Made by a program: the position numbers and the translations under genes
Notes under the pieces: model-generated
What the model saw: the letters and a program-made list of their open reading frames with translations, nothing else
What the model was told of the DNA's origin: nothing
The model's database searches: none
Assembly: GCF_000338295.1 (NCBI RefSeq)
Contig: NZ_ANMO01000256.1
Coordinates: 1-64,000, forward strand
Reading direction: 5' to 3'
From: Rhodopirellula europaea 6C
GTDB lineage: Bacteria > Planctomycetota > Planctomycetia > Pirellulales > Pirellulaceae
DNA length: 64,000 nt
Shown here: in pieces, positions 1 through 64,000 of the stretch
Layout of the letters: each line of letters starts with the position of its first letter
Position numbering within the stretch: the first letter of the stretch is position 1

Positions 1-616
1 TTTGCTCTCGCAGCCACCCAACGTTGTCCACCAAATTGGTCGGCAACGCGGTTCGCTCGCCCGTGATCCCGGTCACCGAAACGTAGTAGAGAAATCCGCT
101 GGACAATTCCGCGATTCTGCACTGACGGTCTCGGGTCGTGGTCGGGGTAACCAATTGGATCAGATCAAAACCCTTTTCGCGGCAGATCTTGCTCAACTCG
201 TCCGCTTCTTCAACCAACAGGTCAGGTACGATCGCGCCGCAATAGCCGGCTTGCATCGCCTGATCGACGTACTTGGCCATGCCAATTCGGTAGATGATCG
301 AGTAGCTGACCATCGTGACCCGCGGCATCGCGTCGACGTCGGAATTTTCGGTCAAACGTTGGCCTAAATCCCAAACGTGTTGAAGTTTGAATCCGGCGAC
401 GAGTGCTCGTTGGTACGAGGCTTGGATGACGGGGCCATCCGCAATGGGGTCGCTGTAGGGAACGCCGACTTCGCAAAGGTCCGCTCCGGCCTGGCGTGCT
501 GCCGCGATGACCGCTTCCGTCGTATCGATGTTTGGGTCGCCAGTCGTCAAAAACGGCATCAGGGCTTTGCGGTTTTGACCACGAAGGGATTCAAACAGGC
601 TTTGCAGAGGCGTCAT
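1..616 (-). CDS. trpA: Tryptophan synthase alpha chain (partial, C-terminus outside window)
   Basis: Cleaves indole-3-glycerol phosphate to indole and glyceraldehyde 3-phosphate, the alpha half-reaction of the last step of tryptophan synthesis, as a complex with TrpB in the cytosol. Reading from the ATG whose complement lies at 614-616, the protein begins MTPLQSLFESLRGQ and has the family signatures LTTGDPN and GVPYSDPIADGP. Glu49 and Asp60 fall exactly where the catalytic pair lies in the E. coli enzyme. About 205 of the usual 260-270 residues are present; the gene runs off the left edge. No trpB is visible on the upstream side: the next minus-strand gene there is a lipoprotein 63 bp away. 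No strong Shine-Dalgarno site precedes the start. Identification is secure from motifs. Confidence 0.96.
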   Translation of the reverse strand, partial: MTPLQSLFESLRGQNRKALMPFLTTGDPNIDTTEAVIAAARQAGADLCEVGVPYSDPIADGPVIQASYQRALVAGFKLQHVWDLGQRLTENSDVDAMPRVTMVSYSIIYRIGMAKYVDQAMQAGYCGAIVPDLLVEEADELSKICREKGFDLIQLVTPTTTRDRQCRIAELSSGFLYYVSVTGITGERTALPTNLVDNVGWLREQ

Positions 617-679
617 GGATGGCGGATCGGCGTCAGGATGGGCGGACGGAACAGGTCTCAACGAATTCTGCCGCCAAGC

Positions 680-1168
680 CTAGATTCCCGCGTGCGGATC
701 GGCAACCAAGCCGCCACCAAAGACCGGGCGAGTTGGAACCGGATGGAACCGCGGCCAAGGCACCTCGGGTGCCTTTTCTGGTTCGGCGTGCACGCCACCG
801 GTGACCGGATCCAGGTTCAATGGCATGACTCCGTCGATTACGCCTGAACCAACTTGACCAACAGCTTCGTGACGCGTTGGTCCGGTGCTGTCGCACATCA
901 CGCCATGTCCGTCCGTGGGGACGATGACGGCTCCGTCCTCGATCAGGCTTTGTGTGTGCTGAGCGGCCGTGTGGGGACGCCCACGACGCCAATCGCCGAG
1001 CAACCCACCATGATCGTCTGGATCGTGGATTCGTTCACTGGGAACTCCCAACGCCACGCAACCGCTCGAGCTGGCGAGCACACAAATCAGCAAGCACCGC
1101 GTCAGCGAGCGTGCGATTTGGCCCCGGCCAATCGGAGCAATGCGGTCATGAGGATTGGAATGTGGCAT
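680..1168 (-). CDS. Small predicted lipoprotein of unknown function
   Basis: A protein of about 162 residues starting at the ATG at 1168; a TTG two codons upstream (1174) is also possible. The N-terminus has basic residues, then a hydrophobic stretch ending in the lipobox-like LASSSGC. The Cys at about residue 37 would be lipidated after signal peptidase II cleavage, placing the protein in an envelope membrane. The mature part is rich in Gly, Pro, His and Asp, has no recognisable domain, and ends in a Pro-rich segment. It precedes trpA on the same strand with a 63-bp gap, so co-transcription is possible, but nothing connects it to tryptophan metabolism. The lipobox is seen directly; the location is inferred; the function is unknown. 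Confidence 0.7.
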   Translation of the reverse strand: MPHSNPHDRIAPIGRGQIARSLTRCLLICVLASSSGCVALGVPSERIHDPDDHGGLLGDWRRGRPHTAAQHTQSLIEDGAVIVPTDGHGVMCDSTGPTRHEAVGQVGSGVIDGVMPLNLDPVTGGVHAEPEKAPEVPWPRFHPVPTRPVFGGGLVADPHAGI

Positions 1169-1285
1169 AGCCAATCCATCGACCGTTCCAATCGATTTCT
1201 TTAGAAAAAATTACCTGATCGGAAAAGTCCGCTGATGTGCTCAGGCGGAGCAGCCCGGCAGAGTCGTCGCGGCAAGCAATCGAGT

Positions 1286-2599
1286 TTACCGAAGACCGAC
1301 CGCAATCAGATATTCCTGACGCTGAGCACCTTTGCCAACTCCCGTTCGGATGAGCAGTCGATCATCGACCGGGACCGGTGTCGCGAAAATCGAATCGCCC
1401 GTTTTGTTCTCGGCCATCAGATCAAAACGGTCCGGGCTCGCTTTGAAAACGAAGATCGTTCCTTCTTCGGACCCCACGTAAACTCGGTTGTTCACCAACA
1501 CGGGCGACGAACTGATTCCACCACCGAACAATCGCGAACGCCACATTTGTTTGCCGTCCATCGTCCGCCAGCAGTAGGCGACGCCCGTGTCGGCCACAGC
1601 GAAGACGTAGTTGGGAATGGTCAGCAACGACTGTTCGTAACACTTGACGTTGTTTTCCCACTGGACGTTGTTGGAGCTTCCATCACCGAGAATGCACCAG
1701 GTTCCAGAGCCCGGGTTGCCGCCGCTGGTCATCACCCGGCGATCGTCCCAAACCACCGTGCCACAGATCGCTGCGGTGGCCGTGTCAACGCGCCACAGTT
1801 CTTTGCCTGAGACTGGATCATAAGCGTTGATCATGTCGGCACCCGACATCAGCACCATGTCTTGACCGCCGATCGTGGTCGCGATCGGCGTCGCGAAATT
1901 CAAGTTGGATGGCCGTTCGACTCGCCAAACGATCCGACCGGTGTGCGTGTCGAGAGCAGCGAGGCAACTGTCAGCGCCGTCGTACTCCGCTGCGACGATC
2001 AACAAATCGTCCACCAAAATGGGGCTGGCTCCGTAGCCAAATTGAAAACGCGAGGGACGAAAGTCCGCCACCTTCTTCTGCCAATTTTGTTTGCCGTCCA
2101 AGTTGAGTGAGGTAACGACGATCGCATCATCAGTGTGAAACGACACGAAGACATGTTGTCCGTCAGAGGCTGCGCTCGGCGAAGCGTATGAATTGTTCGA
2201 GTGAATCCGGTCCGGCATGGTTCCGCGATGGATCACCCAATTGTCGACCATGCGTCCATCCGATCGATTGCACTTGATGAGCCGTTGAGTCTCGTCTTCT
2301 GCAACCGCCGTGGTCAGGAAGATGTGTTCGCCAACCACGATCGGCGTTGAATGTCCACGACCGGGAATCGACGTTTTCCAGACGACGTTTTCGCCACGTT
2401 CCAAGTCCCATCGAACGGGAGCGTCCGCATCTGTCGCGGCATGGTTGTCACCGTCTGGTCCGCGCCATTGTTTCCATTCCTCCGCACGGCACTGGGGAGC
2501 GAATGACAAGCTAAAGGCCGCAACGATCAATCCGGTGATCGTCGTAAATATCAACTTCCAAGTGCGAGCAACGCTCGAAGCTTCAGTGGTGCGGTACAT
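1286..2599 (-). CDS. Secreted PQQ-type beta-propeller repeat protein
   Basis: The start was set at the ATG at 2599 (MYRTTEASS), because it puts a signal peptide right at the N-terminus: a basic segment, a hydrophobic core around TTITGLIVAAFSLSF, and a cleavage-like CRAEEW. An in-frame start at 2746 would add 49 unconvincing residues. The mature protein of about 400 residues carries repeated blade-like segments of the PQQ/BamB kind: WRGPDGDNHA, then several GKELWRVD, GKQNWQKK and GKQMWRSR strands followed by SSPVLVNNRVYVGS. This family is very common in planctomycetes and usually periplasmic. Some members are dehydrogenases and others are scaffolds such as BamB; I see no catalytic residues that settle the role. 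The gene stands alone on this strand. Confidence 0.85.
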   Translation of the reverse strand: MYRTTEASSVARTWKLIFTTITGLIVAAFSLSFAPQCRAEEWKQWRGPDGDNHAATDADAPVRWDLERGENVVWKTSIPGRGHSTPIVVGEHIFLTTAVAEDETQRLIKCNRSDGRMVDNWVIHRGTMPDRIHSNNSYASPSAASDGQHVFVSFHTDDAIVVTSLNLDGKQNWQKKVADFRPSRFQFGYGASPILVDDLLIVAAEYDGADSCLAALDTHTGRIVWRVERPSNLNFATPIATTIGGQDMVLMSGADMINAYDPVSGKELWRVDTATAAICGTVVWDDRRVMTSGGNPGSGTWCILGDGSSNNVQWENNVKCYEQSLLTIPNYVFAVADTGVAYCWRTMDGKQMWRSRLFGGGISSSPVLVNNRVYVGSEEGTIFVFKASPDRFDLMAENKTGDSIFATPVPVDDRLLIRTGVGKGAQRQEYLIAVGLR

Positions 2600-2941
2600 G
2601 TTCCAAATCCATTGTCGGAAAAGAGAGTGTGAGAAGAATATGTTCGCGAAACGCTGTGTGCGAATGAGGAGCAACGCATGAAATGCCGTGTGCGGACGTC
2701 GAGACACTCGCATCGGATTTGTTGAGCCGAACCGAATGGATGCCATCAGACATCAAAAAGATGGTCGTTTACATTCGGCGAAGCTTCGCGTCTCGCGGAG
2801 AATAGGGGCTTCATGATTGGCAGACGCTGTTGTCTGTCAATCCGTGTCTGTCAATCGGCGGCCTGCCCCTAAACGACACGAGGTTGATGAGCAAATTGCT
2901 ATCAACCTCGCGTTGGGTGTTTCAAAGTCGTTGGTGGAAGA
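2600..2941. other. Intergenic region between the propeller gene and the Met-rich gene
   Basis: 342 bases with no convincing gene. It holds a 12-bp direct repeat (TGTCTGTCAATC at 2831-2842 and 2845-2856, period 14) and the hairpin listed separately at 2879-2910. Since the flanking genes are both minus strand, it should contain the 3' end of the Met-rich gene's transcript and possibly the promoter of the propeller gene. I see no promoter I can call with confidence. Confidence 0.5.
2879..2910 (-). terminator. Hairpin after the Met-rich gene, possible terminator
   Basis: A 10-bp perfect stem (CGAGGTTGAT at 2879-2888 with ATCAACCTCG at 2901-2910), extended by an inner AGC/GCT pairing around an AAATT loop. 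It begins about 31 bases past the stop of the minus-strand gene at 2942. On the minus strand no real U-tract follows (TGTCGTTTAGG), so it may be a 3'-end stabilising structure instead of a classical intrinsic terminator. Confidence 0.5.
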
Positions 2942-4921
2942 TCAGTTCACTGGCAAACCACCGCCCACTGGCAAGCCGGCATCGGCCGCTGCTCCCGCCG
3001 CTGCCTCATTGGGCAGGCCAGCACCTGCTGGCGGACCAAAGGGGAGTCCATCGCCCAAGCCTGGCAATCCGCCTGGCATACGATCGATACCCTCGCCGTC
3101 TTCGTCTTCATCCGATAGCTCGACTCCCGCCAATTTCGCCAGAGCAACACGTTGCTCTTCCAGCGACTCCAGCCACTTCTTTTTGTCATCCAGCTGGTCG
3201 TCGTTGATCGCCTCTGCGATCGGGCGAATGTCATCGACCCATGACGTCAGAACTTTTTTGTCTTCGTCCGACGCTGCCGCGATCAAACCTCGTGGGGTCT
3301 TTGGAACCTCTGCTTCAGCTGATCCGACTGCACCTTGCATGATTTGTTGCAGGACGTGAGTGATTCTTCGGCGAGACAGCGACACTTCTGGTGGCTGGGG
3401 TTTTGCAGCCGGCATGCCGCCCATCATTCCCATACCCATGCCCATTCCCATGCCTCCTTCCATCATCATGTCGGAGCCCATTCCCATGTCCATGTCCATT
3501 CCCATATCCATGTCCATGCCCGATTGCATCATTGAATCCATTCCCATGTCCATGCCACCACCCATCATGCCGCCGGTGGTACGACTCTTGTCTTTCTTCT
3601 TCTTTTTCTCTTCCTTGACGCCCAGGAATGTTTCTGGATTTGGTGGCTGCTTCACGGTCATCGTGATGTTGCGATCGCGTGCCTGCAATCGTTCCAGCTC
3701 TGATTCCACCGTGTCGAAAGCACGACGCGTCCAGCTTTTTAAAACGCCGTCGGTGTCGGCGACCTGTCCATTGAGTTGATTGGTCATGTCGCCCAGCTGG
3801 GCGGCCGAATAGAGCGCGATCAAGTCAGGCTTTTCTTCATCAGTGCTGATCGAAATCAACTGCTTGCCCAGTGAAGTGTCATCAGGTGTGCTGAGGTAAT
3901 GCAGAATGTCGACCGCCGAACGCTGCAAGTAAGCGTGCGCCTTCGGATCGCGACCTTCCGGTGCCGGTGCATCGAGCAAATCGGTCATCAGTTGCGTCAG
4001 CTTGGCCTTCGGTTCATCCTTCATCGATGAGAATCCGTACATTGCAGTTCGATGCAAAGCTTGCAAAGCTGCCGCGCGAACGCCGTCGACCTCCTCTTCG
4101 TTTTCGTACAGACCAACAAGGGTGTCAAAAAGAGGTGCAACAACCGCAGCCAATGGCAGAGGCGGACGTCCCGTCGCTCCATCGTACGGGTTGCTGTCAA
4201 GCCGTCCCAGAACCAAGATTGCATTGATTCGAGCAGCGGGGATGTGGTTGCCGGTCGCCACTTTGATCATCCCCTTGTAAATCCTTTTCAACAATTCCGT
4301 CTTGCCAGGATTGTTGATGCGTTGCGCATTCGTAAGTGACTTCTCAAGCGAAGCCAGCATCGGCCCCATTTTGTTTAGGTTTTCCTTGCGAACAATTTGG
4401 TAGGGGACGACATGCTCAATGTAAACCGTCGCGCCCTTCAGGACTTCCCCAGTCAGTTGCTCCTTCTTTCGAGTCGTTGCCAAGGTTTTTGCCGCACGCT
4501 CGTAGCCATCAATTTGTTCGGGAGTCAGTTGCGCCGCAGGTGAGTCAATCACCTCGTACTGCTGGGCCGATGCGATTCCGCTGAGCAGCCAACACAGCAC
4601 CATGACCACGCACAGAATCCAAATTCGTTTGGCGCGTTGATGATTGGAAACCTGGCCTCCGGCGTCTGGAACCGAGTGCGCTGAATTCAAATGCGCAGCG
4701 GCAGCAATGGGGCCAGTTGGATTGGACGAGGACGAGGTCGTAGTGGCGTGTCGCAAAGGAACACCTTCGGTGAGAAGAGCACGGCCGAAAAGGATCGAAA
4801 CACGAATGTTTCGCGGAGTCTTATTATTCACCGACTCACCGTCTCCCGTCAACGAAAATCCCGAATGTGAGAGCATTTGAGCGTTTGGAGAGGCTTCTCG
4901 CGGCCCGCCCGACACTTTCAT
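2942..4921 (-). CDS. Secreted or anchored protein with helical-repeat region and Met-rich tract, function unknown
   Basis: 659 residues if translated from the ATG at 4921. The hydrophobic segment WILCVVMVLCWLLSGIASA lies at residues 101-119, followed by AQQYEV, which looks like a signal peptide with its cleavage site. The true start may therefore be later; a TTG at about 4756 after a GAAGG is one candidate. After the signal comes an alpha-helical region (about residues 200-400) reminiscent of HEAT/armadillo repeats, with phrases such as AARINAILVLGRLDS and DGVRAAALQALHRTA. Then follow a Lys-rich linker, a Met-rich tract (residues 452-503), another helical segment and a Gly/Pro/Ala-rich tail. 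I do not recognise a family function. An intrinsic-terminator-like hairpin lies just 5' of the nominal start on the same strand. Confidence 0.75.
   Translation of the reverse strand: MKVSGGPREASPNAQMLSHSGFSLTGDGESVNNKTPRNIRVSILFGRALLTEGVPLRHATTTSSSSNPTGPIAAAAHLNSAHSVPDAGGQVSNHQRAKRIWILCVVMVLCWLLSGIASAQQYEVIDSPAAQLTPEQIDGYERAAKTLATTRKKEQLTGEVLKGATVYIEHVVPYQIVRKENLNKMGPMLASLEKSLTNAQRINNPGKTELLKRIYKGMIKVATGNHIPAARINAILVLGRLDSNPYDGATGRPPLPLAAVVAPLFDTLVGLYENEEEVDGVRAAALQALHRTAMYGFSSMKDEPKAKLTQLMTDLLDAPAPEGRDPKAHAYLQRSAVDILHYLSTPDDTSLGKQLISISTDEEKPDLIALYSAAQLGDMTNQLNGQVADTDGVLKSWTRRAFDTVESELERLQARDRNITMTVKQPPNPETFLGVKEEKKKKKDKSRTTGGMMGGGMDMGMDSMMQSGMDMDMGMDMDMGMGSDMMMEGGMGMGMGMGMMGGMPAAKPQPPEVSLSRRRITHVLQQIMQGAVGSAEAEVPKTPRGLIAAASDEDKKVLTSWVDDIRPIAEAINDDQLDDKKKWLESLEEQRVALAKLAGVELSDEDEDGEGIDRMPGGLPGLGDGLPFGPPAGAGLPNEAAAGAAADAGLPVGGGLPVN
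3413..3568 (-). repeat. Methionine-rich low-complexity tract within the gene at 2942-4921
   Basis: 52 codons, of which 24 are Met, mixed with Gly and Asp in MDMGMD- and MGMGMG-type runs. The plus strand reads as reiterated CCCATG/CCATGT units. It is directly preceded by a Lys-rich segment (EEKKKKKDKS). Methionine-rich repeats in secreted proteins of other bacteria often bind Cu(I) or act as oxidant sinks; that role here is only inference. Confidence 0.85.
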
Positions 4922-5363
4922 CCGAGGTCCACGAAAAAAGGCGAGGCCGGCTCCGAAGAACCGACCCCGCCTCGCACGGGGGGACGCTTAATATTTGGGT
5001 AAATCATGGTGCAGAGTGCGTCCCTCCGACACAAACAACCATAGTTCCGTTCCTGCGAATTTCGAGCAATTCGGTCTCGGAATCGGGCGTTCTGGAGCAG
5101 TCCACCGCTCTCCGAGATGGTTTGTGAGGAAGGGAACGATTGTGACGTTTGGAGTCCTTGGCAGACCCGATTGATCGGGGTGATCCGCCGCAAAACTTTC
5201 CCAGCCTGAACCGGATGGATTGGAGTGGCGGTCAAAATTTGCCGATTGTTCCGGTTGGAGGGGGGCCTCCGTCATGGATCATCGTTTCGCCCACGACACC
5301 GTCGTTCAGGCCGCGATCCATGTCCATTTCAATCCTTTGGGAACGGAAGTGACGGAAGTAGCA
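4922..5363. other. Divergent intergenic region
   Basis: 442 bases between the minus-strand Met-rich gene and the plus-strand secreted protein at 5364. It should contain promoters for both. Apart from the terminator-like hairpin at 4934-4975 I see no defined site and no convincing small gene; the short ORFs here have no protein-like character. Confidence 0.5.
4934..4975 (-). terminator. Intrinsic-terminator-like hairpin in the 5' region of the Met-rich gene
   Basis: On the minus strand, GCGAGG pairs with CCTCGC and an inner TCGGTTC pairs with GAGCCGG (two G-U pairs) around a TTCG tetraloop. A 5-nt bulge lies on one arm, and CTTTTTT follows directly (A-tract 4934-4939 on the plus strand). This is the form of a Rho-independent terminator. 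It lies 13 bases before the nominal start at 4921 and no gene ends upstream on that strand, so it may be a leader attenuator or the end of a short untranslated RNA. Confidence 0.6.
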
Positions 5364-6446
5364 ATGCAGAGCAACACCAACCGTTGGGTCGGCCATTTCG
5401 CACTGCGAACTGTGGAGCCGGTGGAAAATCAGGAGCCGGTGGCACGACGTTGGCGATCCGCCTTCGTCGCAGGAGTCGCAGCTTTGGTAAGTGTGTGCGG
5501 TGGAGACGCCAACGCACAACGACCGGTCGTTCCCGGGACGGGCACCGAGCTCGTCGGCGTGGCCGATGACTTCGAGGACGAATCGTGGCGATACGTGCCG
5601 AACAATCCCAAAAGCACGGAAGACATTGATGAAAATCAACGTGCACCGATGGGGAAAAGCACCAACGGCCGTTGGTACGAAGGCATCAAACGCGGCCACC
5701 CGGACGTGGTCGAACGAGTCGTCACTCCTGCCGGCGGATTGCCGGGCAGCAAAGGCGCTCTGCTAATGCGCAGTAAGTTCACTGGCATCCCAGGTAACGC
5801 TAGCGGAACGATGCACCAAGATGACTTCATTGCAAACGTTCAGTATCGACTGAAGCGTCGCATCGATGTTTCTGAGGTGCCCAGCGTCACAACTCGAGTG
5901 TTCCTGCCACCAGTCGCCGAATGGGAAAAGCGCAGCGGACCACACTTTGGCTTCCGTTTGGCTCTCGAAACAACGGCATTGATCGAAAAAGAGATTGGGT
6001 TTCTCAAACTCAAACGCAAAGAGATGGGCAACGAGATTTACTGGCCCGGAATGTTCATCGAGTTTGAGAGCAAAGCAGACAGCCGAAGCCGTACCGACGA
6101 CTACGCTTACCTGCGAGTTCGCAGCAACCAACGCGGAGCCGACTTCCGCGGACCACAGATCACGACGACTGGTTGGTGGACGATGGGTATCAGCGTCACG
6201 CCCGATGGCATGGTGCACTACTACGCCTCGCCGGGCGTCGAGGACCTGACGGAAGAAGACTACATCACCAGTCAATTCCCATACGGTTACGAAGCCGAAC
6301 GAATGCGGACGTTCTTCTACAACATCTGCAGTGCAGATGATGGACGCCGTTGGAGCACTTCGTTCATCGTCGACGATCCCAAAGTGTTCTTGGTTCGACC
6401 CAAGGGCAAACAAATGGCGGGTCGGACGAGCAACTCGCGTCGCTGA
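5364..6446 (+). CDS. Secreted protein of unknown function
   Basis: 360 residues from the ATG at 5364, which follows a GGAAG-type ribosome site; a longer in-frame start at 5220 is less likely because it would push the signal sequence deep into the protein. The N-terminus (MQSNTNRW through the hydrophobic FVAGVAALVSVCGGDANAQ) looks like a signal peptide. The mature chain has Trp/Tyr/Arg-rich beta-type segments such as DDFEDESWRYVPNNP and GWWTMGISVTPDGMVHYY. These recall the jelly-roll (concanavalin-like) proteins common in planctomycetes, but I cannot assign it to a defined family. It ends 5 bases from the stop of the convergent glycosyltransferase gene, so the two share a terminator region. 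Confidence 0.75.
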   Translation: MQSNTNRWVGHFALRTVEPVENQEPVARRWRSAFVAGVAALVSVCGGDANAQRPVVPGTGTELVGVADDFEDESWRYVPNNPKSTEDIDENQRAPMGKSTNGRWYEGIKRGHPDVVERVVTPAGGLPGSKGALLMRSKFTGIPGNASGTMHQDDFIANVQYRLKRRIDVSEVPSVTTRVFLPPVAEWEKRSGPHFGFRLALETTALIEKEIGFLKLKRKEMGNEIYWPGMFIEFESKADSRSRTDDYAYLRVRSNQRGADFRGPQITTTGWWTMGISVTPDGMVHYYASPGVEDLTEEDYITSQFPYGYEAERMRTFFYNICSADDGRRWSTSFIVDDPKVFLVRPKGKQMAGRTSNSRR

Positions 6447-6451
6447 GTCGT

Positions 6452-8011
6452 TCAATCCAGTTGTTCAACGCGGCACGGATAAAACGGCCGCGAATGTTCG
6501 ACCAAATCCAACATGGTTTGGTCGCTTTGGACTTCGGAAACCGGAATGCTTTCGTTGCTGATCGCCTTTCGATATGCGTTCAGCAATTGCTGCTTTTGGT
6601 TCTCCGGTCCGAAGTGGGTGGCAACAATGTTTCGGTTGTGATCGATGACAGCAGGACGGGCTTCGGTCACCAACGCTTCGCACAATGCCGCGTTGCGTTC
6701 GCGAACTTCCTGCGCAAATCCGGCGTCGGTGTTGAAACGCTGTAGCACTTCGATCTGCATCGAAGGTGTCAATCGAGCGAAGTCGATCCAATCGTTTGCA
6801 TCGCCGCTTGATTGGTCGGGCGTCGACTGCGATCTCGCGATGTCGACGTCGCGCTGAACATCTTTCCAAGCGTTCGTCTTTGCATCTTGGAACTGGCGGT
6901 TGGCCGCGGCGAGCCACTCGGGCGATCCGGGAATTTGGACCGCATCGTAGAGATGATCCAAACGCATCCCGTGATTGATGAAGTCGCCGGTCACTCCCGG
7001 CAGATTTCTAGCAACGACGCTGCGAGACGCCAGCCACGGTTCGAGGAAGACCATCCCGAATCCTTCGGCCACACTGGAAGACACGACAACGCTGGCGGCC
7101 GACAAATTGTCGACGAATTGTATGTCCTCATGATGTGCGGCGTTGAACACGACGTTTTCAACGCATCGCTCAGCAACGGCTTGCCACCTTTCGTAGGACT
7201 TCTTTTCCATGGGCGTGGCTGGCATCAACGTCATCGCACCGATCGTGGGACGACCGGCCAATTGGCACATCAACAAGAACTCGCCAAGGTTTTTGCGTCG
7301 AATGCCCCGAACGGGATACAACATCCAGCGAAAGTCGGCAGGCAGATCGAATGCCTCCCGAACTTTTTGCGTTGCGACTTCGAACTCGGGCAGTTCGGCG
7401 GTTGGAAGGCGCACGCTGTTGGGCAGGACATCGACGCGAGAACGATGAATCCCAAATTGCGCGAGCGTTTCCGCATCGCCGGTCGTTAGCGTCGCGTAGG
7501 AAAGCCGATCACCGTGTGGGTAAAGGATCGCGTCGAGTTCGCTTGCTCGCCGGCAACCATGAGATTGTTTCAGATAAGCCCAGTTTTGAGGACGCTGATC
7601 CTCGGCAAAGTCATGGATCTGCAGCAAGCACGAGTAGCCCATCGCCGCGAGATGTTGGATCACCAACGGTGATGCCGCGTTCTTGCCGAGACTGTGGTTG
7701 TGCCAGTGAACGACGGTCTGTTGGCGAGACCAACCCGCTTGTTCGCACCGTTCGTCGAGTTCGCGAGCGGTGTTTTGGGCTTGCTCGTCAACGCCCAGCG
7801 ACATGTCACGATGCGAATCGTATTCCAGTGATTCGACGCTCCAGATGGACGCCGATTCACGTGTTGCTGCTTGCAACCCCGATTGTCGAGGTCCGCTGAC
7901 CAGAGCGACCTCGTCAATTTCATCGGATCCCTGAAGGCAGTGAACATGGTTTTCGACTACCTGAGTCACGCCGCCACGTTCGAAATGGCAATGCACAATG
8001 AGAATTTTCAT
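6452..8011 (-). CDS. GT-B type glycosyltransferase (group 1 / GT4-like)
   Basis: 519 residues from the ATG at 8011 (MKILIVHCHFERGG), the normal beginning for this fold; a GTG at 8026 would add five residues. The N-terminal half has the Rossmann-type start with a Gly-rich loop (ERGGVTQVVENH). The C-terminal half has the nucleotide-sugar binding signature VAEGFGMVFLEPW, in which two Glu residues are separated by seven residues (E-x7-E), as in GT4 retaining transferases. It would transfer a sugar from an activated donor at the cytosolic face of the membrane; donor and acceptor cannot be read from sequence. About 120 residues after the catalytic core are charged and predicted helical, with no recognised domain. 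It is convergent with the gene at 5364 and no polysaccharide genes lie nearby. Confidence 0.82.
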   Translation of the reverse strand: MKILIVHCHFERGGVTQVVENHVHCLQGSDEIDEVALVSGPRQSGLQAATRESASIWSVESLEYDSHRDMSLGVDEQAQNTARELDERCEQAGWSRQQTVVHWHNHSLGKNAASPLVIQHLAAMGYSCLLQIHDFAEDQRPQNWAYLKQSHGCRRASELDAILYPHGDRLSYATLTTGDAETLAQFGIHRSRVDVLPNSVRLPTAELPEFEVATQKVREAFDLPADFRWMLYPVRGIRRKNLGEFLLMCQLAGRPTIGAMTLMPATPMEKKSYERWQAVAERCVENVVFNAAHHEDIQFVDNLSAASVVVSSSVAEGFGMVFLEPWLASRSVVARNLPGVTGDFINHGMRLDHLYDAVQIPGSPEWLAAANRQFQDAKTNAWKDVQRDVDIARSQSTPDQSSGDANDWIDFARLTPSMQIEVLQRFNTDAGFAQEVRERNAALCEALVTEARPAVIDHNRNIVATHFGPENQKQQLLNAYRKAISNESIPVSEVQSDQTMLDLVEHSRPFYPCRVEQLD

Positions 8012-8168
8012 CGCGGAAATTTTCACTGGCTGTCGGTCTCAAAAGGGCAAGGCGTATCAGTGACGGAGGTCGCGCGGCGTTGATGGGCCATTCGACTCGC
8101 TTCGCTCACCCGCTCGGAGTAAGGGCGATGGTTGAGTGGAGTAGCCGTGTGCTTCGTACGCTCTTTTT

Positions 8169-8193
8169 CACAGGCTGGAAGCCTATGCCACAC
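8169..8193. repeat. Short palindromic element, possible dispersed repeat
   Basis: The segment CACAGGCTGGAAGCCTATGCC contains the near-perfect dyad AGGCT-GGA-AGCCT (8172-8184). It lies just beyond the 3' end of metG in the 187-bp spacer to the glycosyltransferase gene. From memory, very similar elements recur between genes in Rhodopirellula genomes; only one copy is in this window, so the dispersed-repeat reading is not testable here. Confidence 0.4.
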
Positions 8194-8198
8194 TGGGG

Positions 8199-10238
8199 TC
8201 AGTGGACTCGTTGACCGGGCAATGCGCCGTCATCGATGCCAAGCACGAAGACTTCTTCGCCGCCGGGGCCGGCTGCGGTGACCATGCCTTCGCTCAAACC
8301 AAAACGCATTTTTCGTGGTTTGAGGTTGGCGACCATCACGACCAAACGCCCGACCAGCTTTTCAGGATCGTATGCGGCTTTGATTCCGGCGAAGACTTGA
8401 CGAGTTTCGTCGCCACCCAAGCCGAGGGTCAGTTTCAGAAGCTTGTTCGCTTCCGGCACATGTTCCGCGGAAAGCACTCGAGCGACGCGCAAGTCGACCT
8501 TCATAAAATCATCGATCGTGATTTCATCGGCGAGTGGCTCATCCTTGAGTGGTTGATCACTGTCGTTGAACGGGTTAGTGGCAGCAGCATCGGTTTCTTG
8601 AGCTGCTTCGTCTTTGCTTTCTTCCATCATCGCTTCGAGATCCTCGGTTTTAACACGGTCCATCATACGTTGAAATTTGTTGACGCCACGGTCGACCAGT
8701 GGCGTTTGGCTTTGTTCCCATGACGTGATTGGCTCGCCGAGCAAGTCACCACATTTATTTGCCAGTTCGGGAAGGACTGGGGCCAGGTAAACGGCCAATT
8801 GCCGGAACAGATTCAATGCGACCGTGCAGACGTCTCGCAGTTCATCTTGTCGTTCCGGATCTTTGTTCATTTCCCATGGCTTGGCGTGTTCGACAAACGG
8901 GTTTGCCGCGTCCGCCAATTCCATGATCAATCGCATTGCTTTGGAAAACTCACCTTCTTCATACGCGGCGGCGATTTCGTCGCCTTTCGCAGCGGCGGCT
9001 TGGAACAGCCCACCATCATCGGGATACGAAGGTGCCAATCCCGTGCGGCTTGCAAATTTGCCTACACGGCTGGCGAGGTTGACGACTTTGCCGACCAAAT
9101 CAGAGTTCACCTTCTCGACAAACTCCTCGACTCCCAGATCCAAGTCTTCGACTCGCGAAGACAACTTGGTGGCGTAGAAGTATCGCAGTGCGGATGGATC
9201 GATGTGTTTGAGAAAGGTTTCCGCTTTGACGAACGTTCCATCGCTCTTGGACATCTTCTTGCCATTCACATTCAGAAATCCGTGAATGTGAACTTTGGTT
9301 GGCAGAGAGAAACCAGCTGTCTTGAGCATGCCCGGCCAAAACAGCGTGTGGAAGTAAGTGATGTCTTTGCCGATGAAGTGATGGACTTCGCAGTCATCGC
9401 TTTTCCACCAATCGGCCAAGTCTTCACCATTGGCGTTGCACCACTGCTGCGTGCTGGCGATGTAGCCGATCGGGGCGTCGAACCACACGTACCAATAGTT
9501 ACCAGGTGCGTCGGGAATTTCGAATCCGAAGTAAGGTGCCGGTCGACTGATGTCCCAGTCGCGAAGTTCTTCGGCCAGAAAGTGACCTTTCAAGTAGTTG
9601 GCAGTTTCAGGTTGAAGAGCACCCGAGTTGGAAACCCATTCGGAGAGGAAGTCGTGGAGCTTTTCCAATTCCACGAACAGGTGTTCGGCTTCTTTGATGA
9701 CCGGAGTCGCACCGCTGAGCGTGCTGACCGGATCGATCAGTTCGGTGGGACTGTAGGTGTGTCCGCAATTGCAGTTGTCGCCCGCTTGGTCAGGCGTGCC
9801 GCATTTGGGACACGTACCGCGAACAAAACGATCGGCCAGGAAGGTCTCGGCTTCCGGGTCGTAGAGTTGCTCCACACTTCGCTGGACGACCAGATTTGCG
9901 TCTCGAAGTGATTGCCAAATTTGGTGGCAAAGCGTTCGGTTCTCTTCGCTGTTGGTGCTGCCGTAGTGGTCGAATTCAATTCCAAAGCCCGCGAAATCAC
10001 GCTGGTGAGCTTCGCTGGTTTCTTCGATCAATTCGATTTCGGAACGGCCTTCTCCGCGGGCGCGGATCATGATCGCGGTGCCGTGGGTGTCGTCGGCGCA
10101 GATGTACAAACAGCGATTACCTCGCAATTTCTGAAACCGAACCCAAATGTCGGTTTGCAGGTATTCCACCAAGTGACCAATGTGGATCGGTCCGTTGGCG
10201 TAGGGCAATGCAGCGGTAACGAGCAGACGACGCGTCAT
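8199..10238 (-). CDS. metG: Methionyl-tRNA synthetase
   Basis: Charges tRNA-Met (initiator and elongator) with methionine using ATP, in the cytosol. 679 residues, the size of the long bacterial form. The class I HIGH motif is at residues 19-22 ([11 protein letters not shown]) and KMSKS at 328-332. A zinc knuckle has Cys143, Cys146, Cys156 and Cys158 (CPKCG and CNCG), and an anticodon-binding helical domain follows. The C-terminal tRNA-binding OB-fold of the Trbp111 type occupies roughly residues 575-679 ([17 protein letters not shown]), with an acidic linker before it (about 535-570). The ATG at 10238 fits the usual N-terminus. It stands between the BshB1-like gene and the glycosyltransferase on the same strand, with gaps of about 150 and 190 bp. 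Identification is secure. Confidence 0.98.
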
Positions 10239-10390
10239 GAAAGCAGTTGTCGGTGTGGGGAGCGAGGGCTTCGGCGTTACCCACGACCCATTTTCGCGAC
10301 GTGGGGTTCACCATCCGAGGTCGCGATTGTGACAAACCACCGCTGGATCGAACAGCACCAGCCGCCGAAGACCATGTCCCGGCAATTCCT

Positions 10391-11158
10391 CTACAAATTC
10401 ATCACCGTCTTGACCAGATCGCTGACCGAGTAGGGGTGAGCTGAAGCAAACGCTTCTCCAGCCCAACATCCTGCTTGCGATCCGGTGACCAATGCCGCCG
10501 CGCGCACACGTTCGGCAATCTTGGGTTTATGGGCAAATTGACTGTCATAGGCGGTGATCGAAGCCAGCTTCTGCTCCAGACAATCGCCGATATCGACGAT
10601 CAAATGGTGCGACTCACCCGGCATCACATCTGGTTCAAACGCCAAGCGGAAATACAGCTGGCGAGCGACCGCATGAACCGGGACGCCGTTGAAGTGTTCG
10701 TCCCAGCGACACAATCGGCTGTAGAACACGGCCGCATCGGTGATCTGCATCGCTTGCCAATGATCCGGTGACGCCATGGGCGTTTTTTGTCCGAATCCGA
10801 TCACGATCCGAGGTCGAAATCGTCGGAATTGCCGAGCAAGCGCAATCCTTGGAACGAAACCGTCCATCAAGATGCGATTGGGCAGGTTCAGTTGAATCCG
10901 AGCGTGAACCCCAAGACATTTGGCGGCCTGGACCGACTCCGCCATTCGAGTTTCGACGTCGGGGCAATGAGGCGTCGGTTCTCCGTCGGTTAAATCGACG
11001 ATGCCAACGCGATAGCCCTGACGGGCCATCTTGGCGAGCGTCCCACCACAAGCGGATTCAACATCGTCTGGATGAGCCCCGACCGCAATCACGTCAAGTG
11101 ACTGCGCCGGATCATCGGGAAGAAGGAGATCGCTCGGTTCAGGAATGGCTTCGTTCAT
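10391..11158 (-). CDS. PIG-L family deacetylase, BshB1-like
   Basis: A zinc-dependent deacetylase of the LmbE/PIG-L family. The zinc-site signature AVGAHPDDVE comes right after the first strand, with the downstream His in SPDHWQAM. The stretch GGTLAKMARQGYRVGIVDLT and the length (about 255 residues from the ATG at 11158) fit the BshB1 branch. That branch removes the acetyl group from N-acetylglucosaminyl-malate on the way to bacillithiol; other PIG-L enzymes act on other N-acetyl sugars. A start at 11221 would add 21 residues with no family resemblance. The gene begins 70 bp after the stop of the giant gene on the same strand. No bshA or bshC lies in this window, so the exact substrate is inferred. 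Confidence 0.85.
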   Translation of the reverse strand: MNEAIPEPSDLLLPDDPAQSLDVIAVGAHPDDVESACGGTLAKMARQGYRVGIVDLTDGEPTPHCPDVETRMAESVQAAKCLGVHARIQLNLPNRILMDGFVPRIALARQFRRFRPRIVIGFGQKTPMASPDHWQAMQITDAAVFYSRLCRWDEHFNGVPVHAVARQLYFRLAFEPDVMPGESHHLIVDIGDCLEQKLASITAYDSQFAHKPKIAERVRAAALVTGSQAGCWAGEAFASAHPYSVSDLVKTVMNL

Positions 11159-11227
11159 GCGAACCAGCTTAAAGCCGCGGGCATCGTCGAGACAGGTCCC
11201 AACGATGCCCGAGTCAATCAAAGCGGC

Positions 11228-14200
11228 TTAGAACAATTCTCGCACGGCGGCATCCAAGTTCGATTCCAAAGAATCGGACTCTTCGCCATCGCGTTTGGTT
11301 TGCTCATTCGCGATCAAGTCAATCAGGTCCACTTCCGCGTTGGTCGCTGAGGATCCAACCATTTTCGATGGTCCTGAGTCAACGGACTCAGCAGCCGACG
11401 AAGTGGATGCATCCAAACCGGCCGATGTGCTGAAGTCGCTCGCCAGAACTTCGGTCGGTTCACCGAATCCGGACTGGCTTTGAGCGTTGATCTCGTTGAT
11501 CACCCGCAGTGCATCCAGCGAAGAGATGAATCCATCACCACTTTGGTCGTAGTAGAACTGTTCGTTCACACCATTGTTGGTGCCGATGCCGAAGTCCGCA
11601 TCGGTGACCGGGATGTTTTCACCGCTGGAACTACCGCTCACTTCGTTCAGTCGGTTGATGATCAACAGAGCATCCAGTGCGGTGACTTCGCCGTTTCGGT
11701 TGACGTCGGAGAAGTTGACAGGGTTTTGCAGTCGACTCATCACCGTGTTCAGGTTCATGCGAGTCGGTGCACTTCGGTTTCCGTTGATGTCAGCGACGGT
11801 GAAGATCAGGAAGTCCGGTCCGACGTAGTCAGTGTCCGGCGTGTACATGATTTTTCCGTCGATCACTTCTGCCGTCCCGTTGGTGGGCTGGGTCGTGATC
11901 AAAATTGACGTCAGGTCCAAATCAAACGCTGTGTTGAAACTGTCTGAGATGTCAATCGCACCGGTTCGTCCGACGGATGTTCCCGCGGTGATGTCCGAAG
12001 CGGTTGGACGTCCCTGGAGTTCAACCGTTGCCTGAGCACTGGCTTGGCCCAAGTCATCGGCGATGGTGTAGGTGAACGTGTCCACGCCAGCGAAATCAGG
12101 GCCAGGCAGATAGGTCAGCACACCGTTGTCGTCGGACAGCGTTCCGAATTGAGGTTCGACCACAATTGTCAGTGAAGTGCGGTCCAGCGTTCCGTCGATG
12201 TCCGAATCGTTGAACAATGGATCTCGCATCTGGTCCAGCACGGTTGTGCCGACTGATTCGATGAACACGCGGTCGTCGACAGCAACCGGTGCGTCGTTGC
12301 GACCTTGAATGGTCAACGTGACATTCGCGGTCACGACGCTGGTCACGCCACTGTCGTCTTGCAATCCGTACTGGAACGTGTCCGTTGCCGTTTCACCTGG
12401 ACGGAGCGACTGAATCGTGTCCGAACCCATTGGTGTGTACGAGATTTCGCCGGTTGTTTGATTGACATTGACGATGGCACCCAACGCGGTTGTGGTTTGC
12501 AATTCCACAAAGCTGAGGATGTCGCTCAGGTCAGGGTCGCTATCGTTGGCGAGCAAATCCTCGATCGTGAAGAACAACACCGCGTCTTCCGTGGTCGTGA
12601 ACGAGTCATCGACAGCAACTGGAAGGTCGGGTTGATCAGTGATCGTGATTGACAAAGTGACGGGCTGGGAACTGCCAGCGAAGACACCATTTTCGAAGTC
12701 TTGCAACGTCACCGTGACGTTAGTGCTGCCCGCCGCATCAGGAGCCACGCTGAAGGTCAGCACTCCATTTTCGTCGATCGATGGCAGCACCGAGAAGAGA
12801 TCTTGATCCTCTGCTGGAACTTGAACCAGGAACGCGACGGTTTGATTGCCTTCGTTTCCAGGTCCGGCGGAAATATCCGTCGCCCATGGTTGCGAATACG
12901 TTCCACTGTCTTCCAGGACCGTGACAGCGGGGCCAGCCGTGAAGGTTGGCAGATCGTTCACGTCGGCAATGGTTAGCGTGAACTGAACCGGTGCGCTTTC
13001 CCAAACGTCACCGTTGGCCGGGTTATTGGGGCCACTGTCGACAGCCACCAATTGGTAGGTGGCGGATCCGCTGTTTTCGTCCGAGGTTGTGAACTGCAGC
13101 GAACCGTCCGACAGGATCTGCAACCCGGCTGGATTGCCAGCCGACGTGGCGAGCAAGTCGGTGTCGCCACTGACATAGGAGAATCGGTACTCGGTGATGG
13201 TCTGAGGTGCCGTGGTTCCGGTGCCGTCAAATTCATCCACCGCACGTCCGCCGGATCCCGTTCCGGGAGGTCCAACCAAGACGGTGCCGAGCCAATCCGG
13301 AAGGGTAACCGTGCCGGCACTTTCTTCCACGACGATCGGTGCCAAAGGCGAGATGATCGGAGCGTCGTTGACCGGAGTCACCACCAGCGAGATGGTTGCC
13401 GATGTGGTCCGCGATGCGTCGCCGTCACTGACTTCGTAAACGAACTGGTCGGTGCCGACAAAGTTCAATGGTGGCGTGTAGACGTAGGACGTTGCTCCCA
13501 CGCCGTTTGGCGAAGGAGTCAATGTGCCGCCCATTGCGGTTTGCAACGGAACGTTGACCGCGGACAAGGTTTGCGAATCGTTTTCGTCTGGCAATCCATC
13601 CACTGGCGAATCAGGGCCAGCGATAAAGTTGCCGAGCAACGAACCGTTGATCACACCGTCGACTGGGATGGCCAACGTGTTGTCTTCGCGAGTCGCGATT
13701 GTGACCGTGTCACCCGTTCCATTGGCAGGGATCGGTGCGTCGTTGACCGCGAGCACATTGATGGTGATTCGTTGAGCCAATGACTCATTCAAATCCCCAC
13801 GTCCAAAGTTCGGTCCTTGACCGTTGTCTTGGCCATAGATGTCAAACACGAATTCGCCAAACACGCCTGGAGCGGCTTGGAAGGTCAAGTGGCCGGCAGG
13901 CACGATCGTTGGAAGCGTCGTGAAAGCTTGAGCCGCTTGAGTTGTTGACACATTGACCGGTTCGATGCGATTGAACGACACCGTTTGGGCAGCGGTCAAG
14001 CTGAACTCGTCGTTGGCCGTTGGCGTGGGGCCACCGAACACGTTGAACGCAAAGTCATTGCGGACAAACATGTTCGCGTCTTCGCTGACATTGATCACCG
14101 TTTGTGCGATGTCGAACACCGGACGGTCGTTGACCGGATTCAGAACAAACTGAATGCGGCCTGTGCGTGTCAGCGGTGACGTGTCCAGGACTTGGTCACG

Positions 14201-17200
14201 AATGTTGAAATTCGTGCCATCGTCAATCACCTGGTAGGTGAACGAGTCGGGCAGGTTGTTCAACGAGTTGACATTCGTCGGCGGTGTGTACTCCAGCGAC
14301 GCCGGTGTCGAACCATTTTCGGGGACGTATGTCACCGAACCACCGAGAGTCGTCGGCAGCGTGGTGAATGGCACCAACTCGACCTTTTGGTTTCCACCCA
14401 AGGTGCCGTCCGATTCGTTGGCTGGGCCCGGGGTGTAGATGTCCAACAGTCCTGGGCGTGCACCTGGGCCGGCGGATCGAAGCGGAATCGAGTACGGCGT
14501 TCCGGTGGTTCCATCGTTGGCCGTGTTGTCTTCCTTCATTGTCACAATCAGCGTGCCGTCTGAGGTGATCTCGTAGGCGTCGTCGATGGATCCAGTCTGA
14601 CCTGTTGGTGCGATGTCAGACAAACGAGGTTGATCGTTGACTGGACGAACGTTGACCGTGACTGTCATTTCCGTTGACTTCGGCGTGAACGGATCAGTGT
14701 CCGAAACACGGTCTGTTGCGGTGATCACGAATACGCCCGTGCCGACCGCGTCTGGCGATGGGTAAACCGTCAACGTTCCGTCGTCAGATACTTCAGGGGT
14801 GAAGCCAGGTCGGAACAAGTCAGGCACGCTTTGGCTGACGTACTGCTTGAACGTGAAGAAGACGTCTTGTCGGTCAAATTCGTCCAACGCAGTGGTTTCG
14901 GCCGGGTCGCGTCGTGTCGCCCAGTCCGTGAGGCTTGTCCCACGGTTGTCGTCGCGTTCGCGAATGTCGACCGTTTCACGGAACTCAACTCGAGGAGCAT
15001 CGTTGACCTGGATGGTTCGGATCGTCACACGACGTGATTCCGAACGGTTGTTCGATCCAACACCACCAACAGTCGTGTAATCCGCTTGTTGGAATCCAGC
15101 GACCGGCGGTGCCATCTGACCGTTGACGTAGTCAGAGCCTGGGATCGAAGTTTCACCAAAGTCTTCGACGATGTAACTGAATCGCTCGAAGTCCAAGAAC
15201 GGGTCTTCTTGGTTGTAGTCAACGTTTGGCAAGTATTGGCCACTGACGAACGTGCCCGAGGCGTCGAAGTTGAACGTGACCGTGCCAGTTGCGAGAGGAA
15301 TCTCTACGCCGTTCAGGTTGTCTCGGCTGACGACTGTCGGTGTGCCGCTGGAATTGGTGACGGTGAACTGAACGACCCGGAGGTCTTGTTCGTCTTCGTC
15401 AAACTCGTTCGTCGTGACGACGCCATCGGCAAAGTCTGCTGTCTGAGCGTCACTTGGATTGCCTTCCAAGAACGTCTCTGGAGTCAGGTCGAGAACGGCA
15501 ACTCTGCCGGTTGGTTGACCTGTGATCGGGAAGAACTCTTCCACTTCGTTGACTGTCAATTCGCGATCGTAAGCGACCGGTTGATCGTTGACCGGAGTGA
15601 TGTTGACCGTCAGCGTCCGTGTGATGCTGCGTGGGTCATCTTGCATCGAACCGGAGATGTAGGATTGCCCATCGTCAGTCATCGTCAGCGCGAACACCGC
15701 GTAACCATAAGCATCCGCATTGGGTTGCAATTGCAGCACCCCAAATCGGTCCAAGATCGGATCGCTGGCGAACATGCCCGCCGGTGATGAAATCACGCTG
15801 ACACTGTAGCTCAATTCTTGAACCGAGCGTTCATCCAAAGCGGTATCGCGTCCGGGGTGGATTGCTTGTGGCAAACCGTGCACCAACGGGTTGTTGCTGC
15901 CGATGACTTGCCCACCGTAGATGTCATAGAAGACGGTGTTGAAGGCTCCGCCCGCGTCATTGATGTCTTCCGCGAAAGTGACCGTGTCGAACTCGGGGAA
16001 GTCTGGCACATCGTTGACCGCGCGGACGGTCAGCGTCATGTCGCGAGGCTGTGAACGGTTGTTCGAGCCGACTCCGCCCACGGTGGTGTAGTCGATGGAT
16101 CCGATGGCATCCGGATCTGGACGGTCGCTGCCAGGAATCGATGTCGGACCGAAGTCCTCGACGATGTACTGGAAGACTTCCGTTGGTTCAAACGGCAACT
16201 GATCGTTGACATCGACGTTGGGGAGATACTCACCAGTGACGAACTCACCCGTCGTTGCATCGAATTCGAACCAGATCGTGCCGCTGAACAAGTCGATCAG
16301 TGTTCCATTGACGTAGTTGCCCGCGTTGACGGTTTGCGGCGAGCCATTGGCGAGCGTGACCGTGAACTCGACGACGCGAAGGCCTTGCTCGTCTTCGTCA
16401 AACTCTTCAAAGGTGACCGTGTCGTCGGAGAAGTCGCTGGCTTTGGCAAGCGTCGGATTCTCCGGCGTACCGCCCAGGAAGTCCGCTGGCGACAACGGCA
16501 GGCGAGCGACCGCACCGGTTGGAAGGTCATTCGGCGACGAGAATTCTTCGACTTCGGTGACTTCCAGATCTCGATCGACACTCACTGGGGCGTCGTTGAC
16601 CGGTGTGATGTTGATGGTCAACGTGCGAGTGATGCTGCGAGGTGAACTGATCAATCCCGCGGCAGCGTCGTAGTCGGATCCATCGTCGGTTGCGGTGACC
16701 TCGAAGACCGCCCAACCGTAAACATCGGCTCGCGGGGTCAGGGTCAATACGCCGAAGTCATCCATCGTCGGCAATGTTTCGAACATGCCGGCTGGCGAGG
16801 AACTGGCCAGGGACGTGAACGTGTAAGTCAACGATTGCGTGGGTGCAAAACCAAGCCCATCACCACGTTCGTCGAACGCTGTGTCACGACTGACAAAGAT
16901 CGCTTGCGGACGCATTGGGTCGGCAGGGTCGTAGTTGGCGACCACGTTGCCTGCGTACACATCGTAGAAGACGGTGTTGAACGAATCGCCCGTGTCGTTG
17001 ATGTCCTCGGCGAAGGTCACCGTGTCGAACACTGGGAACTCAGGAGCGTCGTTCTTCGCCCGTGTGGTGAGCGTCATCGTGCGAGGTGTCGAACGATTGT
17101 TCAGACCAACAGGTGGCATCGCACCGTCGTTGGTGTAGTCGACTTCGTCAGCAGCACCACTGTTGACGAATTGCGACCCTGGGATCGAAGTCGTTCCGAA

Positions 17201-20200
17201 GTCTTCGACGACGTAAGTGAACTGTTCGTTGGCAGCGAACGGTGCTTCTTCGTTGTAATCAACATTCGGGTAATAGACCCCGCCGGTGTAAGCACCGCCG
17301 ATCGAGATGTCATCGAAGTTGAACGTAACGCGTCCGGTCGCCAGCGTCAGTTCGACGCCATTGTTGTTTTCAGCGTCGACGACGACGGTGGAACCATCGG
17401 CCAGCGTGACGGTGAACTCGACCACTCGCAGGCTTTGTTCTTCTTCATCGAATTCATCGACGGCGTCAAGGTCATCGGTGAAGTCGCTTTGTTCTGCCAG
17501 TTCCGAATTCTCGGCGGAACCACCCAGGAATTGCTCGGGGGTCAGGTTGATGGACGCCACATCGCCGGTTGGGAGGCCGGTTTCGTTGGCGAATTCTTCG
17601 GCTTCGACCACTTCCAGAGCACGGTCAACCGTGACAGGAGCATCGTTGACCGGCGTGATGTGCACGGTCAGTGTACGCGTGATGCTGCGGAAGTCGTCCA
17701 CCAACATGCCGGTGTTTGGATCGTAAGACTGCCCGTCGTCTGTCATCGTGACCGTGTAGACCGCGTAGCCATACGCATCGGCACGAGGCGTCAGCGTCAA
17801 CACACCGTACTCGTCGAGAACCGGATCGGATTCGAACATGCCCGCCGGAACATACAACGGGTTGTAGGTGTAAGTCAGCGACTGGGTTGCTGGTGCACCA
17901 CCGGCGTTACCGCGTTCGTCTTCCGCGGTGTCACGGCTGACGAAGATGGCTTGCGGCAAGTTGTGAACGGCCGGGTCGGCCGACGCGATAATCGATTCAC
18001 CGTAGATGTCGTAAATGACCGTGTTGAACGTGTCGCCCGCGTCATTGATGTCCTCGGCGAAGGTCACCGTGTTGAAGACTGGGAACTCGGGTGCATCGTT
18101 TTGCGCCCGCGTGGTGAGCGTCATCGTGCGAGGTGTCGAACGATTGTTCAGTCCCACAGGAGGCATCGCGCCATCGTTGGTGTAGTCGACTTCGTCGGCA
18201 GCACCACCATTGATGAATTGCGATCCTGGGATCGATGTCGTTCCGAAGTCTTCGACGACGTAAGTGAATTGCTCGTTCGGTGCGAACGGGCTTTCCTCGT
18301 TGTAGTCCACGTTCGGATAGTAAACACCACCGGTGTAGGCACCGCCGTCTGCGATGTCATCGAAGTTGAACGTGATGCGGCCAGTGGCCAGAGTCAGTTC
18401 GACTCCGTTGTTGTTCTCGGCATCGACGACCGCGGTGGAACCATCGGCCAACGTGACGGTGAACTCGACCACTCGCAGGCTCTGTTCCTCTTCATCGAAT
18501 TCGTCGACCGCGTCGATGTCATCGGTGAAGTCGCTTTGTTCGGCAAATTCCGGATTCTCAGTGGAACCACCAAGGAACTGTTCGGGTGTCAGGTCAATCG
18601 ACGCGACGTCACCGGTTGGCGAGTCGTCTGGCGAAGCAAACTCTTCGACCTCGTCAACCTCGAGTGCTCGGTCAACCGTCACAGGAGCATCGTTGACCGG
18701 TGTGATGTGCACGGTCAATGTGCGATCGATGCTACGTGGGTCATTGGGCAGGTTGTAGCTGCCACCGTCGTCCGTCAGGGTGACAACGAACACCGCGTAA
18801 CCATAAGCGTCGGCACGCGGGGTCAGAGTCAGCACACCGTACTCGTCGAGAGTCGGTGTTGTTTCGAACATACCGGCCGGTTCGTAGAGCGTGGTGAAAC
18901 TGAAACTCAATGATTGAGTCGGTAGAGCACCGCTGTCATTTCCACGTTCGTCTTCCGCCGTCACGCGACTGACGTGGATCGCTTGTGGCAGGTTGTGAAC
19001 GGCAGGGTCGGCCGACGCGATCACGGCTTCCCCGTAGATGTCGTAGAACACCGTGTTGAACGCGTCGCCCGCATCGTTGATGTCTTCGGCGAAGGTCACT
19101 TCACCAAACACGGGGAACTCGGGCACATCGTTCTGAGCCCGCGTGGTCAGCGTCATCGTGCGAGGTGTCGATCGATTGTTCAGTCCCTGCGGTGGCGACC
19201 CACCATCGTTGGTGTAGTCGACTTGCTCGGTGGTTCCGGTGACATCCATCGAACCTGGGATGGTGGTCACACCGAAGTCTTCGACGACGTAGGTAAACTG
19301 TTCGTTCGGCGCGAACGGGCTTTCCTCGTTGTAATCCACGTTCGGGAAGTAAGTACCGCCGGTGTAGGCACCGCCGTCCGCGATGTCATCGAAGTTGAAC
19401 GTGATGCGCCCCGTTGCCAGCGTCAGTTCGACGCCGTTGTTGTTTTCGGCGTCGACGTCTGCGGTGGAACCGTTGGCCAATGTGACGGTGAACTTCACAA
19501 CTCGCAGGCTTTGCTCTTCTTCATCGAATTCATCGACCGCGTCGATGTCATCCGTGAAGTCACTTTGCTCGGCCAGTTCTGGATTCTCGGTGGTGCCACC
19601 CAGGAACTGATCCGGAGTCAAGTCGATGGAAGCGACCGCGCCGGTCGGCATGTCATCCGGCGACGAGAATTCCTCGACCTCCATGACTTCCAGTGCTCGA
19701 TCTTCGGTAACAGGAGCATCGTTGATCGGCGTGATGTGCACGGTCAACGTGCGAGTCACGCTACGGAAGTCGTCGACCAACATGCCAGTGGCTGGATCGT
19801 AGGACTGCCCGTTGTCTGTCATCGTGACTTCGTACAGGGCATAGCCATAGGCATCGGCACGTGGTGTTAGCGTCAACACCCCATACTCGTCGAGCACTGG
19901 TGCGGATTCAAACATGCCGGCCGGTTCATACAGCGTGTTGTAGCTGTAGGTCAGCGACTGCGTCGGCGCCGCTCCGCTGTTGTTTCCACGCTCGTCTTCT
20001 GCGGTATCGCGGCTGACGAAGATGGCTTGCGGGAGGTTGTGGACCGCAGGATCAGCCGACGCGATGACGGCTTCCCCGTAGATGTCATAGAAGACGGTGT
20101 TGAAGGCATCGCCAGCGTCGTTGATGTCTTCGGCGAAGGTCACCGTATCGAAGACTGGGAACTCAGGCGTGTCATTGGTCGCGTGAGTTGTGACCGTGAC

Positions 20201-23200
20201 AGTGGCGGCGGCGCTAGTCAGGCTGCCGTGACCAACGCTGTCGAGTGACTCGCCTGGGAAGTTGCCCGCTCCAGGAACTGGGATCTCAGAGAAGTCTTCC
20301 ACGAAGTAGGTGAACAGGTCCGTGGCGTCGAACGGTGATTCTTCGTTGTAGTCCACGTTGGGTTCGTAGGAACCACTGACAAACTCGCCACTGCCGGCCA
20401 AGAACATGCCCGGGTTGGCGGGGTCAGGAACCAAAGAGAACGTTAGCGAAAGACTGCCACGCGCGGTGGCCAAAGTTTGGACCGGTGCCAAACCTGTGAC
20501 GGTGTCGTACGTGAGCGTGCGGGCATCGATCGAACCGCCCGTGCCACCCGGCAAGCCAATTTGGATGACGCGCAGGTCTTGTGCATCTTCGTCGAACAAG
20601 GCGGGGAAATCACCGGGCGGGGTGACTTCCAGGGCCGACCCGGGGGCACCGAGTCGCAGCAGGTCGTCTTTCGTGAAATTTCTGAGGCCATTACCATCCG
20701 ATTTGGCAACCGGATTGGGATCACCGGTTCCGTTGACGAACTCTTCGTACTCAAGCAAGTCAAGTGAGAGGTTTTCAGCTTGAGGAGTATCGTTGACCGG
20801 TTTGATCAGGATCCGAACGGTCGCGGTGTGAGTGAGGAAGTCGTCGACTTCGTTCATCGATCCAGGCGTCCCCTCGGGGCCTAAATCAAATGTGATACCT
20901 CCGTCTGTCACCGTGTAGGTGAAGGAGTCTTCGCCGTAGGTATTGCGAGCCGGTGTGTAGACAATGTTTCCGTCAATATCGATCGAAACTGTTCCACCCA
21001 AATTGCTGGTGGCGCTGACAGCCGTGACAGTCAATCCCGAGTCATTGGTGTTGTCATTCTCGTCAGCTGCCGAGTCACGAGCTTCTTTGTCGTTCGCGAT
21101 CAGGTAGGCCTGAGGGATGACCAGAGTTTGGTCTTCCGTGGGAACAGGCACCGACGCGATTGGGTTCATCGGGTCGGGGCCAATGAAGAACGCGTTCCAG
21201 ATTGGATTCTTCTCGCTAATGACGTCGTCGGCGGCGATCGGTGCATCGTTCTTCGGTTTGACGTCAATCTCCGCAGTCGCCTGGGCGGTGAGTTTGGCAC
21301 CCGTGAACAAGGTATCGTCCGTTGGATCGACCAGGTCCGCGCCAGGATTGACCAGCACGCCATCGTCTTCGATTGTGAACTGGAACTCATCACGCAACAG
21401 CGAATTGCCATTCGCGTTGTCTTGGTTCAAGTCCGTGTCGGCCAAGTACTCGATGGTTTCTAAGAACCCAGTTGCCGCTTCCCAGGTTGGAATGATTCGG
21501 CCCCGTGGAGTTTTGAAACCATCGGCGGGGATTGGTGTGGTCCAGTCGATATCGGTGACAACTCCTGCCACAGTGGTCTGCAGCGAGATGACATTGAACG
21601 TTTGGATCGATTCGTCCCATGGTGCCGACTGAGTCGAGCCATCAGGGAGTGTCAATGTGAACTCGCGATTTCCGTCGCCAAATGCGCTGGCTTTGAGTTG
21701 TTCCGCCGTGAAGGTTCGCGTCGTGTCTTCCAACGCGAGCAATGTCAGGTTCTCGACAGAAGGCACATCGTTGACGGGTTGCACGTTGATGGACACTGTC
21801 GCGACGCCAATCGGATTCCCGTTCACGTCGAAGACAGGGTTTGCCAATAAGGTCGCTTGGTCGGCCAAGCGATAGGTGAACGTGTCAATGCCAGCGAAGT
21901 CGGCTTTGGGAACGTATTGGAAGTGCCCTGTGAGAGGGTCAATGGAAAAATTCTCAGCGTGTTCGGGTCCATCGACCAAGACCACCGTCGTTGGCGCAAA
22001 TGGAGTCAGCAGATCGTCTGCCGCTGCGGTTGGACCGAACAAGACAGACGACAGTCCCATTTCCGCAGTTAGAAGTGATTGATCCTCAAGTAGTTGGTAG
22101 AGGTCATCTTGCGGTGTCGGGATTGGTGCCGGAATGATTTCGACTTGATAGTCCTCAACCTCACCGCCCACAGCCAAACCGTCGGAGGCCAAACCGCCTT
22201 CGGGCGAGATGCGGAACCGTGCCCAGGCCATGCCGCTCGACGCGGTGGTGGGAGTGACGATGTTGAGAATGTTATCGCCAGCGCTGAGCGGAACGCTTCG
22301 GAAGATCTGTTCGCCACCGTCTTCAGAGGAGTCGCGAGGATCGAAAAGTTGATTCTGGTCCCAATCAATCCATGCGTCCAAGAAACCACCGTTGGGAGCG
22401 TTGATCAGGATCGACGCTCCATTGGAATTGTTGGGGTTCAGGTATCCCAAGACGCCAATCGAACCGATGCTTGGATCTATCAGGGAATCGACAAACACGG
22501 TCTGCGAGGTCGTCTGGTTCTCCAGGCTGACCAGATTGCCGGCAAAACTGACCAAAAGACTGGTGCCGTAACCCGCAAGCGTTTGGTCAATGCGTGCTGC
22601 CAAACGAGCCGCGATGTCATCGATCGAATCCGAGGCTTCGTAGCGAACCGCGATGGTGCCAGAGGTCGAAGACTGCGGCTCTGTTGCTAGCGGATCTATT
22701 TGCAAGAATTCGAAGGTCTTCGAACCAGCCAAGGTGCCAAGATCAATGACGATCTGATCACCGTTAGAAGGCAGCGATTGGACTTCGATCGTCGCCGGGT
22801 TGGCCGGTGACGCTGCCACGACCAAGGAAGATGGATTGGAAGGCGTCGCAGTGATGACTCGTTGCGTATTGGGAGATCCAATGCCGACCCCATCCTCATC
22901 ATCGAAGTTGGTCAGCGACAGTGAGGGTTGCATCGGAACCAGCGTGTCGCCCAACGAAAACTCGACATCAAACGCTTGACCAAAGTCTTCGAACACTGAC
23001 GCGATGGCATTGTGAACGTCTGCGGTGAATCCGTTGAGCTGGTTCATGATTTCAACCGCGTCGGTCAAGACCGAATCGTCAAAGATCACCGACACATTGC
23101 CTGGCTCAGCGGAACGTCCAACGGTGACAAATTCAAACGTCACCGGTCCGCGTGGACTGCCGATATCAATCGTTAACGTGTCGCCGAGCATCGGCATCTG

Positions 23201-26200
23201 AACCACTTCCATGGTGCTGACACCAGCGTTGTCTACCGGTGCTGCAAACGCCAAGGAACTCGTCGTGATCACGACTGGGAGTCGATCGTCGTCGGCCGCG
23301 TTTGGTGATCCGGCAGTGGCGGCATCTCGTTCCGCATCAATGATCGAGCCCAAGCGAATGAAACCATCGTCGATGATTGCATGACGGGCTCCGTTGGAGC
23401 CCAAAGTCGTGCCGAAGCCGTCGATCGCGTCGCCGTAGTCCAAGTTGACAGTCGGAAGAATGATCGTGAACTTGGTCTCACCATTTTGTTGGTTCGGACG
23501 AAGGAAATTTCCGGCGCGGTCGGCAATCCGTTGGTTGTCCAAGAAAATTTCGTAAACACCACTTGGCTGCCAAAGTGTGGTTAGTGGCGTTAAACGCAAC
23601 TCACCGGTTGAATCGTTGAAACCAAGCCGGTAGTCCACACCTTCGACAAGTTCGATGTTATTGCGTCGCACCAAGATTGAATCACGATCGACCGTCGCAG
23701 GATTGATGCCCGTGCCTTCGAATGGCGAGTTCTCGTCTCGGCCATCCCCAATCAGGATTGAAAAAACATCCAGGATGGGATCATCAAGCGAGACGACGGT
23801 TGGATTGGGATCTTTATCCAGCCCGGCATTGTCATCATCAATCGGTTTCAACAGAACGGCATAAGGTGCGTCCGTATCTGCTCGGTCGATTGCTCCCTGA
23901 TCGATGAATGGATCAGCTCCACTGCCGCCACCAGATTGACCGGAGTCGACACGCAGTTGACCAAAGACATCTCGCTGCGGCGCGTCAATGTTCGATCGAG
24001 CGATTCCCAGTTCCGTCTTGAACGTGACATAGGCGAGACGATCGGGCAGCGTCTCCTGCGAATTGTCGATCGCCGCCGAACCGGATTCGAGGTAATAGTT
24101 GCGAGTGGAACGATCAATGAACAAGGGGGCGTTTGGCCCAGCCAGTTCCGGATTGGTACCGGTGGTGCCGTTGGATGCATTGCCTTGGAAGTAGTTCTTT
24201 CGAACTACAGTATTGACGGCATTGAAACCCTCAACATCAATTGCGGTTCCAAATTCCGAAAGAATATTGTTGATGATCGTCGGTGCTGCTTGCCCGACCA
24301 CATCAATCCCGAGTCCGTCCCCAAAGCCAACCAGCGTGTTGTTGACGATTCGCCCGAATGGCACGGATCGTCCAGCTTCGGTGCTCGTCTCGCCCGCGAA
24401 ACGGATGGCCGAATCACCGGACACGACGTTGTTCTGAATCACCACGCCGGGAACCAAACGAGGCGAGTTCAATTGCGGGAAGTTGATCAAGGATCCTTGG
24501 TGAGGCACGCCAGTTTCTTCCGCGGTGCCTGGCTGGACATTGATCCCAACATCATTCGAATCGGAGATGAAGTTGGAATCAATGATGAACATGCCCTGCT
24601 GACGCTCTCGGTTTTGGTCAGCGAGCAAACCGGTGGTGCCGCCGAACATCGTGACGCCGTCTTCCGACAAGATGTGTCGAACATTGGTGTCAAACGGTTG
24701 GAACGTCCCATCAAAGTCCGGAATAATGTTGGCATCTGCTAAAGATGCATATTCATCGACGCGTCGAATTTCGACTTGATAAGGTCCCGATAGAATCTCT
24801 GGGTTGCGATTCGGATCGCGATTGCTATAGCGAGGATCGTTCAGCAGCGTGAAGGTTCCGGAATCAATATTGATGGCCCGCGTCCCGCCTTGCAGAGCAC
24901 CTTCGACGGAAGGAATTTGGGCGGGAACGGTGACCATTTCGCCTCGTTCGGCGTAACCGACGATAATGTCGTCGATATAGAAACCTTCGAAGAAATTATT
25001 CTGTGTCGCATTGGAGCGAGAGTTCGAAGAGATTTCACCGAAAGCGGACGGAATGCCATCGCCGACGATACGTCCTGCTGTACTGAAATCAAATCGAAGT
25101 TGCAGTCCCGTTTCCCCGGCGAAAGACGACAAATCAATTCTTGCTTGACGCCACGAACCCGTGTTGTCGAAAAGTTCTTGAACTATTTGATGATTTTCAG
25201 CACGCTGGGTGGTGCTGTTCAAACCTGCGTCGGACAAATGCGAAATGAATCCGGGAAGCTCTCCATCTGGGTTCTGTGATGGGTCATTCGCACTGAGCGC
25301 GGAGTTGTTGGTTGCAACCAGTTCCCACTCTCCCGTCGAGGGCCGCAACACGAATACACGGGCAGCGTCGCGGAACGGATCCTGACCATTCGCCGTGGTT
25401 TCACCCGGATGATTTTCCGTCTCCAAAAAGTAGTTGACGTAGAGCGTAGGACGATCTTCCGCGACCGAACCAGCCAAATCGAAAGAGTTCGAGACTAATT
25501 GACCTTGAGCACCACCGGCAAGGGCGTAAGTGTTGACCAAGTTTGGGTTGGATGCCAAGTCACGATGTAATTCTTCAGATAGTCCATACTGAGCGTTTAC
25601 GCCGTCATAGGTGATGTACCCTTGAGTTGTATTGTTGAACTGGTTGTTTGGAATCCAATCTTCCAATCCAAAGTAGAAGCTTGCACCACCGTTGTTCTGT
25701 CGGAAGTTTCGGGTTCCGTCTGGTGTCAATGAATCGAGATACTCCACATCAATCTGACCCGGCTCGCGTGACCCGTCCGGGGCCTCATTGATACCGTGAC
25801 CGACATCGCCTGCGCGACGTGTTGTTGGGTGCCAGAGATTCAAGTCCAAGGGACTGAATGCCAATCCGACGGGGGCGTCGCCTCGGGCCGGCGCAATGTC
25901 ATTCAATTGAGCGAACAGGGCCGTTGGGTTGCCTGAATTGTCGGCAAAAATATTCTGCAGCACTCCAGCTGAGTTGAAAGCGTACAACTGTCCGCCTGTC
26001 GTGGTGGCGAACATCAAGTCCGCGTAAGCACCATTTTCGACGCTCTGAGGGCCAAGCGCCAGCGCGCTGAACTCAGCCCCGGGTACAACATTGAGTATCT
26101 GCGCAATACCACTGTTTTCATCGATCAGAATAATTTCACCGGCGTTTGTCACCCCGAACAGATTTTGTTGTGCAATCGGGTCATCGAAAGCAATGCCGGT

Positions 26201-29200
26201 GACGCGCCCGGCCAACGCAACGCCGCTCGCCGGCGTACTGAATGGAGTCGATCGGTTGTTAGCGACGGTTCCACCATTTCCATCGCGATTACCGTTGGCA
26301 TTGCCGCCATAGATTGCGGCTGTGACTATCTGACGAGCGACGGGGTGGGTGTTGATTGCGTTCACGATCGCATTGGCATTTGGGCCTCCGCCGTTGTTGT
26401 TTCCAAGACGTAGAGTAATGGAGCGTGTGTTGATGTTGGCATTGGTCACGACAGCGGCCGTGTCATTTCCAGCATTCACGATGTTCAGCGTGAATGCGCC
26501 GGCCAAACCGGGTTGGTTGGATTGGAAACGAATGTCCGTCCGTGCAGCTGGGTTGGCGTTGTTGGAGATTGAAAATGTGTCAACCTGAGGCGTGACGCCC
26601 GCGAGATTGATGTTCCCCATCACACCATATTTACGGTTTGCTGCTTGGTTGGGGTTGCCACCGTTGGCAGCCACCGGCGCGGCGCTGCCGCCCTCATTTC
26701 CTCGATACAACTTCGACGAATTTTCCGATTCACGAACGACATAGTAGACATCGTAGGTGGGAGTCGCCGTGGCGGCTCCGGTTCGTTCAAACGCCAATGC
26801 ATCGACATCGCTGGAGTTCGTAAATTCAGCTAAACGAGGGTCGTTGACTGTTCCGCGATTCGCATTCGTTGTCAGGTTAACATTCAGATCGCTGGCGTTG
26901 ATCGGGGGAGCTTCACCAGGAATGTTGTCGTCCGATACCGCGGTGAGTGTCCCGGTGGCAGGATCGATCTCGACCAATCGGCCGACCGAGTTGCCCAAGT
27001 TGTCGGCTCGTTGATAACCGAACATCCGGCCGTCACTGCGAATCGTGATGTCCTGGATGTCATCGTTCGCTGGTGACCAACTATTTTGTGAAACGGGGCG
27101 TGTGTACGTGCCTCCGTTAAAAGGATCGGCGAGATACAGTTGGTCGTCGGCGTTGGCGACCGGGCGTTCGGTCGCGATGTACAAAGGCACATTTTCAAGC
27201 GAGAACGCGGGCAGGTGTTGTTGTAAGTTGGCTGAAGAGTCAATGTTGAAGATCGATGATTGGGGCTGGATCGGCAATCCATTTGGAAAAAACGGATCCA
27301 GTGGGATTGTGTTGTAACCGGAGAATCCGATCCGATCTTCGACAACACGATCAACTGAGTTGACTGGTTCCAGCCGCACGTAACGATTGTCGGCTGTTGC
27401 TCCGGGTTGGAACGCACCGTTGGCGTCAAACGTTCCCAAATTGTCATACTGGCCCATCAGAGCACTTGGCGTGACGCCGTTGCCCATCACTGCGATGTAG
27501 TACTGGCCTCCCGTGACCAAATGAACCGGGCCAATGTAAGGATCTTTGGTGCCGAGCGATCCTCGCGAAAGATCATCGATGTCGGGATCGGAATCAATGG
27601 TGTCGGGCTGATCGTCCTCGATGTTGGACTCGCGTCCAACGAAGATCAGCTGGCCACTTTCATCGTAGACGGCAAGAGTCGTATCGGCTCGGTTGGCCTT
27701 ATCGGCATAGTCCATATCAAACACGACCGCCATGGTTCCGGCTGCATCGTTTACACCGCCGATGACCTGAACACCTGTCTGAGTCGCATCAAAACGATAC
27801 CAATCGACATCGAGATCGCGGTTATTGACTCCCAGTTCCTCGCCCAGGTTGCCGGAAATAGAGATTGCTGCCAGGTCACTCTCGAGCAAACTTTGAAGTG
27901 GTTGTGCCTGGGCAAATGTATTATTGGCGGCTCCTGTGACCTCACCTGCCTCACCCAAAATATGACTGCGAGCTGGCAATCCACTGACATCAATGCCGCG
28001 ATTCGCATAGCGAATGTCGGCATACTGGACCGTGCTACCAGGGTATTCATCCACTTGCTGCAAACGGATTTGCATGTGGTACTGGCCACTGCTCGTCCCG
28101 TTGAGCGATGTTGGTGTTGATCCCAGTGAACGGACGCGGATGAAGTAACGCCCCAGCGTTCCCAGTGTGCCGGGTAAAACAAGATGCATCCCTGCGTCGC
28201 GGTAATTCTCGGAGTTGAAATCGCCACCGAGCAGTGGATTCTGAATCAGCGGCAAGTTATTCAACGAACCCGCTTCATTCGGATCGAACGAGCTCATCGA
28301 TCGAGCCACCACGGTCCCGTTGGCATTGAGCACTTCGATAACGGTGTCAAGCGAAGAGTCCGTTCGATCGATGTCCAGCCAGACCGGTGTTCCCGCCGTT
28401 CCTTCAAAACTGTAGACATCCAGGTCCTCGGGCGAATCGGGGCTGATGAACCCTTGGACCTCAAAGCCGAGTCTTCGGTTTTCGTCGCCGCTCTTTTGGT
28501 CGGGAGCCAAGGTGCCCACAAACTGGGCGACACCCGGGAAGGAGTTCTCGTCTTTCCCCGCCGTCAACGGCGTTTCGCGTTCTCGGACAACAGCAACGTT
28601 TCGGTCGTTGCTGAATTCGTCAAAACTCAACCCACGCCAATCCCCTTTCTGACCGCCGGTTTGACCATCGTTTCCGGTGTCGAACAAAAAAGCGCCTGTC
28701 GGTGTGAATCCGGCACCCACCGAGTCGTCTTGAAGACTGGTCAAGATCACTGGGAACCCAGGGGAACCCGACACGGTGACGGTACCACCAATTCGGTCGA
28801 CGATTTCGGCGGGAGACCCAGTTGCGGTGAACCCAGCGTTGTTGCCCTGTAGCTTCACCACCAGGGATTCACTTCCGCTGCTGCGAAGCGTCAGACCGCT
28901 ATTGGAATGATGATTGCCGACCACGATTTCATTCTGGAGGACATGAACAATGTCGGTGTCGTCCCAAATGGATTCCGTCGTCAGCACTTCGCCCCGAACG
29001 AGCATGCCGTTGATGCCGTTGTTCTCGAATTGATTTAATCGGACCAACGGTCCAACATTGTCGTCAAATTCTGAGAAAACCTCCAACCGACCAGTGCTGC
29101 GACCATAGTCAGGAGTGTTGGTGAACTGGAGCGAGTTGGCATTGATGTTGATCGCGGGTCCTTCGTTGTCGACAATCTCATTGCCGACAATGATGGGTTG

Positions 29201-32200
29201 TGCGCCGCGAACGTAGATCGTGGCGGACGCGTTTGCACCGCGCCCGTTGCGCACGCCGCTCGCGTTTCCATTCGCATTGTCACTGATCAATGAATTGGTG
29301 ATCCGCACTTCAGCTTGGTGAATTTCAATCACATTGAAATTTGCGGATCCACCTTCGATCGATGAGTCGCCACCACCATAAGAAATGATGGCATTGTCGA
29401 TACTACCCGAGCTCGTGAAGCCGAAGTAGAAACCGCCCCAGTCGCCAGGTAGTCCGGCCGACCCAGGTGTGTTGGTCGTGTCATAAACTCCGCTGCTACC
29501 GTATCGATCATCATTGATGGAGGTGAAGATGACGGGGCGGTTTTTGGTGCCTTCGGCGATGATGGCTGAGCCACCCGCTTCCGCTTCAATGCGAGCGCCT
29601 GCCGACTTGATGACGATGCCCGGATCGACAAGCAGGCGTCCCGACGCGCGGCCTGATAATTCGCCGGTGGTCTTGTCTAGGTAGCGACCGCCAACGTTTC
29701 CGGCGATCACCAAATTCTCAGTCAAGACGTGCGCGATGTCCGTGTCGTTGAATCGACCCGGTGTGGTCAATTTAGTAACGACTTGACCATCTTGAGTCTC
29801 AATCCGAATGAACAAACCGTTGATGGTATTGTTCGCCAAATAGTTACCGACAATTTCGGGCCCGATGCGTCCACCGGACTCATCAAAACTGTCAGGGCTG
29901 GCCGAAACCGCGGCGCTGTTGCTATCGGTGATTCGGTTGAACGCGATCGATGGTCGGGAATCGATCACGTGAATTGGGCTGAATGAATCTTCGGCGGAAT
30001 CGACGAAGACCTTGCCACCACCGTGTCGAATGTCAGTGTGTGAGATGTAGTTGAGGAACATGCCCGAGGATTCCAAGTCGGAATCGTCGCGAAGTACGAT
30101 CCCGCCGAAGTCGCCCGCGCTGGGCGGATTGACCGCCGATGAACCCGTCGAATTGCCACCGAAAGTGCTGTCAAAGTACGAACGCAGCCAAACTGGAACA
30201 TCGGGTGTTCCCAGTACCTGAAGCGCAGCTGCGGAACGATCGATATCGATGGAAGACGATCCGACATCCAAGTTCGACTTCCGCATCTTGAGCAGCGCTC
30301 CCGCGTCAATCATCGCGGTGACGCCTTGCGGAACGCGAAATTCAGCACCATCGCGAAGCGACGCGCCACTTGTCGCAGTACCGATCAGATACGGTTTGAT
30401 GTCGGCGGTGGTGGATGGATCGCCATCGGCGTCGTTGCCGATAATCCGAACCAAGTTCGGTGTGTTCAGTAATGTGTCTGAGCCAGACAGATCCAATCGT
30501 TCAATCCCGGTCAGTTCGACGGTTCGACCAACCACATTGGCACTTCCTGGCAACACAGCATTGATAGCAGAAGCGGTCGCTACAGCAGCGTCTTCTGGCG
30601 AGCCACTGGTGGCCAAGGTGATGCCGCCGGCCCCAAAGTGAAAGCTTTCTGTTTCGGGGGTTCCATTGACTGTGCGAATGATTTCAAAGGTGTCACTCGC
30701 ATCGAGTGCATCCAGACCTACGGTCGGGAACACAATGCGTTCACCGGCACGTTGCAACGCTTGCCCAATGTTGTCAAACGCATTGCCCAACGTCCCGTCG
30801 CCATCCAGCGCAGCTGCGTTAGGATCGTTCAAACGGTCGACGAAAACGGTGGTGCTTACGTCGCTGGCTTGGAAGTAGAACGAGAAGACGCCGCCCGGGG
30901 TTCCATCTCGGTCGCCGTCAATAGGAGTTCCATCAACATCGCGGAGGACAGACGCGGACTCACCAGCAAATTTCAATTCCAGTTCATATTGACCATCTGT
31001 CGTGCCACCAAAACCAGAGTCAGGAACCAAAGGGTTGTAGTCTTCGTTGTCAGTGCTGCTGACACCGATCAGATAGGTGCCCGCTTCGAGGTCGACGTCA
31101 AGGAATGAGTCGTTGCCGAAGTAGCGATCGTTTCGGGCGATGATGTCCATCGATCCATCGTCGTTGATGCCAAACAAGGTCAAGACAGTGCTTAGGCCGC
31201 TTGGCGTCGAAAGGCGTTCGGCGAAAGTCTCTGCCGTGAAACGTCCTCCTTCCGCAACTGCGAACTTGTAGAGGTCGATGTCAGTCGCGTTAGGTGGAGA
31301 AACGCGTTGCAAGTGAACAATATCATGATCTCCAGGCAGCACGTCATTTGGCAACGGAGCTCCTTGAAGAGAAGGGATGTCATAAGAGTGGCCGAGCCCC
31401 AGTGAGTGTGCAATTTCATGCATCATCGTCTCTGTGAAACCGTCACCAAAGAAACGATTTGATTGATTAAACAAGGTGCCATTCAGGATTGCGAATGTGC
31501 TATTCGCCAACCCGGCGACACCATCGTTCGGTCCCAGGCTGGGTGAGACGGCTCTGAAATCCCCTTTGCCGATCATCAGCTCATCGAGTCCGGGCACTGT
31601 TTCCGATGTTTCTACAAATTCGTATCCCGACAAGCCGGCGAAGATATCGAACAGAGTGCGGACAATTTCCTTTTCTTTTTCGGTAATCAGGTTGATGTAG
31701 TCCTGGCCGTTGGCATCAGTCCCAAGAGTGTCCGGGAAGTAATAGCGAACAATCTCGATCGATGACGGAGCGATCAGATTCGTTCCTTCGTCGTTTCGAA
31801 CATGGGGTTCCCGCTGGATTTCTCGGTGCCCCGGCTCGTCGGCTCCACCAACGCGTTGAGCGAGCGGGACCGATTGAACTTGGATTTGTGAAGCAATGCG
31901 AACACCGGTCGCATCCAACGTCACGGGACTCGCTGGCGTTCCAGTCAGATCGCTGGCGGTGAGCAGAGTCGAGTTGTTGTCGTTGTTGGTGAGTGAGGTA
32001 CTCGGAACGGTGGGAGAACCACCAACTGGCGTGCCCGCTTCGCCAATGTCCAACCGATAGTTACCCTCGGGGATCGGTCCCGAAAATTGAAGTGTGACCG
32101 TGCCTTCGGCAACGTCGTAGGTCGCCAAATTGGGCTGCAACGGTGCGAGCTGATCATCGGTCTTGTCCGCAGTCGCGCGGGTATCGATCAGCCGATAGAA

Positions 32201-34282
32201 AGCGGGGTTTTCGGCATCGCCAATGTCCAGAAGCTGTCCGTCAAAGTGAATGACGATCGTGTCCGATTGCTGTGAAAGCGTGCCTTCGGGATTCGCTTGC
32301 GTCGCGTTGGCCCGAACAACTGGCTGAGGCACAACGGCGACAACCTGGGCTCCACGGTTGAGGCGGAAGGTCGTTTCGAAGTTGTTGCCGCCATCGAACG
32401 GTACTCCGGCACGACTTTGCAAAGGTGAGTTGCCCTCGCCGATGAGCACAATTTTGTACAGATCGTCAGGAAAGCCAAACGATGGATCGAACGCATTGTG
32501 GGCCGCATTGCTGGCCGGTCGCATCACGATTTGCTGAAGATTGCTGGCTTCGATGCTTCCTGATTCGAGCAGGCCGACGTAACCCAATTCAACTTGGATG
32601 TCATCGTCGATTGGATTGCCGCTAGCGTCCAAGTTGTCCGGATTGGGACCAAAAATCCCATCCTCGCCGGCGCGGATCAACTTCACGGTGTCGCTGCTGA
32701 TCGTTGCTTCGTCGAGATCAGCGCCACCATTGAAAAAGAGATTGAATTCATTCGGCGCAGCTTCAAGCGTATCGCCGTCTTGCAGGAGCCCCGAGTCATC
32801 AGGACGGATCGCCAGCAAGGTGGGGCCAACGATAACGCGAGCGGAATTGCCTACCGACATGCGATAAGCTTGCGAGTCTGTTCCTGAGAAGGCGGAAACC
32901 TCGACAAAGTAAGATCCTTCCGCCAACTGTACTTTTGCGCGGAATTCCGCGTTGCCCAATGTGTTGTCGTTGGACAACGAGATCTGATTTCCGCTTCCAT
33001 CTAGCAATCGAAATTGCAAGTCCTGTTGACGCTGGCGATCCACTTCAACCGGGGCGGCACCGCCTTGTTCGCCCTCGAAATAGGCAGACCCAACAGGCGT
33101 CACGATCAGATCAATTTCGGTGGGGTGGCTGAGTGAAAACGCAAAGACATCCACATCCGTATTCGGACTATCGATCGACACATCGGTGATGGTTTGGGCA
33201 GCGAGGTCGAGGACCCCGAGATTGACTGCATTTGCCATCGTGTCGTTTGGCTCCATCGCGTCGCCGTACAACATGTTGATATTGAAGACATCATCTTCTT
33301 GCGGACCGTAGTAGTTCGCGCTAATGAATGGCTCCATCAATTTGGTGCCGTTGGTCGGCATCACATGGCCCAACCCCAACCCATGACCAATCTCGTGACT
33401 CAGAATGTTGGTCAATTCAATATTGAGATCGAACGCCGAATTCGCCGTGTCCGAATAGTAACGGTCCGTCGTGTCGATGATCATGTCGCCGTCTAAGCCA
33501 ATGGAACCGAATCCATAGGGTGGGTAGTTGGCGGCCAAGACGTTGTAGTCACCGTCGATCGCGGCCCCCGCGATTCGCAGGTCGGCACGCACGTCCGCTT
33601 CGCCAATGCTAGCGTCGGCGGCCCAAGGTGCCATGTCATCATCGTCCTCGTAGACGAAGCTCAAGCCTGTCCCTACCGACCACACGTCGTAGACATTGGA
33701 GAAAATCCCGAACCATGGTTTTTCCGTGATCTCATTGGTCGCTCCGCTGCCATAAACGCTATCGAGGAATCCGACCAAATTGCTGGTGCCGGTGGTGTTG
33801 CCCGTGTTTGGGTCCAGCATCGGCGTTCCGTCAGGAACGATGCTCCATGTCAGCGTGATCGGATCGCCTAAATTGGGTGCGCCACTGGGATTTAACGCTG
33901 ACGTCCGCCAACGCAACGGGTCCGTTGGATTGAAAAGGATGGGTTGAAGCTGAGGGCCAAACTGAAAACCAGGCAGTTTTGTGCCAGATGTGATCGCGGC
34001 ATGATTGTCGCCGTGTTCCTCATGCCACTGCTCAATGGTTTCACTCGGTGTGCCAGGAGCGAATACCGGATGAGCGATCAGTCCCAACTCCGCGGCGAGG
34101 AGTTCTCGTTTTTCGAGCGTTTCGTGGTTCAGTCGGCGGTCAGCGGTCTGCCATTTGCTTCGTCGATCACTCCGGGTGCGGCGGGATTTACCGGAACGTT
34201 GCCCCTTGGTTCCTCGATCGGATACCGAGGAAGCGTCTGAAGCAGCGGTGCCCAACAAAGAATGAAAGCGTCGAAGCGTCAT
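11228..34282 (-). CDS. Giant secreted multidomain protein (two metzincin sites, beta-helix, cadherin-like repeats, dockerin-like end)
   Basis: One uninterrupted frame of 23 kb, about 7,684 residues from the ATG at 34282 (MTLRRFHSLLG). An ATG at 34645 would give 7,805, but the extra 121 residues look non-coding. Numbering is from 34282. A basic N-terminus leads to LEKRELLAA at residues 56-64, matching the LEPR-xLL tag of large planctomycete exoproteins. Zinc-protease motif HEIGHGLGLGH is at 296-306 and a second, HEIAHSLGLGH, at 955-965, both of matrixin form. PPC-like beta domains lie near 340-430. Parallel beta-helix segments occupy about 1330-1810 and 3220-3370. A GEVED-like domain is near 3960-4045. 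Cadherin/Ig-like modules with NDAPV linkers fill the rest, including a tandem array at about 4500-6415. A dockerin-like pair (DVNRNGEVTALDAL, DQSGDGFISSLDAL) lies at about 7524-7602. Likely a cell-surface or matrix protein; the substrate is unknown. Confidence 0.9.
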   Translation of the reverse strand: MTLRRFHSLLGTAASDASSVSDRGTKGQRSGKSRRTRSDRRSKWQTADRRLNHETLEKRELLAAELGLIAHPVFAPGTPSETIEQWHEEHGDNHAAITSGTKLPGFQFGPQLQPILFNPTDPLRWRTSALNPSGAPNLGDPITLTWSIVPDGTPMLDPNTGNTTGTSNLVGFLDSVYGSGATNEITEKPWFGIFSNVYDVWSVGTGLSFVYEDDDDMAPWAADASIGEADVRADLRIAGAAIDGDYNVLAANYPPYGFGSIGLDGDMIIDTTDRYYSDTANSAFDLNIELTNILSHEIGHGLGLGHVMPTNGTKLMEPFISANYYGPQEDDVFNINMLYGDAMEPNDTMANAVNLGVLDLAAQTITDVSIDSPNTDVDVFAFSLSHPTEIDLIVTPVGSAYFEGEQGGAAPVEVDRQRQQDLQFRLLDGSGNQISLSNDNTLGNAEFRAKVQLAEGSYFVEVSAFSGTDSQAYRMSVGNSARVIVGPTLLAIRPDDSGLLQDGDTLEAAPNEFNLFFNGGADLDEATISSDTVKLIRAGEDGIFGPNPDNLDASGNPIDDDIQVELGYVGLLESGSIEASNLQQIVMRPASNAAHNAFDPSFGFPDDLYKIVLIGEGNSPLQSRAGVPFDGGNNFETTFRLNRGAQVVAVVPQPVVRANATQANPEGTLSQQSDTIVIHFDGQLLDIGDAENPAFYRLIDTRATADKTDDQLAPLQPNLATYDVAEGTVTLQFSGPIPEGNYRLDIGEAGTPVGGSPTVPSTSLTNNDNNSTLLTASDLTGTPASPVTLDATGVRIASQIQVQSVPLAQRVGGADEPGHREIQREPHVRNDEGTNLIAPSSIEIVRYYFPDTLGTDANGQDYINLITEKEKEIVRTLFDIFAGLSGYEFVETSETVPGLDELMIGKGDFRAVSPSLGPNDGVAGLANSTFAILNGTLFNQSNRFFGDGFTETMMHEIAHSLGLGHSYDIPSLQGAPLPNDVLPGDHDIVHLQRVSPPNATDIDLYKFAVAEGGRFTAETFAERLSTPSGLSTVLTLFGINDDGSMDIIARNDRYFGNDSFLDVDLEAGTYLIGVSSTDNEDYNPLVPDSGFGGTTDGQYELELKFAGESASVLRDVDGTPIDGDRDGTPGGVFSFYFQASDVSTTVFVDRLNDPNAAALDGDGTLGNAFDNIGQALQRAGERIVFPTVGLDALDASDTFEIIRTVNGTPETESFHFGAGGITLATSGSPEDAAVATASAINAVLPGSANVVGRTVELTGIERLDLSGSDTLLNTPNLVRIIGNDADGDPSTTADIKPYLIGTATSGASLRDGAEFRVPQGVTAMIDAGALLKMRKSNLDVGSSSIDIDRSAAALQVLGTPDVPVWLRSYFDSTFGGNSTGSSAVNPPSAGDFGGIVLRDDSDLESSGMFLNYISHTDIRHGGGKVFVDSAEDSFSPIHVIDSRPSIAFNRITDSNSAAVSASPDSFDESGGRIGPEIVGNYLANNTINGLFIRIETQDGQVVTKLTTPGRFNDTDIAHVLTENLVIAGNVGGRYLDKTTGELSGRASGRLLVDPGIVIKSAGARIEAEAGGSAIIAEGTKNRPVIFTSINDDRYGSSGVYDTTNTPGSAGLPGDWGGFYFGFTSSGSIDNAIISYGGGDSSIEGGSANFNVIEIHQAEVRITNSLISDNANGNASGVRNGRGANASATIYVRGAQPIIVGNEIVDNEGPAININANSLQFTNTPDYGRSTGRLEVFSEFDDNVGPLVRLNQFENNGINGMLVRGEVLTTESIWDDTDIVHVLQNEIVVGNHHSNSGLTLRSSGSESLVVKLQGNNAGFTATGSPAEIVDRIGGTVTVSGSPGFPVILTSLQDDSVGAGFTPTGAFLFDTGNDGQTGGQKGDWRGLSFDEFSNDRNVAVVRERETPLTAGKDENSFPGVAQFVGTLAPDQKSGDENRRLGFEVQGFISPDSPEDLDVYSFEGTAGTPVWLDIDRTDSSLDTVIEVLNANGTVVARSMSSFDPNEAGSLNNLPLIQNPLLGGDFNSENYRDAGMHLVLPGTLGTLGRYFIRVRSLGSTPTSLNGTSSGQYHMQIRLQQVDEYPGSTVQYADIRYANRGIDVSGLPARSHILGEAGEVTGAANNTFAQAQPLQSLLESDLAAISISGNLGEELGVNNRDLDVDWYRFDATQTGVQVIGGVNDAAGTMAVVFDMDYADKANRADTTLAVYDESGQLIFVGRESNIEDDQPDTIDSDPDIDDLSRGSLGTKDPYIGPVHLVTGGQYYIAVMGNGVTPSALMGQYDNLGTFDANGAFQPGATADNRYVRLEPVNSVDRVVEDRIGFSGYNTIPLDPFFPNGLPIQPQSSIFNIDSSANLQQHLPAFSLENVPLYIATERPVANADDQLYLADPFNGGTYTRPVSQNSWSPANDDIQDITIRSDGRMFGYQRADNLGNSVGRLVEIDPATGTLTAVSDDNIPGEAPPINASDLNVNLTTNANRGTVNDPRLAEFTNSSDVDALAFERTGAATATPTYDVYYVVRESENSSKLYRGNEGGSAAPVAANGGNPNQAANRKYGVMGNINLAGVTPQVDTFSISNNANPAARTDIRFQSNQPGLAGAFTLNIVNAGNDTAAVVTNANINTRSITLRLGNNNGGGPNANAIVNAINTHPVARQIVTAAIYGGNANGNRDGNGGTVANNRSTPFSTPASGVALAGRVTGIAFDDPIAQQNLFGVTNAGEIILIDENSGIAQILNVVPGAEFSALALGPQSVENGAYADLMFATTTGGQLYAFNSAGVLQNIFADNSGNPTALFAQLNDIAPARGDAPVGLAFSPLDLNLWHPTTRRAGDVGHGINEAPDGSREPGQIDVEYLDSLTPDGTRNFRQNNGGASFYFGLEDWIPNNQFNNTTQGYITYDGVNAQYGLSEELHRDLASNPNLVNTYALAGGAQGQLVSNSFDLAGSVAEDRPTLYVNYFLETENHPGETTANGQDPFRDAARVFVLRPSTGEWELVATNNSALSANDPSQNPDGELPGFISHLSDAGLNSTTQRAENHQIVQELFDNTGSWRQARIDLSSFAGETGLQLRFDFSTAGRIVGDGIPSAFGEISSNSRSNATQNNFFEGFYIDDIIVGYAERGEMVTVPAQIPSVEGALQGGTRAINIDSGTFTLLNDPRYSNRDPNRNPEILSGPYQVEIRRVDEYASLADANIIPDFDGTFQPFDTNVRHILSEDGVTMFGGTTGLLADQNRERQQGMFIIDSNFISDSNDVGINVQPGTAEETGVPHQGSLINFPQLNSPRLVPGVVIQNNVVSGDSAIRFAGETSTEAGRSVPFGRIVNNTLVGFGDGLGIDVVGQAAPTIINNILSEFGTAIDVEGFNAVNTVVRKNYFQGNASNGTTGTNPELAGPNAPLFIDRSTRNYYLESGSAAIDNSQETLPDRLAYVTFKTELGIARSNIDAPQRDVFGQLRVDSGQSGGGSGADPFIDQGAIDRADTDAPYAVLLKPIDDDNAGLDKDPNPTVVSLDDPILDVFSILIGDGRDENSPFEGTGINPATVDRDSILVRRNNIELVEGVDYRLGFNDSTGELRLTPLTTLWQPSGVYEIFLDNQRIADRAGNFLRPNQQNGETKFTIILPTVNLDYGDAIDGFGTTLGSNGARHAIIDDGFIRLGSIIDAERDAATAGSPNAADDDRLPVVITTSSLAFAAPVDNAGVSTMEVVQMPMLGDTLTIDIGSPRGPVTFEFVTVGRSAEPGNVSVIFDDSVLTDAVEIMNQLNGFTADVHNAIASVFEDFGQAFDVEFSLGDTLVPMQPSLSLTNFDDEDGVGIGSPNTQRVITATPSNPSSLVVAASPANPATIEVQSLPSNGDQIVIDLGTLAGSKTFEFLQIDPLATEPQSSTSGTIAVRYEASDSIDDIAARLAARIDQTLAGYGTSLLVSFAGNLVSLENQTTSQTVFVDSLIDPSIGSIGVLGYLNPNNSNGASILINAPNGGFLDAWIDWDQNQLFDPRDSSEDGGEQIFRSVPLSAGDNILNIVTPTTASSGMAWARFRISPEGGLASDGLAVGGEVEDYQVEIIPAPIPTPQDDLYQLLEDQSLLTAEMGLSSVLFGPTAAADDLLTPFAPTTVVLVDGPEHAENFSIDPLTGHFQYVPKADFAGIDTFTYRLADQATLLANPVFDVNGNPIGVATVSINVQPVNDVPSVENLTLLALEDTTRTFTAEQLKASAFGDGNREFTLTLPDGSTQSAPWDESIQTFNVISLQTTVAGVVTDIDWTTPIPADGFKTPRGRIIPTWEAATGFLETIEYLADTDLNQDNANGNSLLRDEFQFTIEDDGVLVNPGADLVDPTDDTLFTGAKLTAQATAEIDVKPKNDAPIAADDVISEKNPIWNAFFIGPDPMNPIASVPVPTEDQTLVIPQAYLIANDKEARDSAADENDNTNDSGLTVTAVSATSNLGGTVSIDIDGNIVYTPARNTYGEDSFTYTVTDGGITFDLGPEGTPGSMNEVDDFLTHTATVRILIKPVNDTPQAENLSLDLLEYEEFVNGTGDPNPVAKSDGNGLRNFTKDDLLRLGAPGSALEVTPPGDFPALFDEDAQDLRVIQIGLPGGTGGSIDARTLTYDTVTGLAPVQTLATARGSLSLTFSLVPDPANPGMFLAGSGEFVSGSYEPNVDYNEESPFDATDLFTYFVEDFSEIPVPGAGNFPGESLDSVGHGSLTSAAATVTVTTHATNDTPEFPVFDTVTFAEDINDAGDAFNTVFYDIYGEAVIASADPAVHNLPQAIFVSRDTAEDERGNNSGAAPTQSLTYSYNTLYEPAGMFESAPVLDEYGVLTLTPRADAYGYALYEVTMTDNGQSYDPATGMLVDDFRSVTRTLTVHITPINDAPVTEDRALEVMEVEEFSSPDDMPTGAVASIDLTPDQFLGGTTENPELAEQSDFTDDIDAVDEFDEEEQSLRVVKFTVTLANGSTADVDAENNNGVELTLATGRITFNFDDIADGGAYTGGTYFPNVDYNEESPFAPNEQFTYVVEDFGVTTIPGSMDVTGTTEQVDYTNDGGSPPQGLNNRSTPRTMTLTTRAQNDVPEFPVFGEVTFAEDINDAGDAFNTVFYDIYGEAVIASADPAVHNLPQAIHVSRVTAEDERGNDSGALPTQSLSFSFTTLYEPAGMFETTPTLDEYGVLTLTPRADAYGYAVFVVTLTDDGGSYNLPNDPRSIDRTLTVHITPVNDAPVTVDRALEVDEVEEFASPDDSPTGDVASIDLTPEQFLGGSTENPEFAEQSDFTDDIDAVDEFDEEEQSLRVVEFTVTLADGSTAVVDAENNNGVELTLATGRITFNFDDIADGGAYTGGVYYPNVDYNEESPFAPNEQFTYVVEDFGTTSIPGSQFINGGAADEVDYTNDGAMPPVGLNNRSTPRTMTLTTRAQNDAPEFPVFNTVTFAEDINDAGDTFNTVIYDIYGESIIASADPAVHNLPQAIFVSRDTAEDERGNAGGAPATQSLTYTYNPLYVPAGMFESDPVLDEYGVLTLTPRADAYGYAVYTVTMTDDGQSYDPNTGMLVDDFRSITRTLTVHITPVNDAPVTVDRALEVVEAEEFANETGLPTGDVASINLTPEQFLGGSAENSELAEQSDFTDDLDAVDEFDEEEQSLRVVEFTVTLADGSTVVVDAENNNGVELTLATGRVTFNFDDISIGGAYTGGVYYPNVDYNEEAPFAANEQFTYVVEDFGTTSIPGSQFVNSGAADEVDYTNDGAMPPVGLNNRSTPRTMTLTTRAKNDAPEFPVFDTVTFAEDINDTGDSFNTVFYDVYAGNVVANYDPADPMRPQAIFVSRDTAFDERGDGLGFAPTQSLTYTFTSLASSSPAGMFETLPTMDDFGVLTLTPRADVYGWAVFEVTATDDGSDYDAAAGLISSPRSITRTLTINITPVNDAPVSVDRDLEVTEVEEFSSPNDLPTGAVARLPLSPADFLGGTPENPTLAKASDFSDDTVTFEEFDEDEQGLRVVEFTVTLANGSPQTVNAGNYVNGTLIDLFSGTIWFEFDATTGEFVTGEYLPNVDVNDQLPFEPTEVFQYIVEDFGPTSIPGSDRPDPDAIGSIDYTTVGGVGSNNRSQPRDMTLTVRAVNDVPDFPEFDTVTFAEDINDAGGAFNTVFYDIYGGQVIGSNNPLVHGLPQAIHPGRDTALDERSVQELSYSVSVISSPAGMFASDPILDRFGVLQLQPNADAYGYAVFALTMTDDGQSYISGSMQDDPRSITRTLTVNITPVNDQPVAYDRELTVNEVEEFFPITGQPTGRVAVLDLTPETFLEGNPSDAQTADFADGVVTTNEFDEDEQDLRVVQFTVTNSSGTPTVVSRDNLNGVEIPLATGTVTFNFDASGTFVSGQYLPNVDYNQEDPFLDFERFSYIVEDFGETSIPGSDYVNGQMAPPVAGFQQADYTTVGGVGSNNRSESRRVTIRTIQVNDAPRVEFRETVDIRERDDNRGTSLTDWATRRDPAETTALDEFDRQDVFFTFKQYVSQSVPDLFRPGFTPEVSDDGTLTVYPSPDAVGTGVFVITATDRVSDTDPFTPKSTEMTVTVNVRPVNDQPRLSDIAPTGQTGSIDDAYEITSDGTLIVTMKEDNTANDGTTGTPYSIPLRSAGPGARPGLLDIYTPGPANESDGTLGGNQKVELVPFTTLPTTLGGSVTYVPENGSTPASLEYTPPTNVNSLNNLPDSFTYQVIDDGTNFNIRDQVLDTSPLTRTGRIQFVLNPVNDRPVFDIAQTVINVSEDANMFVRNDFAFNVFGGPTPTANDEFSLTAAQTVSFNRIEPVNVSTTQAAQAFTTLPTIVPAGHLTFQAAPGVFGEFVFDIYGQDNGQGPNFGRGDLNESLAQRITINVLAVNDAPIPANGTGDTVTIATREDNTLAIPVDGVINGSLLGNFIAGPDSPVDGLPDENDSQTLSAVNVPLQTAMGGTLTPSPNGVGATSYVYTPPLNFVGTDQFVYEVSDGDASRTTSATISLVVTPVNDAPIISPLAPIVVEESAGTVTLPDWLGTVLVGPPGTGSGGRAVDEFDGTGTTAPQTITEYRFSYVSGDTDLLATSAGNPAGLQILSDGSLQFTTSDENSGSATYQLVAVDSGPNNPANGDVWESAPVQFTLTIADVNDLPTFTAGPAVTVLEDSGTYSQPWATDISAGPGNEGNQTVAFLVQVPAEDQDLFSVLPSIDENGVLTFSVAPDAAGSTNVTVTLQDFENGVFAGSSQPVTLSITITDQPDLPVAVDDSFTTTEDAVLFFTIEDLLANDSDPDLSDILSFVELQTTTALGAIVNVNQTTGEISYTPMGSDTIQSLRPGETATDTFQYGLQDDSGVTSVVTANVTLTIQGRNDAPVAVDDRVFIESVGTTVLDQMRDPLFNDSDIDGTLDRTSLTIVVEPQFGTLSDDNGVLTYLPGPDFAGVDTFTYTIADDLGQASAQATVELQGRPTASDITAGTSVGRTGAIDISDSFNTAFDLDLTSILITTQPTNGTAEVIDGKIMYTPDTDYVGPDFLIFTVADINGNRSAPTRMNLNTVMSRLQNPVNFSDVNRNGEVTALDALLIINRLNEVSGSSSGENIPVTDADFGIGTNNGVNEQFYYDQSGDGFISSLDALRVINEINAQSQSGFGEPTEVLASDFSTSAGLDASTSSAAESVDSGPSKMVGSSATNAEVDLIDLIANEQTKRDGEESDSLESNLDAAVRELF
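15040..20790 (-). repeat. Array of about 1.04-kb tandem repeats inside the giant gene
   Basis: A recurring anchor at 20081, 19037, 18005, 16958 and 15920 (the codons around FNTVFYDIYG) gives spacings of 1044, 1032, 1047 and 1038 bp, all multiples of three. Each unit of about 347 residues has two modules. The first begins PEFPVFDTVTFAEDIND and the second carries EVEEF, PNVDYNEESPF and VEDFG. A sixth copy of the second module lies at each outer end, so the array is about five and a half units. The two central units (about 17.1-19.2 kb) are the most alike. Many differences between copies are third-base changes. Confidence 0.9.
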
Positions 34283-34992
34283 GAGAAACTCAAAGAATGA
34301 AGGGATCCAGCCACGGTCACCGTGACAGCGAAGCGAATCGAAATAATCAGATGAAAAGCTTGAAAATGTCGTTCTAGACAGGTTCTCACGCACCGATTGT
34401 GGTCGAAATCGGAGCGCAGTGGGGGCCTGCCGGACGTCTGAAGATAATTGGATTGTCAACTTGGCGGCGAGAAACTGCTCAGAAATTCGATCAATTTGTC
34501 GCTTCAACCGTTGCAAACCAAACGACCGAGAGCCCCCAAAAGGACTCGTCGGGCTGCCCAAATAGAATCCAACGCTCGGTGCCGTTCCATCACGGGGCAG
34601 ATCAGGGGATGTTCCCTGACCCGGATTGGTGGGATGCCGACGCACCGTTTTTCACGTGGCCGGCTTCGGATTGAATCCGCGCCCCGAGCTCGCTGAAAAG
34701 CAAAACTTTGCTTGCGAATGAGCCACGTTGGATCGCCGCGAAGGCGTCGTTCGTTGAACCAGCCACTTTCTAAATTTTGGTGGCTGGCAAAAGTTTCAAG
34801 CCCGGTTGTCGCGTGAGGCTGGGGAAAGCCATCGGTCGCAAATCGTTCAACCTGACCCGATCCACGAAACTTCGGGGCTGGCTTGGGGTTCATTTCAATG
34901 TACGCTTGGAAGAATGCTTTCGCCCTCGGGCGGCCAATGTGCCAACCGGTCAATCCGGCGGGAGCCCTTCCTACCCATCCCACCTTTGCAGA
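34283..34992. promoter_or_regulatory. Divergent regulatory region between the giant gene and the gsp operon
   Basis: About 710 bp between the likely start of the giant gene (34282, minus) and gspG (34993, plus). It contains a perfect 8-bp inverted repeat CCAGCCAC/GTGGCTGG with a 13-base A/T-rich spacer (34759-34787) and a 7-2-7 dyad AAGCAAA-AC-TTTGCTT (34698-34713). Either could be a regulator site or, for the first, a leader hairpin of the gsp transcript. Both promoters should lie here, but I cannot place -35/-10 boxes with confidence. The in-frame extensions of both genes through this region do not look like protein. Confidence 0.5.
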
Positions 34993-35481
34993 ATGTTTCG
35001 ACTCATGATGCTCACTGATCACCACTGTGTGGCTCACCGAGCCCGTCGCCAAACCGCGACATCGACTTCCCCTCGCTCTCGTCGCAGCACCGCTGCTCGC
35101 GCCGGCTTCACGTTGTTGGAACTGTTGCTGGTGCTCTCGATCCTGGTCGTGATTGGCGGGATCGTGTTGGTCAACATCACCGGTGCCCAAGCCGAGGCGA
35201 ACGCCAACGCGACGACAACCCAGCTCAACTCGCTGAAGAGCAACATCCAGATGTACCAAATCCGGATGAACTCGTTGCCAGAAACGCTGGAGCAACTCCG
35301 CGATGGACCCAGCGACTCGGCCAAGAAAGCCAAGTGGGTTGCTCCGATCATCACAGAAATTCCTCTGGATGCCTGGGGCAACGCATTGACCTACAGCGTG
35401 AACGGAAACACGTTCGAGATTCGCAGCGGCGGAATCGACGGTCAAGTCAACACGGATGATGACATCATCGTGTCAGGCTGA
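34993..35481 (+). CDS. gspG: Type II secretion major pseudopilin
   Basis: Main subunit of the periplasmic pseudopilus that pushes folded proteins through the outer-membrane secretin. About 162 residues from the ATG at 34993; ATGs at 35005 and 35008 are alternatives. The prepilin peptidase site is RAG/FTLLELLL with Gly at residue 38, an unusually long leader, followed by the hydrophobic helix LVLSILVVIGGIVLV. The C-terminus has the GspG hallmarks IPLDAWGNALTY and the acidic, calcium-loop-like GGIDGQVNTDDDI. It is first of seven gsp genes on the plus strand, with 5 bp to gspH. Family assignment is strong. Confidence 0.93.
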   Translation: MFRLMMLTDHHCVAHRARRQTATSTSPRSRRSTAARAGFTLLELLLVLSILVVIGGIVLVNITGAQAEANANATTTQLNSLKSNIQMYQIRMNSLPETLEQLRDGPSDSAKKAKWVAPIITEIPLDAWGNALTYSVNGNTFEIRSGGIDGQVNTDDDIIVSG

Positions 35482-35486
35482 TTGCC

Positions 35487-36218
35487 ATGACGCATTCGTC
35501 TCGCGCTGACAGCCATTTGCGCACCAGGTTCGCGTCGCGAACCGCCTTCACCTTGTTGGAACTGTTGCTCGCGATGGCTGTGTTTGCTGCCATCGCGGCG
35601 GTGATCATCCCGACGGCCGGTGCGTTGTTGTCCGATCGACGGTTGGTTCGCGGGACGGATCAACTCGCCGCTGAGATGACTCGGTTGCGAGTTCGTGCGA
35701 TGCGAGACGGTCGAGTGATGGTGCTACGTCCAACGGAGGCAAACTTTGTCGACGCATCCGGAGCGAGTCAATCGAATGCTTGGATCGTTTCGCCGCTTGG
35801 TTCCGCTGCGGATGGAACTCAGGCGATCGATCAATCTGGTTCGCAGTCGGCGTTGCTGTCCGGTGCTTCGCAGGCACTCGATGCATCCGCGGTGACACCG
35901 GTCGAGGCCGACGCGAGAATCATTCAAATGCCCGAAGGCGTGACGATCACTACCGTGTTGACTTCGCCAGTTGGTGGACAGAGCAGTGCGGAAGCGGCGA
36001 CGTTGCTGATCAACGCGACCGAATCAACGACCGCCACGGTTCCCGAAACGAATGGCGAAGTCGTGCTGACCGCGTCTTCGGATTTCCCACCCATCTATTT
36101 CTACCCGACTGGCCAGACGAGCAACGCCAGAATCACGCTCAGTCATCTTGAGGCTGGATCGGGCGCGGTGTTGCTGCGTGGTTTGACCGGGGATACCAGC
36201 GTCGAGGTGTCACCTTGA
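35487..36218 (+). CDS. gspH: Type II secretion minor pseudopilin, GspH-like
   Basis: A minor pseudopilin, 243 residues. The processing region is SRTA/FTLLELLLAM with a 20-residue leader. The residue before the cleavage point is Ala20 rather than the nearly invariant Gly, while Phe at +1 and Glu at +5 are kept. The hydrophobic helix is followed by a globular beta-rich domain with the GspH-typical LVRGTDQLAAEMTRLRVRAM. It starts 5 bp after gspG and its stop overlaps the start of gspI (TTGA), so translation is probably coupled. Assignment to H rests on position and on the segment after the helix; other minor pseudopilins share the N-terminus. Confidence 0.82.
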   Translation: MTHSSRADSHLRTRFASRTAFTLLELLLAMAVFAAIAAVIIPTAGALLSDRRLVRGTDQLAAEMTRLRVRAMRDGRVMVLRPTEANFVDASGASQSNAWIVSPLGSAADGTQAIDQSGSQSALLSGASQALDASAVTPVEADARIIQMPEGVTITTVLTSPVGGQSSAEAATLLINATESTTATVPETNGEVVLTASSDFPPIYFYPTGQTSNARITLSHLEAGSGAVLLRGLTGDTSVEVSP

Positions 36219-36733
36219 ACGCAAATCGAATGGTCAGCGGTTTACCTTGCCGATCGAGCAGCACACCGCGACGCGGATTTTCGCTACTCGAAATGATGTT
36301 GTCGCTTGCGATCCTTGGCGTTTCGCTCGGCATCCTTGCCCAGATCGCTGGGACGGGAACGGACGCGGCACGGGAAGCTCGCGACCTCAGCCAGGCTCGG
36401 TTGATTGCATCCAGCAAGATGTCGGAGTTGTTGGTTTCGGCTTCCACCGGGATGACGCCCGCGGCTTCCCCGGCGATGCCAGTGGAGGCGATGGACACCG
36501 ACGCGACGACTATGTTCCAGGCGCAGATCGATGTTGTGCCCGCTCCGATGGAAGGCATGTTGGCCGTTCGTGTGAGCGTGGAAGCTTTGGATCCCGATGG
36601 CGGTCCGGCGCTCGCCACTTATTCGCTGACTCGCTGGATGATCGATCCATTGTTGGGACTGAAAGAGTTGGCGGAAGAAGAAGCCGCTTTGCGAGAGGAG
36701 GAAGCCAGTGCTGAATCTGCATCGATCCAATAG
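36215..36733 (+). CDS. gspI: Type II secretion minor pseudopilin, GspI-like
   Basis: 172 residues. Starts at a TTG that overlaps the gspH stop codon; GAGGTG lies about eight bases upstream as a ribosome site. The prepilin site is RRG/FSLLEMMLSLAILG (Gly21) with the expected Glu at +5. GspI nucleates the pseudopilus tip with GspJ and GspK. The region after the helix, ARDLSQARLIASSKMSELL, matches the GspI pattern of a helix carrying Ala/Arg/Lys before a small globular part. The C-terminal 20 residues are Glu/Ala-rich, and their codons overlap the start of gspJ by 26 bp. Order and motifs make the call solid. Confidence 0.85.
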   Translation: MNANRMVSGLPCRSSSTPRRGFSLLEMMLSLAILGVSLGILAQIAGTGTDAAREARDLSQARLIASSKMSELLVSASTGMTPAASPAMPVEAMDTDATTMFQAQIDVVPAPMEGMLAVRVSVEALDPDGGPALATYSLTRWMIDPLLGLKELAEEEAALREEEASAESASIQ

Positions 36734-37817
36734 TCGCCGCCCGAACAACTCGTTCGCGGACGGAAAGTCGGTCGTGATTCCACGTGCCGGTTTCACCTTG
36801 CTGGAAATGCTTTTGACGCTCGCGCTCAGCGTAGTGTTGATGGGGCTGATCAGTGGTGCGATCAATTTCTACGCTCGCGAAATGGACAATGCGGAACAAC
36901 AGTTTCGTGAAGCTCAACTCGCGTCGGCTTTGCTGCAACTGATCGAAGATGATTTACGGATGACGCTGGTCACTCGCCCGGTTTCCACCGACGCCTTGTC
37001 GGATGTGTTGTCCGCGGCGGCGGCTCCGCTTGAAAGTCTCGGGTTGACCGGCGGTGGCGCATCCGCGGGCGAAGGTGATGACGAATTGCCGCCGGATGAT
37101 CCCGACACGCTCAATGGTGATCCGACTTTGGAATCGGACATGGGGATAACGTCCGGAGTTGTTCTGCAGTCGCCTGGTTTGATCGGCAATGAAACTCAGT
37201 TGCAGATCGATGTCAGCCGCTTGCCCAGTTTGGAGCAAACCGCGATTGATCCTGATTTGGCGATCAGCTCCGGCGTCGATCTATTGGACCGTCCCAGCGA
37301 CATTAAAACAGTCACTTATTTTGTTCAGGTCGCGGGCTCGTTTGGAATTCAAGACGAGATGCAAAAGTTGGCGGCAACGGATGAGAACGCAACCACGAAC
37401 GCGGCTTCGACGGGTGGTGGTCTGGTTCGACGTCAGTTGGATCGAGCCATCAGCATGCAGGCGATGTTGACCGGTGGATCGTCCCGTTTGGATCAAACCG
37501 GTGAAGTGATCGCTCCCGAAGTTGTCGCGATTGCGTTTGAATACTACGACGGTGTGAACTGGTTGCCGCAGTACAGCACCGACGAAACCGGGTATTTGCC
37601 GCTGGCGATTCGTGTTCGTTTGCAGTTGGCTCCGCCCGCGTCGCCGGGTGCGGCATTTGGCGAGTCTGCTGGTTCCACCACAATTGGTTTAACAGAAGGT
37701 CGCGTTTTCACTCACGTGATTCGTCTTCCGATGTCATTCCCCGAAGACGGAGAAGCTTTGCTTGAAGAGCAAGAAGCCGCCAGCACCGCGGAGGCACCCG
37801 ATGTCGTCGCAGAATAA
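36708..37817 (+). CDS. gspJ: Type II secretion minor pseudopilin, GspJ-like
   Basis: 369 residues, longer than the usual roughly 200 for GspJ. Starts at a GTG inside the end of gspI, preceded by GGAGGAAG. The processing site is RAG/FTLLEMLLTLALS (Gly28). The following AREMDNAEQQFREAQLASALLQLIEDDLR is typical of GspJ. The extra length is an acidic Gly/Ser/Asp-rich insertion at about residues 105-145 (GGGASAGEGDDELPPDD) plus an extended C-terminal domain. GspJ forms the I-J-K tip complex of the pseudopilus. Its last 17 bases overlap gspK. Confidence 0.83.
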   Translation: MLNLHRSNSRRPNNSFADGKSVVIPRAGFTLLEMLLTLALSVVLMGLISGAINFYAREMDNAEQQFREAQLASALLQLIEDDLRMTLVTRPVSTDALSDVLSAAAAPLESLGLTGGGASAGEGDDELPPDDPDTLNGDPTLESDMGITSGVVLQSPGLIGNETQLQIDVSRLPSLEQTAIDPDLAISSGVDLLDRPSDIKTVTYFVQVAGSFGIQDEMQKLAATDENATTNAASTGGGLVRRQLDRAISMQAMLTGGSSRLDQTGEVIAPEVVAIAFEYYDGVNWLPQYSTDETGYLPLAIRVRLQLAPPASPGAAFGESAGSTTIGLTEGRVFTHVIRLPMSFPEDGEALLEEQEAASTAEAPDVVAE

Positions 37818-39606
37818 ATCATCGCGAAAGTTGGGTGAGTCCTTGGAACGTCCAACGCATGATTCGTGCATCAAACCGGCCGCGCGAAACGCTCGTCGCC
37901 GCGGGTTCTTTCTGGTGCTGGTTTTGATCGTGATCGCGGTCGCGACCATGGCGGTTTACTCGTTCACCGACTTGATGATCGCAGCGGACGAAACCGCTTA
38001 CTTGACGGGCGATTTGGTTCAGGCACGAGCAACGGTCGATTCGGGGATCGAAGCGGTCCGTTTGGTGTTGGCTCAACCCGCTTCGATGCGAGAAGACGCC
38101 GGTGGCGTTTTCAACAACCCGAGTATGTTTCAGGGGGTGCCGATCACCGATGGATCGCAGGGCAACCCGACCAGCAACTTCACTGTGCTTGCACCCGGCC
38201 TGACCGAGATGGGCACGCTGGGGGGCATTCGTTATGGATTGCAGAACGAATCGGCTCGTTTGAATATCAACGCTCTGACCGTGTTAGAAGAAAACTCCGA
38301 TGCCATCAACATGCTGACGGGACTGTCCGGTGGCAGTGTCGATGCGGGTGGCATCTTGGGTGATGCGACCGCGTCGGAGGATTCTGATTTGTCGAGCGAA
38401 AACATCGCCGTGACGTTGTTGATGACTTTGCCGGGCATGGATGTCACGATCGCAGATGCGATTTTGGATTGGCTCGATGAAGACACCGAGCCACGCGAAA
38501 ACGGTTGCGAAGACGAGTACTACACATCGCTCGCGACACCTTACGCAGCGGCAAATGGGCCAGTGCAAACGGTGGAGGAACTGCTGCTCGTTCGCGGCGT
38601 CACACCTCAATTGTTATTTGGGGCGGACAGCAATCGCAACGGCGTGTTGGATCCCGACGAGCAGCAGCGATATGCCGCTAGCATCGAGACACCTGGGGTT
38701 CTTGGTTGGGCCAGTTACTTGACGGTCCACGGCGCCGAAGCCAACAAGACGATGGATGGTGAATTCCGGGTCAATATCAACGGCGATGATCTCGAAGTCC
38801 TCTACGAAGAGCTGATGACTGCGATCGGTGACGAAGTATTCGCGTCGTTCATAGTCGCCTATCGAATTTCGGGAGAGTCGTCTCTCGCCGACTCGGTGGT
38901 CAGCGGTGCGAGTGCCGAAGCGTTGGCCGCCCAGGGAATCGAAGCTCAGGATGCTGATAACGCAAATTCTGAATCAGAAGGGACCGTGTTGCCGTGGTCC
39001 GTCGAAGCTTTGGACGATTTCGATCTGACTGGAGGAGCCGCCGTCGAATTCAATCAGGTTCTCGATCTGATCGACGCGAAAGTCTCGTTGGAAAGAAACG
39101 GCGAAACGTTCACGTACACATCGCCTTTGATTGGCGAGCCCACTTTGTTGGCCGAGTTCCTGCCGTTCCTGATGGATCAACTGACGACCCAAGACGGCGA
39201 CGTTTTGCCAGGCCGAATCAACCTAAACGAGTGTCCGGCGGAATTGTTGATGGGCGTTCCGTTGGTCGATGAGGACACCATGTCGGCGATCCTCGAAGCA
39301 CGTTCTCAGGACGTGGGTGGTACAACTTCTGATCGCAATCACGAAACTTGGCCGCTCACGGAGGGTTTAGTCACCGTGGATCAAATGCGAGCGTTGTTGC
39401 CGTTGGTGACCGCTCGCGGCGACGTCTTTCGAGCTCAAGTCATCGGGTTCGATTCGGGCTCCGGTTTGGCTGCGCGAGGCGAAGCCATCATTGACGCGTC
39501 CACACCGAATCCGCGTGTGGTTCACTACCGAGACCTGACGCATTTGGGTCGCGGGTTCGATCTGTCGGTCCTGGGCGGAAACATCGTGGTTCCGGACAAC
39601 AACTGA
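37801..39606 (+). CDS. gspK: Type II secretion minor pseudopilin, GspK-like
   Basis: About 601 residues from the ATG at 37801, chosen because GGAGG lies seven bases upstream; the frame is open back to 37762. The signal-anchor is RRRG/FFLVLVLIVIAV with Gly35. As in other GspK proteins, the +5 Glu is missing, fitting its place at the pilus tip. The periplasmic domain has the family features: RLNINALTVLEE, then DAILDWLDEDTEPRENG followed by VEELLLVRGV, and near the end GRINLNECPAELLMGVP and SAILEARSQ (helix-hairpin-helix-like). It is about twice the length of GspK in proteobacteria, and an EF-hand-like DSNRNGVLDPDE could bind calcium. Fifteen bases separate it from gspL. Confidence 0.88.
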   Translation: MSSQNKSSRKLGESLERPTHDSCIKPAARNARRRGFFLVLVLIVIAVATMAVYSFTDLMIAADETAYLTGDLVQARATVDSGIEAVRLVLAQPASMREDAGGVFNNPSMFQGVPITDGSQGNPTSNFTVLAPGLTEMGTLGGIRYGLQNESARLNINALTVLEENSDAINMLTGLSGGSVDAGGILGDATASEDSDLSSENIAVTLLMTLPGMDVTIADAILDWLDEDTEPRENGCEDEYYTSLATPYAAANGPVQTVEELLLVRGVTPQLLFGADSNRNGVLDPDEQQRYAASIETPGVLGWASYLTVHGAEANKTMDGEFRVNINGDDLEVLYEELMTAIGDEVFASFIVAYRISGESSLADSVVSGASAEALAAQGIEAQDADNANSESEGTVLPWSVEALDDFDLTGGAAVEFNQVLDLIDAKVSLERNGETFTYTSPLIGEPTLLAEFLPFLMDQLTTQDGDVLPGRINLNECPAELLMGVPLVDEDTMSAILEARSQDVGGTTSDRNHETWPLTEGLVTVDQMRALLPLVTARGDVFRAQVIGFDSGSGLAARGEAIIDASTPNPRVVHYRDLTHLGRGFDLSVLGGNIVVPDNN

Positions 39607-39621
39607 GTAAACTATTGCACC

Positions 39622-41235
39622 ATGACTAAAAAAGTAGCCGTCGATTGGGACGAACAGCAGATTCGGATTGTGGTCGGAGAGGTTTCCGGCAAGCAAACGC
39701 GAATCGTTGATGCCGCGATTTTGCCGATTCAAACCGCCGGCGTGGGATCCACGTTGCGCAAATGGATCCAAGAGCACGGTTTGGAAAAATCGGAGTGCTT
39801 GGTCGCGGTTGGACGCGATTCAGCCGAGCTTCGTCAGATGGAATTCCCGCCTGTTCCGGACGAGGAATTGCCGGACATGATCCGGTTTCAAGCAGTGCGA
39901 ACGTTTGCGTCCGCTGGCGACAGTGCCACGGTGGATTATCTGCCGACCAGCCGAACCGAAAAGGGCGTGCGGGCGATCGTCTCGGCGACCGGTGCGAACA
40001 GGCTCGATCCGATCCGAAAGTCGATCAGCGAAGCCGGAATGACCGTCGGTCGGATCGCACTTCGTCCCATCGCTGCGGCGGCGCTGTATCAAATCATTCT
40101 GAGAGACAAGACCAACGATTCGACTCGGTCGACGTTGGCATTGATTGACTTGGTCGGTGACGAAGCGGAAATCGTTTTGTTCCGTGGTCGAGATGTTTCA
40201 TTTGTGCGGTCGGTCCGATTGCCTTCGCAATCACCGGCGCGGGTCAACGCTTTGGCGGGTGAGCTTCGCCGCAGCATGATTGCTTGCGGGGCATCGGGTT
40301 CGCCTTGCGACATTGCGATTTGGGGAACGCCCGATCGCCATCGTGAAGAGCTGGATCAACTCGCCGATCGATTGGACCAAGGCCAGGACACGCCTTCCGA
40401 GAAACGGTTGATCAACCCACTGCAGATTGTCGACTGCGATTCTTCGGTGGAACCTTCGGTCGGTGAGACCGTCGGCCGCCTGGCACCGTTGGTTGGTCTG
40501 TTGGTCGCCGATGAAGCTTACGCGGATCGCTTGATCGATTTCGCGAATCCACGTCAGTACATTCCGCCGAGCACCAACCGTGGCAAGATGGCCGCGATGA
40601 TTGGTATCCCCGCGGCGATCGTCTTGGGACTGGGATGGTTGTTCTGGAGCCAACTCAGTTCTCGCGACTCGGAGATTGAACGTTTGGAAGCCGCGAATGC
40701 GACGATGCGAGACCAGGTCAAAGTCGCCGACGCGAGTGTTCAGCGAACTGAGAGACTGGATCAATTTTTGGATGCCGACGTGAACTGGCTGGAGGAAATC
40801 GAACGTCTGGCCGAAGCACTGCCTCCATCGGATCAGTTGATTTTGAAGCAGGTTTCCGCTCAGGCGGATTCACGCCAGGGTGGTGGACGGATGGTCGTTT
40901 CTGGATTGGTAACATCACCTGATGTGATCGACGAAATGGAGTCGTCGCTGCGGGATGAATCGCACCGCGTCGTCGGCGACGGAGCCAGCCAAGTTGACAC
41001 CGAAGATGCTTACCGTTGGCAAATTCGCGAAACCGTCTCGGTGGAAACCGAAAGCGTTCGTGCGGATCGTTACGAGCGGATTGCTAAAGCCGCGGAAGAA
41101 GAATCCGCGACCGAAGCAGGTGCGGGCGGCGAATCCACCCCGGATCCCGATGCAACTCCGCCTGACCAGGAAACCCAAGAAGCTTCGAAGTCGGCGAGCC
41201 TCAACGTGAACGTTCAACCGGAGGTGCAGTCATGA
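39622..41235 (+). CDS. gspL: Type II secretion assembly-platform protein, GspL/PilM-like
   Basis: 537 residues. The N-terminal 320 residues resemble the cytoplasmic actin-like fold of GspL and PilM (MTKKVAVDWDEQQIRIV; later LALIDLVGDEAEIVLFRGR). One membrane segment follows at about residues 330-350 (GIPAAIVLGLGWLFWSQL), then a short coiled coil (EIERLEAANATMRDQVKVAD) and a small periplasmic domain of PilN/GspL character. The last 55 residues are Glu/Ala/Pro-rich and disordered. GspL links the secretion ATPase GspE to GspM in the inner membrane; no gspE lies in this window. The ATG at 39622 begins 15 bases after gspK, and the stop overlaps the gspM start (ATGA). Confidence 0.82.
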   Translation: MTKKVAVDWDEQQIRIVVGEVSGKQTRIVDAAILPIQTAGVGSTLRKWIQEHGLEKSECLVAVGRDSAELRQMEFPPVPDEELPDMIRFQAVRTFASAGDSATVDYLPTSRTEKGVRAIVSATGANRLDPIRKSISEAGMTVGRIALRPIAAAALYQIILRDKTNDSTRSTLALIDLVGDEAEIVLFRGRDVSFVRSVRLPSQSPARVNALAGELRRSMIACGASGSPCDIAIWGTPDRHREELDQLADRLDQGQDTPSEKRLINPLQIVDCDSSVEPSVGETVGRLAPLVGLLVADEAYADRLIDFANPRQYIPPSTNRGKMAAMIGIPAAIVLGLGWLFWSQLSSRDSEIERLEAANATMRDQVKVADASVQRTERLDQFLDADVNWLEEIERLAEALPPSDQLILKQVSAQADSRQGGGRMVVSGLVTSPDVIDEMESSLRDESHRVVGDGASQVDTEDAYRWQIRETVSVETESVRADRYERIAKAAEEESATEAGAGGESTPDPDATPPDQETQEASKSASLNVNVQPEVQS

Positions 41236-42722
41236 CTCAACGTGAACGCTTTTTAGCGATGGCCGTTGGCGGCCTGTTTGTGGTCATTGCGTTCCAGTGG
41301 GGATTCAATCGCTACCGAGATGCGATCAAGTTTCGTGACAACCGCTTGGCAGGTTTGCAGAACGAAGCAAACACGCTGAACGAGAAGTTATTGGCCGGTG
41401 CGTATGCCGATCGTCAAATGGGCGAGTACATGGTGCGTTCATTGCCCAGCAACCCAGAGCGGGCTCAGAGCACCTATCAATCGTGGTTGTTGGGGACGGT
41501 CCGCGAAGCCGGGTTGAGAGACGCAGGCGTTGACCCCGTCAGCGACGCGCCGGTTGGCGATCTTTACTACCGTTACGGCTTTCGCGTTTCCGGCAAGACA
41601 TCCTTGGATGGGTTGGTCGGGCTGTTGCATGACTTTTACGCTCGCGATTACCTGCATCGAATTCGCGAACTGAACTTTGGTCCGTCGCGAACGGGTGATC
41701 TGAATGTTGAGATGACCATCGATGCGATCTCGCTCAACAACGCAGCGATCGACGCGAAGATTCCGGAACGCGAATCTTGGCGAGTTGCCAAGTCGCTCGA
41801 CGAAACACGCCAGGCGATCTTGAATCGCAATTTCTTCCAGCCACCCAACCAGCCGCCTGTATATGCCGGTGATGCAACATTGGTTGCCGTCAAAGGTGAA
41901 AAGACGGATGTCCGCTTGAAGGTGGATGATCCCGAAGGCACCGAAGTGACTTATGAGTTGGAAGGTGAGTTGCCTGAGTGGGCCAGCTTCAAAGCCGACT
42001 CGGGAACGTTCACGTTCAACCCGCCTGCGGATCCTGAAGACGGTGAAGAATCAGGTGACGCATCGGCTGCGTCTGACAAAGAACCGTTGCAGGTTGTCGT
42101 TCGAATGACGGACACCGGTTATCCGCGTCGTCAGATCGAAAAGACATTGGTCGTCAAGCTTGAGAACCCTCCGCCGCCAAAAGAACCCGACCCATTGCCA
42201 CCTAAGTTCGACGACGCGACGCAGACTTATCTGACCGCGTTGGTTCAGGGCCGCGACGACTGGACGGCATGGATGAACGTTCGGACTCGCGGTGAAACTC
42301 TGAAGCTGCAAGTCGGAGATTCGTTTGAGATCGGATCGATGAAAGGAAGCGTTAAATCGGTTTCGGCTCGATTGGTGTTGTTGGAAATTGGCGGCAAAGA
42401 ATACGAGCTGCGACCATCGGGTAAGTTGTCCGAAGCGGTGGCCTTGGAATCTCCGGAGCAACCCAAGGAAACTGACGCCGCGGCGGAAGATGGCAGTGAA
42501 GAGTCCGGCGAAACGCCCGCCGCTGACGAGGACGGCGAGTCGGATTCCAATGAGGCCGTGATGGAAGCTGGCGAAGGATCATCGCCGCAGTCTGTCGATG
42601 AAGCAGCTGCCAAGGACGAACCCGAGGCGGCGGAGGAAACTGCGACCGAAGCCCCTGCTTCATCGTCGGAGCAAACGGAAACGCCATCCGAGGAGCCAAC
42701 CCCACAATCGCAGCTGGATTGA
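41232..42722 (+). CDS. GspM-like inner-membrane protein with extra Ig-like and PilP/GspC-like parts
   Basis: 496 residues, about three times a usual GspM. Residues 8-24 form a signal-anchor (LAMAVGGLFVVIAFQWG), then a coiled coil and a ferredoxin-like PilO/GspM-type domain (to about 185). Residues about 215-310 look like a cadherin or putative-Ig module (VKGEKTDVRLKVDDPEGTEV, ELPEWASFKADSGTFTFNPP). Residues about 345-395 have a small beta domain (LQVGDSFEIGSMKGSVKSVS, LLEIGGKEYEL) reminiscent of the PilP/GspC homology region. The tail is highly acidic. Position after gspL with an ATGA overlap supports the GspM role. The fusion could supply the GspC-like link to the secretin; that is inference. 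Confidence 0.72.
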   Translation: MTQRERFLAMAVGGLFVVIAFQWGFNRYRDAIKFRDNRLAGLQNEANTLNEKLLAGAYADRQMGEYMVRSLPSNPERAQSTYQSWLLGTVREAGLRDAGVDPVSDAPVGDLYYRYGFRVSGKTSLDGLVGLLHDFYARDYLHRIRELNFGPSRTGDLNVEMTIDAISLNNAAIDAKIPERESWRVAKSLDETRQAILNRNFFQPPNQPPVYAGDATLVAVKGEKTDVRLKVDDPEGTEVTYELEGELPEWASFKADSGTFTFNPPADPEDGEESGDASAASDKEPLQVVVRMTDTGYPRRQIEKTLVVKLENPPPPKEPDPLPPKFDDATQTYLTALVQGRDDWTAWMNVRTRGETLKLQVGDSFEIGSMKGSVKSVSARLVLLEIGGKEYELRPSGKLSEAVALESPEQPKETDAAAEDGSEESGETPAADEDGESDSNEAVMEAGEGSSPQSVDEAAAKDEPEAAEETATEAPASSSEQTETPSEEPTPQSQLD

Positions 42723-42788
42723 CCCCAGTTCGGATTGACAATTCAACCGCCGAGCGATAGTCTCGGCTCATCACCAGGGAAATCGTTC

Positions 42789-42820
42789 GCCCGGGCCGAT
42801 TCGGTCCGGGCTGTTTTTTT
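42789..42820 (+). terminator. Intrinsic terminator after the gsp operon, just upstream of nusA
   Basis: Stem GCCCGGGCC (42789-42797) and GGTCCGGGC (42803-42811), nine pairs with one G-U, loop GATTC, followed by TG and seven T (42814-42820) and then ATCTTTT. This is a textbook Rho-independent terminator. It lies 66 bases after the gspM-like stop and ends 29 bases before the nusA ATG, so it can serve either as the end of the gsp operon or as a leader attenuator for nusA. Confidence 0.88.
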
Positions 42821-42849
42821 ATCTTTTCGTCTTTAGCCTTCTCTTCGCC

Positions 42850-44337
42850 ATGAATCCGCAAGACATTTTGCGATACGTCGATTCGCTGCATCGCGATAAA
42901 AATATCGATCCAGAACTGCTGTTCCAGGCGATCGAGTCGGCTCTACAAAGCGCGGCAAAGAAGCAGTATGGCGAAGAATCGGATGTGATTGTTTCGATCA
43001 GTCGTGACAACGGAGCGATCGCCGCGACCTTGGCTGGCGAACCTCTCGGCGACGATCAAATTGGTCGCATCGGAGCTCAAACGGCGAAGCAGGTCATCAT
43101 CCAGAAGGTCCGCGAAGCAGAACGCGACGCCTTGATGTTGGAATACCGCGATCAGATCGGTGATATCGTCAGCGGAATGATTGGGCGTGCCGACGGCGGC
43201 GTTGCAACGGTCAACTTGGGCAATGTCGAAGCCATCTTGCCACGCAGTGAACAAATTCCTGGTGAAAGTCTTCATGCGAACGAACGCGTCCGTGCGATCG
43301 TATTTGAAGTCCGGCCATCCGGTGGCAACCGCGTTCGCGTCGTGTTGTCTCGTACGCGGCCACAATTCGTACAACGCTTGTTTGAGCAAGAAATCCCTGA
43401 GCTGAACGACGGCGTGATTGCCATCAAGTCGATCTCTCGTGAACCTGGCTACCGAAGCAAGGTTGCCGTCAGCAGCGAAGACCAGCAAATCGATCCGATC
43501 AGTGTTTGCGTTGGTTATCGCGGCAGTCGGATCAAAGCCGTTCGCGAAGAGTTGGCTGGTGAGCATATCGATGTGGTCCGCTATGACAGCGACCCTGAAG
43601 TGTTGATCCCCAACGCTCTGCAACCTGCCGAAGTTGATCAAGTTCTGTTGTGCGACATGATCGGTCGTGCGATTGTTTTGGTTCAAGAAGACCAGCTTTC
43701 GCTCGCGATTGGTCGTCGTGGTCAAAACGTTCGATTGGCCAGCAAGCTTTGCGGCTGGGACATTGAAATCATGACCAACGCCGAGCTTGAAGAACAAATC
43801 GAGCGAGCGGTGGGTGGATTCAGTCAGATTCCGGGCATCACCGAAGAGATCGCTCAGGCGTTGGTCGAGCAAGGCTATTTGTCATATGACGACTTGTCCG
43901 TGATCGAGCCTGACCTGTTCATGGAAATGAGCGGCCTGAGCGAAGCGGATGTCGATCGGATTGTCGAAACGGCGGAAGCCAAAGCGGAAGAAGCTGAACA
44001 AGCCGCCGCAGAAGAACGCCGCGTTCGACGAGACCAAGAGCGAACCGACCAAAACGCTCCTGCTCCGGCAAAGGCTGATACGCCAGCTGCCGAAGCGAGC
44101 ACGGAAGAAGCAACCGCGGAAGCGGAGAATGCAGAAGCAGCCGAAGGCGATCAGTCTGCGGCTGAAGTTGCAACCGAAACACCGGAGGTTACCTCCACCG
44201 CAGAGGCCCCCGCCGACCCCGCTGATGAAGTTGGCGAGCCAGTGGCGGAAGAGGGGCAGACTGAATCCGAAGAGCCTGAGCCGGTCGCCGAAGCGGTTGA
44301 ATCGACTGAGGCTGATGGTAACAAGCAGGAAGGTTGA
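42850..44337 (+). CDS. nusA: Transcription termination/antitermination factor NusA
   Basis: Binds RNA polymerase and nascent RNA to control pausing, termination and antitermination. 495 residues. The N-terminal polymerase-binding domain begins MNPQDILRYVDSLHRDKNID. An S1 domain lies at about 133-200 (GDIVSGMIGRADGGVATVNL). The paired KH domains follow (DPISVCVGYRGSRIKAVREELAGE, LSLAIGRRGQNVRLASKLCGWDIEI). A helix-hairpin-helix-like segment is at about 320-370 (FSQIPGITEEIAQALVEQGY). The last 120 residues are an acidic Ala/Glu/Pro tail. It begins the nusA-infB-rbfA block; no rimP precedes it, a terminator hairpin does. The ATG at 42850 gives the normal N-terminus. Confidence 0.97.
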   Translation: MNPQDILRYVDSLHRDKNIDPELLFQAIESALQSAAKKQYGEESDVIVSISRDNGAIAATLAGEPLGDDQIGRIGAQTAKQVIIQKVREAERDALMLEYRDQIGDIVSGMIGRADGGVATVNLGNVEAILPRSEQIPGESLHANERVRAIVFEVRPSGGNRVRVVLSRTRPQFVQRLFEQEIPELNDGVIAIKSISREPGYRSKVAVSSEDQQIDPISVCVGYRGSRIKAVREELAGEHIDVVRYDSDPEVLIPNALQPAEVDQVLLCDMIGRAIVLVQEDQLSLAIGRRGQNVRLASKLCGWDIEIMTNAELEEQIERAVGGFSQIPGITEEIAQALVEQGYLSYDDLSVIEPDLFMEMSGLSEADVDRIVETAEAKAEEAEQAAAEERRVRRDQERTDQNAPAPAKADTPAAEASTEEATAEAENAEAAEGDQSAAEVATETPEVTSTAEAPADPADEVGEPVAEEGQTESEEPEPVAEAVESTEADGNKQEG

Positions 44338-44341
44338 GTGA

Positions 44342-44383
44342 GCCGTTTTCAAAAACGGCCCACGTACGCTATCCTAACGTGGG
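44342..44383 (+). other. Two adjacent hairpins in the nusA-infB spacer
   Basis: The 261-bp spacer begins with GCCGTTT/AAACGGC around a TCAA tetraloop (44342-44359), followed at once by CCCACGT/ACGTGGG with an 11-base loop (44359-44383). The two stems share one base. No U-tract follows, so they look more like RNA processing or stability elements than terminators. The spacer also holds a small reading frame ending at 44520 that starts with a GTG touching the nusA stop; it has no ribosome site or recognisable sequence and I do not call it a gene. Confidence 0.55.
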
Positions 44384-44598
44384 ACAGAAGCAAAGTTGGT
44401 CTTTGCAATCGTCCTTGGGACAATTTGAACGCTATGAAATTCCCCGTTGTTTTCAGCGAGTCTGGTGCTTTGTCACCAACTGGTGGTAGCAACGATGGAG
44501 GTCTTTTTATGCGATTTTGATGAACGAAACCACGAAGCCGCAGCCGCAAGGAATTGCGAGCGGACTTCACCTATCGAATTTGACAGGACCCCGACCCA

Positions 44599-47500
44599 GT
44601 GCCAGTACGCATTTACGCGCTCGCCAAAGAACTGAATCTCGACAGCAAAGAACTCGTTGATGCGGTAAAAAAAGCCGGTATCACGGGCAAAGGTTCCGCG
44701 CTGGCCAGTCTCTCAGACGAAGAGGCCCAGCAAGTGCGAGGTCATCTCGCCGGTTCCGCTGCGAAATCTGAACCAAAGCCAAAAGCTGCCCCTCCAACCA
44801 AGGATACGCCCACGGCGCCCGTCGCACCCGTTCGTGATTTGAGCGGAGCGATCGGTCGAAAGCCATCGGCGATCAATGTTGGTCGCTCTGCCAAACCCGC
44901 GGAGGCCACCGACAATCCCAACGCACCGGCGCAGCCCATTCGTGATGGCGGCCGCCCAGTTGGCAAGCCTGCACCGATTGTGCGAACGCCTAAGTTGGCG
45001 CCTGCCCCAGAAGCGAAAGCTCCTGAGTCAACGGCAGCAGACGGTTCGCCGAAACCAGAAGTCCGCCTGCCAAAGACTGGTGGGGTCGGAACCGGTATGG
45101 CGTCGCCTAGCGGTCGCGGGATCGGCATGGGCGCCAAAACGGATGGTCAATCGACCAAGCCCGAATCGGCCGCATCTGCTCAGAACGTCCCCGGTCCCAA
45201 ATCGGACGGCGGTGGACGCAAGGCTCCTGAATCACCCAAGCGTGAATCGGCACCAGTCGCGTCATCCGACGACGATGGTTCGTCCAACAAGGGCGGTGGA
45301 TTGGCAAGCCGAATCGCGGGACGGATGGGCAACAATTCCTCTGGCCGTGTCGTTCCCAACACTCCCGGAACGCCTTTGTCTGCCGTTCGCCGTGACTCCG
45401 CGTCCGCGGGCGGAAAAATGCGGTCCTTGGATCGTTCGCGAAATCGTCCCGAAGAAGCTGGCAAGACCGGCGACGCTGGGAAGTCGAAGAAACGCGAACC
45501 TCGCATTAAAGTCAATTTGGCGCAACTGCCGAGTGCTCCAGCCAAGCCTGCGGCTCCGACCGGCAGTTCCGGACCGGCAGCCCAAAAACCAGATATCAAA
45601 CTGACCCGCGATGTCATCGAAGGCCACAAGCAGGGCATGAAAGCTCCCCTTGCTCGTCTCGAACAGGACGAAGCGGATAAGAAACAACGCAGCAAGAAGA
45701 CCGCCGAAGGTACAGTCGGACTGGCCGGGCGTGGCAAACGCATTATCGACGAAGACGAAAAGCCGAAGAAGAAGGGCTTGGCGGGTATGGCCAGTGCTCG
45801 TGCTGAGAGGCAACGCGGCGGTGGTGGTCGTCGGATCATCGGATCCGATGGCGGAGATCGTCATCACTACCGACGTTCGCGTCCTCGTATCCGTCGCAAG
45901 GGTGTCAACACTGCCGCACCTCGAAAAGACAAGGTGCAGGTCGAATTGCCATGTTCCGTTCGCAATTTCTGCGAGGCATCGGGGCTGAGCGTCGCTGACG
46001 TGATGCGAACCCTGATGGGCATGGGCATGATGGTCAACATCAACGCGGATATCGATTTTGAAACCGCCGAGTTGCTTGCGACCGAACACGATCTTGATAT
46101 CGAGTTGAAGGCCGCTGAGTCGCTCGAACAAGAGTTGATCACTGAGATCGAAGAAACGGCTGACGCCCCGGATACATTGGTCGCGCGACCTCCGGTTGTG
46201 ACCTTCCTTGGCCACGTTGACCACGGAAAAACCAGCCTGCTGGATCACTTGGTTGGCATTAACGTCGTGAAAGGCGAAGCTGGCGGGATCACCCAGCACA
46301 TCCGTGCGTACAAGATCGAGAAAGACGGTCGCGCCGTAACGTTCGTTGACACCCCTGGTCACGAAGCGTTTACCGAGATGCGTGCCCGCGGTGCGAACGT
46401 GACCGACATTGCAGTTTTGGTTGTGGCTGCCGATGACGGGATCATGCCGCAAACCGAAGAAGCCATCAGTCACGCGAAAGCGGCTGAAGTGCCAATTGTT
46501 GTTGCGATGAACAAGATTGACCTCGAAGGGGTTGATCCAAACCGCGTCATGACACAACTGACCGAACACCAACTCACGCCCAGCGAATGGGGCGGCGATG
46601 TTGAAATCGTTCGAACCAGTGCCACCCAAGGCATCGGGATGGACGAGTTGTTGGACACGTTGCTAACGATCGCTGAACTGAACGAGTACTCGGCCAACCC
46701 GAATCGATCGGCGTTGGGCGTTTGCTTGGAATCGGAACAACAGGGCGACCGCGGTGTGGTTGCGAAACTGATCGTTCAGAACGGTACACTTCGGGTCGGC
46801 GACATTTTGGTTTGCGGTCCGGCTCACGGTCGGGTGCGTGCAATGCAAGACACATTGACTGGCAAACCGATCACGGAAGCAGGGCCGAGTACTCCTGTCA
46901 GTTTGATGGGGCTCGATACGCCTCCTGGTGCGGGTGATCGATTCCACGTCCTCAAGGACATTTCACAAGCACGCGAAATCGCGAGTGCTCGTGAAGGCGA
47001 ATCGAGTCGTCAGAGCCTGTCGGGTATCACGACCAAGGTCAGCTTCGACTCGTTCCAAGAGATGCTGGAAGACGGCAAGCTTGGTGAATCGGCTGACACC
47101 GTGAAGCTGAACTTGATCATTCGAGCCGACGCTCGTGGTTCGCTGGAAGCGATCGACAAAGAACTGAGCAAGTTCGATCATCCCGAAGTGGAGATTCGAG
47201 TTCTGCAACGTAGTGTGGGTGGCATCTCGCTCGCCGATGCGACTCTGGCAAGTGCTTCCGACGCGGTCATCTTGGGCTTCAACGTGATCCCCGATGATAA
47301 AGCTCGATCACTGGCCGAAGAACGCGGTGTTGAGATCCGTCGCTACGACGTCATCTACAAGTTGACTGATGACATCCGTGCGTTGATCGAAGGACGCTTG
47401 AAACCAGAAGAACGCGTTGTCGAACTCGGCCGTGCGTTGGTCAAGCAAGTCTTTTCGATCAGCCGAGTTGGCACGATCGCGGGTTGCTACGTCGCACAGG

Positions 47501-47715
47501 GCTCGATTCAGCGAAACTGCCGCATTCGAGTCAACCGAGACGGGCGAACGATCGGCGATTACCAGCTCGACACGCTTCGTCGGATCAAGGAAGACGTCAA
47601 GGAAGTGCCTCGCGGCATGGAGTGCGGTATCCGTCTTCAAGGCTTCAACGACATCAAGCAAGACGATGTATTGGAAGCTTACAAGATTGAAGAAGTCGCT
47701 CGAAAACTCGATTGA
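44599..47715 (+). CDS. infB: Translation initiation factor IF-2
   Basis: GTPase that brings formyl-Met-tRNA to the 30S subunit and promotes subunit joining. 1,038 residues, starting at a GTG at 44599 ([18 protein letters not shown], the conserved IF2 N-domain). A long, basic, Pro/Ala/Lys-rich linker follows (about 55-430). The G domain has all signatures: GHVDHGKTS (P loop), GGITQHI (switch I), DTPGHEAF (switch II), NKID and the SAT loop. Domains II-IV end with the fMet-tRNA-binding C-terminus. It lies 261 bp after nusA, which often precedes it in bacteria, and before rbfA. Identification is certain. Confidence 0.98.
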
Positions 47716-47730
47716 TCTTCGAGTCGGAAA

Positions 47731-47761
47731 CTGACGGCACATGGCATCGATGTGTCGTCAG
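47731..47761 (+). other. Strong hairpin just after infB
   Basis: A 12-bp stem, CTGACGGCACAT (47731-47742) with ATGTGTCGTCAG (47750-47761), one G-U pair and a 7-base loop. It begins 15 bases past the infB stop. No U-tract follows directly, so it may protect the infB message end or be a processing site; a second hairpin with a U-tract follows 36 bases later. Confidence 0.7.
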
Positions 47762-47795
47762 CGACCATCACGGAATGAGTTCAGTCCAGCGGTCG

Positions 47796-47827
47796 ATGCG
47801 GGCATCATTGCCCGCGTGACGTTTTTT
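47796..47827 (+). terminator. Terminator-like hairpin between infB and rbfA
   Basis: Stem GCGGGC (47798-47803) with GCCCGC (47810-47815), extended by two weaker pairs, loop ATCATT, then GTGACG and six T (47822-47827). The U-tract is offset by about four bases from the extended stem, so termination may be partial. It lies about 40 bases before the rbfA start and could reduce read-through from infB into the downstream genes. Confidence 0.6.
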
Positions 47828-47867
47828 CTGATGCGTTTGCTCGCTCCTCTCTGTTGAAGTTTGTCTT

Positions 47868-48281
47868 TTGTCCAGCCGACGTTTGCTCAAAGCCGCCGAA
47901 GCGATCCGCGAAGTGGTCGCGAATGCGATCGTGACCGAAGTCCGTGACCCACGTGTTCGTGACGTCACGGTCATTGGGGTCGAGGTTTCACCCGATATGC
48001 GCGAGGCCAAGGTCAAGGTCAGCGTGATGGGCGACGAGTCCCAGAAGAACCTGTCGCTGCGTGGACTGCAAAACTCAGCTGGGTTCCTGCAGAGCAAAAT
48101 TGCCAACCGAATGGATACCCGCTACACGCCCAAGTTGCGGTTCGAGGTCGATCGCGGCCAAGAGAACGCGATGACGGTGAGCGAGATTCTTGCCCGGATT
48201 CAGCAAGAAAAAGAAGGCGCGACCGACGATCGTGACCAAAATGATTCTGGCGAAGACGCCACTCCCCACTCAAACGATTGA
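47868..48281 (+). CDS. rbfA: 30S ribosome-binding factor A
   Basis: A small KH-type protein that matures the 5' end of 16S rRNA and the 30S subunit, and is needed for growth in the cold in E. coli. 137 residues. The start is a TTG at 47868 giving SSRRLLKAAEAIREVVANAI; no ATG or GTG in frame lies between the preceding stop and this point. Diagnostic stretches are EVRDPRVRDVTVIGVEVSPDM and KIANRMDTRYTPKLRFEVD. The last 20 residues are acidic and probably disordered. It follows infB after 152 bp that contain two hairpins, and is followed after 13 bp by the EndoIII-like gene, an arrangement that suggests co-transcription with that gene. Confidence 0.95.
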   Translation: MSSRRLLKAAEAIREVVANAIVTEVRDPRVRDVTVIGVEVSPDMREAKVKVSVMGDESQKNLSLRGLQNSAGFLQSKIANRMDTRYTPKLRFEVDRGQENAMTVSEILARIQQEKEGATDDRDQNDSGEDATPHSND

Positions 48282-48294
48282 TTACCGCATTTAG

Positions 48295-49593
48295 ATGTCA
48301 GCCACTAACCGCGCGAAACTGATTACAAAGCTGCAAACAGCTTTGAAAAAACACTACGACGTGGCCCCCGCCACCCCGTCGCGTCCTCTCCTCGAACACG
48401 CGCTGTATGCCTGCCTGCTCGAAGATTGCCCCGCTGATTTGGCCGACGAAGGCCTCGCGAAGTTGGAGCAAGACTATTTCGATTGGAACGAAGTCCGCGT
48501 CACCACGGTGACTGAGTTGGCCGCCGTTCTGTCGAGTCTTCCAGATCCGAATAAAGCCGCTCAACGTTTGAAGTCCATTCTTCAAGCGATCTTTGAAGAG
48601 TTTTACAGCTTTGATTTGGATCACCTTAAAAAAGAAAACCTCGGCAAAGCCGTGGCGAAGTTTGAAGGCATGTCATCGATGACTCCCTTCGTTCTCAGCT
48701 ACATCATTCAGCATGGACTCGGTGGTCACTCGATCCCAATCGATTACTCCGCCATGGTGGTGATGTTGGTCACCGGTATCGCTAGCCAAGCGGAAGCGTC
48801 CGATGGTCGCGTTCCAGGACTTGAACGAGCCGTGCCGAAGAGCAAAGGCGTTGAGTTCGCAGCTTTGATGCATCAACCAGCCGTGGCATTGTTGATGGAT
48901 CCGAAGGACAAGACCGCTCGGACTTTCCTCGAATCGGTTGCCAAAGGCAGTTCGAAAGAGCTCGACGAATGGTTGACCAGCAAAGAAGAAGCGATCAAAC
49001 GAGTGAAGGCTCGTAAGAAAGAAGAACGCGAAGCCGCCAAACAAGAAGCCGAAGCGGAAGCTGCTGAAGAAGCGGAAGCGAAGTCGGCCGTCTTGGTCAA
49101 GCGAAGCGCCAAGAAAGGCAGCCGCGTGACCAAGTCTTCGGTGCAGCAAAAGTCGGCTGCTGAACAAGCCGCTGAATCGCAGGCCCGTTTGGCTGCCGAA
49201 GCGAAGAAGGCAGAAGCCAAGGCTGCTGCCAGTGCCAAGTCGACCAAGAAAAAGGCGACAACGGACAAGTCCTCCAGTTCTGCCAAAAGCTCGACATCTG
49301 GCACCGCGAAGAAGTCCAGTAAGACGTCGGCTTCGAAGACGGCGTCCAAGTCGTCTGAAACGACCAAGTCCGCCGGAAAGAAATCGTCCAAGACTTCGAC
49401 AACCAAGAAGGCTCCTGCGAAGAAGTCCGGCAGCAATGCCAAGCCAAGCAGCAGTGCGAAAGATTCAGCTCCGAAGAAGTCGGCTAAAAGGAAGTCAACG
49501 ACCTCCGGCAAGTCTGCTTCGTCCGAGTCGACAAGTTCCACTGCTGGAAAGAAAGCCACCAACCGTAAATTGACCAAGCGGAAACCCCGCTGA
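48295..49593 (+). CDS. Degenerate endonuclease III-like protein with histone H1-like Lys/Ser/Ala tail
   Basis: 432 residues. The first 165 resemble the HhH-GPD fold of endonuclease III: LLEHALYACLLEDCPADLADEG, then PDPNKAAQRLKSILQAIFEEFY and a hairpin-like FEGMSSMTPFVLSYIIQHGL followed by IPIDYSAM. Against E. coli Nth, the catalytic Lys position appears to be Met or Ser, the Asp (IPID) is kept, and no [4Fe-4S] cysteine cluster is visible; base-excision activity is therefore doubtful. After a charged coiled coil (about 225-320) comes a long tail almost wholly Lys, Ser, Ala and Thr (KKSSKTSASKTASKSSET and similar), as in histone H1-like proteins. It may bind nucleic acid or ribosomal RNA. It lies 13 bp after rbfA. 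The fold call is by eye. Confidence 0.7.
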   Translation: MSATNRAKLITKLQTALKKHYDVAPATPSRPLLEHALYACLLEDCPADLADEGLAKLEQDYFDWNEVRVTTVTELAAVLSSLPDPNKAAQRLKSILQAIFEEFYSFDLDHLKKENLGKAVAKFEGMSSMTPFVLSYIIQHGLGGHSIPIDYSAMVVMLVTGIASQAEASDGRVPGLERAVPKSKGVEFAALMHQPAVALLMDPKDKTARTFLESVAKGSSKELDEWLTSKEEAIKRVKARKKEEREAAKQEAEAEAAEEAEAKSAVLVKRSAKKGSRVTKSSVQQKSAAEQAAESQARLAAEAKKAEAKAAASAKSTKKKATTDKSSSSAKSSTSGTAKKSSKTSASKTASKSSETTKSAGKKSSKTSTTKKAPAKKSGSNAKPSSSAKDSAPKKSAKRKSTTSGKSASSESTSSTAGKKATNRKLTKRKPR

Positions 49594-49677
49594 TCTCAGT
49601 GAGGATCGGTCCGAATCCGATGGACGCGATCGCACTCCAGTGAACAACGATTGATCCAAACCGGAAGGACAACACTC

Positions 49678-50418
49678 ATGGCAGGTCACAGTAAATGGGC
49701 GAACATCCAGCACCGCAAAGGGCGTGTTGACGCTCAGCGGGGCAAGATGTGGAGCAAGCTCAGCAAGGCGATCATCGTTTCTGCAAAGATGGGCGGAGGT
49801 GATCCTTCGCTGAACATCCGATTGCGAAAAGCGATTGATGACGCCAAAGCGGTTTCGATGCCCAAGGACAACATCGAGCGTGCGATCAAGCGTGGCACTG
49901 GCGAGCTGGAAGGCGACGCCGTTGAAGAGGTCCTCTACGAGGGCTACGGGCCCGGCGGAGTCGCGGTGATGTGCTTGGCCATGACCGACAACCGAAACCG
50001 AACCGCACCCGAGTTGCGAACCATGTTTGGCAAATTCGGTGGAGAACTGGGGAAAACCGGTTGTGTCTCTTACTTGTTCGAACGCAAAGGCATCTTTGTC
50101 TTCGGTGAAGGTGCGGACGAAGAAAAGGTCACCGAACTCGCTCTCGAGAACGGAGCGGATGACGTCGAGGTCGATGAGGACGGCAAAGTCCAAGTGACTT
50201 GCAGTCCCGAAGCGTTCAGCGATTTGGAAGTCGCCTTTGACGAAGCGAAAATGGAAACCGAGGTCAGCGAAGTGACCCAGATCGCTTCCACCAACGTGGA
50301 TCTGGACGAAAGTGTTTCGGGCAAGGTGTTGGCGTTGCTCGAAGCCTTGGATGACCACGACGACATTCAAACCGTCAGCACGAACGCAAACTTCCCGTCC
50401 GAGTCGGTTTCGGAATAG
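49678..50418 (+). CDS. YebC/PmpR family protein (TACO1 family)
   Basis: 246 residues from the ATG at 49678 (MAGHSKWANIQHRKGRVDAQRG), preceded by GGAAGGA, one of the clearer ribosome sites in this window. The opening is the family hallmark, followed by MPKDNIERAIKRGTGE and YEGYGPGGVAVM. Domain III ends near the acidic C-terminus. Members have been described as transcription regulators (PmpR) and, more recently, as translation factors that relieve ribosome stalling (TACO1/YebC). Its place at the end of a translation-factor block fits the second role, which is inference. An 84-bp gap separates it from the EndoIII-like gene. Confidence 0.95.
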   Translation: MAGHSKWANIQHRKGRVDAQRGKMWSKLSKAIIVSAKMGGGDPSLNIRLRKAIDDAKAVSMPKDNIERAIKRGTGELEGDAVEEVLYEGYGPGGVAVMCLAMTDNRNRTAPELRTMFGKFGGELGKTGCVSYLFERKGIFVFGEGADEEKVTELALENGADDVEVDEDGKVQVTCSPEAFSDLEVAFDEAKMETEVSEVTQIASTNVDLDESVSGKVLALLEALDDHDDIQTVSTNANFPSESVSE

Positions 50419-50456
50419 AACGTCTGTGTTCATCGCTTTCTTTGTAGGCGTCCACC

Positions 50457-51767
50457 ATGCGAGATCGCATTCTCTTCTTCGGCATGGTGTTGACGCTTGG
50501 TTTGCTTCCGGTCGAGGATGCTCGATCGGATGATCCACCGGTTCCGAAAGTAGAAGCCCTCGGACCGAGTGAGCGATCATCCAGCACGTGGATCGTCGGT
50601 GATCACGTTCTTGAGAAGTCTCGTTCCATCAACGCCACCAATTTCGGTTTGAGTGCGGGCTCCGATTCAGACCAGTCCGTTGCGTTGGGGAAGGCGATCT
50701 CGCACGTCGCGAATTCACCCGGCATCGACACGGTTTATATTCCCTCCGGAACGTACCGGTTCTCTCGGCCAATCCAGTTGCGTTCGGGCGTCAACCTCAT
50801 TGGTGATGGATTCGGCAAAACGATCTTGGAAGGCCGCAGGCTACGCTCATATCTGCTGAATGCGCGGCGGATCGACGAAAACAACGCCTTCGTCGCAGGA
50901 CTGACGCTACGCAATCGATACCGCACCGTGGCGATGTATGATGTCAGTAACCTGCACTTTTATCATGTTGAGTTTGCGGGCGGAATCGTCCGGCTCGAAG
51001 GTTGTTCGGACATCTCGTTGGAAGGCAACTTGTTCCGAGACAATCTTGGTAAATCGGGCTACGCCAGCGACAACTGCGATCGCATTCGGATCGTCCACAA
51101 CCGATTCGAGTCGATCGAAAACGGAAGCATCAATCTAAGTCGTCATCGCGATTGTTATGTGGCTTGGAATGAGATCACTGCGGAGAGTTTGTTGGAATCC
51201 GGGTACGCGGCGGTTCGCCTGCCGAATGATGCGATGAACAACCTGGTGGAGCACAATTTCATCGAGAACCACGGTCGTGGGATCTTTGTTTTGTCATCCT
51301 CGGAAAACAATGTCATCCGGGACAACGTTGTCCTCGGTTCGACCAAGCAGGGTGTGCTGATCCAATCGTCCGCCAATCGTTTGGAATCGAACGTGATCGT
51401 GGACGCGGGAGAGCAGTCCATTTATGTCGTGGACGCGGTCGCCAGTTCCTCGCCGACGCCATCGATCGCGGATCACAACCAACTCTTACGAAACCTGATC
51501 TATGACACTCGCTCTCAGCGCGGTGATCGCTTCATCGCGCTGAAGGTTTCGACGGATGGGAACACCGTCGTCGAAAACGTTGTCTCGAGCCAACACGGTC
51601 GCGAATTCAAAGCGATTCGGCCCGACGTCGGCAATGTCGAGCGTGACAACGAGTACCGACGCGATGTTGACCAGGATCGAGTTCGATCTTTGGAGCAATC
51701 CATTAAAGCACGGGTTGCAAAATATCTGATGTTGGATGGCCCTGGCAAAACCAGCGTTCAGGATTGA
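50457..51767 (+). CDS. Secreted parallel beta-helix (pectate lyase-like) protein
   Basis: 436 residues with a signal peptide (MRDRILFFGMVLTLGLLPVEDARS). From about residue 85 the chain has the layout of a right-handed beta-helix of the pectin lyase superfamily: TVYIPSGTYRFSRPIQLRSG, VNLIGDGFGKTILEG, then many rungs such as NNLVEHNFIENHGRGIFVLS and ENNVIRDNVVLGSTKQGVLI. Proteins of this type act on, or bind, polysaccharides such as pectate, alginate or sulfated glycans; no catalytic set can be named by eye. The gene starts 39 bp after the YebC-family gene. The last 45 residues are charged and non-repetitive. Confidence 0.85.
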   Translation: MRDRILFFGMVLTLGLLPVEDARSDDPPVPKVEALGPSERSSSTWIVGDHVLEKSRSINATNFGLSAGSDSDQSVALGKAISHVANSPGIDTVYIPSGTYRFSRPIQLRSGVNLIGDGFGKTILEGRRLRSYLLNARRIDENNAFVAGLTLRNRYRTVAMYDVSNLHFYHVEFAGGIVRLEGCSDISLEGNLFRDNLGKSGYASDNCDRIRIVHNRFESIENGSINLSRHRDCYVAWNEITAESLLESGYAAVRLPNDAMNNLVEHNFIENHGRGIFVLSSSENNVIRDNVVLGSTKQGVLIQSSANRLESNVIVDAGEQSIYVVDAVASSSPTPSIADHNQLLRNLIYDTRSQRGDRFIALKVSTDGNTVVENVVSSQHGREFKAIRPDVGNVERDNEYRRDVDQDRVRSLEQSIKARVAKYLMLDGPGKTSVQD

Positions 51768-52039
51768 TCGGACGGACGTTGAGATCAGTTGATGCTGGCG
51801 GCCCGCGATGAATGAATGAAGCGGGTTTCGTCGCAAATCTCGCCTAAACTGATTTTTTCGCGGAACATGAAATGCGTCTGCGGGTTTTAATGGACGTATG
51901 TGACTGCGGTGTTTGCTGCGCGGTTGTCTTTGACAGAAGAGCGTTCCAGATTTCCAGGACGTCAAAGCTATTTCCGATCGATCGATCCGGCTTCCAGCTG
52001 ATTAGCGACCATGATCCACCCGTCTTTCCCGCAGATCGT

Positions 52040-53698
52040 ATGACTCAAATACCCGACGTCCCATCTCTTCAGTCAGCTGCATCTGGATCGCGTCAATCGA
52101 CTGACCTTGAGCCGAGTTCGGCTCCTGCTTCTGAGTTAGAGGCAAGCGAAAAGATGCCTTTAAACGGCAGCGAGTCTGGGATGACTTCCGATCTTTCTCG
52201 TTTGGCGAGTGGGGTTACAAATGAATCGTCGCCGCTCCACTTCACCATTAACCTGATTGTTTCAGTGGGTTTATTTGCTGCGGCAATCTACGGCTACACA
52301 TTCTTAGGTGAACGTCAGCGGCCGCTGCGCAGCAAGCCGCCCAAGTCTCCCGTCACGATTGTCAGCACCGACGACCTTCGTTTTCATAGTGGACCCGTGG
52401 TGATCGATGTCAATGGAGTGGTCGTTCCATTGCGTGAGCTGCGATTGGCTGCTGAAGTTGCCGGCCGAGTGGTCGAGTTGTCTGAGAACGTTCGTGCCGG
52501 TCGAAAGGTCAAAAAAGGTCAGGTGCTGATCCGACTCGATTCGACTGAGTACGAGTTGGAAGTGAAGCGTTTGCAAGCTTTGGCTCAACAAGAAGCTGCT
52601 GAAGAAAACTCCGTCCAGGTTGGCATTGAGAACACTGTGGAGTTGCAGTCTTTGGCCCAGAAGCAACTCGAGATCGCTCGCCAAGAACGCGAACGAATCA
52701 ACTCGCTCGTTGCCCAGCGGGCCGCATCCGCTTCCGAAGTAGACACCGCTCGCCGTGCTGAGTTGGCTGCAGACTCAGCCTTGGTGGAACTCGAAAACCG
52801 TCGGCGTGAACTGACTGCTCAGTTGCAGTTGGTAACGGAGAAACGATCGCTGACGCAAGTGTTATTAGAGCGGGCCAGGTTGGATCTGTCCCGCTGCGAG
52901 ATCCAATCGCCAATCGACGGGCGCGTTGTGTCATCCGAAGTCGAGGAGCAATCGTTCCTGCCAACGGGGACTCCGTTTATTACGATCGAAGATACGTCAG
53001 CCGTCGAGGTTCGGGCGAGTCTTACCGCGGATCAGATGTTCTGGATTTGGAATAGTCGATCCGTTTTGTCGACCTTGGCTGCGAGCGATCCTGATCAGGC
53101 GGGAACGGCGGTCTCTGATGCCGACCGTATCAATTCGGCGGTGTCGGCGACGATCTCCAGTGTTTTTGGAACGGAATCCCATCAATGGTCAGCGGTCTTC
53201 GAACGCCTCGATGGAGTCGGCATCGATGTTAATACCCGGACTTATCCATGTCTCTTCCGGGTGGAGTCCCCTGAGTCATCCTTGGAAGGAAGTTCGAGTC
53301 GGCAATTGACCCGCGGGATGTTTGTTGACGTTTCGATCGAAACTCAACCTAATCAGCTCCTCTTTCGTGTGGCTGAGTCGGCAGTTCGACCCGGCAACCG
53401 GCTTTGGCTAAACGTTGATGGAAAGCTACGTATCGTACCCATCACGATTGTCAGTCGGGCTGGTGATGACGTCGTCGTTCAAGTTCAACCTGAACTTGAT
53501 CATCTGTGCACTTTGGCATCGACTCGAATCATCGTCTCGCCCATCAGCGATCCGATCGAAGGAATGCCTGTGGGCGCGCAAACGCCATCCAATGCAGAAG
53601 CGGGACCAGACAAAACAGGGCAATCTGCTTCGCCGGCGATTGGCGATGCGACGTCGAATTCCAATCAAACGAACTCAAGCTTGCGGGCTGACGGATGA
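52040..53698 (+). CDS. RND efflux periplasmic adaptor (membrane fusion protein)
   Basis: 552 residues from the ATG at 52040 (MTQIPDVPS); an ATG at 51872 is in frame but the added 56 residues look non-coding. After a disordered N-terminus comes a single membrane anchor (LHFTINLIVSVGLFAAAIYGYTFLG). Next are the split biotinyl-lipoyl domain (ELRLAAEVAGRVVELSENVRAGRKVKKGQVLIRLD and, after the hairpin, CEIQSPIDGRVVSSEVEEQ) and a long alpha-helical coiled-coil hairpin (LAQQEAAEENSVQ to LTEKRSLTQVLLERA). The beta-barrel and membrane-proximal domains complete the HlyD/AcrA plan. It connects the RND pump to an outer-membrane channel. Its stop overlaps the pump gene start (ATGA), so the two are translated together. 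The exported substrate is unknown. Confidence 0.9.
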   Translation: MTQIPDVPSLQSAASGSRQSTDLEPSSAPASELEASEKMPLNGSESGMTSDLSRLASGVTNESSPLHFTINLIVSVGLFAAAIYGYTFLGERQRPLRSKPPKSPVTIVSTDDLRFHSGPVVIDVNGVVVPLRELRLAAEVAGRVVELSENVRAGRKVKKGQVLIRLDSTEYELEVKRLQALAQQEAAEENSVQVGIENTVELQSLAQKQLEIARQERERINSLVAQRAASASEVDTARRAELAADSALVELENRRRELTAQLQLVTEKRSLTQVLLERARLDLSRCEIQSPIDGRVVSSEVEEQSFLPTGTPFITIEDTSAVEVRASLTADQMFWIWNSRSVLSTLAASDPDQAGTAVSDADRINSAVSATISSVFGTESHQWSAVFERLDGVGIDVNTRTYPCLFRVESPESSLEGSSSRQLTRGMFVDVSIETQPNQLLFRVAESAVRPGNRLWLNVDGKLRIVPITIVSRAGDDVVVQVQPELDHLCTLASTRIIVSPISDPIEGMPVGAQTPSNAEAGPDKTGQSASPAIGDATSNSNQTNSSLRADG

Positions 53699-56600
53699 AA
53701 GCTCTGATTGCTTGGTCTGTCAAAAACTGGCAGGCGATGAACGTTGTGATGGTTGGTGTGCTGTTGTTGGGGGCGTTCAGCCTGTCGCAGTTGCGTCGAG
53801 ATTTTTGGCCTGACTTTGAGCTGTATGTGCTGTCGATATCGGTCGAATATCCCGGTGCCAGCCCTGACGAAATTGAAGAAGGCATTCTGGAAAAGATTGA
53901 AGAAGCGGTTCGCACCGTCGATGGCGTCGATGAGATGACGTCTTTGGCACGCGAAGGCATGGGGACGGTCACCCTGGAACTGGATCCGGATGCGAATCAA
54001 GCCGATGCCCAGCGTGTGCTAACGGAAGTCACCACGTTGATCGGACAAATTCCCAGCTTTCCCGAGCTGGCCGAAAAGCCTGACATCCGGATGAACACGA
54101 AGTTTGTGACCGCGATTCGAGTGGCGGTGATGGGGCCAAAGGTGCCTGAGTTCTCGGATGTCGCCGGCGAGGATGAATCGAGTTCTAGCGATGTGACACG
54201 CGGGCCTCCGTTCGATCACGCGGAAGCCAAAGCGGAAGCGGCGATTGCTCTTCGCCGCGTCGCGGAACAAATTCGCGAAGAGATTCTCGCGTTGCCGGCG
54301 GTGTCCGTTGCGGATTTGGTCGGAACACCCGACTATCAAATTGACATCGAGATCCCTGAAGACACGCTTCGCAAATATAACTTGTCATTGCAGAGCGTTG
54401 CTCAGATCGTACGTGCAAACAACGTGGAACTTCCCGGCGGAACCCTTCGCGGCCGATCGCAGGAGGTGCTGCTTCGCGGGAGTGACAAGAGTTCGGTTGG
54501 GGCCGGGATCGAAGAAATTCCGCTGGTGAGCCAGCCAGGTGGCGCTGTGTTGACTGTTGGAGATCTCGGTCGCGTTCGTGATGAGTTCTCGGTCGAAGGA
54601 AGCATCAACGAAGTCAATGGTCATCCTGCTGTATTGGTTTCAATTGAAACGACCAGTGCCGATGACCTGATTCAGGTTGCGGAAGAAGTTCGGCAGTTCG
54701 TTGCGGATGGCAGTGATGCACTGCCAAACGGCTACTCATTGATTGCGATGCGCGATCGCTCGACCAGCGTCAAAAATCGACTCAATCTGCTGAGCAAGAA
54801 CGCTTGGATGGGCTTGGTTCTTGTGTTTATCGTCCTGGCTTTGTTCCTGGAAATGCGATTGGCGTGGTGGGTGATGCTCGGCATTCCCATTTCGTTGTTG
54901 GGCGCATGCATCTACATGCACTTCGGCGGACATACACTCAACATGACTTCCATGTTCGCGTTTTTGATCGCGCTGGGGATTGTTGTCGACGACGCGATCG
55001 TGGTTGGCGAGAACATCTATGCGCATCGCGAAATGGGAAAGAGCTATCACCAAGCTGCCATCGACGGGGCGTATGAGGTGATGCCGTCCGTGATCACCGC
55101 GATTCTAACGACGGTGATTGCGTTCGCGCCGATCATGTACATGGAAGGCCGAATCAAACGATTGACCGTCGTTTTACCGATGTGTGTCGGGGCGATGTTG
55201 ATCATCTCGATGTTCGAAAGTTTGACCATCCTGCCGTCGCACCTGTCACACAAACGCAGTCGATTCTTGGATGTGGTGACGTACTTGTTGATGCCTTTGC
55301 GTCCATTGGCGTGGTTGCTTCAAAAAGCAAACGCGGGGATGTCGAAGCTTTTGACCAAATGCATTGATCGGATCTACACACCGATCTTGGGGTGGTCGCT
55401 TAGGAACCCTGCTATTGTCCTGTCGACGCTTGCTGGTCTGTTGATTTTGTCGGTGGGAGTCGTTCGGTCGGGAATGGTTCCGTTTCTATTGCTGCCGAAG
55501 ATTGACTTTGGTTTCATCACTGTGCAGGTGACTTACCCTGACGGAACGCCGGTGAATGTCACCAATGCGGCGACAAAGCGTTTGGAAGAAGCGATCTGGA
55601 AAGTCAATCAGCGGTCGATCGACGAAAAGATGACGGCTGACCCTGGTGGGTTTGTGCAAGCGGTTCAAAGAACCGTCGGTTCATCGGGCGACGAGGTAGG
55701 CAGCAGCATTGCCGGACACGTTGGCGGTTTGTTCATCCAACTCAATGACATTGGTGAACGAACGGTATCGAGTGATGAAATCGTGCAAATGTGGCGAGAG
55801 GAATCGGGGCGATTTCCTGGAGCCGAAGCCGTTGCTTTTGGCGCGACGCCCCGTGGACCTGCATCTCTGCCCATCGAGCTGAGGTTGATGGCGACCGGTG
55901 AGAACCTGGCGATGCTGGACGCCGCGATCGAGCGATGCAAGGCAAAGCTGGGTGAGTACCCCTATGTCTCTGATATTGCAACGGACACACGCCAAGGCAA
56001 ATGGGAATACCGCATCAAGGTTCGCGACGATGCGAAAGCGATGGGCGTTTCACTGGCCGATGTAGCGGGGACCGTCCGAGCATCGTACTACGGTGAAGAG
56101 GTCATGCGATTGCAGCGGGGACGCCACGAAGTGCCCCTGCGAGTTCGCTACCCTCGTGAGGATCGCAACACATTGGTCAGCTTCAACGACATTCGCGTTC
56201 GAGGCACGGATCGTATGGAGAGGCCACTCAGCGAAATTGTCAAAGTCGATGTGCAACGGGGATACTCCGAGATCAGTCGGGTCAACCAAATGCGTAGTAT
56301 TTCAGTGGTGGCCGATGTCGACGAAACTCGCGGCAATGCGTTCAACGTCGTGTCCGATCTCAAAGCGAACTTCGTTTCAGAATTCCGAAAGGAGTTTCCT
56401 GGAGTTCAGTTGCAGTGGGGCGGACAACAGGAGCAGACCGATGAGACGGTCAATAGTTTGGTGGTGGGGTTTGTGTTCGTTTTGGGTGCGATGTTCCTGT
56501 TGCTGACAATCCAGTTCAATTCGAGTTGGCAAGCGATTCTAATCCTTTCGATCATTCCGTTTGGTTTCATCGGAGCCATCTTGGGTCACATCGTGATGAA

Positions 56601-56949
56601 CATCGATCTGACGTTATTCAGCATCTTTGGAATTGTGGCACTCGCTGGAGTGGTTGTGAACGACTCGATTGTGCTGGTTGACTTTATCAATCGTCGTGTG
56701 GCCGATGGCTTGCCGCTTCACGAAGCGATCATCGACGGCGGACGACGTCGCTTTCGAGCCGTTTTGCTGACGTCGGTGACCACATGCGCCGGAATGATGC
56801 CGATCCTGCTGGAGCGATCCAAGGAAGCCCAAGTGGTCTCACCGATGGCGACCAGCCTCACCTTCGGGCTTGCACTCAGCACCCTCGTCGTATTGATTCT
56901 GGCCCCGGTGATGTATCTAGTTGTCGCGAAGCTTTCCCCGCCTCAGTAG
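53695..56949 (+). CDS. RND family efflux transporter, inner-membrane pump
   Basis: 1,084 residues, typical for AcrB/MexB-type proteins. The N-terminus MKALIAWSVKNWQAMNVVM is the first membrane segment, followed by the porter domain starting YPGASPDEIEEGILEKIEEAV. The membrane region contains ALGIVVDDAIVVGENIYAHREMG, the TM4 segment with the paired Asp needed for proton relay. The second half repeats the layout (FSIFGIVALAGVVVNDSIVLVDFINRR). It uses the proton gradient to expel substrates from membrane or periplasm together with the adaptor encoded just upstream; no outer-membrane TolC-like gene follows. The sequence gives no clear HME metal signature, so a hydrophobic-compound pump is more likely than a metal pump. 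Confidence 0.93.
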   Translation: MKALIAWSVKNWQAMNVVMVGVLLLGAFSLSQLRRDFWPDFELYVLSISVEYPGASPDEIEEGILEKIEEAVRTVDGVDEMTSLAREGMGTVTLELDPDANQADAQRVLTEVTTLIGQIPSFPELAEKPDIRMNTKFVTAIRVAVMGPKVPEFSDVAGEDESSSSDVTRGPPFDHAEAKAEAAIALRRVAEQIREEILALPAVSVADLVGTPDYQIDIEIPEDTLRKYNLSLQSVAQIVRANNVELPGGTLRGRSQEVLLRGSDKSSVGAGIEEIPLVSQPGGAVLTVGDLGRVRDEFSVEGSINEVNGHPAVLVSIETTSADDLIQVAEEVRQFVADGSDALPNGYSLIAMRDRSTSVKNRLNLLSKNAWMGLVLVFIVLALFLEMRLAWWVMLGIPISLLGACIYMHFGGHTLNMTSMFAFLIALGIVVDDAIVVGENIYAHREMGKSYHQAAIDGAYEVMPSVITAILTTVIAFAPIMYMEGRIKRLTVVLPMCVGAMLIISMFESLTILPSHLSHKRSRFLDVVTYLLMPLRPLAWLLQKANAGMSKLLTKCIDRIYTPILGWSLRNPAIVLSTLAGLLILSVGVVRSGMVPFLLLPKIDFGFITVQVTYPDGTPVNVTNAATKRLEEAIWKVNQRSIDEKMTADPGGFVQAVQRTVGSSGDEVGSSIAGHVGGLFIQLNDIGERTVSSDEIVQMWREESGRFPGAEAVAFGATPRGPASLPIELRLMATGENLAMLDAAIERCKAKLGEYPYVSDIATDTRQGKWEYRIKVRDDAKAMGVSLADVAGTVRASYYGEEVMRLQRGRHEVPLRVRYPREDRNTLVSFNDIRVRGTDRMERPLSEIVKVDVQRGYSEISRVNQMRSISVVADVDETRGNAFNVVSDLKANFVSEFRKEFPGVQLQWGGQQEQTDETVNSLVVGFVFVLGAMFLLLTIQFNSSWQAILILSIIPFGFIGAILGHIVMNIDLTLFSIFGIVALAGVVVNDSIVLVDFINRRVADGLPLHEAIIDGGRRRFRAVLLTSVTTCAGMMPILLERSKEAQVVSPMATSLTFGLALSTLVVLILAPVMYLVVAKLSPPQ

Positions 56950-56986
56950 GATGCAGCAGATCAGGTAAGCCGCAAACAGATTTCTT

Positions 56987-57991
56987 GTGAGTGAGATGGG
57001 AGTGGTGGGGATGGCGTCGGATGTTCAAAAATTGGCAATGCAGGGTCGGCGATTGACACCGGAAGAGGTCGCTGAGCTCGAAAAGAAGGTGGCTGACCAA
57101 CCGGCGGACATTGATTCTCGAACCAAGCTATTAGGGTATTACTTTCTCTGCCGGCGTGAGCAGCCTGGTGCAGAGGAAACGCATCAGCGACACGTGCGGT
57201 GGTTGATTGAGAATGCACCGGAGGCCGAGATCATGGGGACGCCCTTTGTCACAATCGACCGAATCTTGCAACCGGATGCTTATGATGCAGCGAAGAAGGC
57301 TTGGATCAAGGCAACGGATGATTTGCCTGAAAGTCCAGCGGTTCTTCGCCATGCTGCACGTTACTCTTTGCTTCACGATCGTGATTTGTCAACAACGTTG
57401 TTGCAGAGAGGCAAACGATTGGCTCCAAATGATCCCGAGTGGTCTTCCGCTGTGGGCCAATTGTATTCCTTGGGAATGATCTCGCTTTCCGAGGGGCCCG
57501 AACGGAAGGACCTTGCAATCAAATCGTTTGGCGAGTTCCAATCCGCTTATCGACTCTCGGGGCCAATGGAGCAAGAGTTTCTACTGCAAAGTTTGGCCAA
57601 GGTTGCCTTCGAAGCCGGGGACATCGACGCGGCAGCAACCTATGCCAAGGAGATGCTCCAAGTCGCTGAGTCCGGACGAAATCGAGGAAACCATCTCCAT
57701 CATGGGAATTTGATCCTGGGTCGCGTGGCACTCTTCAACGGCGACGTGGAAGAAGCGAAATCGTATCTGCTTCGGGCCGGCCAAACGCCAGGTTCTCCTC
57801 AGTTGAAATCGTTCGGGCCCAACATGGTTTTGGCGAAAGCATTGCTGGAGGTGGGGCAAAAGAACGTGGTTCTGGAGTACTTCGAACTGTGCGAAGAGTT
57901 TTGGGAAATGTCTCGTGGAAGATTGATTCAATGGGCCGACCTCGTGAAAGCCGACCGCGTTCCTGAGTTTGGTGGCAATTTGGCGTACTGA
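56987..57991 (+). CDS. TPR-like helical-repeat protein, function unknown
   Basis: 334 residues from a GTG at 56987; ATGs at 56996 and 57011 are alternatives, and a purine-rich stretch lies before 57011. No signal peptide or membrane segment is visible, so it is probably cytosolic. The chain is nearly all alpha-helix, with TPR-like pairs: SPAVLRHAARYSLLHDRDLS, DPEWSSAVGQLYSLGM, EFLLQSLAKVAFEAGDIDAA and LILGRVALFNGDVEEAKSYL. It begins 37 bp after the RND pump on the same strand and may share its transcript. I cannot infer a partner. It converges with the porin gene. Confidence 0.75.
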   Translation: MSEMGVVGMASDVQKLAMQGRRLTPEEVAELEKKVADQPADIDSRTKLLGYYFLCRREQPGAEETHQRHVRWLIENAPEAEIMGTPFVTIDRILQPDAYDAAKKAWIKATDDLPESPAVLRHAARYSLLHDRDLSTTLLQRGKRLAPNDPEWSSAVGQLYSLGMISLSEGPERKDLAIKSFGEFQSAYRLSGPMEQEFLLQSLAKVAFEAGDIDAAATYAKEMLQVAESGRNRGNHLHHGNLILGRVALFNGDVEEAKSYLLRAGQTPGSPQLKSFGPNMVLAKALLEVGQKNVVLEYFELCEEFWEMSRGRLIQWADLVKADRVPEFGGNLAY

Positions 57992-58090
57992 TTGGAAGGT
58001 GAACCACTGGCGTTCGCCATGATTCCCAGGCACAAACAGGCGAATACCGGAAAAGGTTGCCGTTCACCCACTGCGACGAAGCTTTGCGGC

Positions 58091-59587
58091 TCAAAAGAAG
58101 GTCCACAACTGGGACCGGAACAGGGTGCCGCTTTCTCCCGCGACATAACCCGTTCGCGATTGCTGTGCGGGTGAATCGTCGATGGAAGTCACGTCAAACG
58201 TGAATCGAGCGGATCGCTTGTTGAACAAGTACCAGTTGAACCCAGCCGAAATTTCGTCGCCGCTGCCGTATTCCCCGTTCACCTGGGATCCACGTGCAAA
58301 CAGTTCCAGCGTTTGCGGAATGACAAACACGCCGCTTTGAACGAAGAATCCCTGGTCGAATTGCGAGGGAAGCATGGTGCCGGTATCGCCTTCGATGTTG
58401 CGAAGCCACCTCAGGAACACTTCGCTGCTGAAGCTGAATCCTCGCCGTTTCATCCCGAAGTGTGCGGAGTACAACCAGATATCAAAGGCATTCACCGTCA
58501 CTCCGGGAGCGATCGCATTGGGTTCGATCAGGCGAGTTCCGTCGCTGAGTCGAATGACGGTTTGCTCGGCCGCGGGGTCAGCGTTGCTGCTGCTGGCGTT
58601 TCTGGTTTGAGTCAGTCCATGCCCCAATCGAAATGCCAATGACGGGTGGTTCTCGATGTCTGAGAAACCGTGCCCGAACTCTTCCAATGGTTCCCACCAC
58701 GAGAGGGCGGAATAGGCGAGTTGCGTGTCGAGTTCGGATGCTTGCAGTGAAAGTGTGTTGAAGCCGTTCCCGACCAGCACGTGGTATGAGACGTCGTCGG
58801 TCAGTTTGCCTTTGGCCCACATACCCGCTGTGATGGACGGTCGAAAGAATGTTGTCGCCATCGTTCGGTCGGCACCGAGCGTGTACCGAGATGTTTCGGT
58901 CCATTCCCAGGTTCCTGGCAGTTTGCCAAGCCCAAGGTAGATCGAAAGCCGATCGGACATCCGAAACGAAATCCAACCCAACAGTAACTGGATGGGATTG
59001 GAGGTGACGGTGCTGTAGTCGATGTTGGAATAGAACCGCAGGTCCTCGTCAAACGCATACCCGGAAAACACCAGCCGACCTCGGTTGATGTTGAAGTCGT
59101 TCCGGTTGTTGATCTCGCGAATGTTTCCGGCAGCGTCGACCGACGTGGCTTCTTCACGAGAAAAACCCGTGTAGCGAAACTGATTGTGTAGTCCAACAGT
59201 TAACTCGAAGGGCGATTCCTGAGGGTCCCGGGGACGCCACGTCCAACCAGAGTCATAGATTCCATCGTGCGTGGATTGGTCTGCGATTGGCAGACGCCGG
59301 TGTGGCATCTCGTCGCCCGTTGCTCGGGGCGGTGTGACCCCATTTGAGGAGTCAGCCTGCATGTCCGCGACGATCGCTTCCAACTCGCGAATTCGCGTGA
59401 TGACGCCGGATACGTCGCTTTGACGGATGCTGTTTTCGAAGGGAACGACGAGCGTTGGGACCGAAGAACGCTCTTCGACGAGACCGGCAGTCTCATCTCC
59501 TGCGATGGAAGTAGACGCTGGACAAACCACGGTCAGTGCTAGCACTGTCAAACAGTGGACGGCGGAGTGGTGCCAGCGGATATCCAT
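58091..59587 (-). CDS. Outer-membrane porin (OprP/OprO-like beta-barrel)
   Basis: 498 residues from the ATG at 59587. A signal peptide is seen (MDIRWHHSAVHCLTVLALTVV, with cleavage near SIAGDE), followed by a short coiled coil (VITRIRELEAIVADMQAD). That is typical of porins that trimerise or bind peptidoglycan. The rest has alternating beta strands ending in aromatic residues: FELTVGLHNQFRYTGFS, RGRLVFSGYAFDEDLRFYSN, LSIYLGLGKLPGTWEW and others. The last residue is Phe (SQLWTFF), the outer-membrane beta-barrel signature. The layout fits the phosphate-selective porin O/P family; substrate preference cannot be told by eye. It is divergent from the hydrolase at 60174, and its leader contains competing inverted repeats. 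Confidence 0.85.
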   Translation of the reverse strand: MDIRWHHSAVHCLTVLALTVVCPASTSIAGDETAGLVEERSSVPTLVVPFENSIRQSDVSGVITRIRELEAIVADMQADSSNGVTPPRATGDEMPHRRLPIADQSTHDGIYDSGWTWRPRDPQESPFELTVGLHNQFRYTGFSREEATSVDAAGNIREINNRNDFNINRGRLVFSGYAFDEDLRFYSNIDYSTVTSNPIQLLLGWISFRMSDRLSIYLGLGKLPGTWEWTETSRYTLGADRTMATTFFRPSITAGMWAKGKLTDDVSYHVLVGNGFNTLSLQASELDTQLAYSALSWWEPLEEFGHGFSDIENHPSLAFRLGHGLTQTRNASSSNADPAAEQTVIRLSDGTRLIEPNAIAPGVTVNAFDIWLYSAHFGMKRRGFSFSSEVFLRWLRNIEGDTGTMLPSQFDQGFFVQSGVFVIPQTLELFARGSQVNGEYGSGDEISAGFNWYLFNKRSARFTFDVTSIDDSPAQQSRTGYVAGESGTLFRSQLWTFF

Positions 59588-60173
59588 TGAAAAGACTTGC
59601 CCAAACTAGAAGACGTTGTCTCGTTTATCGTCTTTTCTGCTTGAGAGGGTTACGTCAATTGCAGGAAATTTGCGGGAATGAGCCAATAATCGTCCGTCAA
59701 GATGGCGCACCGAAACCGCCAGTTGAACGGGCACGCTCGTTGTGGTTCCCGAAAGTTCGGTCATCGAAGGCTGGTGCTTCGTGAAGAACTTTGGATATCC
59801 GCTTGTTCCCAGCATCGGGGAGAAGCGATTGTCGTTGCATACACCGCCGGACATATGATTTCTACTGAACCGAGTGATTGATAATCAACGCTTGACTTTC
59901 GCTGTCTGCTACGCAGGTGCCGTCACAAACGAACGAAACCGGAAATTGTTTCCTTCTGGTATCCGTCGTGGCTGCCATGCTGACTCCAGATACGCGACCG
60001 ACTTCCCCACCTCGGATTCAATGCGGTGAGTAGAGAAGACACTCGACCTTAGGTTCGTGTATTCTCGCATAGAAAAGAACAGGACAAACTCGATTGTTCC
60101 TGTTCCTCGATAATCATTTGAAGTCTCGGGAACGCCCGACTTTGTCGCTCCTCTCACACTTTCGTCGCCGAAC
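59588..60173. promoter_or_regulatory. Divergent intergenic region with inverted repeats
   Basis: 586 bases between the porin (minus) and the hydrolase (plus), with no convincing gene. On the porin side GAAAAGAC (59589-59596, directly before its ATG) is complementary to GTCTTTTC (59640-59647); GAAGACG (59609-59615) can pair with part of the same arm, so two stems compete. On the hydrolase side GAACAGGA (60077-60084) and TCCTGTTC (60098-60105) form a perfect 8-bp dyad about 70 bases before its start. Both promoters should lie in this region. Confidence 0.5.
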
Positions 60174-61079
60174 ATGTTTGCCCAATACGATCCTCCCGCA
60201 TTCAAATCATTCTGTCTGGTGATCGCTCTCGGTTTCGCCTCCCACGCCTGGGGCGCGGGAGACGAAATAAGCCGATCAGGAAACAAGTCCACTGTTGCGG
60301 CATCCGATGGTAATCCCGCTGATCGCCTCATCGATCAGCCTGGAGTTCAGGTTTCTGTCAGTGATTTCCATGGGTTTGTTCAACATGAATTTGAGATCGA
60401 CGGGGTGCCTTGCAGGTTGGTCAGCCCCGCCACGCCAGCACCGAAGGCACCATGGATTTGGCGGGCTCGGTTTTGGGGCCACGAACCGCAACTCGACGTG
60501 GCGTTGTTGAAACAAGGGTGGCACGTTTGCTACTGCGACGTCGCGGATCTATATGGCAACGAAACCGCCATCAAGCGTTGGGATCAGTTCTATCGTTTGA
60601 GCCAGCAAATCGGTCTGCATTCCAGTCCACTATTGGAGGGAATGAGCCGCGGCGGTCTAATTGTAATGCGTTGGGCGTCGGTCAACCCGGAGCGAGTCAG
60701 CGGGATCTATGTCGACAACGCGGTGATGGATATTCGGTCCTGGCCGGGAGGCAAAGGCGTTGGAAGAGGAGCACCAAAAGCTTGGCAAACATGCCTCGAC
60801 GCCTACCAGATGACCGATGAACAAACAGAGGTGTTCGAGGATGGGCCGCTGCACCAGCTTTCCGAACTTGTTCAAGCTGGAGTACCAATTTTCGCAATGA
60901 TCAACGAAGCGGATCTTATCGTTCCACCAAGCGAAAATAGCGATATTCTAATTCAACGCTATCGCGAGCTCGGCGGTTTGATCCAAGTGCTCCGGCGACC
61001 TGGATTAGAGCATCATCCGCATTCACTGAAAGATCCTGCTCCATTGGTTAATTTTGCAACGCAAGCAATTGCGAAGTGA
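60174..61079 (+). CDS. Secreted alpha/beta hydrolase
   Basis: 301 residues with a likely signal peptide (MFAQYDPPAFKSFCLVIALGFASHAWG). The catalytic serine lies in the nucleophile elbow LLEGMSRGGLIVM (GxSxG). The acid is probably the Asp in NEADLIVPPSEN and the base the His of GLEHHPHSL. The stretch ARFWGHEPQLDVALLKQGW and the Ser region resemble a planctomycete family of hydrolases found beside or fused to polysaccharide esterases, so an ester bond in a sugar polymer is a reasonable but unproven target. The gene is divergent from the porin and convergent with the chemoreceptor gene. Confidence 0.82.
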   Translation: MFAQYDPPAFKSFCLVIALGFASHAWGAGDEISRSGNKSTVAASDGNPADRLIDQPGVQVSVSDFHGFVQHEFEIDGVPCRLVSPATPAPKAPWIWRARFWGHEPQLDVALLKQGWHVCYCDVADLYGNETAIKRWDQFYRLSQQIGLHSSPLLEGMSRGGLIVMRWASVNPERVSGIYVDNAVMDIRSWPGGKGVGRGAPKAWQTCLDAYQMTDEQTEVFEDGPLHQLSELVQAGVPIFAMINEADLIVPPSENSDILIQRYRELGGLIQVLRRPGLEHHPHSLKDPAPLVNFATQAIAK

Positions 61080-61321
61080 GGGGAATCGGATCCCATTCGC
61101 GACTTGATGGAATGCTTTCAATTGCAGGTCCGAGCCCGATGATTTCGCTCACCGTGAATGCAATGCACATGGACCGTGCCTGTTCCGAAGTGCACTGTTC
61201 CGAAGCTCTTTGTATCTGCGGTAACCGGTCGGTCAAAACCGTTCTCGAAGACCAATCCGAAGAATGGCAAAACGCTGATGCATCTGGAATTTGTGCTGCT
61301 GCGATCGCAAAGGTCGCTATT

Positions 61322-62539
61322 TCAGAAAAGCTCCACTTCGCCTGCATCACGTTCCAAGGTTCCATCTCCTCCGATATGATCAATGTAAGATTCTGGCTCC
61401 CGTTCATCGCAGGTGCCGGTGTCGATGATGCTTTGCAGCTTTTTGACCTTGTGAAGAGTGCGACGCAGATCCTGCGCCAGCGGATCCTGAAATTGAAGCT
61501 CTGACAATGCCAATTGTGAACGACTCGTCAATTGTTCGTTGCTGCTACTGATCTGATCCAAGGTCCCGGAAAGCGAGTCCATCAGGAGTCGGGTACGATC
61601 CTCAAGCTCGGCAACTTCTGAAGCAAGATCATGCGAAAATTCGCTGAGGCTGTCTTGCATCTCAATCGTGTCGTGTCGAAACCGCGACATCATCTCAGCA
61701 ACCGAATCGACGGAAGCATCAATTGAATCATTGGCGTTTTTAGTTTCCATTGAGAAAACCTTCATCTGTTGTGCAACAACAGAGAACGCTTGACCTGCTT
61801 GCCCAAGCCTTGCGGCCTCAATCTGCGCGTTGATTGCTAGGATCTTGCTGCCAACTACGATGTCCTGGATCTTCGAGATACTGCATTCCATGTTTCTTAC
61901 CCGTGACTGCGACTCTTCTGCGAGTACGGTCTGTCGACGGAAAAACTCTTCTGTTTTTTGAACAAACAATTGAATGCTGCGACGTTGGTTCTCCAGCAAT
62001 GACGCAATCGATGTAGCTTCGTCTGCACCGATCAATTCATCATGTGAGTGGCTTGCACTTCGTCCGAGCACCTCACCGAGAGAGCTGACAGCGGCCTCGT
62101 TATTGTTCTTGGCAATCTCAAATAGCGATGAAATCTGGTTGCCGATTGCAAGTACTGCGCGTTCCGTAATTTCATTGGCGCTGTCGAGGCTCTGCACGAT
62201 TTGGTCAGTAATTGCTTGACTGAGAGCCCCGTATTTTTCCGCCGTTCCTGAACCGGACGCATTGCCTGTTCGGTATGTGTCCGATTGTGTCTCAACGTCA
62301 GTCGAAGATGCATTTTCGCAATGTTCAAATGCATCCGATACCAACCCGCACGGAGCATCGGAATCACTGGTGTGAGCAGTTTGTCGAACGATTTCCGCCA
62401 ATGCAGACAATGATCCGACGGGACATAGCAGGTCATTGCCGTCTGGCGTCATTCGACAACCTATGTCCGTAAGCCTCTTTTCGATTGGATTGTCGAGGCA
62501 ATCCAAGCTACCCACTGATTGTTGGTAGTGATCAATCAT
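61322..62539 (-). CDS. Soluble methyl-accepting chemotaxis-type receptor
   Basis: 405 residues with no membrane segment, so a cytosolic receptor. The central part has the conserved signalling tip: SKILAINAQIEAARLGQAGQ followed by AFSVVAQQMKVFS, matching the LLALNAAIEAARAGE...FAVVA core of chemoreceptors. Helical stretches (QITDQIVQSLDSANEITERA and LSGTLDQISSSNEQLTSRSQ) form the coiled coil. The N-terminal 110 residues contain no recognised sensor domain. The protein ends GEVELF, similar to the end of the CheX-like protein (GSLELF). It lies last in the minus-strand cluster cheA-cheX-cheY-receptor, 45 bp after cheY. What it senses is unknown. Confidence 0.85.
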   Translation of the reverse strand: MIDHYQQSVGSLDCLDNPIEKRLTDIGCRMTPDGNDLLCPVGSLSALAEIVRQTAHTSDSDAPCGLVSDAFEHCENASSTDVETQSDTYRTGNASGSGTAEKYGALSQAITDQIVQSLDSANEITERAVLAIGNQISSLFEIAKNNNEAAVSSLGEVLGRSASHSHDELIGADEATSIASLLENQRRSIQLFVQKTEEFFRRQTVLAEESQSRVRNMECSISKIQDIVVGSKILAINAQIEAARLGQAGQAFSVVAQQMKVFSMETKNANDSIDASVDSVAEMMSRFRHDTIEMQDSLSEFSHDLASEVAELEDRTRLLMDSLSGTLDQISSSNEQLTSRSQLALSELQFQDPLAQDLRRTLHKVKKLQSIIDTGTCDEREPESYIDHIGGDGTLERDAGEVELF

Positions 62540-62584
62540 AATTCCCCAGTGCCCCGTGCTATTTTAGTTTTCGATCGCCCTCGA

Positions 62585-62962
62585 TTAGCCCACGCAGGTT
62601 GCGGTAAGCTTTTCGACGGCAGCGATCAAGAGGTTGGCTTTGAATGGTTTCACGATCCAACCTTTGGCTCCGTATTGTTTGGCCTGGGTGATAAGTTCTT
62701 TAGCGCCTTCGGTCGTCAGCATGACGATCGGCAAGTCGGCATTCGCCGGATTCGCTTTCACTTTTTGAACCATTTCGATTCCGTTCATATTTGGCATGTT
62801 CACATCGCAAATGACACAGTCAATTCCACCCTGCTCAATGCGGTTGAAGCCTTGCACGCCGTCGACTGCCTCGACAACGTTGAAGCCGCTTTGCTTGAGG
62901 GTCGCACCAACTTGTTGACGGACACTTGCGGAATCGTCGACAACTAAAACTGTAGCACTCAT
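62585..62962 (-). CDS. CheY-like single-domain response regulator
   Basis: A stand-alone receiver of about 125 residues from the ATG at 62962; a GTG at 62974 would add four. All active-site residues are in place: Asp9 and Asp10 (VLVVDDSAS), phospho-acceptor Asp53 (CVICDVNMPNMNG), Thr83 (MLTTEG) and Lys104 (WIVKPF). No output domain is attached. In this cluster it should accept phosphate from the adjacent CheA-like kinase and be reset by the CheX-like phosphatase encoded 50 bp upstream. Its target could be a flagellar switch, a type IV pilus or another output; none is encoded nearby. Confidence 0.93.
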   Translation of the reverse strand: MSATVLVVDDSASVRQQVGATLKQSGFNVVEAVDGVQGFNRIEQGGIDCVICDVNMPNMNGIEMVQKVKANPANADLPIVMLTTEGAKELITQAKQYGAKGWIVKPFKANLLIAAVEKLTATCVG

Positions 62963-63012
62963 GGAAACACTCACTTTTTGGGTTGATAAGCTAAAAAGAA
63001 ATTGGAAAGGTC

Positions 63013-63528
63013 CTAGAACAACTCGAGGCTGCCTTCTTCGGAAGCTGGAGTCGATTCACATTCATTCAACTCAAGGTCGTCATCGATCTTGAGAGTGATT
63101 TGAGCGATGGCCGAACCACCATCGAAGTGGGCGGTCAAAGCAAACGTTTTTGCAGAAGTCGAGCTCAATTGGATGTAGCGTCCTTCCACCGTAGTCGGAG
63201 TGCTGAGGTGAGGCAAAACGCCGTAGTTGGCTAGTTTGTTTTTGAACCGACCTCCCAGTTGATTGGCAAGTTCGCCCAGCCAATCTGGAATGCACTCGGG
63301 GGTGACGTTCGCAAGCTTCAATGCCGCATCCGCTGATGTCACCAACGCGACGGACGCCGAAAACTCGGGGCACGACAGTCCAATGATCGAAGTCATGTTT
63401 GCCTCGATTTCATCGTCTAGGCAACGTTCGATTTTGGGTGGCTCATTCTGGTAGCACTGAATCAGTTCACTGAATGACTCCCAGAAGTCTTCCTGCAACG
63501 TCTCTTCTGTTGATAATTGGGTTCGCAT
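63013..63528 (-). CDS. CheX-like CheY phosphatase
   Basis: 171 residues. The central stretch CIPDWLGELANQLGGRFKNKL has the CheX/CheC-type ExxN signature (Glu-Leu-Ala-Asn) on the long helix whose Glu and Asn attack phospho-CheY. Only one such motif is seen, as in CheX rather than CheC. The preceding region (SVALVTSADAALKLANVTPE) and the C-terminal strands (TFALTAHFDGGSAIAQITLK) fit the fold. The protein ends EEGSLELF, resembling the receptor's C-terminus. It lies between the kinase and cheY on the minus strand with gaps of 87 and 50 bp. Confidence 0.78.
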   Translation of the reverse strand: MRTQLSTEETLQEDFWESFSELIQCYQNEPPKIERCLDDEIEANMTSIIGLSCPEFSASVALVTSADAALKLANVTPECIPDWLGELANQLGGRFKNKLANYGVLPHLSTPTTVEGRYIQLSSTSAKTFALTAHFDGGSAIAQITLKIDDDLELNECESTPASEEGSLELF

Positions 63529-63615
63529 TGCTTTTTCTCTCTGGTTGTGAAGTGTTGAAAGTGGCTAGGGACGTCCTAGCATCAGATGACGTGGTGAAAA
63601 CCAAGTTCTTCTTGC

Positions 63616-64000
63616 CTAAGCTTCACACCCACTGGTAAGTGACTCCAGGCAATTGCTAATTCCATAGGACGCGAGCAGTTCATGGGTTTCGGGGGCCATC
63701 TTTTCGATTGGGAATGAGAACCGGAATTCAGTTCCTTCGCCACGACGGCTGATGACCTGGATGCTTCCGTCCAGGGATTCGCAAGCCTCCTTGAGGGCTC
63801 CCATGCCAACGCCACGTCCGCTCGTGTCCGTTACCTCGGCCGCCGTGCTAACACCATCAGCAAACAACACGTCAACCAGATCTTCGTTCGATTTCACTTG
63901 AATCCCACGTTCTTCCGCAACTTCTCTGATGCGATCCCAGTCAATTCCCTTTCCATCATCAGCGATCGATACGACGTACCGGTCATCTGTGCAGATAGTT
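63616..64000 (-). CDS. CheA-like histidine kinase, C-terminal part (5' end outside window)
   Basis: The frame is open to the right edge, so only the last 127 residues are visible. They are the ATP-binding (HATPase) domain of a CheA-type kinase: VSIADDGKGIDWDRIREVAEERG (N/G1 region), FADGVSTAAEVTDTSGRGVGMG (F and G2 boxes) and SRRGEGTEFRFSFPI (last strands). The protein stops about 32 residues after this domain, so the CheW-like P5 domain that normally follows in CheA is missing. In classical systems P5 couples the kinase to receptors via CheW. The kinase would phosphorylate the CheY encoded downstream. Whether Hpt, dimerisation or other domains lie upstream cannot be seen here. Confidence 0.88.
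   Translation of the reverse strand, partial: TICTDDRYVVSIADDGKGIDWDRIREVAEERGIQVKSNEDLVDVLFADGVSTAAEVTDTSGRGVGMGALKEACESLDGSIQVISRRGEGTEFRFSFPIEKMAPETHELLASYGISNCLESLTSGCEA

Follow-up and report, generated by a model that had tools for sequence, protein, structure and literature searches.

The 64,000-nt stretch of Rhodopirellula europaea 6C DNA analysed here (the window; its genome, G000, is an assembly of 273 contigs) raises the question of whether a frame of some 23 kb represents one real gene and, if so, what kind of protein it encodes and how this differs from other planctomycete giants. The minus strand carries an unbroken open reading frame at 11228–34645 in the ORF list of the window (7,805 codons from a GTG), whose residue 122 is the ATG at 34282; no other in-frame ATG lies upstream of the LEPR-like tag as far back as the preceding stop. 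Taken from this codon (GTG or TTG starts are also conceivable), the gene occupies 11228–34282, measures 23,055 bp from ATG to stop and encodes 7,684 residues. The spacing between ATG and tag is the same in close orthologues, where the protein begins M-T-L-R-R in genomes G002, G004, G005, G009 and G011; the start reads M-S/P-R-R in G001, G003, G006, G007 and G008. Given this single upstream ATG and the constant spacing of start and tag among close orthologues, we consider the sequence-only reading, which had proposed one uninterrupted gene for about 7,700 residues at these coordinates, to be right. Creation of the frame by misassembly was rejected, as the orthologues in the single-contig genomes G002 and G004 also lie in long stop-to-stop frames (7,732 and 7,236 residues, respectively), and the C-terminal half compared between the window and G004 has a dN of 0.032 and a dS of 0.42 (dN/dS ~0.08).

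Pfam and NCBIfam scans, motifs and a structural model recovered all of the domains that the same reading had listed, namely the tag, two metzincin motifs, beta-helix, GEVED, cadherin-like modules and dockerin (all on the minus strand; residue numbers of domains and breaks follow the 7,805-codon frame and not the 7,684-residue protein). The LEPR-like tag LNHETLEKRELLAA (Planc_extracel, PF07595; 34088–34141, residues 169–186) scores 24.5 bits, just below the cut-off of 25.5, and that of the G004 orthologue 28.3 bits, above it. An exchangeable N-terminal cassette, which we call the head, follows at 21836–34057 (approximately residues 197–4270). Its first recognised domain is Peptidase_M10 (PF00413; 33263–33715, residues 311–461) scoring 62.6 bits against a cut-off of 24, in which the family match is joined by the HExxHxxGxxH zinc motif HEIGHGLGLGH from residue 417 (33365–33397) and by LMEP, which we read as the Met-turn. 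The second metzincin-like stretch (Reprolysin_3; 31385–31525, residues 1041–1087; 29.3 bits, cut-off 22.4) has the zinc motif HEIAHSLGLGH from residue 1076 (31388–31420); the zinc ligands H, E, H, H are unchanged in all 13 aligned relatives, with D replacing G in the motif of G001 and G008. The model of this second region is poor (pLDDT 64.7, pTM 0.42) with no obvious Met-turn by eye, and its PDB matches are mainly of its PPC-like beta-sandwich to collagen-binding domains of collagenases (TMq ~0.11), with weaker matches to further beta-sandwiches, among them a domain of a clostridial enterotoxin. A right-handed beta-helix was modelled for residues 1380–2050 (28496–30508; pLDDT 73.8, pTM 0.78), followed by a PPC domain at residues 2076–2127 that falls below its cut-off (20.9 against 25.9 bits), and GEVED (22142–22381, residues 4089–4168; 47.2 bits, cut-off 24.4) is the last recognised domain of the cassette. 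The remainder is a cadherin-like and tandem-95 array, or stalk (11846–21748, to approximately residue 7600; limits approximate), in which Cadherin_4 accounts for nine stretches, Big_9 for six, Cadherin_5 for five and tandem-95 for eight, and then a type I dockerin (PF00404; 11486–11707, residues 7647–7720; 46.7 bits, cut-off 22.9) of two D-x-N-rich repeats and a tail conserved among orthologue frames that ends in LDAAVRELF (11231–11335). A short LF-ending tail recurs in unrelated tagged proteins, and [LIVM][FW] plus two residues or fewer ends 16 of 29 tagged as against 10 of 201 untagged frames, a count inflated by orthologues.

Planctomycete giant genes, reportedly described by Reva and Tuemmler in 2008, have long been recognised, and few clues to what they do have emerged. 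Megadalton-scale surface proteins also occur in other bacteria (SwmB of marine Synechococcus is one), and our protein resembles these in size class. The earlier claim that proteins of this size are rare holds for bacteria generally and fails here, as the same genome has dockerin frames of 7,544, 6,161, 6,070 and 4,670 residues (the first two adjoin on the same strand, loci L232–L234 of contig C216), and PMC5177795 reports giant genes from every one of its 29 planctomycete genomes, including genes above 20 kb in 15 strains. We therefore rejected size as the novelty of this gene, which exceeds the 5 kb single-gene threshold used in PMC5177795 and likewise resembles the giants described there in being above 20 kb, having surface-type domains and belonging to a genome with several such genes. 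It differs from the account given there in that chromosomal position, head exchange and cohesin partners can be followed for one gene across a genus; these are the new elements, giant genes and planctomycete cohesin and dockerin sets being known (for the latter, see PMC6461901 and PMC5264255). Our literature search found no fixed slot or head exchange for planctomycete giants, which is not proof of absence.

The giant gene has a fixed place within the genus. It is divergent to an operon of GspG-, H-, I-, J- and K-like pseudopilin genes (34993–39606, plus strand) followed by a PilM-like gene and one further gene (39622–42722, plus strand); the matches from GspG- to PilM-like span 34993–41235 and several are under the NCBIfam cut-offs (GspG 71.3 of 88.85, GspK 79.6 of 130, with T2SSK_1st passing in Pfam). 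Elsewhere the window genome has secretin genes (seven matches) and GspF-type genes (18 matches). The tag L(N/H/R)HE(T/S)LEKRELLAA lies divergent to GspG in every one of the 13 genus genomes, and in the nine without a contig end in the giant frame (G000, G001, G002, G004, G005, G006, G007, G010 and G011) the stop-to-stop frame measures 6,590 to 10,012 residues, the longest of these (G010) differing in its middle and retaining tag, place and tail. A tagged divergent frame was found beside the operon in none of 20 genomes from other genera (two with less than 4 kb upstream) and in none of 56 further named loci that had 3 kb or more of upstream sequence, these two sets overlapping in species; four of the 56 (L144, L146, L150 and L196) are labelled Rhodopirellula, with GspK only 55–57% identical. 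At the loci examined beyond the genus the pseudopilin operon is thus conserved and the giant gene absent beside it, so the link between the two may be one of mere shared position. We note that the best GspK locus lacks GspG in four genomes of the Rhodopirellula group, namely N. pilleata, A. aestuarii, R. sallentina and R. rubra (L134–L137), from which we conclude that the operon is split in these four.

Within this fixed place, related species appear to have exchanged the first half of the giant, the second half staying put. Between the window and G004, the closest of the relatives compared (96.6% identity of flank proteins), amino acid identity is ~97% in the flanks, 94% in the C-terminal half and 51% in the N-terminal half, and dS is 0.40, 0.42 and saturated, respectively, a saturated value being unable to date the split of the alleles; the M10 domain is absent in G004. 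Identity breaks at approximately residue 200, right after the tag, and again at 4,250–4,300, right after GEVED (4,089–4,168). Other pairs show the converse. The N-terminal halves of G005 and G002 have a dS of 0.22 (dN 0.012) against 0.90 in both flanks and C-terminal half, those of G005 and G009 0.20 against 0.94 and 1.17, and those of G004 and G011 0.58 against 1.44 and 1.31; the pair G002–G009 is concordant throughout (N-terminal half 0.29, flanks 0.25, C-terminal half 0.29). A sharp break lies at residue 3,600 of G005, where nucleotide identity with G002 drops from 99% to 81% (the heads of G003, G008, G009 and G012 are cut downstream by contig ends). The window and G005 share flanks and C-terminal halves at dS 0.79 and 0.80 and N-terminal halves at 2.98, therefore the window head is an older member of the two-metzincin type.

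Phylogenetic analysis agrees with these distances. The GspGHIJ tree places the window genome with G004 (98/100), and an AU test rejects both head groups as clades (p 0.0009 and 0.00014). The N-terminal half tree separates G004 and G011 from G000, G005, G002 and G009, with the grouping of G000 and G004 rejected (p 2.6e-49), and the C-terminal half tree agrees with backbone and operon (rejections p 0.017 and 0.002). It should be noted that the N-terminal half tree was a quick one made without a mixture model and carried a long-branch warning, and that the dS comparison is independent of it.

These data bear on the simplest alternative, that this is an ordinary planctomycete giant surface protein whose head has diverged by fast drift under relaxed constraint, with no exchange. 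Giant genes are common in the phylum, and the 7,544-residue paralogue also has a fast segment in its middle (residues ~2,400–4,000; identity 75 and 86%, dS 1.83 and 1.52), a milder hotspot because of which head variation may not be unique to the giant gene. However, the N-terminal halves of G005–G002 and G004–G011 are more alike than their backbone, which drift cannot produce, and we therefore reject drift alone for the head. The heads are moreover under purifying selection, judging from the dN and dS of G005–G002, and the 6,070-residue paralogue has no head-type pattern, being even along its length (dS 0.27–0.51 between G000 and G004; its G002 copy was covered only in part in the comparison). 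Taken as a whole, we regard this explanation as improbable.

The order of two metzincin sites, for which a search of orthologues had been suggested, is confined to G000, G005, G002 and G009 among the 13 genus genomes; in these M10 stands ahead of the second site, and the other nine have one motif there. A query of the 1,091 residues that follow the start region matches 29 of 40 genomes at 1e-20 (own included), and among the relatives elsewhere are shorter frames, of 434 to 1,056 residues (G022 and G030). The window genome also encodes a 660-residue tagged M10–dockerin protein. It is plausible from such comparisons that the two-metzincin head arose by fusion at the tag.

Modular exchange, huge size and a fixed locus recall CdiA-type proteins, and a polymorphic toxin-like protein delivering its variable domain into rivals would also fit these features. 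The giant and the CdiA effectors described in PMC5371414 have in common that parts are exchanged on a constant frame, but the giant is without a C-terminal toxin: its variable part is N-terminal and thousands of residues long, its C-terminus is the conserved dockerin and tail, Pfam and NCBIfam show no toxin family, and the genes at the 3' end are PIG-L and metG rather than an immunity gene. We rejected contact-dependent inhibition on these grounds and consider a toxin of this kind very improbable.

What might hold the constant end of the protein is suggested by the dockerin and by cohesins in the same genomes. We found 25 dockerin matches in 20 frames of the window genome, and the frames scanned for domains (12 of the 20 besides the giants, leaving out L257, L260 and the 238- and 4,670-residue frames) include an M10 protease, a subtilase with an H-type lectin, an animal-type haem peroxidase and a beta-helix. 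At locus L255, a tagged M10–dockerin protein adjoins another tagged dockerin protein, which has an animal-type haem peroxidase. Cohesin matches occur in 12 of the 13 genus genomes, each of which thus has a candidate partner for its giant; G001 has the giant gene with a dockerin-like C-terminus and no cohesin match, which argues against docking in that genome. In the genomes inspected (G000, G002, G003, G004, G006 and G008) the cohesins are at one locus, where two tagged proteins are encoded divergently, a long one combining a single cohesin with many cadherin domains and a short one with a cohesin and an SdrD_B-like domain (L243, L245 and L246), and a third cohesin protein in the window genome is weak (24.4 bits, cut-off 24.1). 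A full-length hmmscan of the long G004 protein lists no cohesin, which we take as a filter effect because the cohesin piece alone scores 52.0 bits. A dockerin-like pair seen by eye in this protein had no Pfam support and is not claimed.

A second alternative is that the giant is part of a secreted degradative complex, its dockerin plugging a protease or beta-helix enzyme into a cohesin assembly that digests protein or polysaccharide, with adhesion secondary. The enzymes among the dockerin frames and the spread of cohesins would suit this, as would the PL6 lyases that are the top PDB matches of the beta-helix model (E 4.4e-4, TM ~0.2), and a similar idea is published for the 'planctosome' of Nemodlikiaceae (PMC6461901). 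The latter shares cohesin and dockerin modules and reprolysin-like peptidases with our system but is of another lineage and, as described in that source, has anchoring and adaptor proteins with signal peptides, LTD and P-domains, whereas a LEPR-like tag marks the proteins here and it is a protein of 7,684 residues that carries the dockerin. A type I dockerin and cohesin are also common to the cellulosome; unlike in that system, each protein scanned here has one cohesin and we found no multi-cohesin scaffold among them. The Pfam scan moreover gave no lyase family match for the beta-helix, and a stalk of 3,400 residues exceeds the needs of an enzyme. We regard a degradative complex as a credible reading, though one against which the balance leans.

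We favour as the probable explanation a secreted and surface-displayed multidomain protein in which a constant chassis, held by dockerin and cohesin, carries an exchangeable head. The chassis would consist of the Arg-rich N-terminus with its LEPR-like tag, the cadherin-like stalk, the dockerin and the short conserved tail, which is a possible sorting signal, and the head, ~4,000 residues long, of one or two metzincin sites, beta-sandwich or PPC-like modules, beta-helix and GEVED. Homologous recombination between species through the conserved stretches on both sides would replace the head. From the neighbourhood, we infer that export may be through a type II-like system whose pseudopilin genes are those transcribed divergently, after which the dockerin would dock to one of the single-cohesin proteins, of which there are two or three. 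Once displayed, the head might bind and clip or trim surface polymers (proteins or algal matrix), or meet phages and grazers, and contact with any of these would favour diverse heads. More speculatively, the locus could be a genus-wide slot tied to secretion operon and leader, in which heads are traded between species under diversifying selection by phage, grazers or algal substrate, each of them attached to the same cohesin anchors through the constant stalk and dockerin; we put this forward tentatively, as less likely than the general explanation. With its fixed locus, its named partners and a swap boundary that coincides with a domain edge, this one giant becomes testable. Should selection lie behind the head exchange, the gene would point to what these attached marine bacteria have to vary in order to survive.

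The leader region between giant gene and operon has conserved blocks of its own. One of 42 nt (34301–34342, minus strand) is invariant in six species with flank dS of up to 1.47, and since its core is otherwise met only with three mismatches (once each in G004 and G007), we regard it as a candidate locus-specific control element. A second block (34439–34462, minus strand) has at most one mismatch in the six species and, at up to three mismatches, occurs only at the giant locus within the 13 genus genomes. The blocks are possibly a regulator site or involved in translation control; an RNA structure in the leader was unsupported (z 0.32, with 124 of 200 shuffles folding at least as well), and Rfam gave no match in the window at the gathering threshold. 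Finally, the window also contains a pectate-lyase/epimerase-like beta-helix gene at 50457–51767, 16 kb from the giant.
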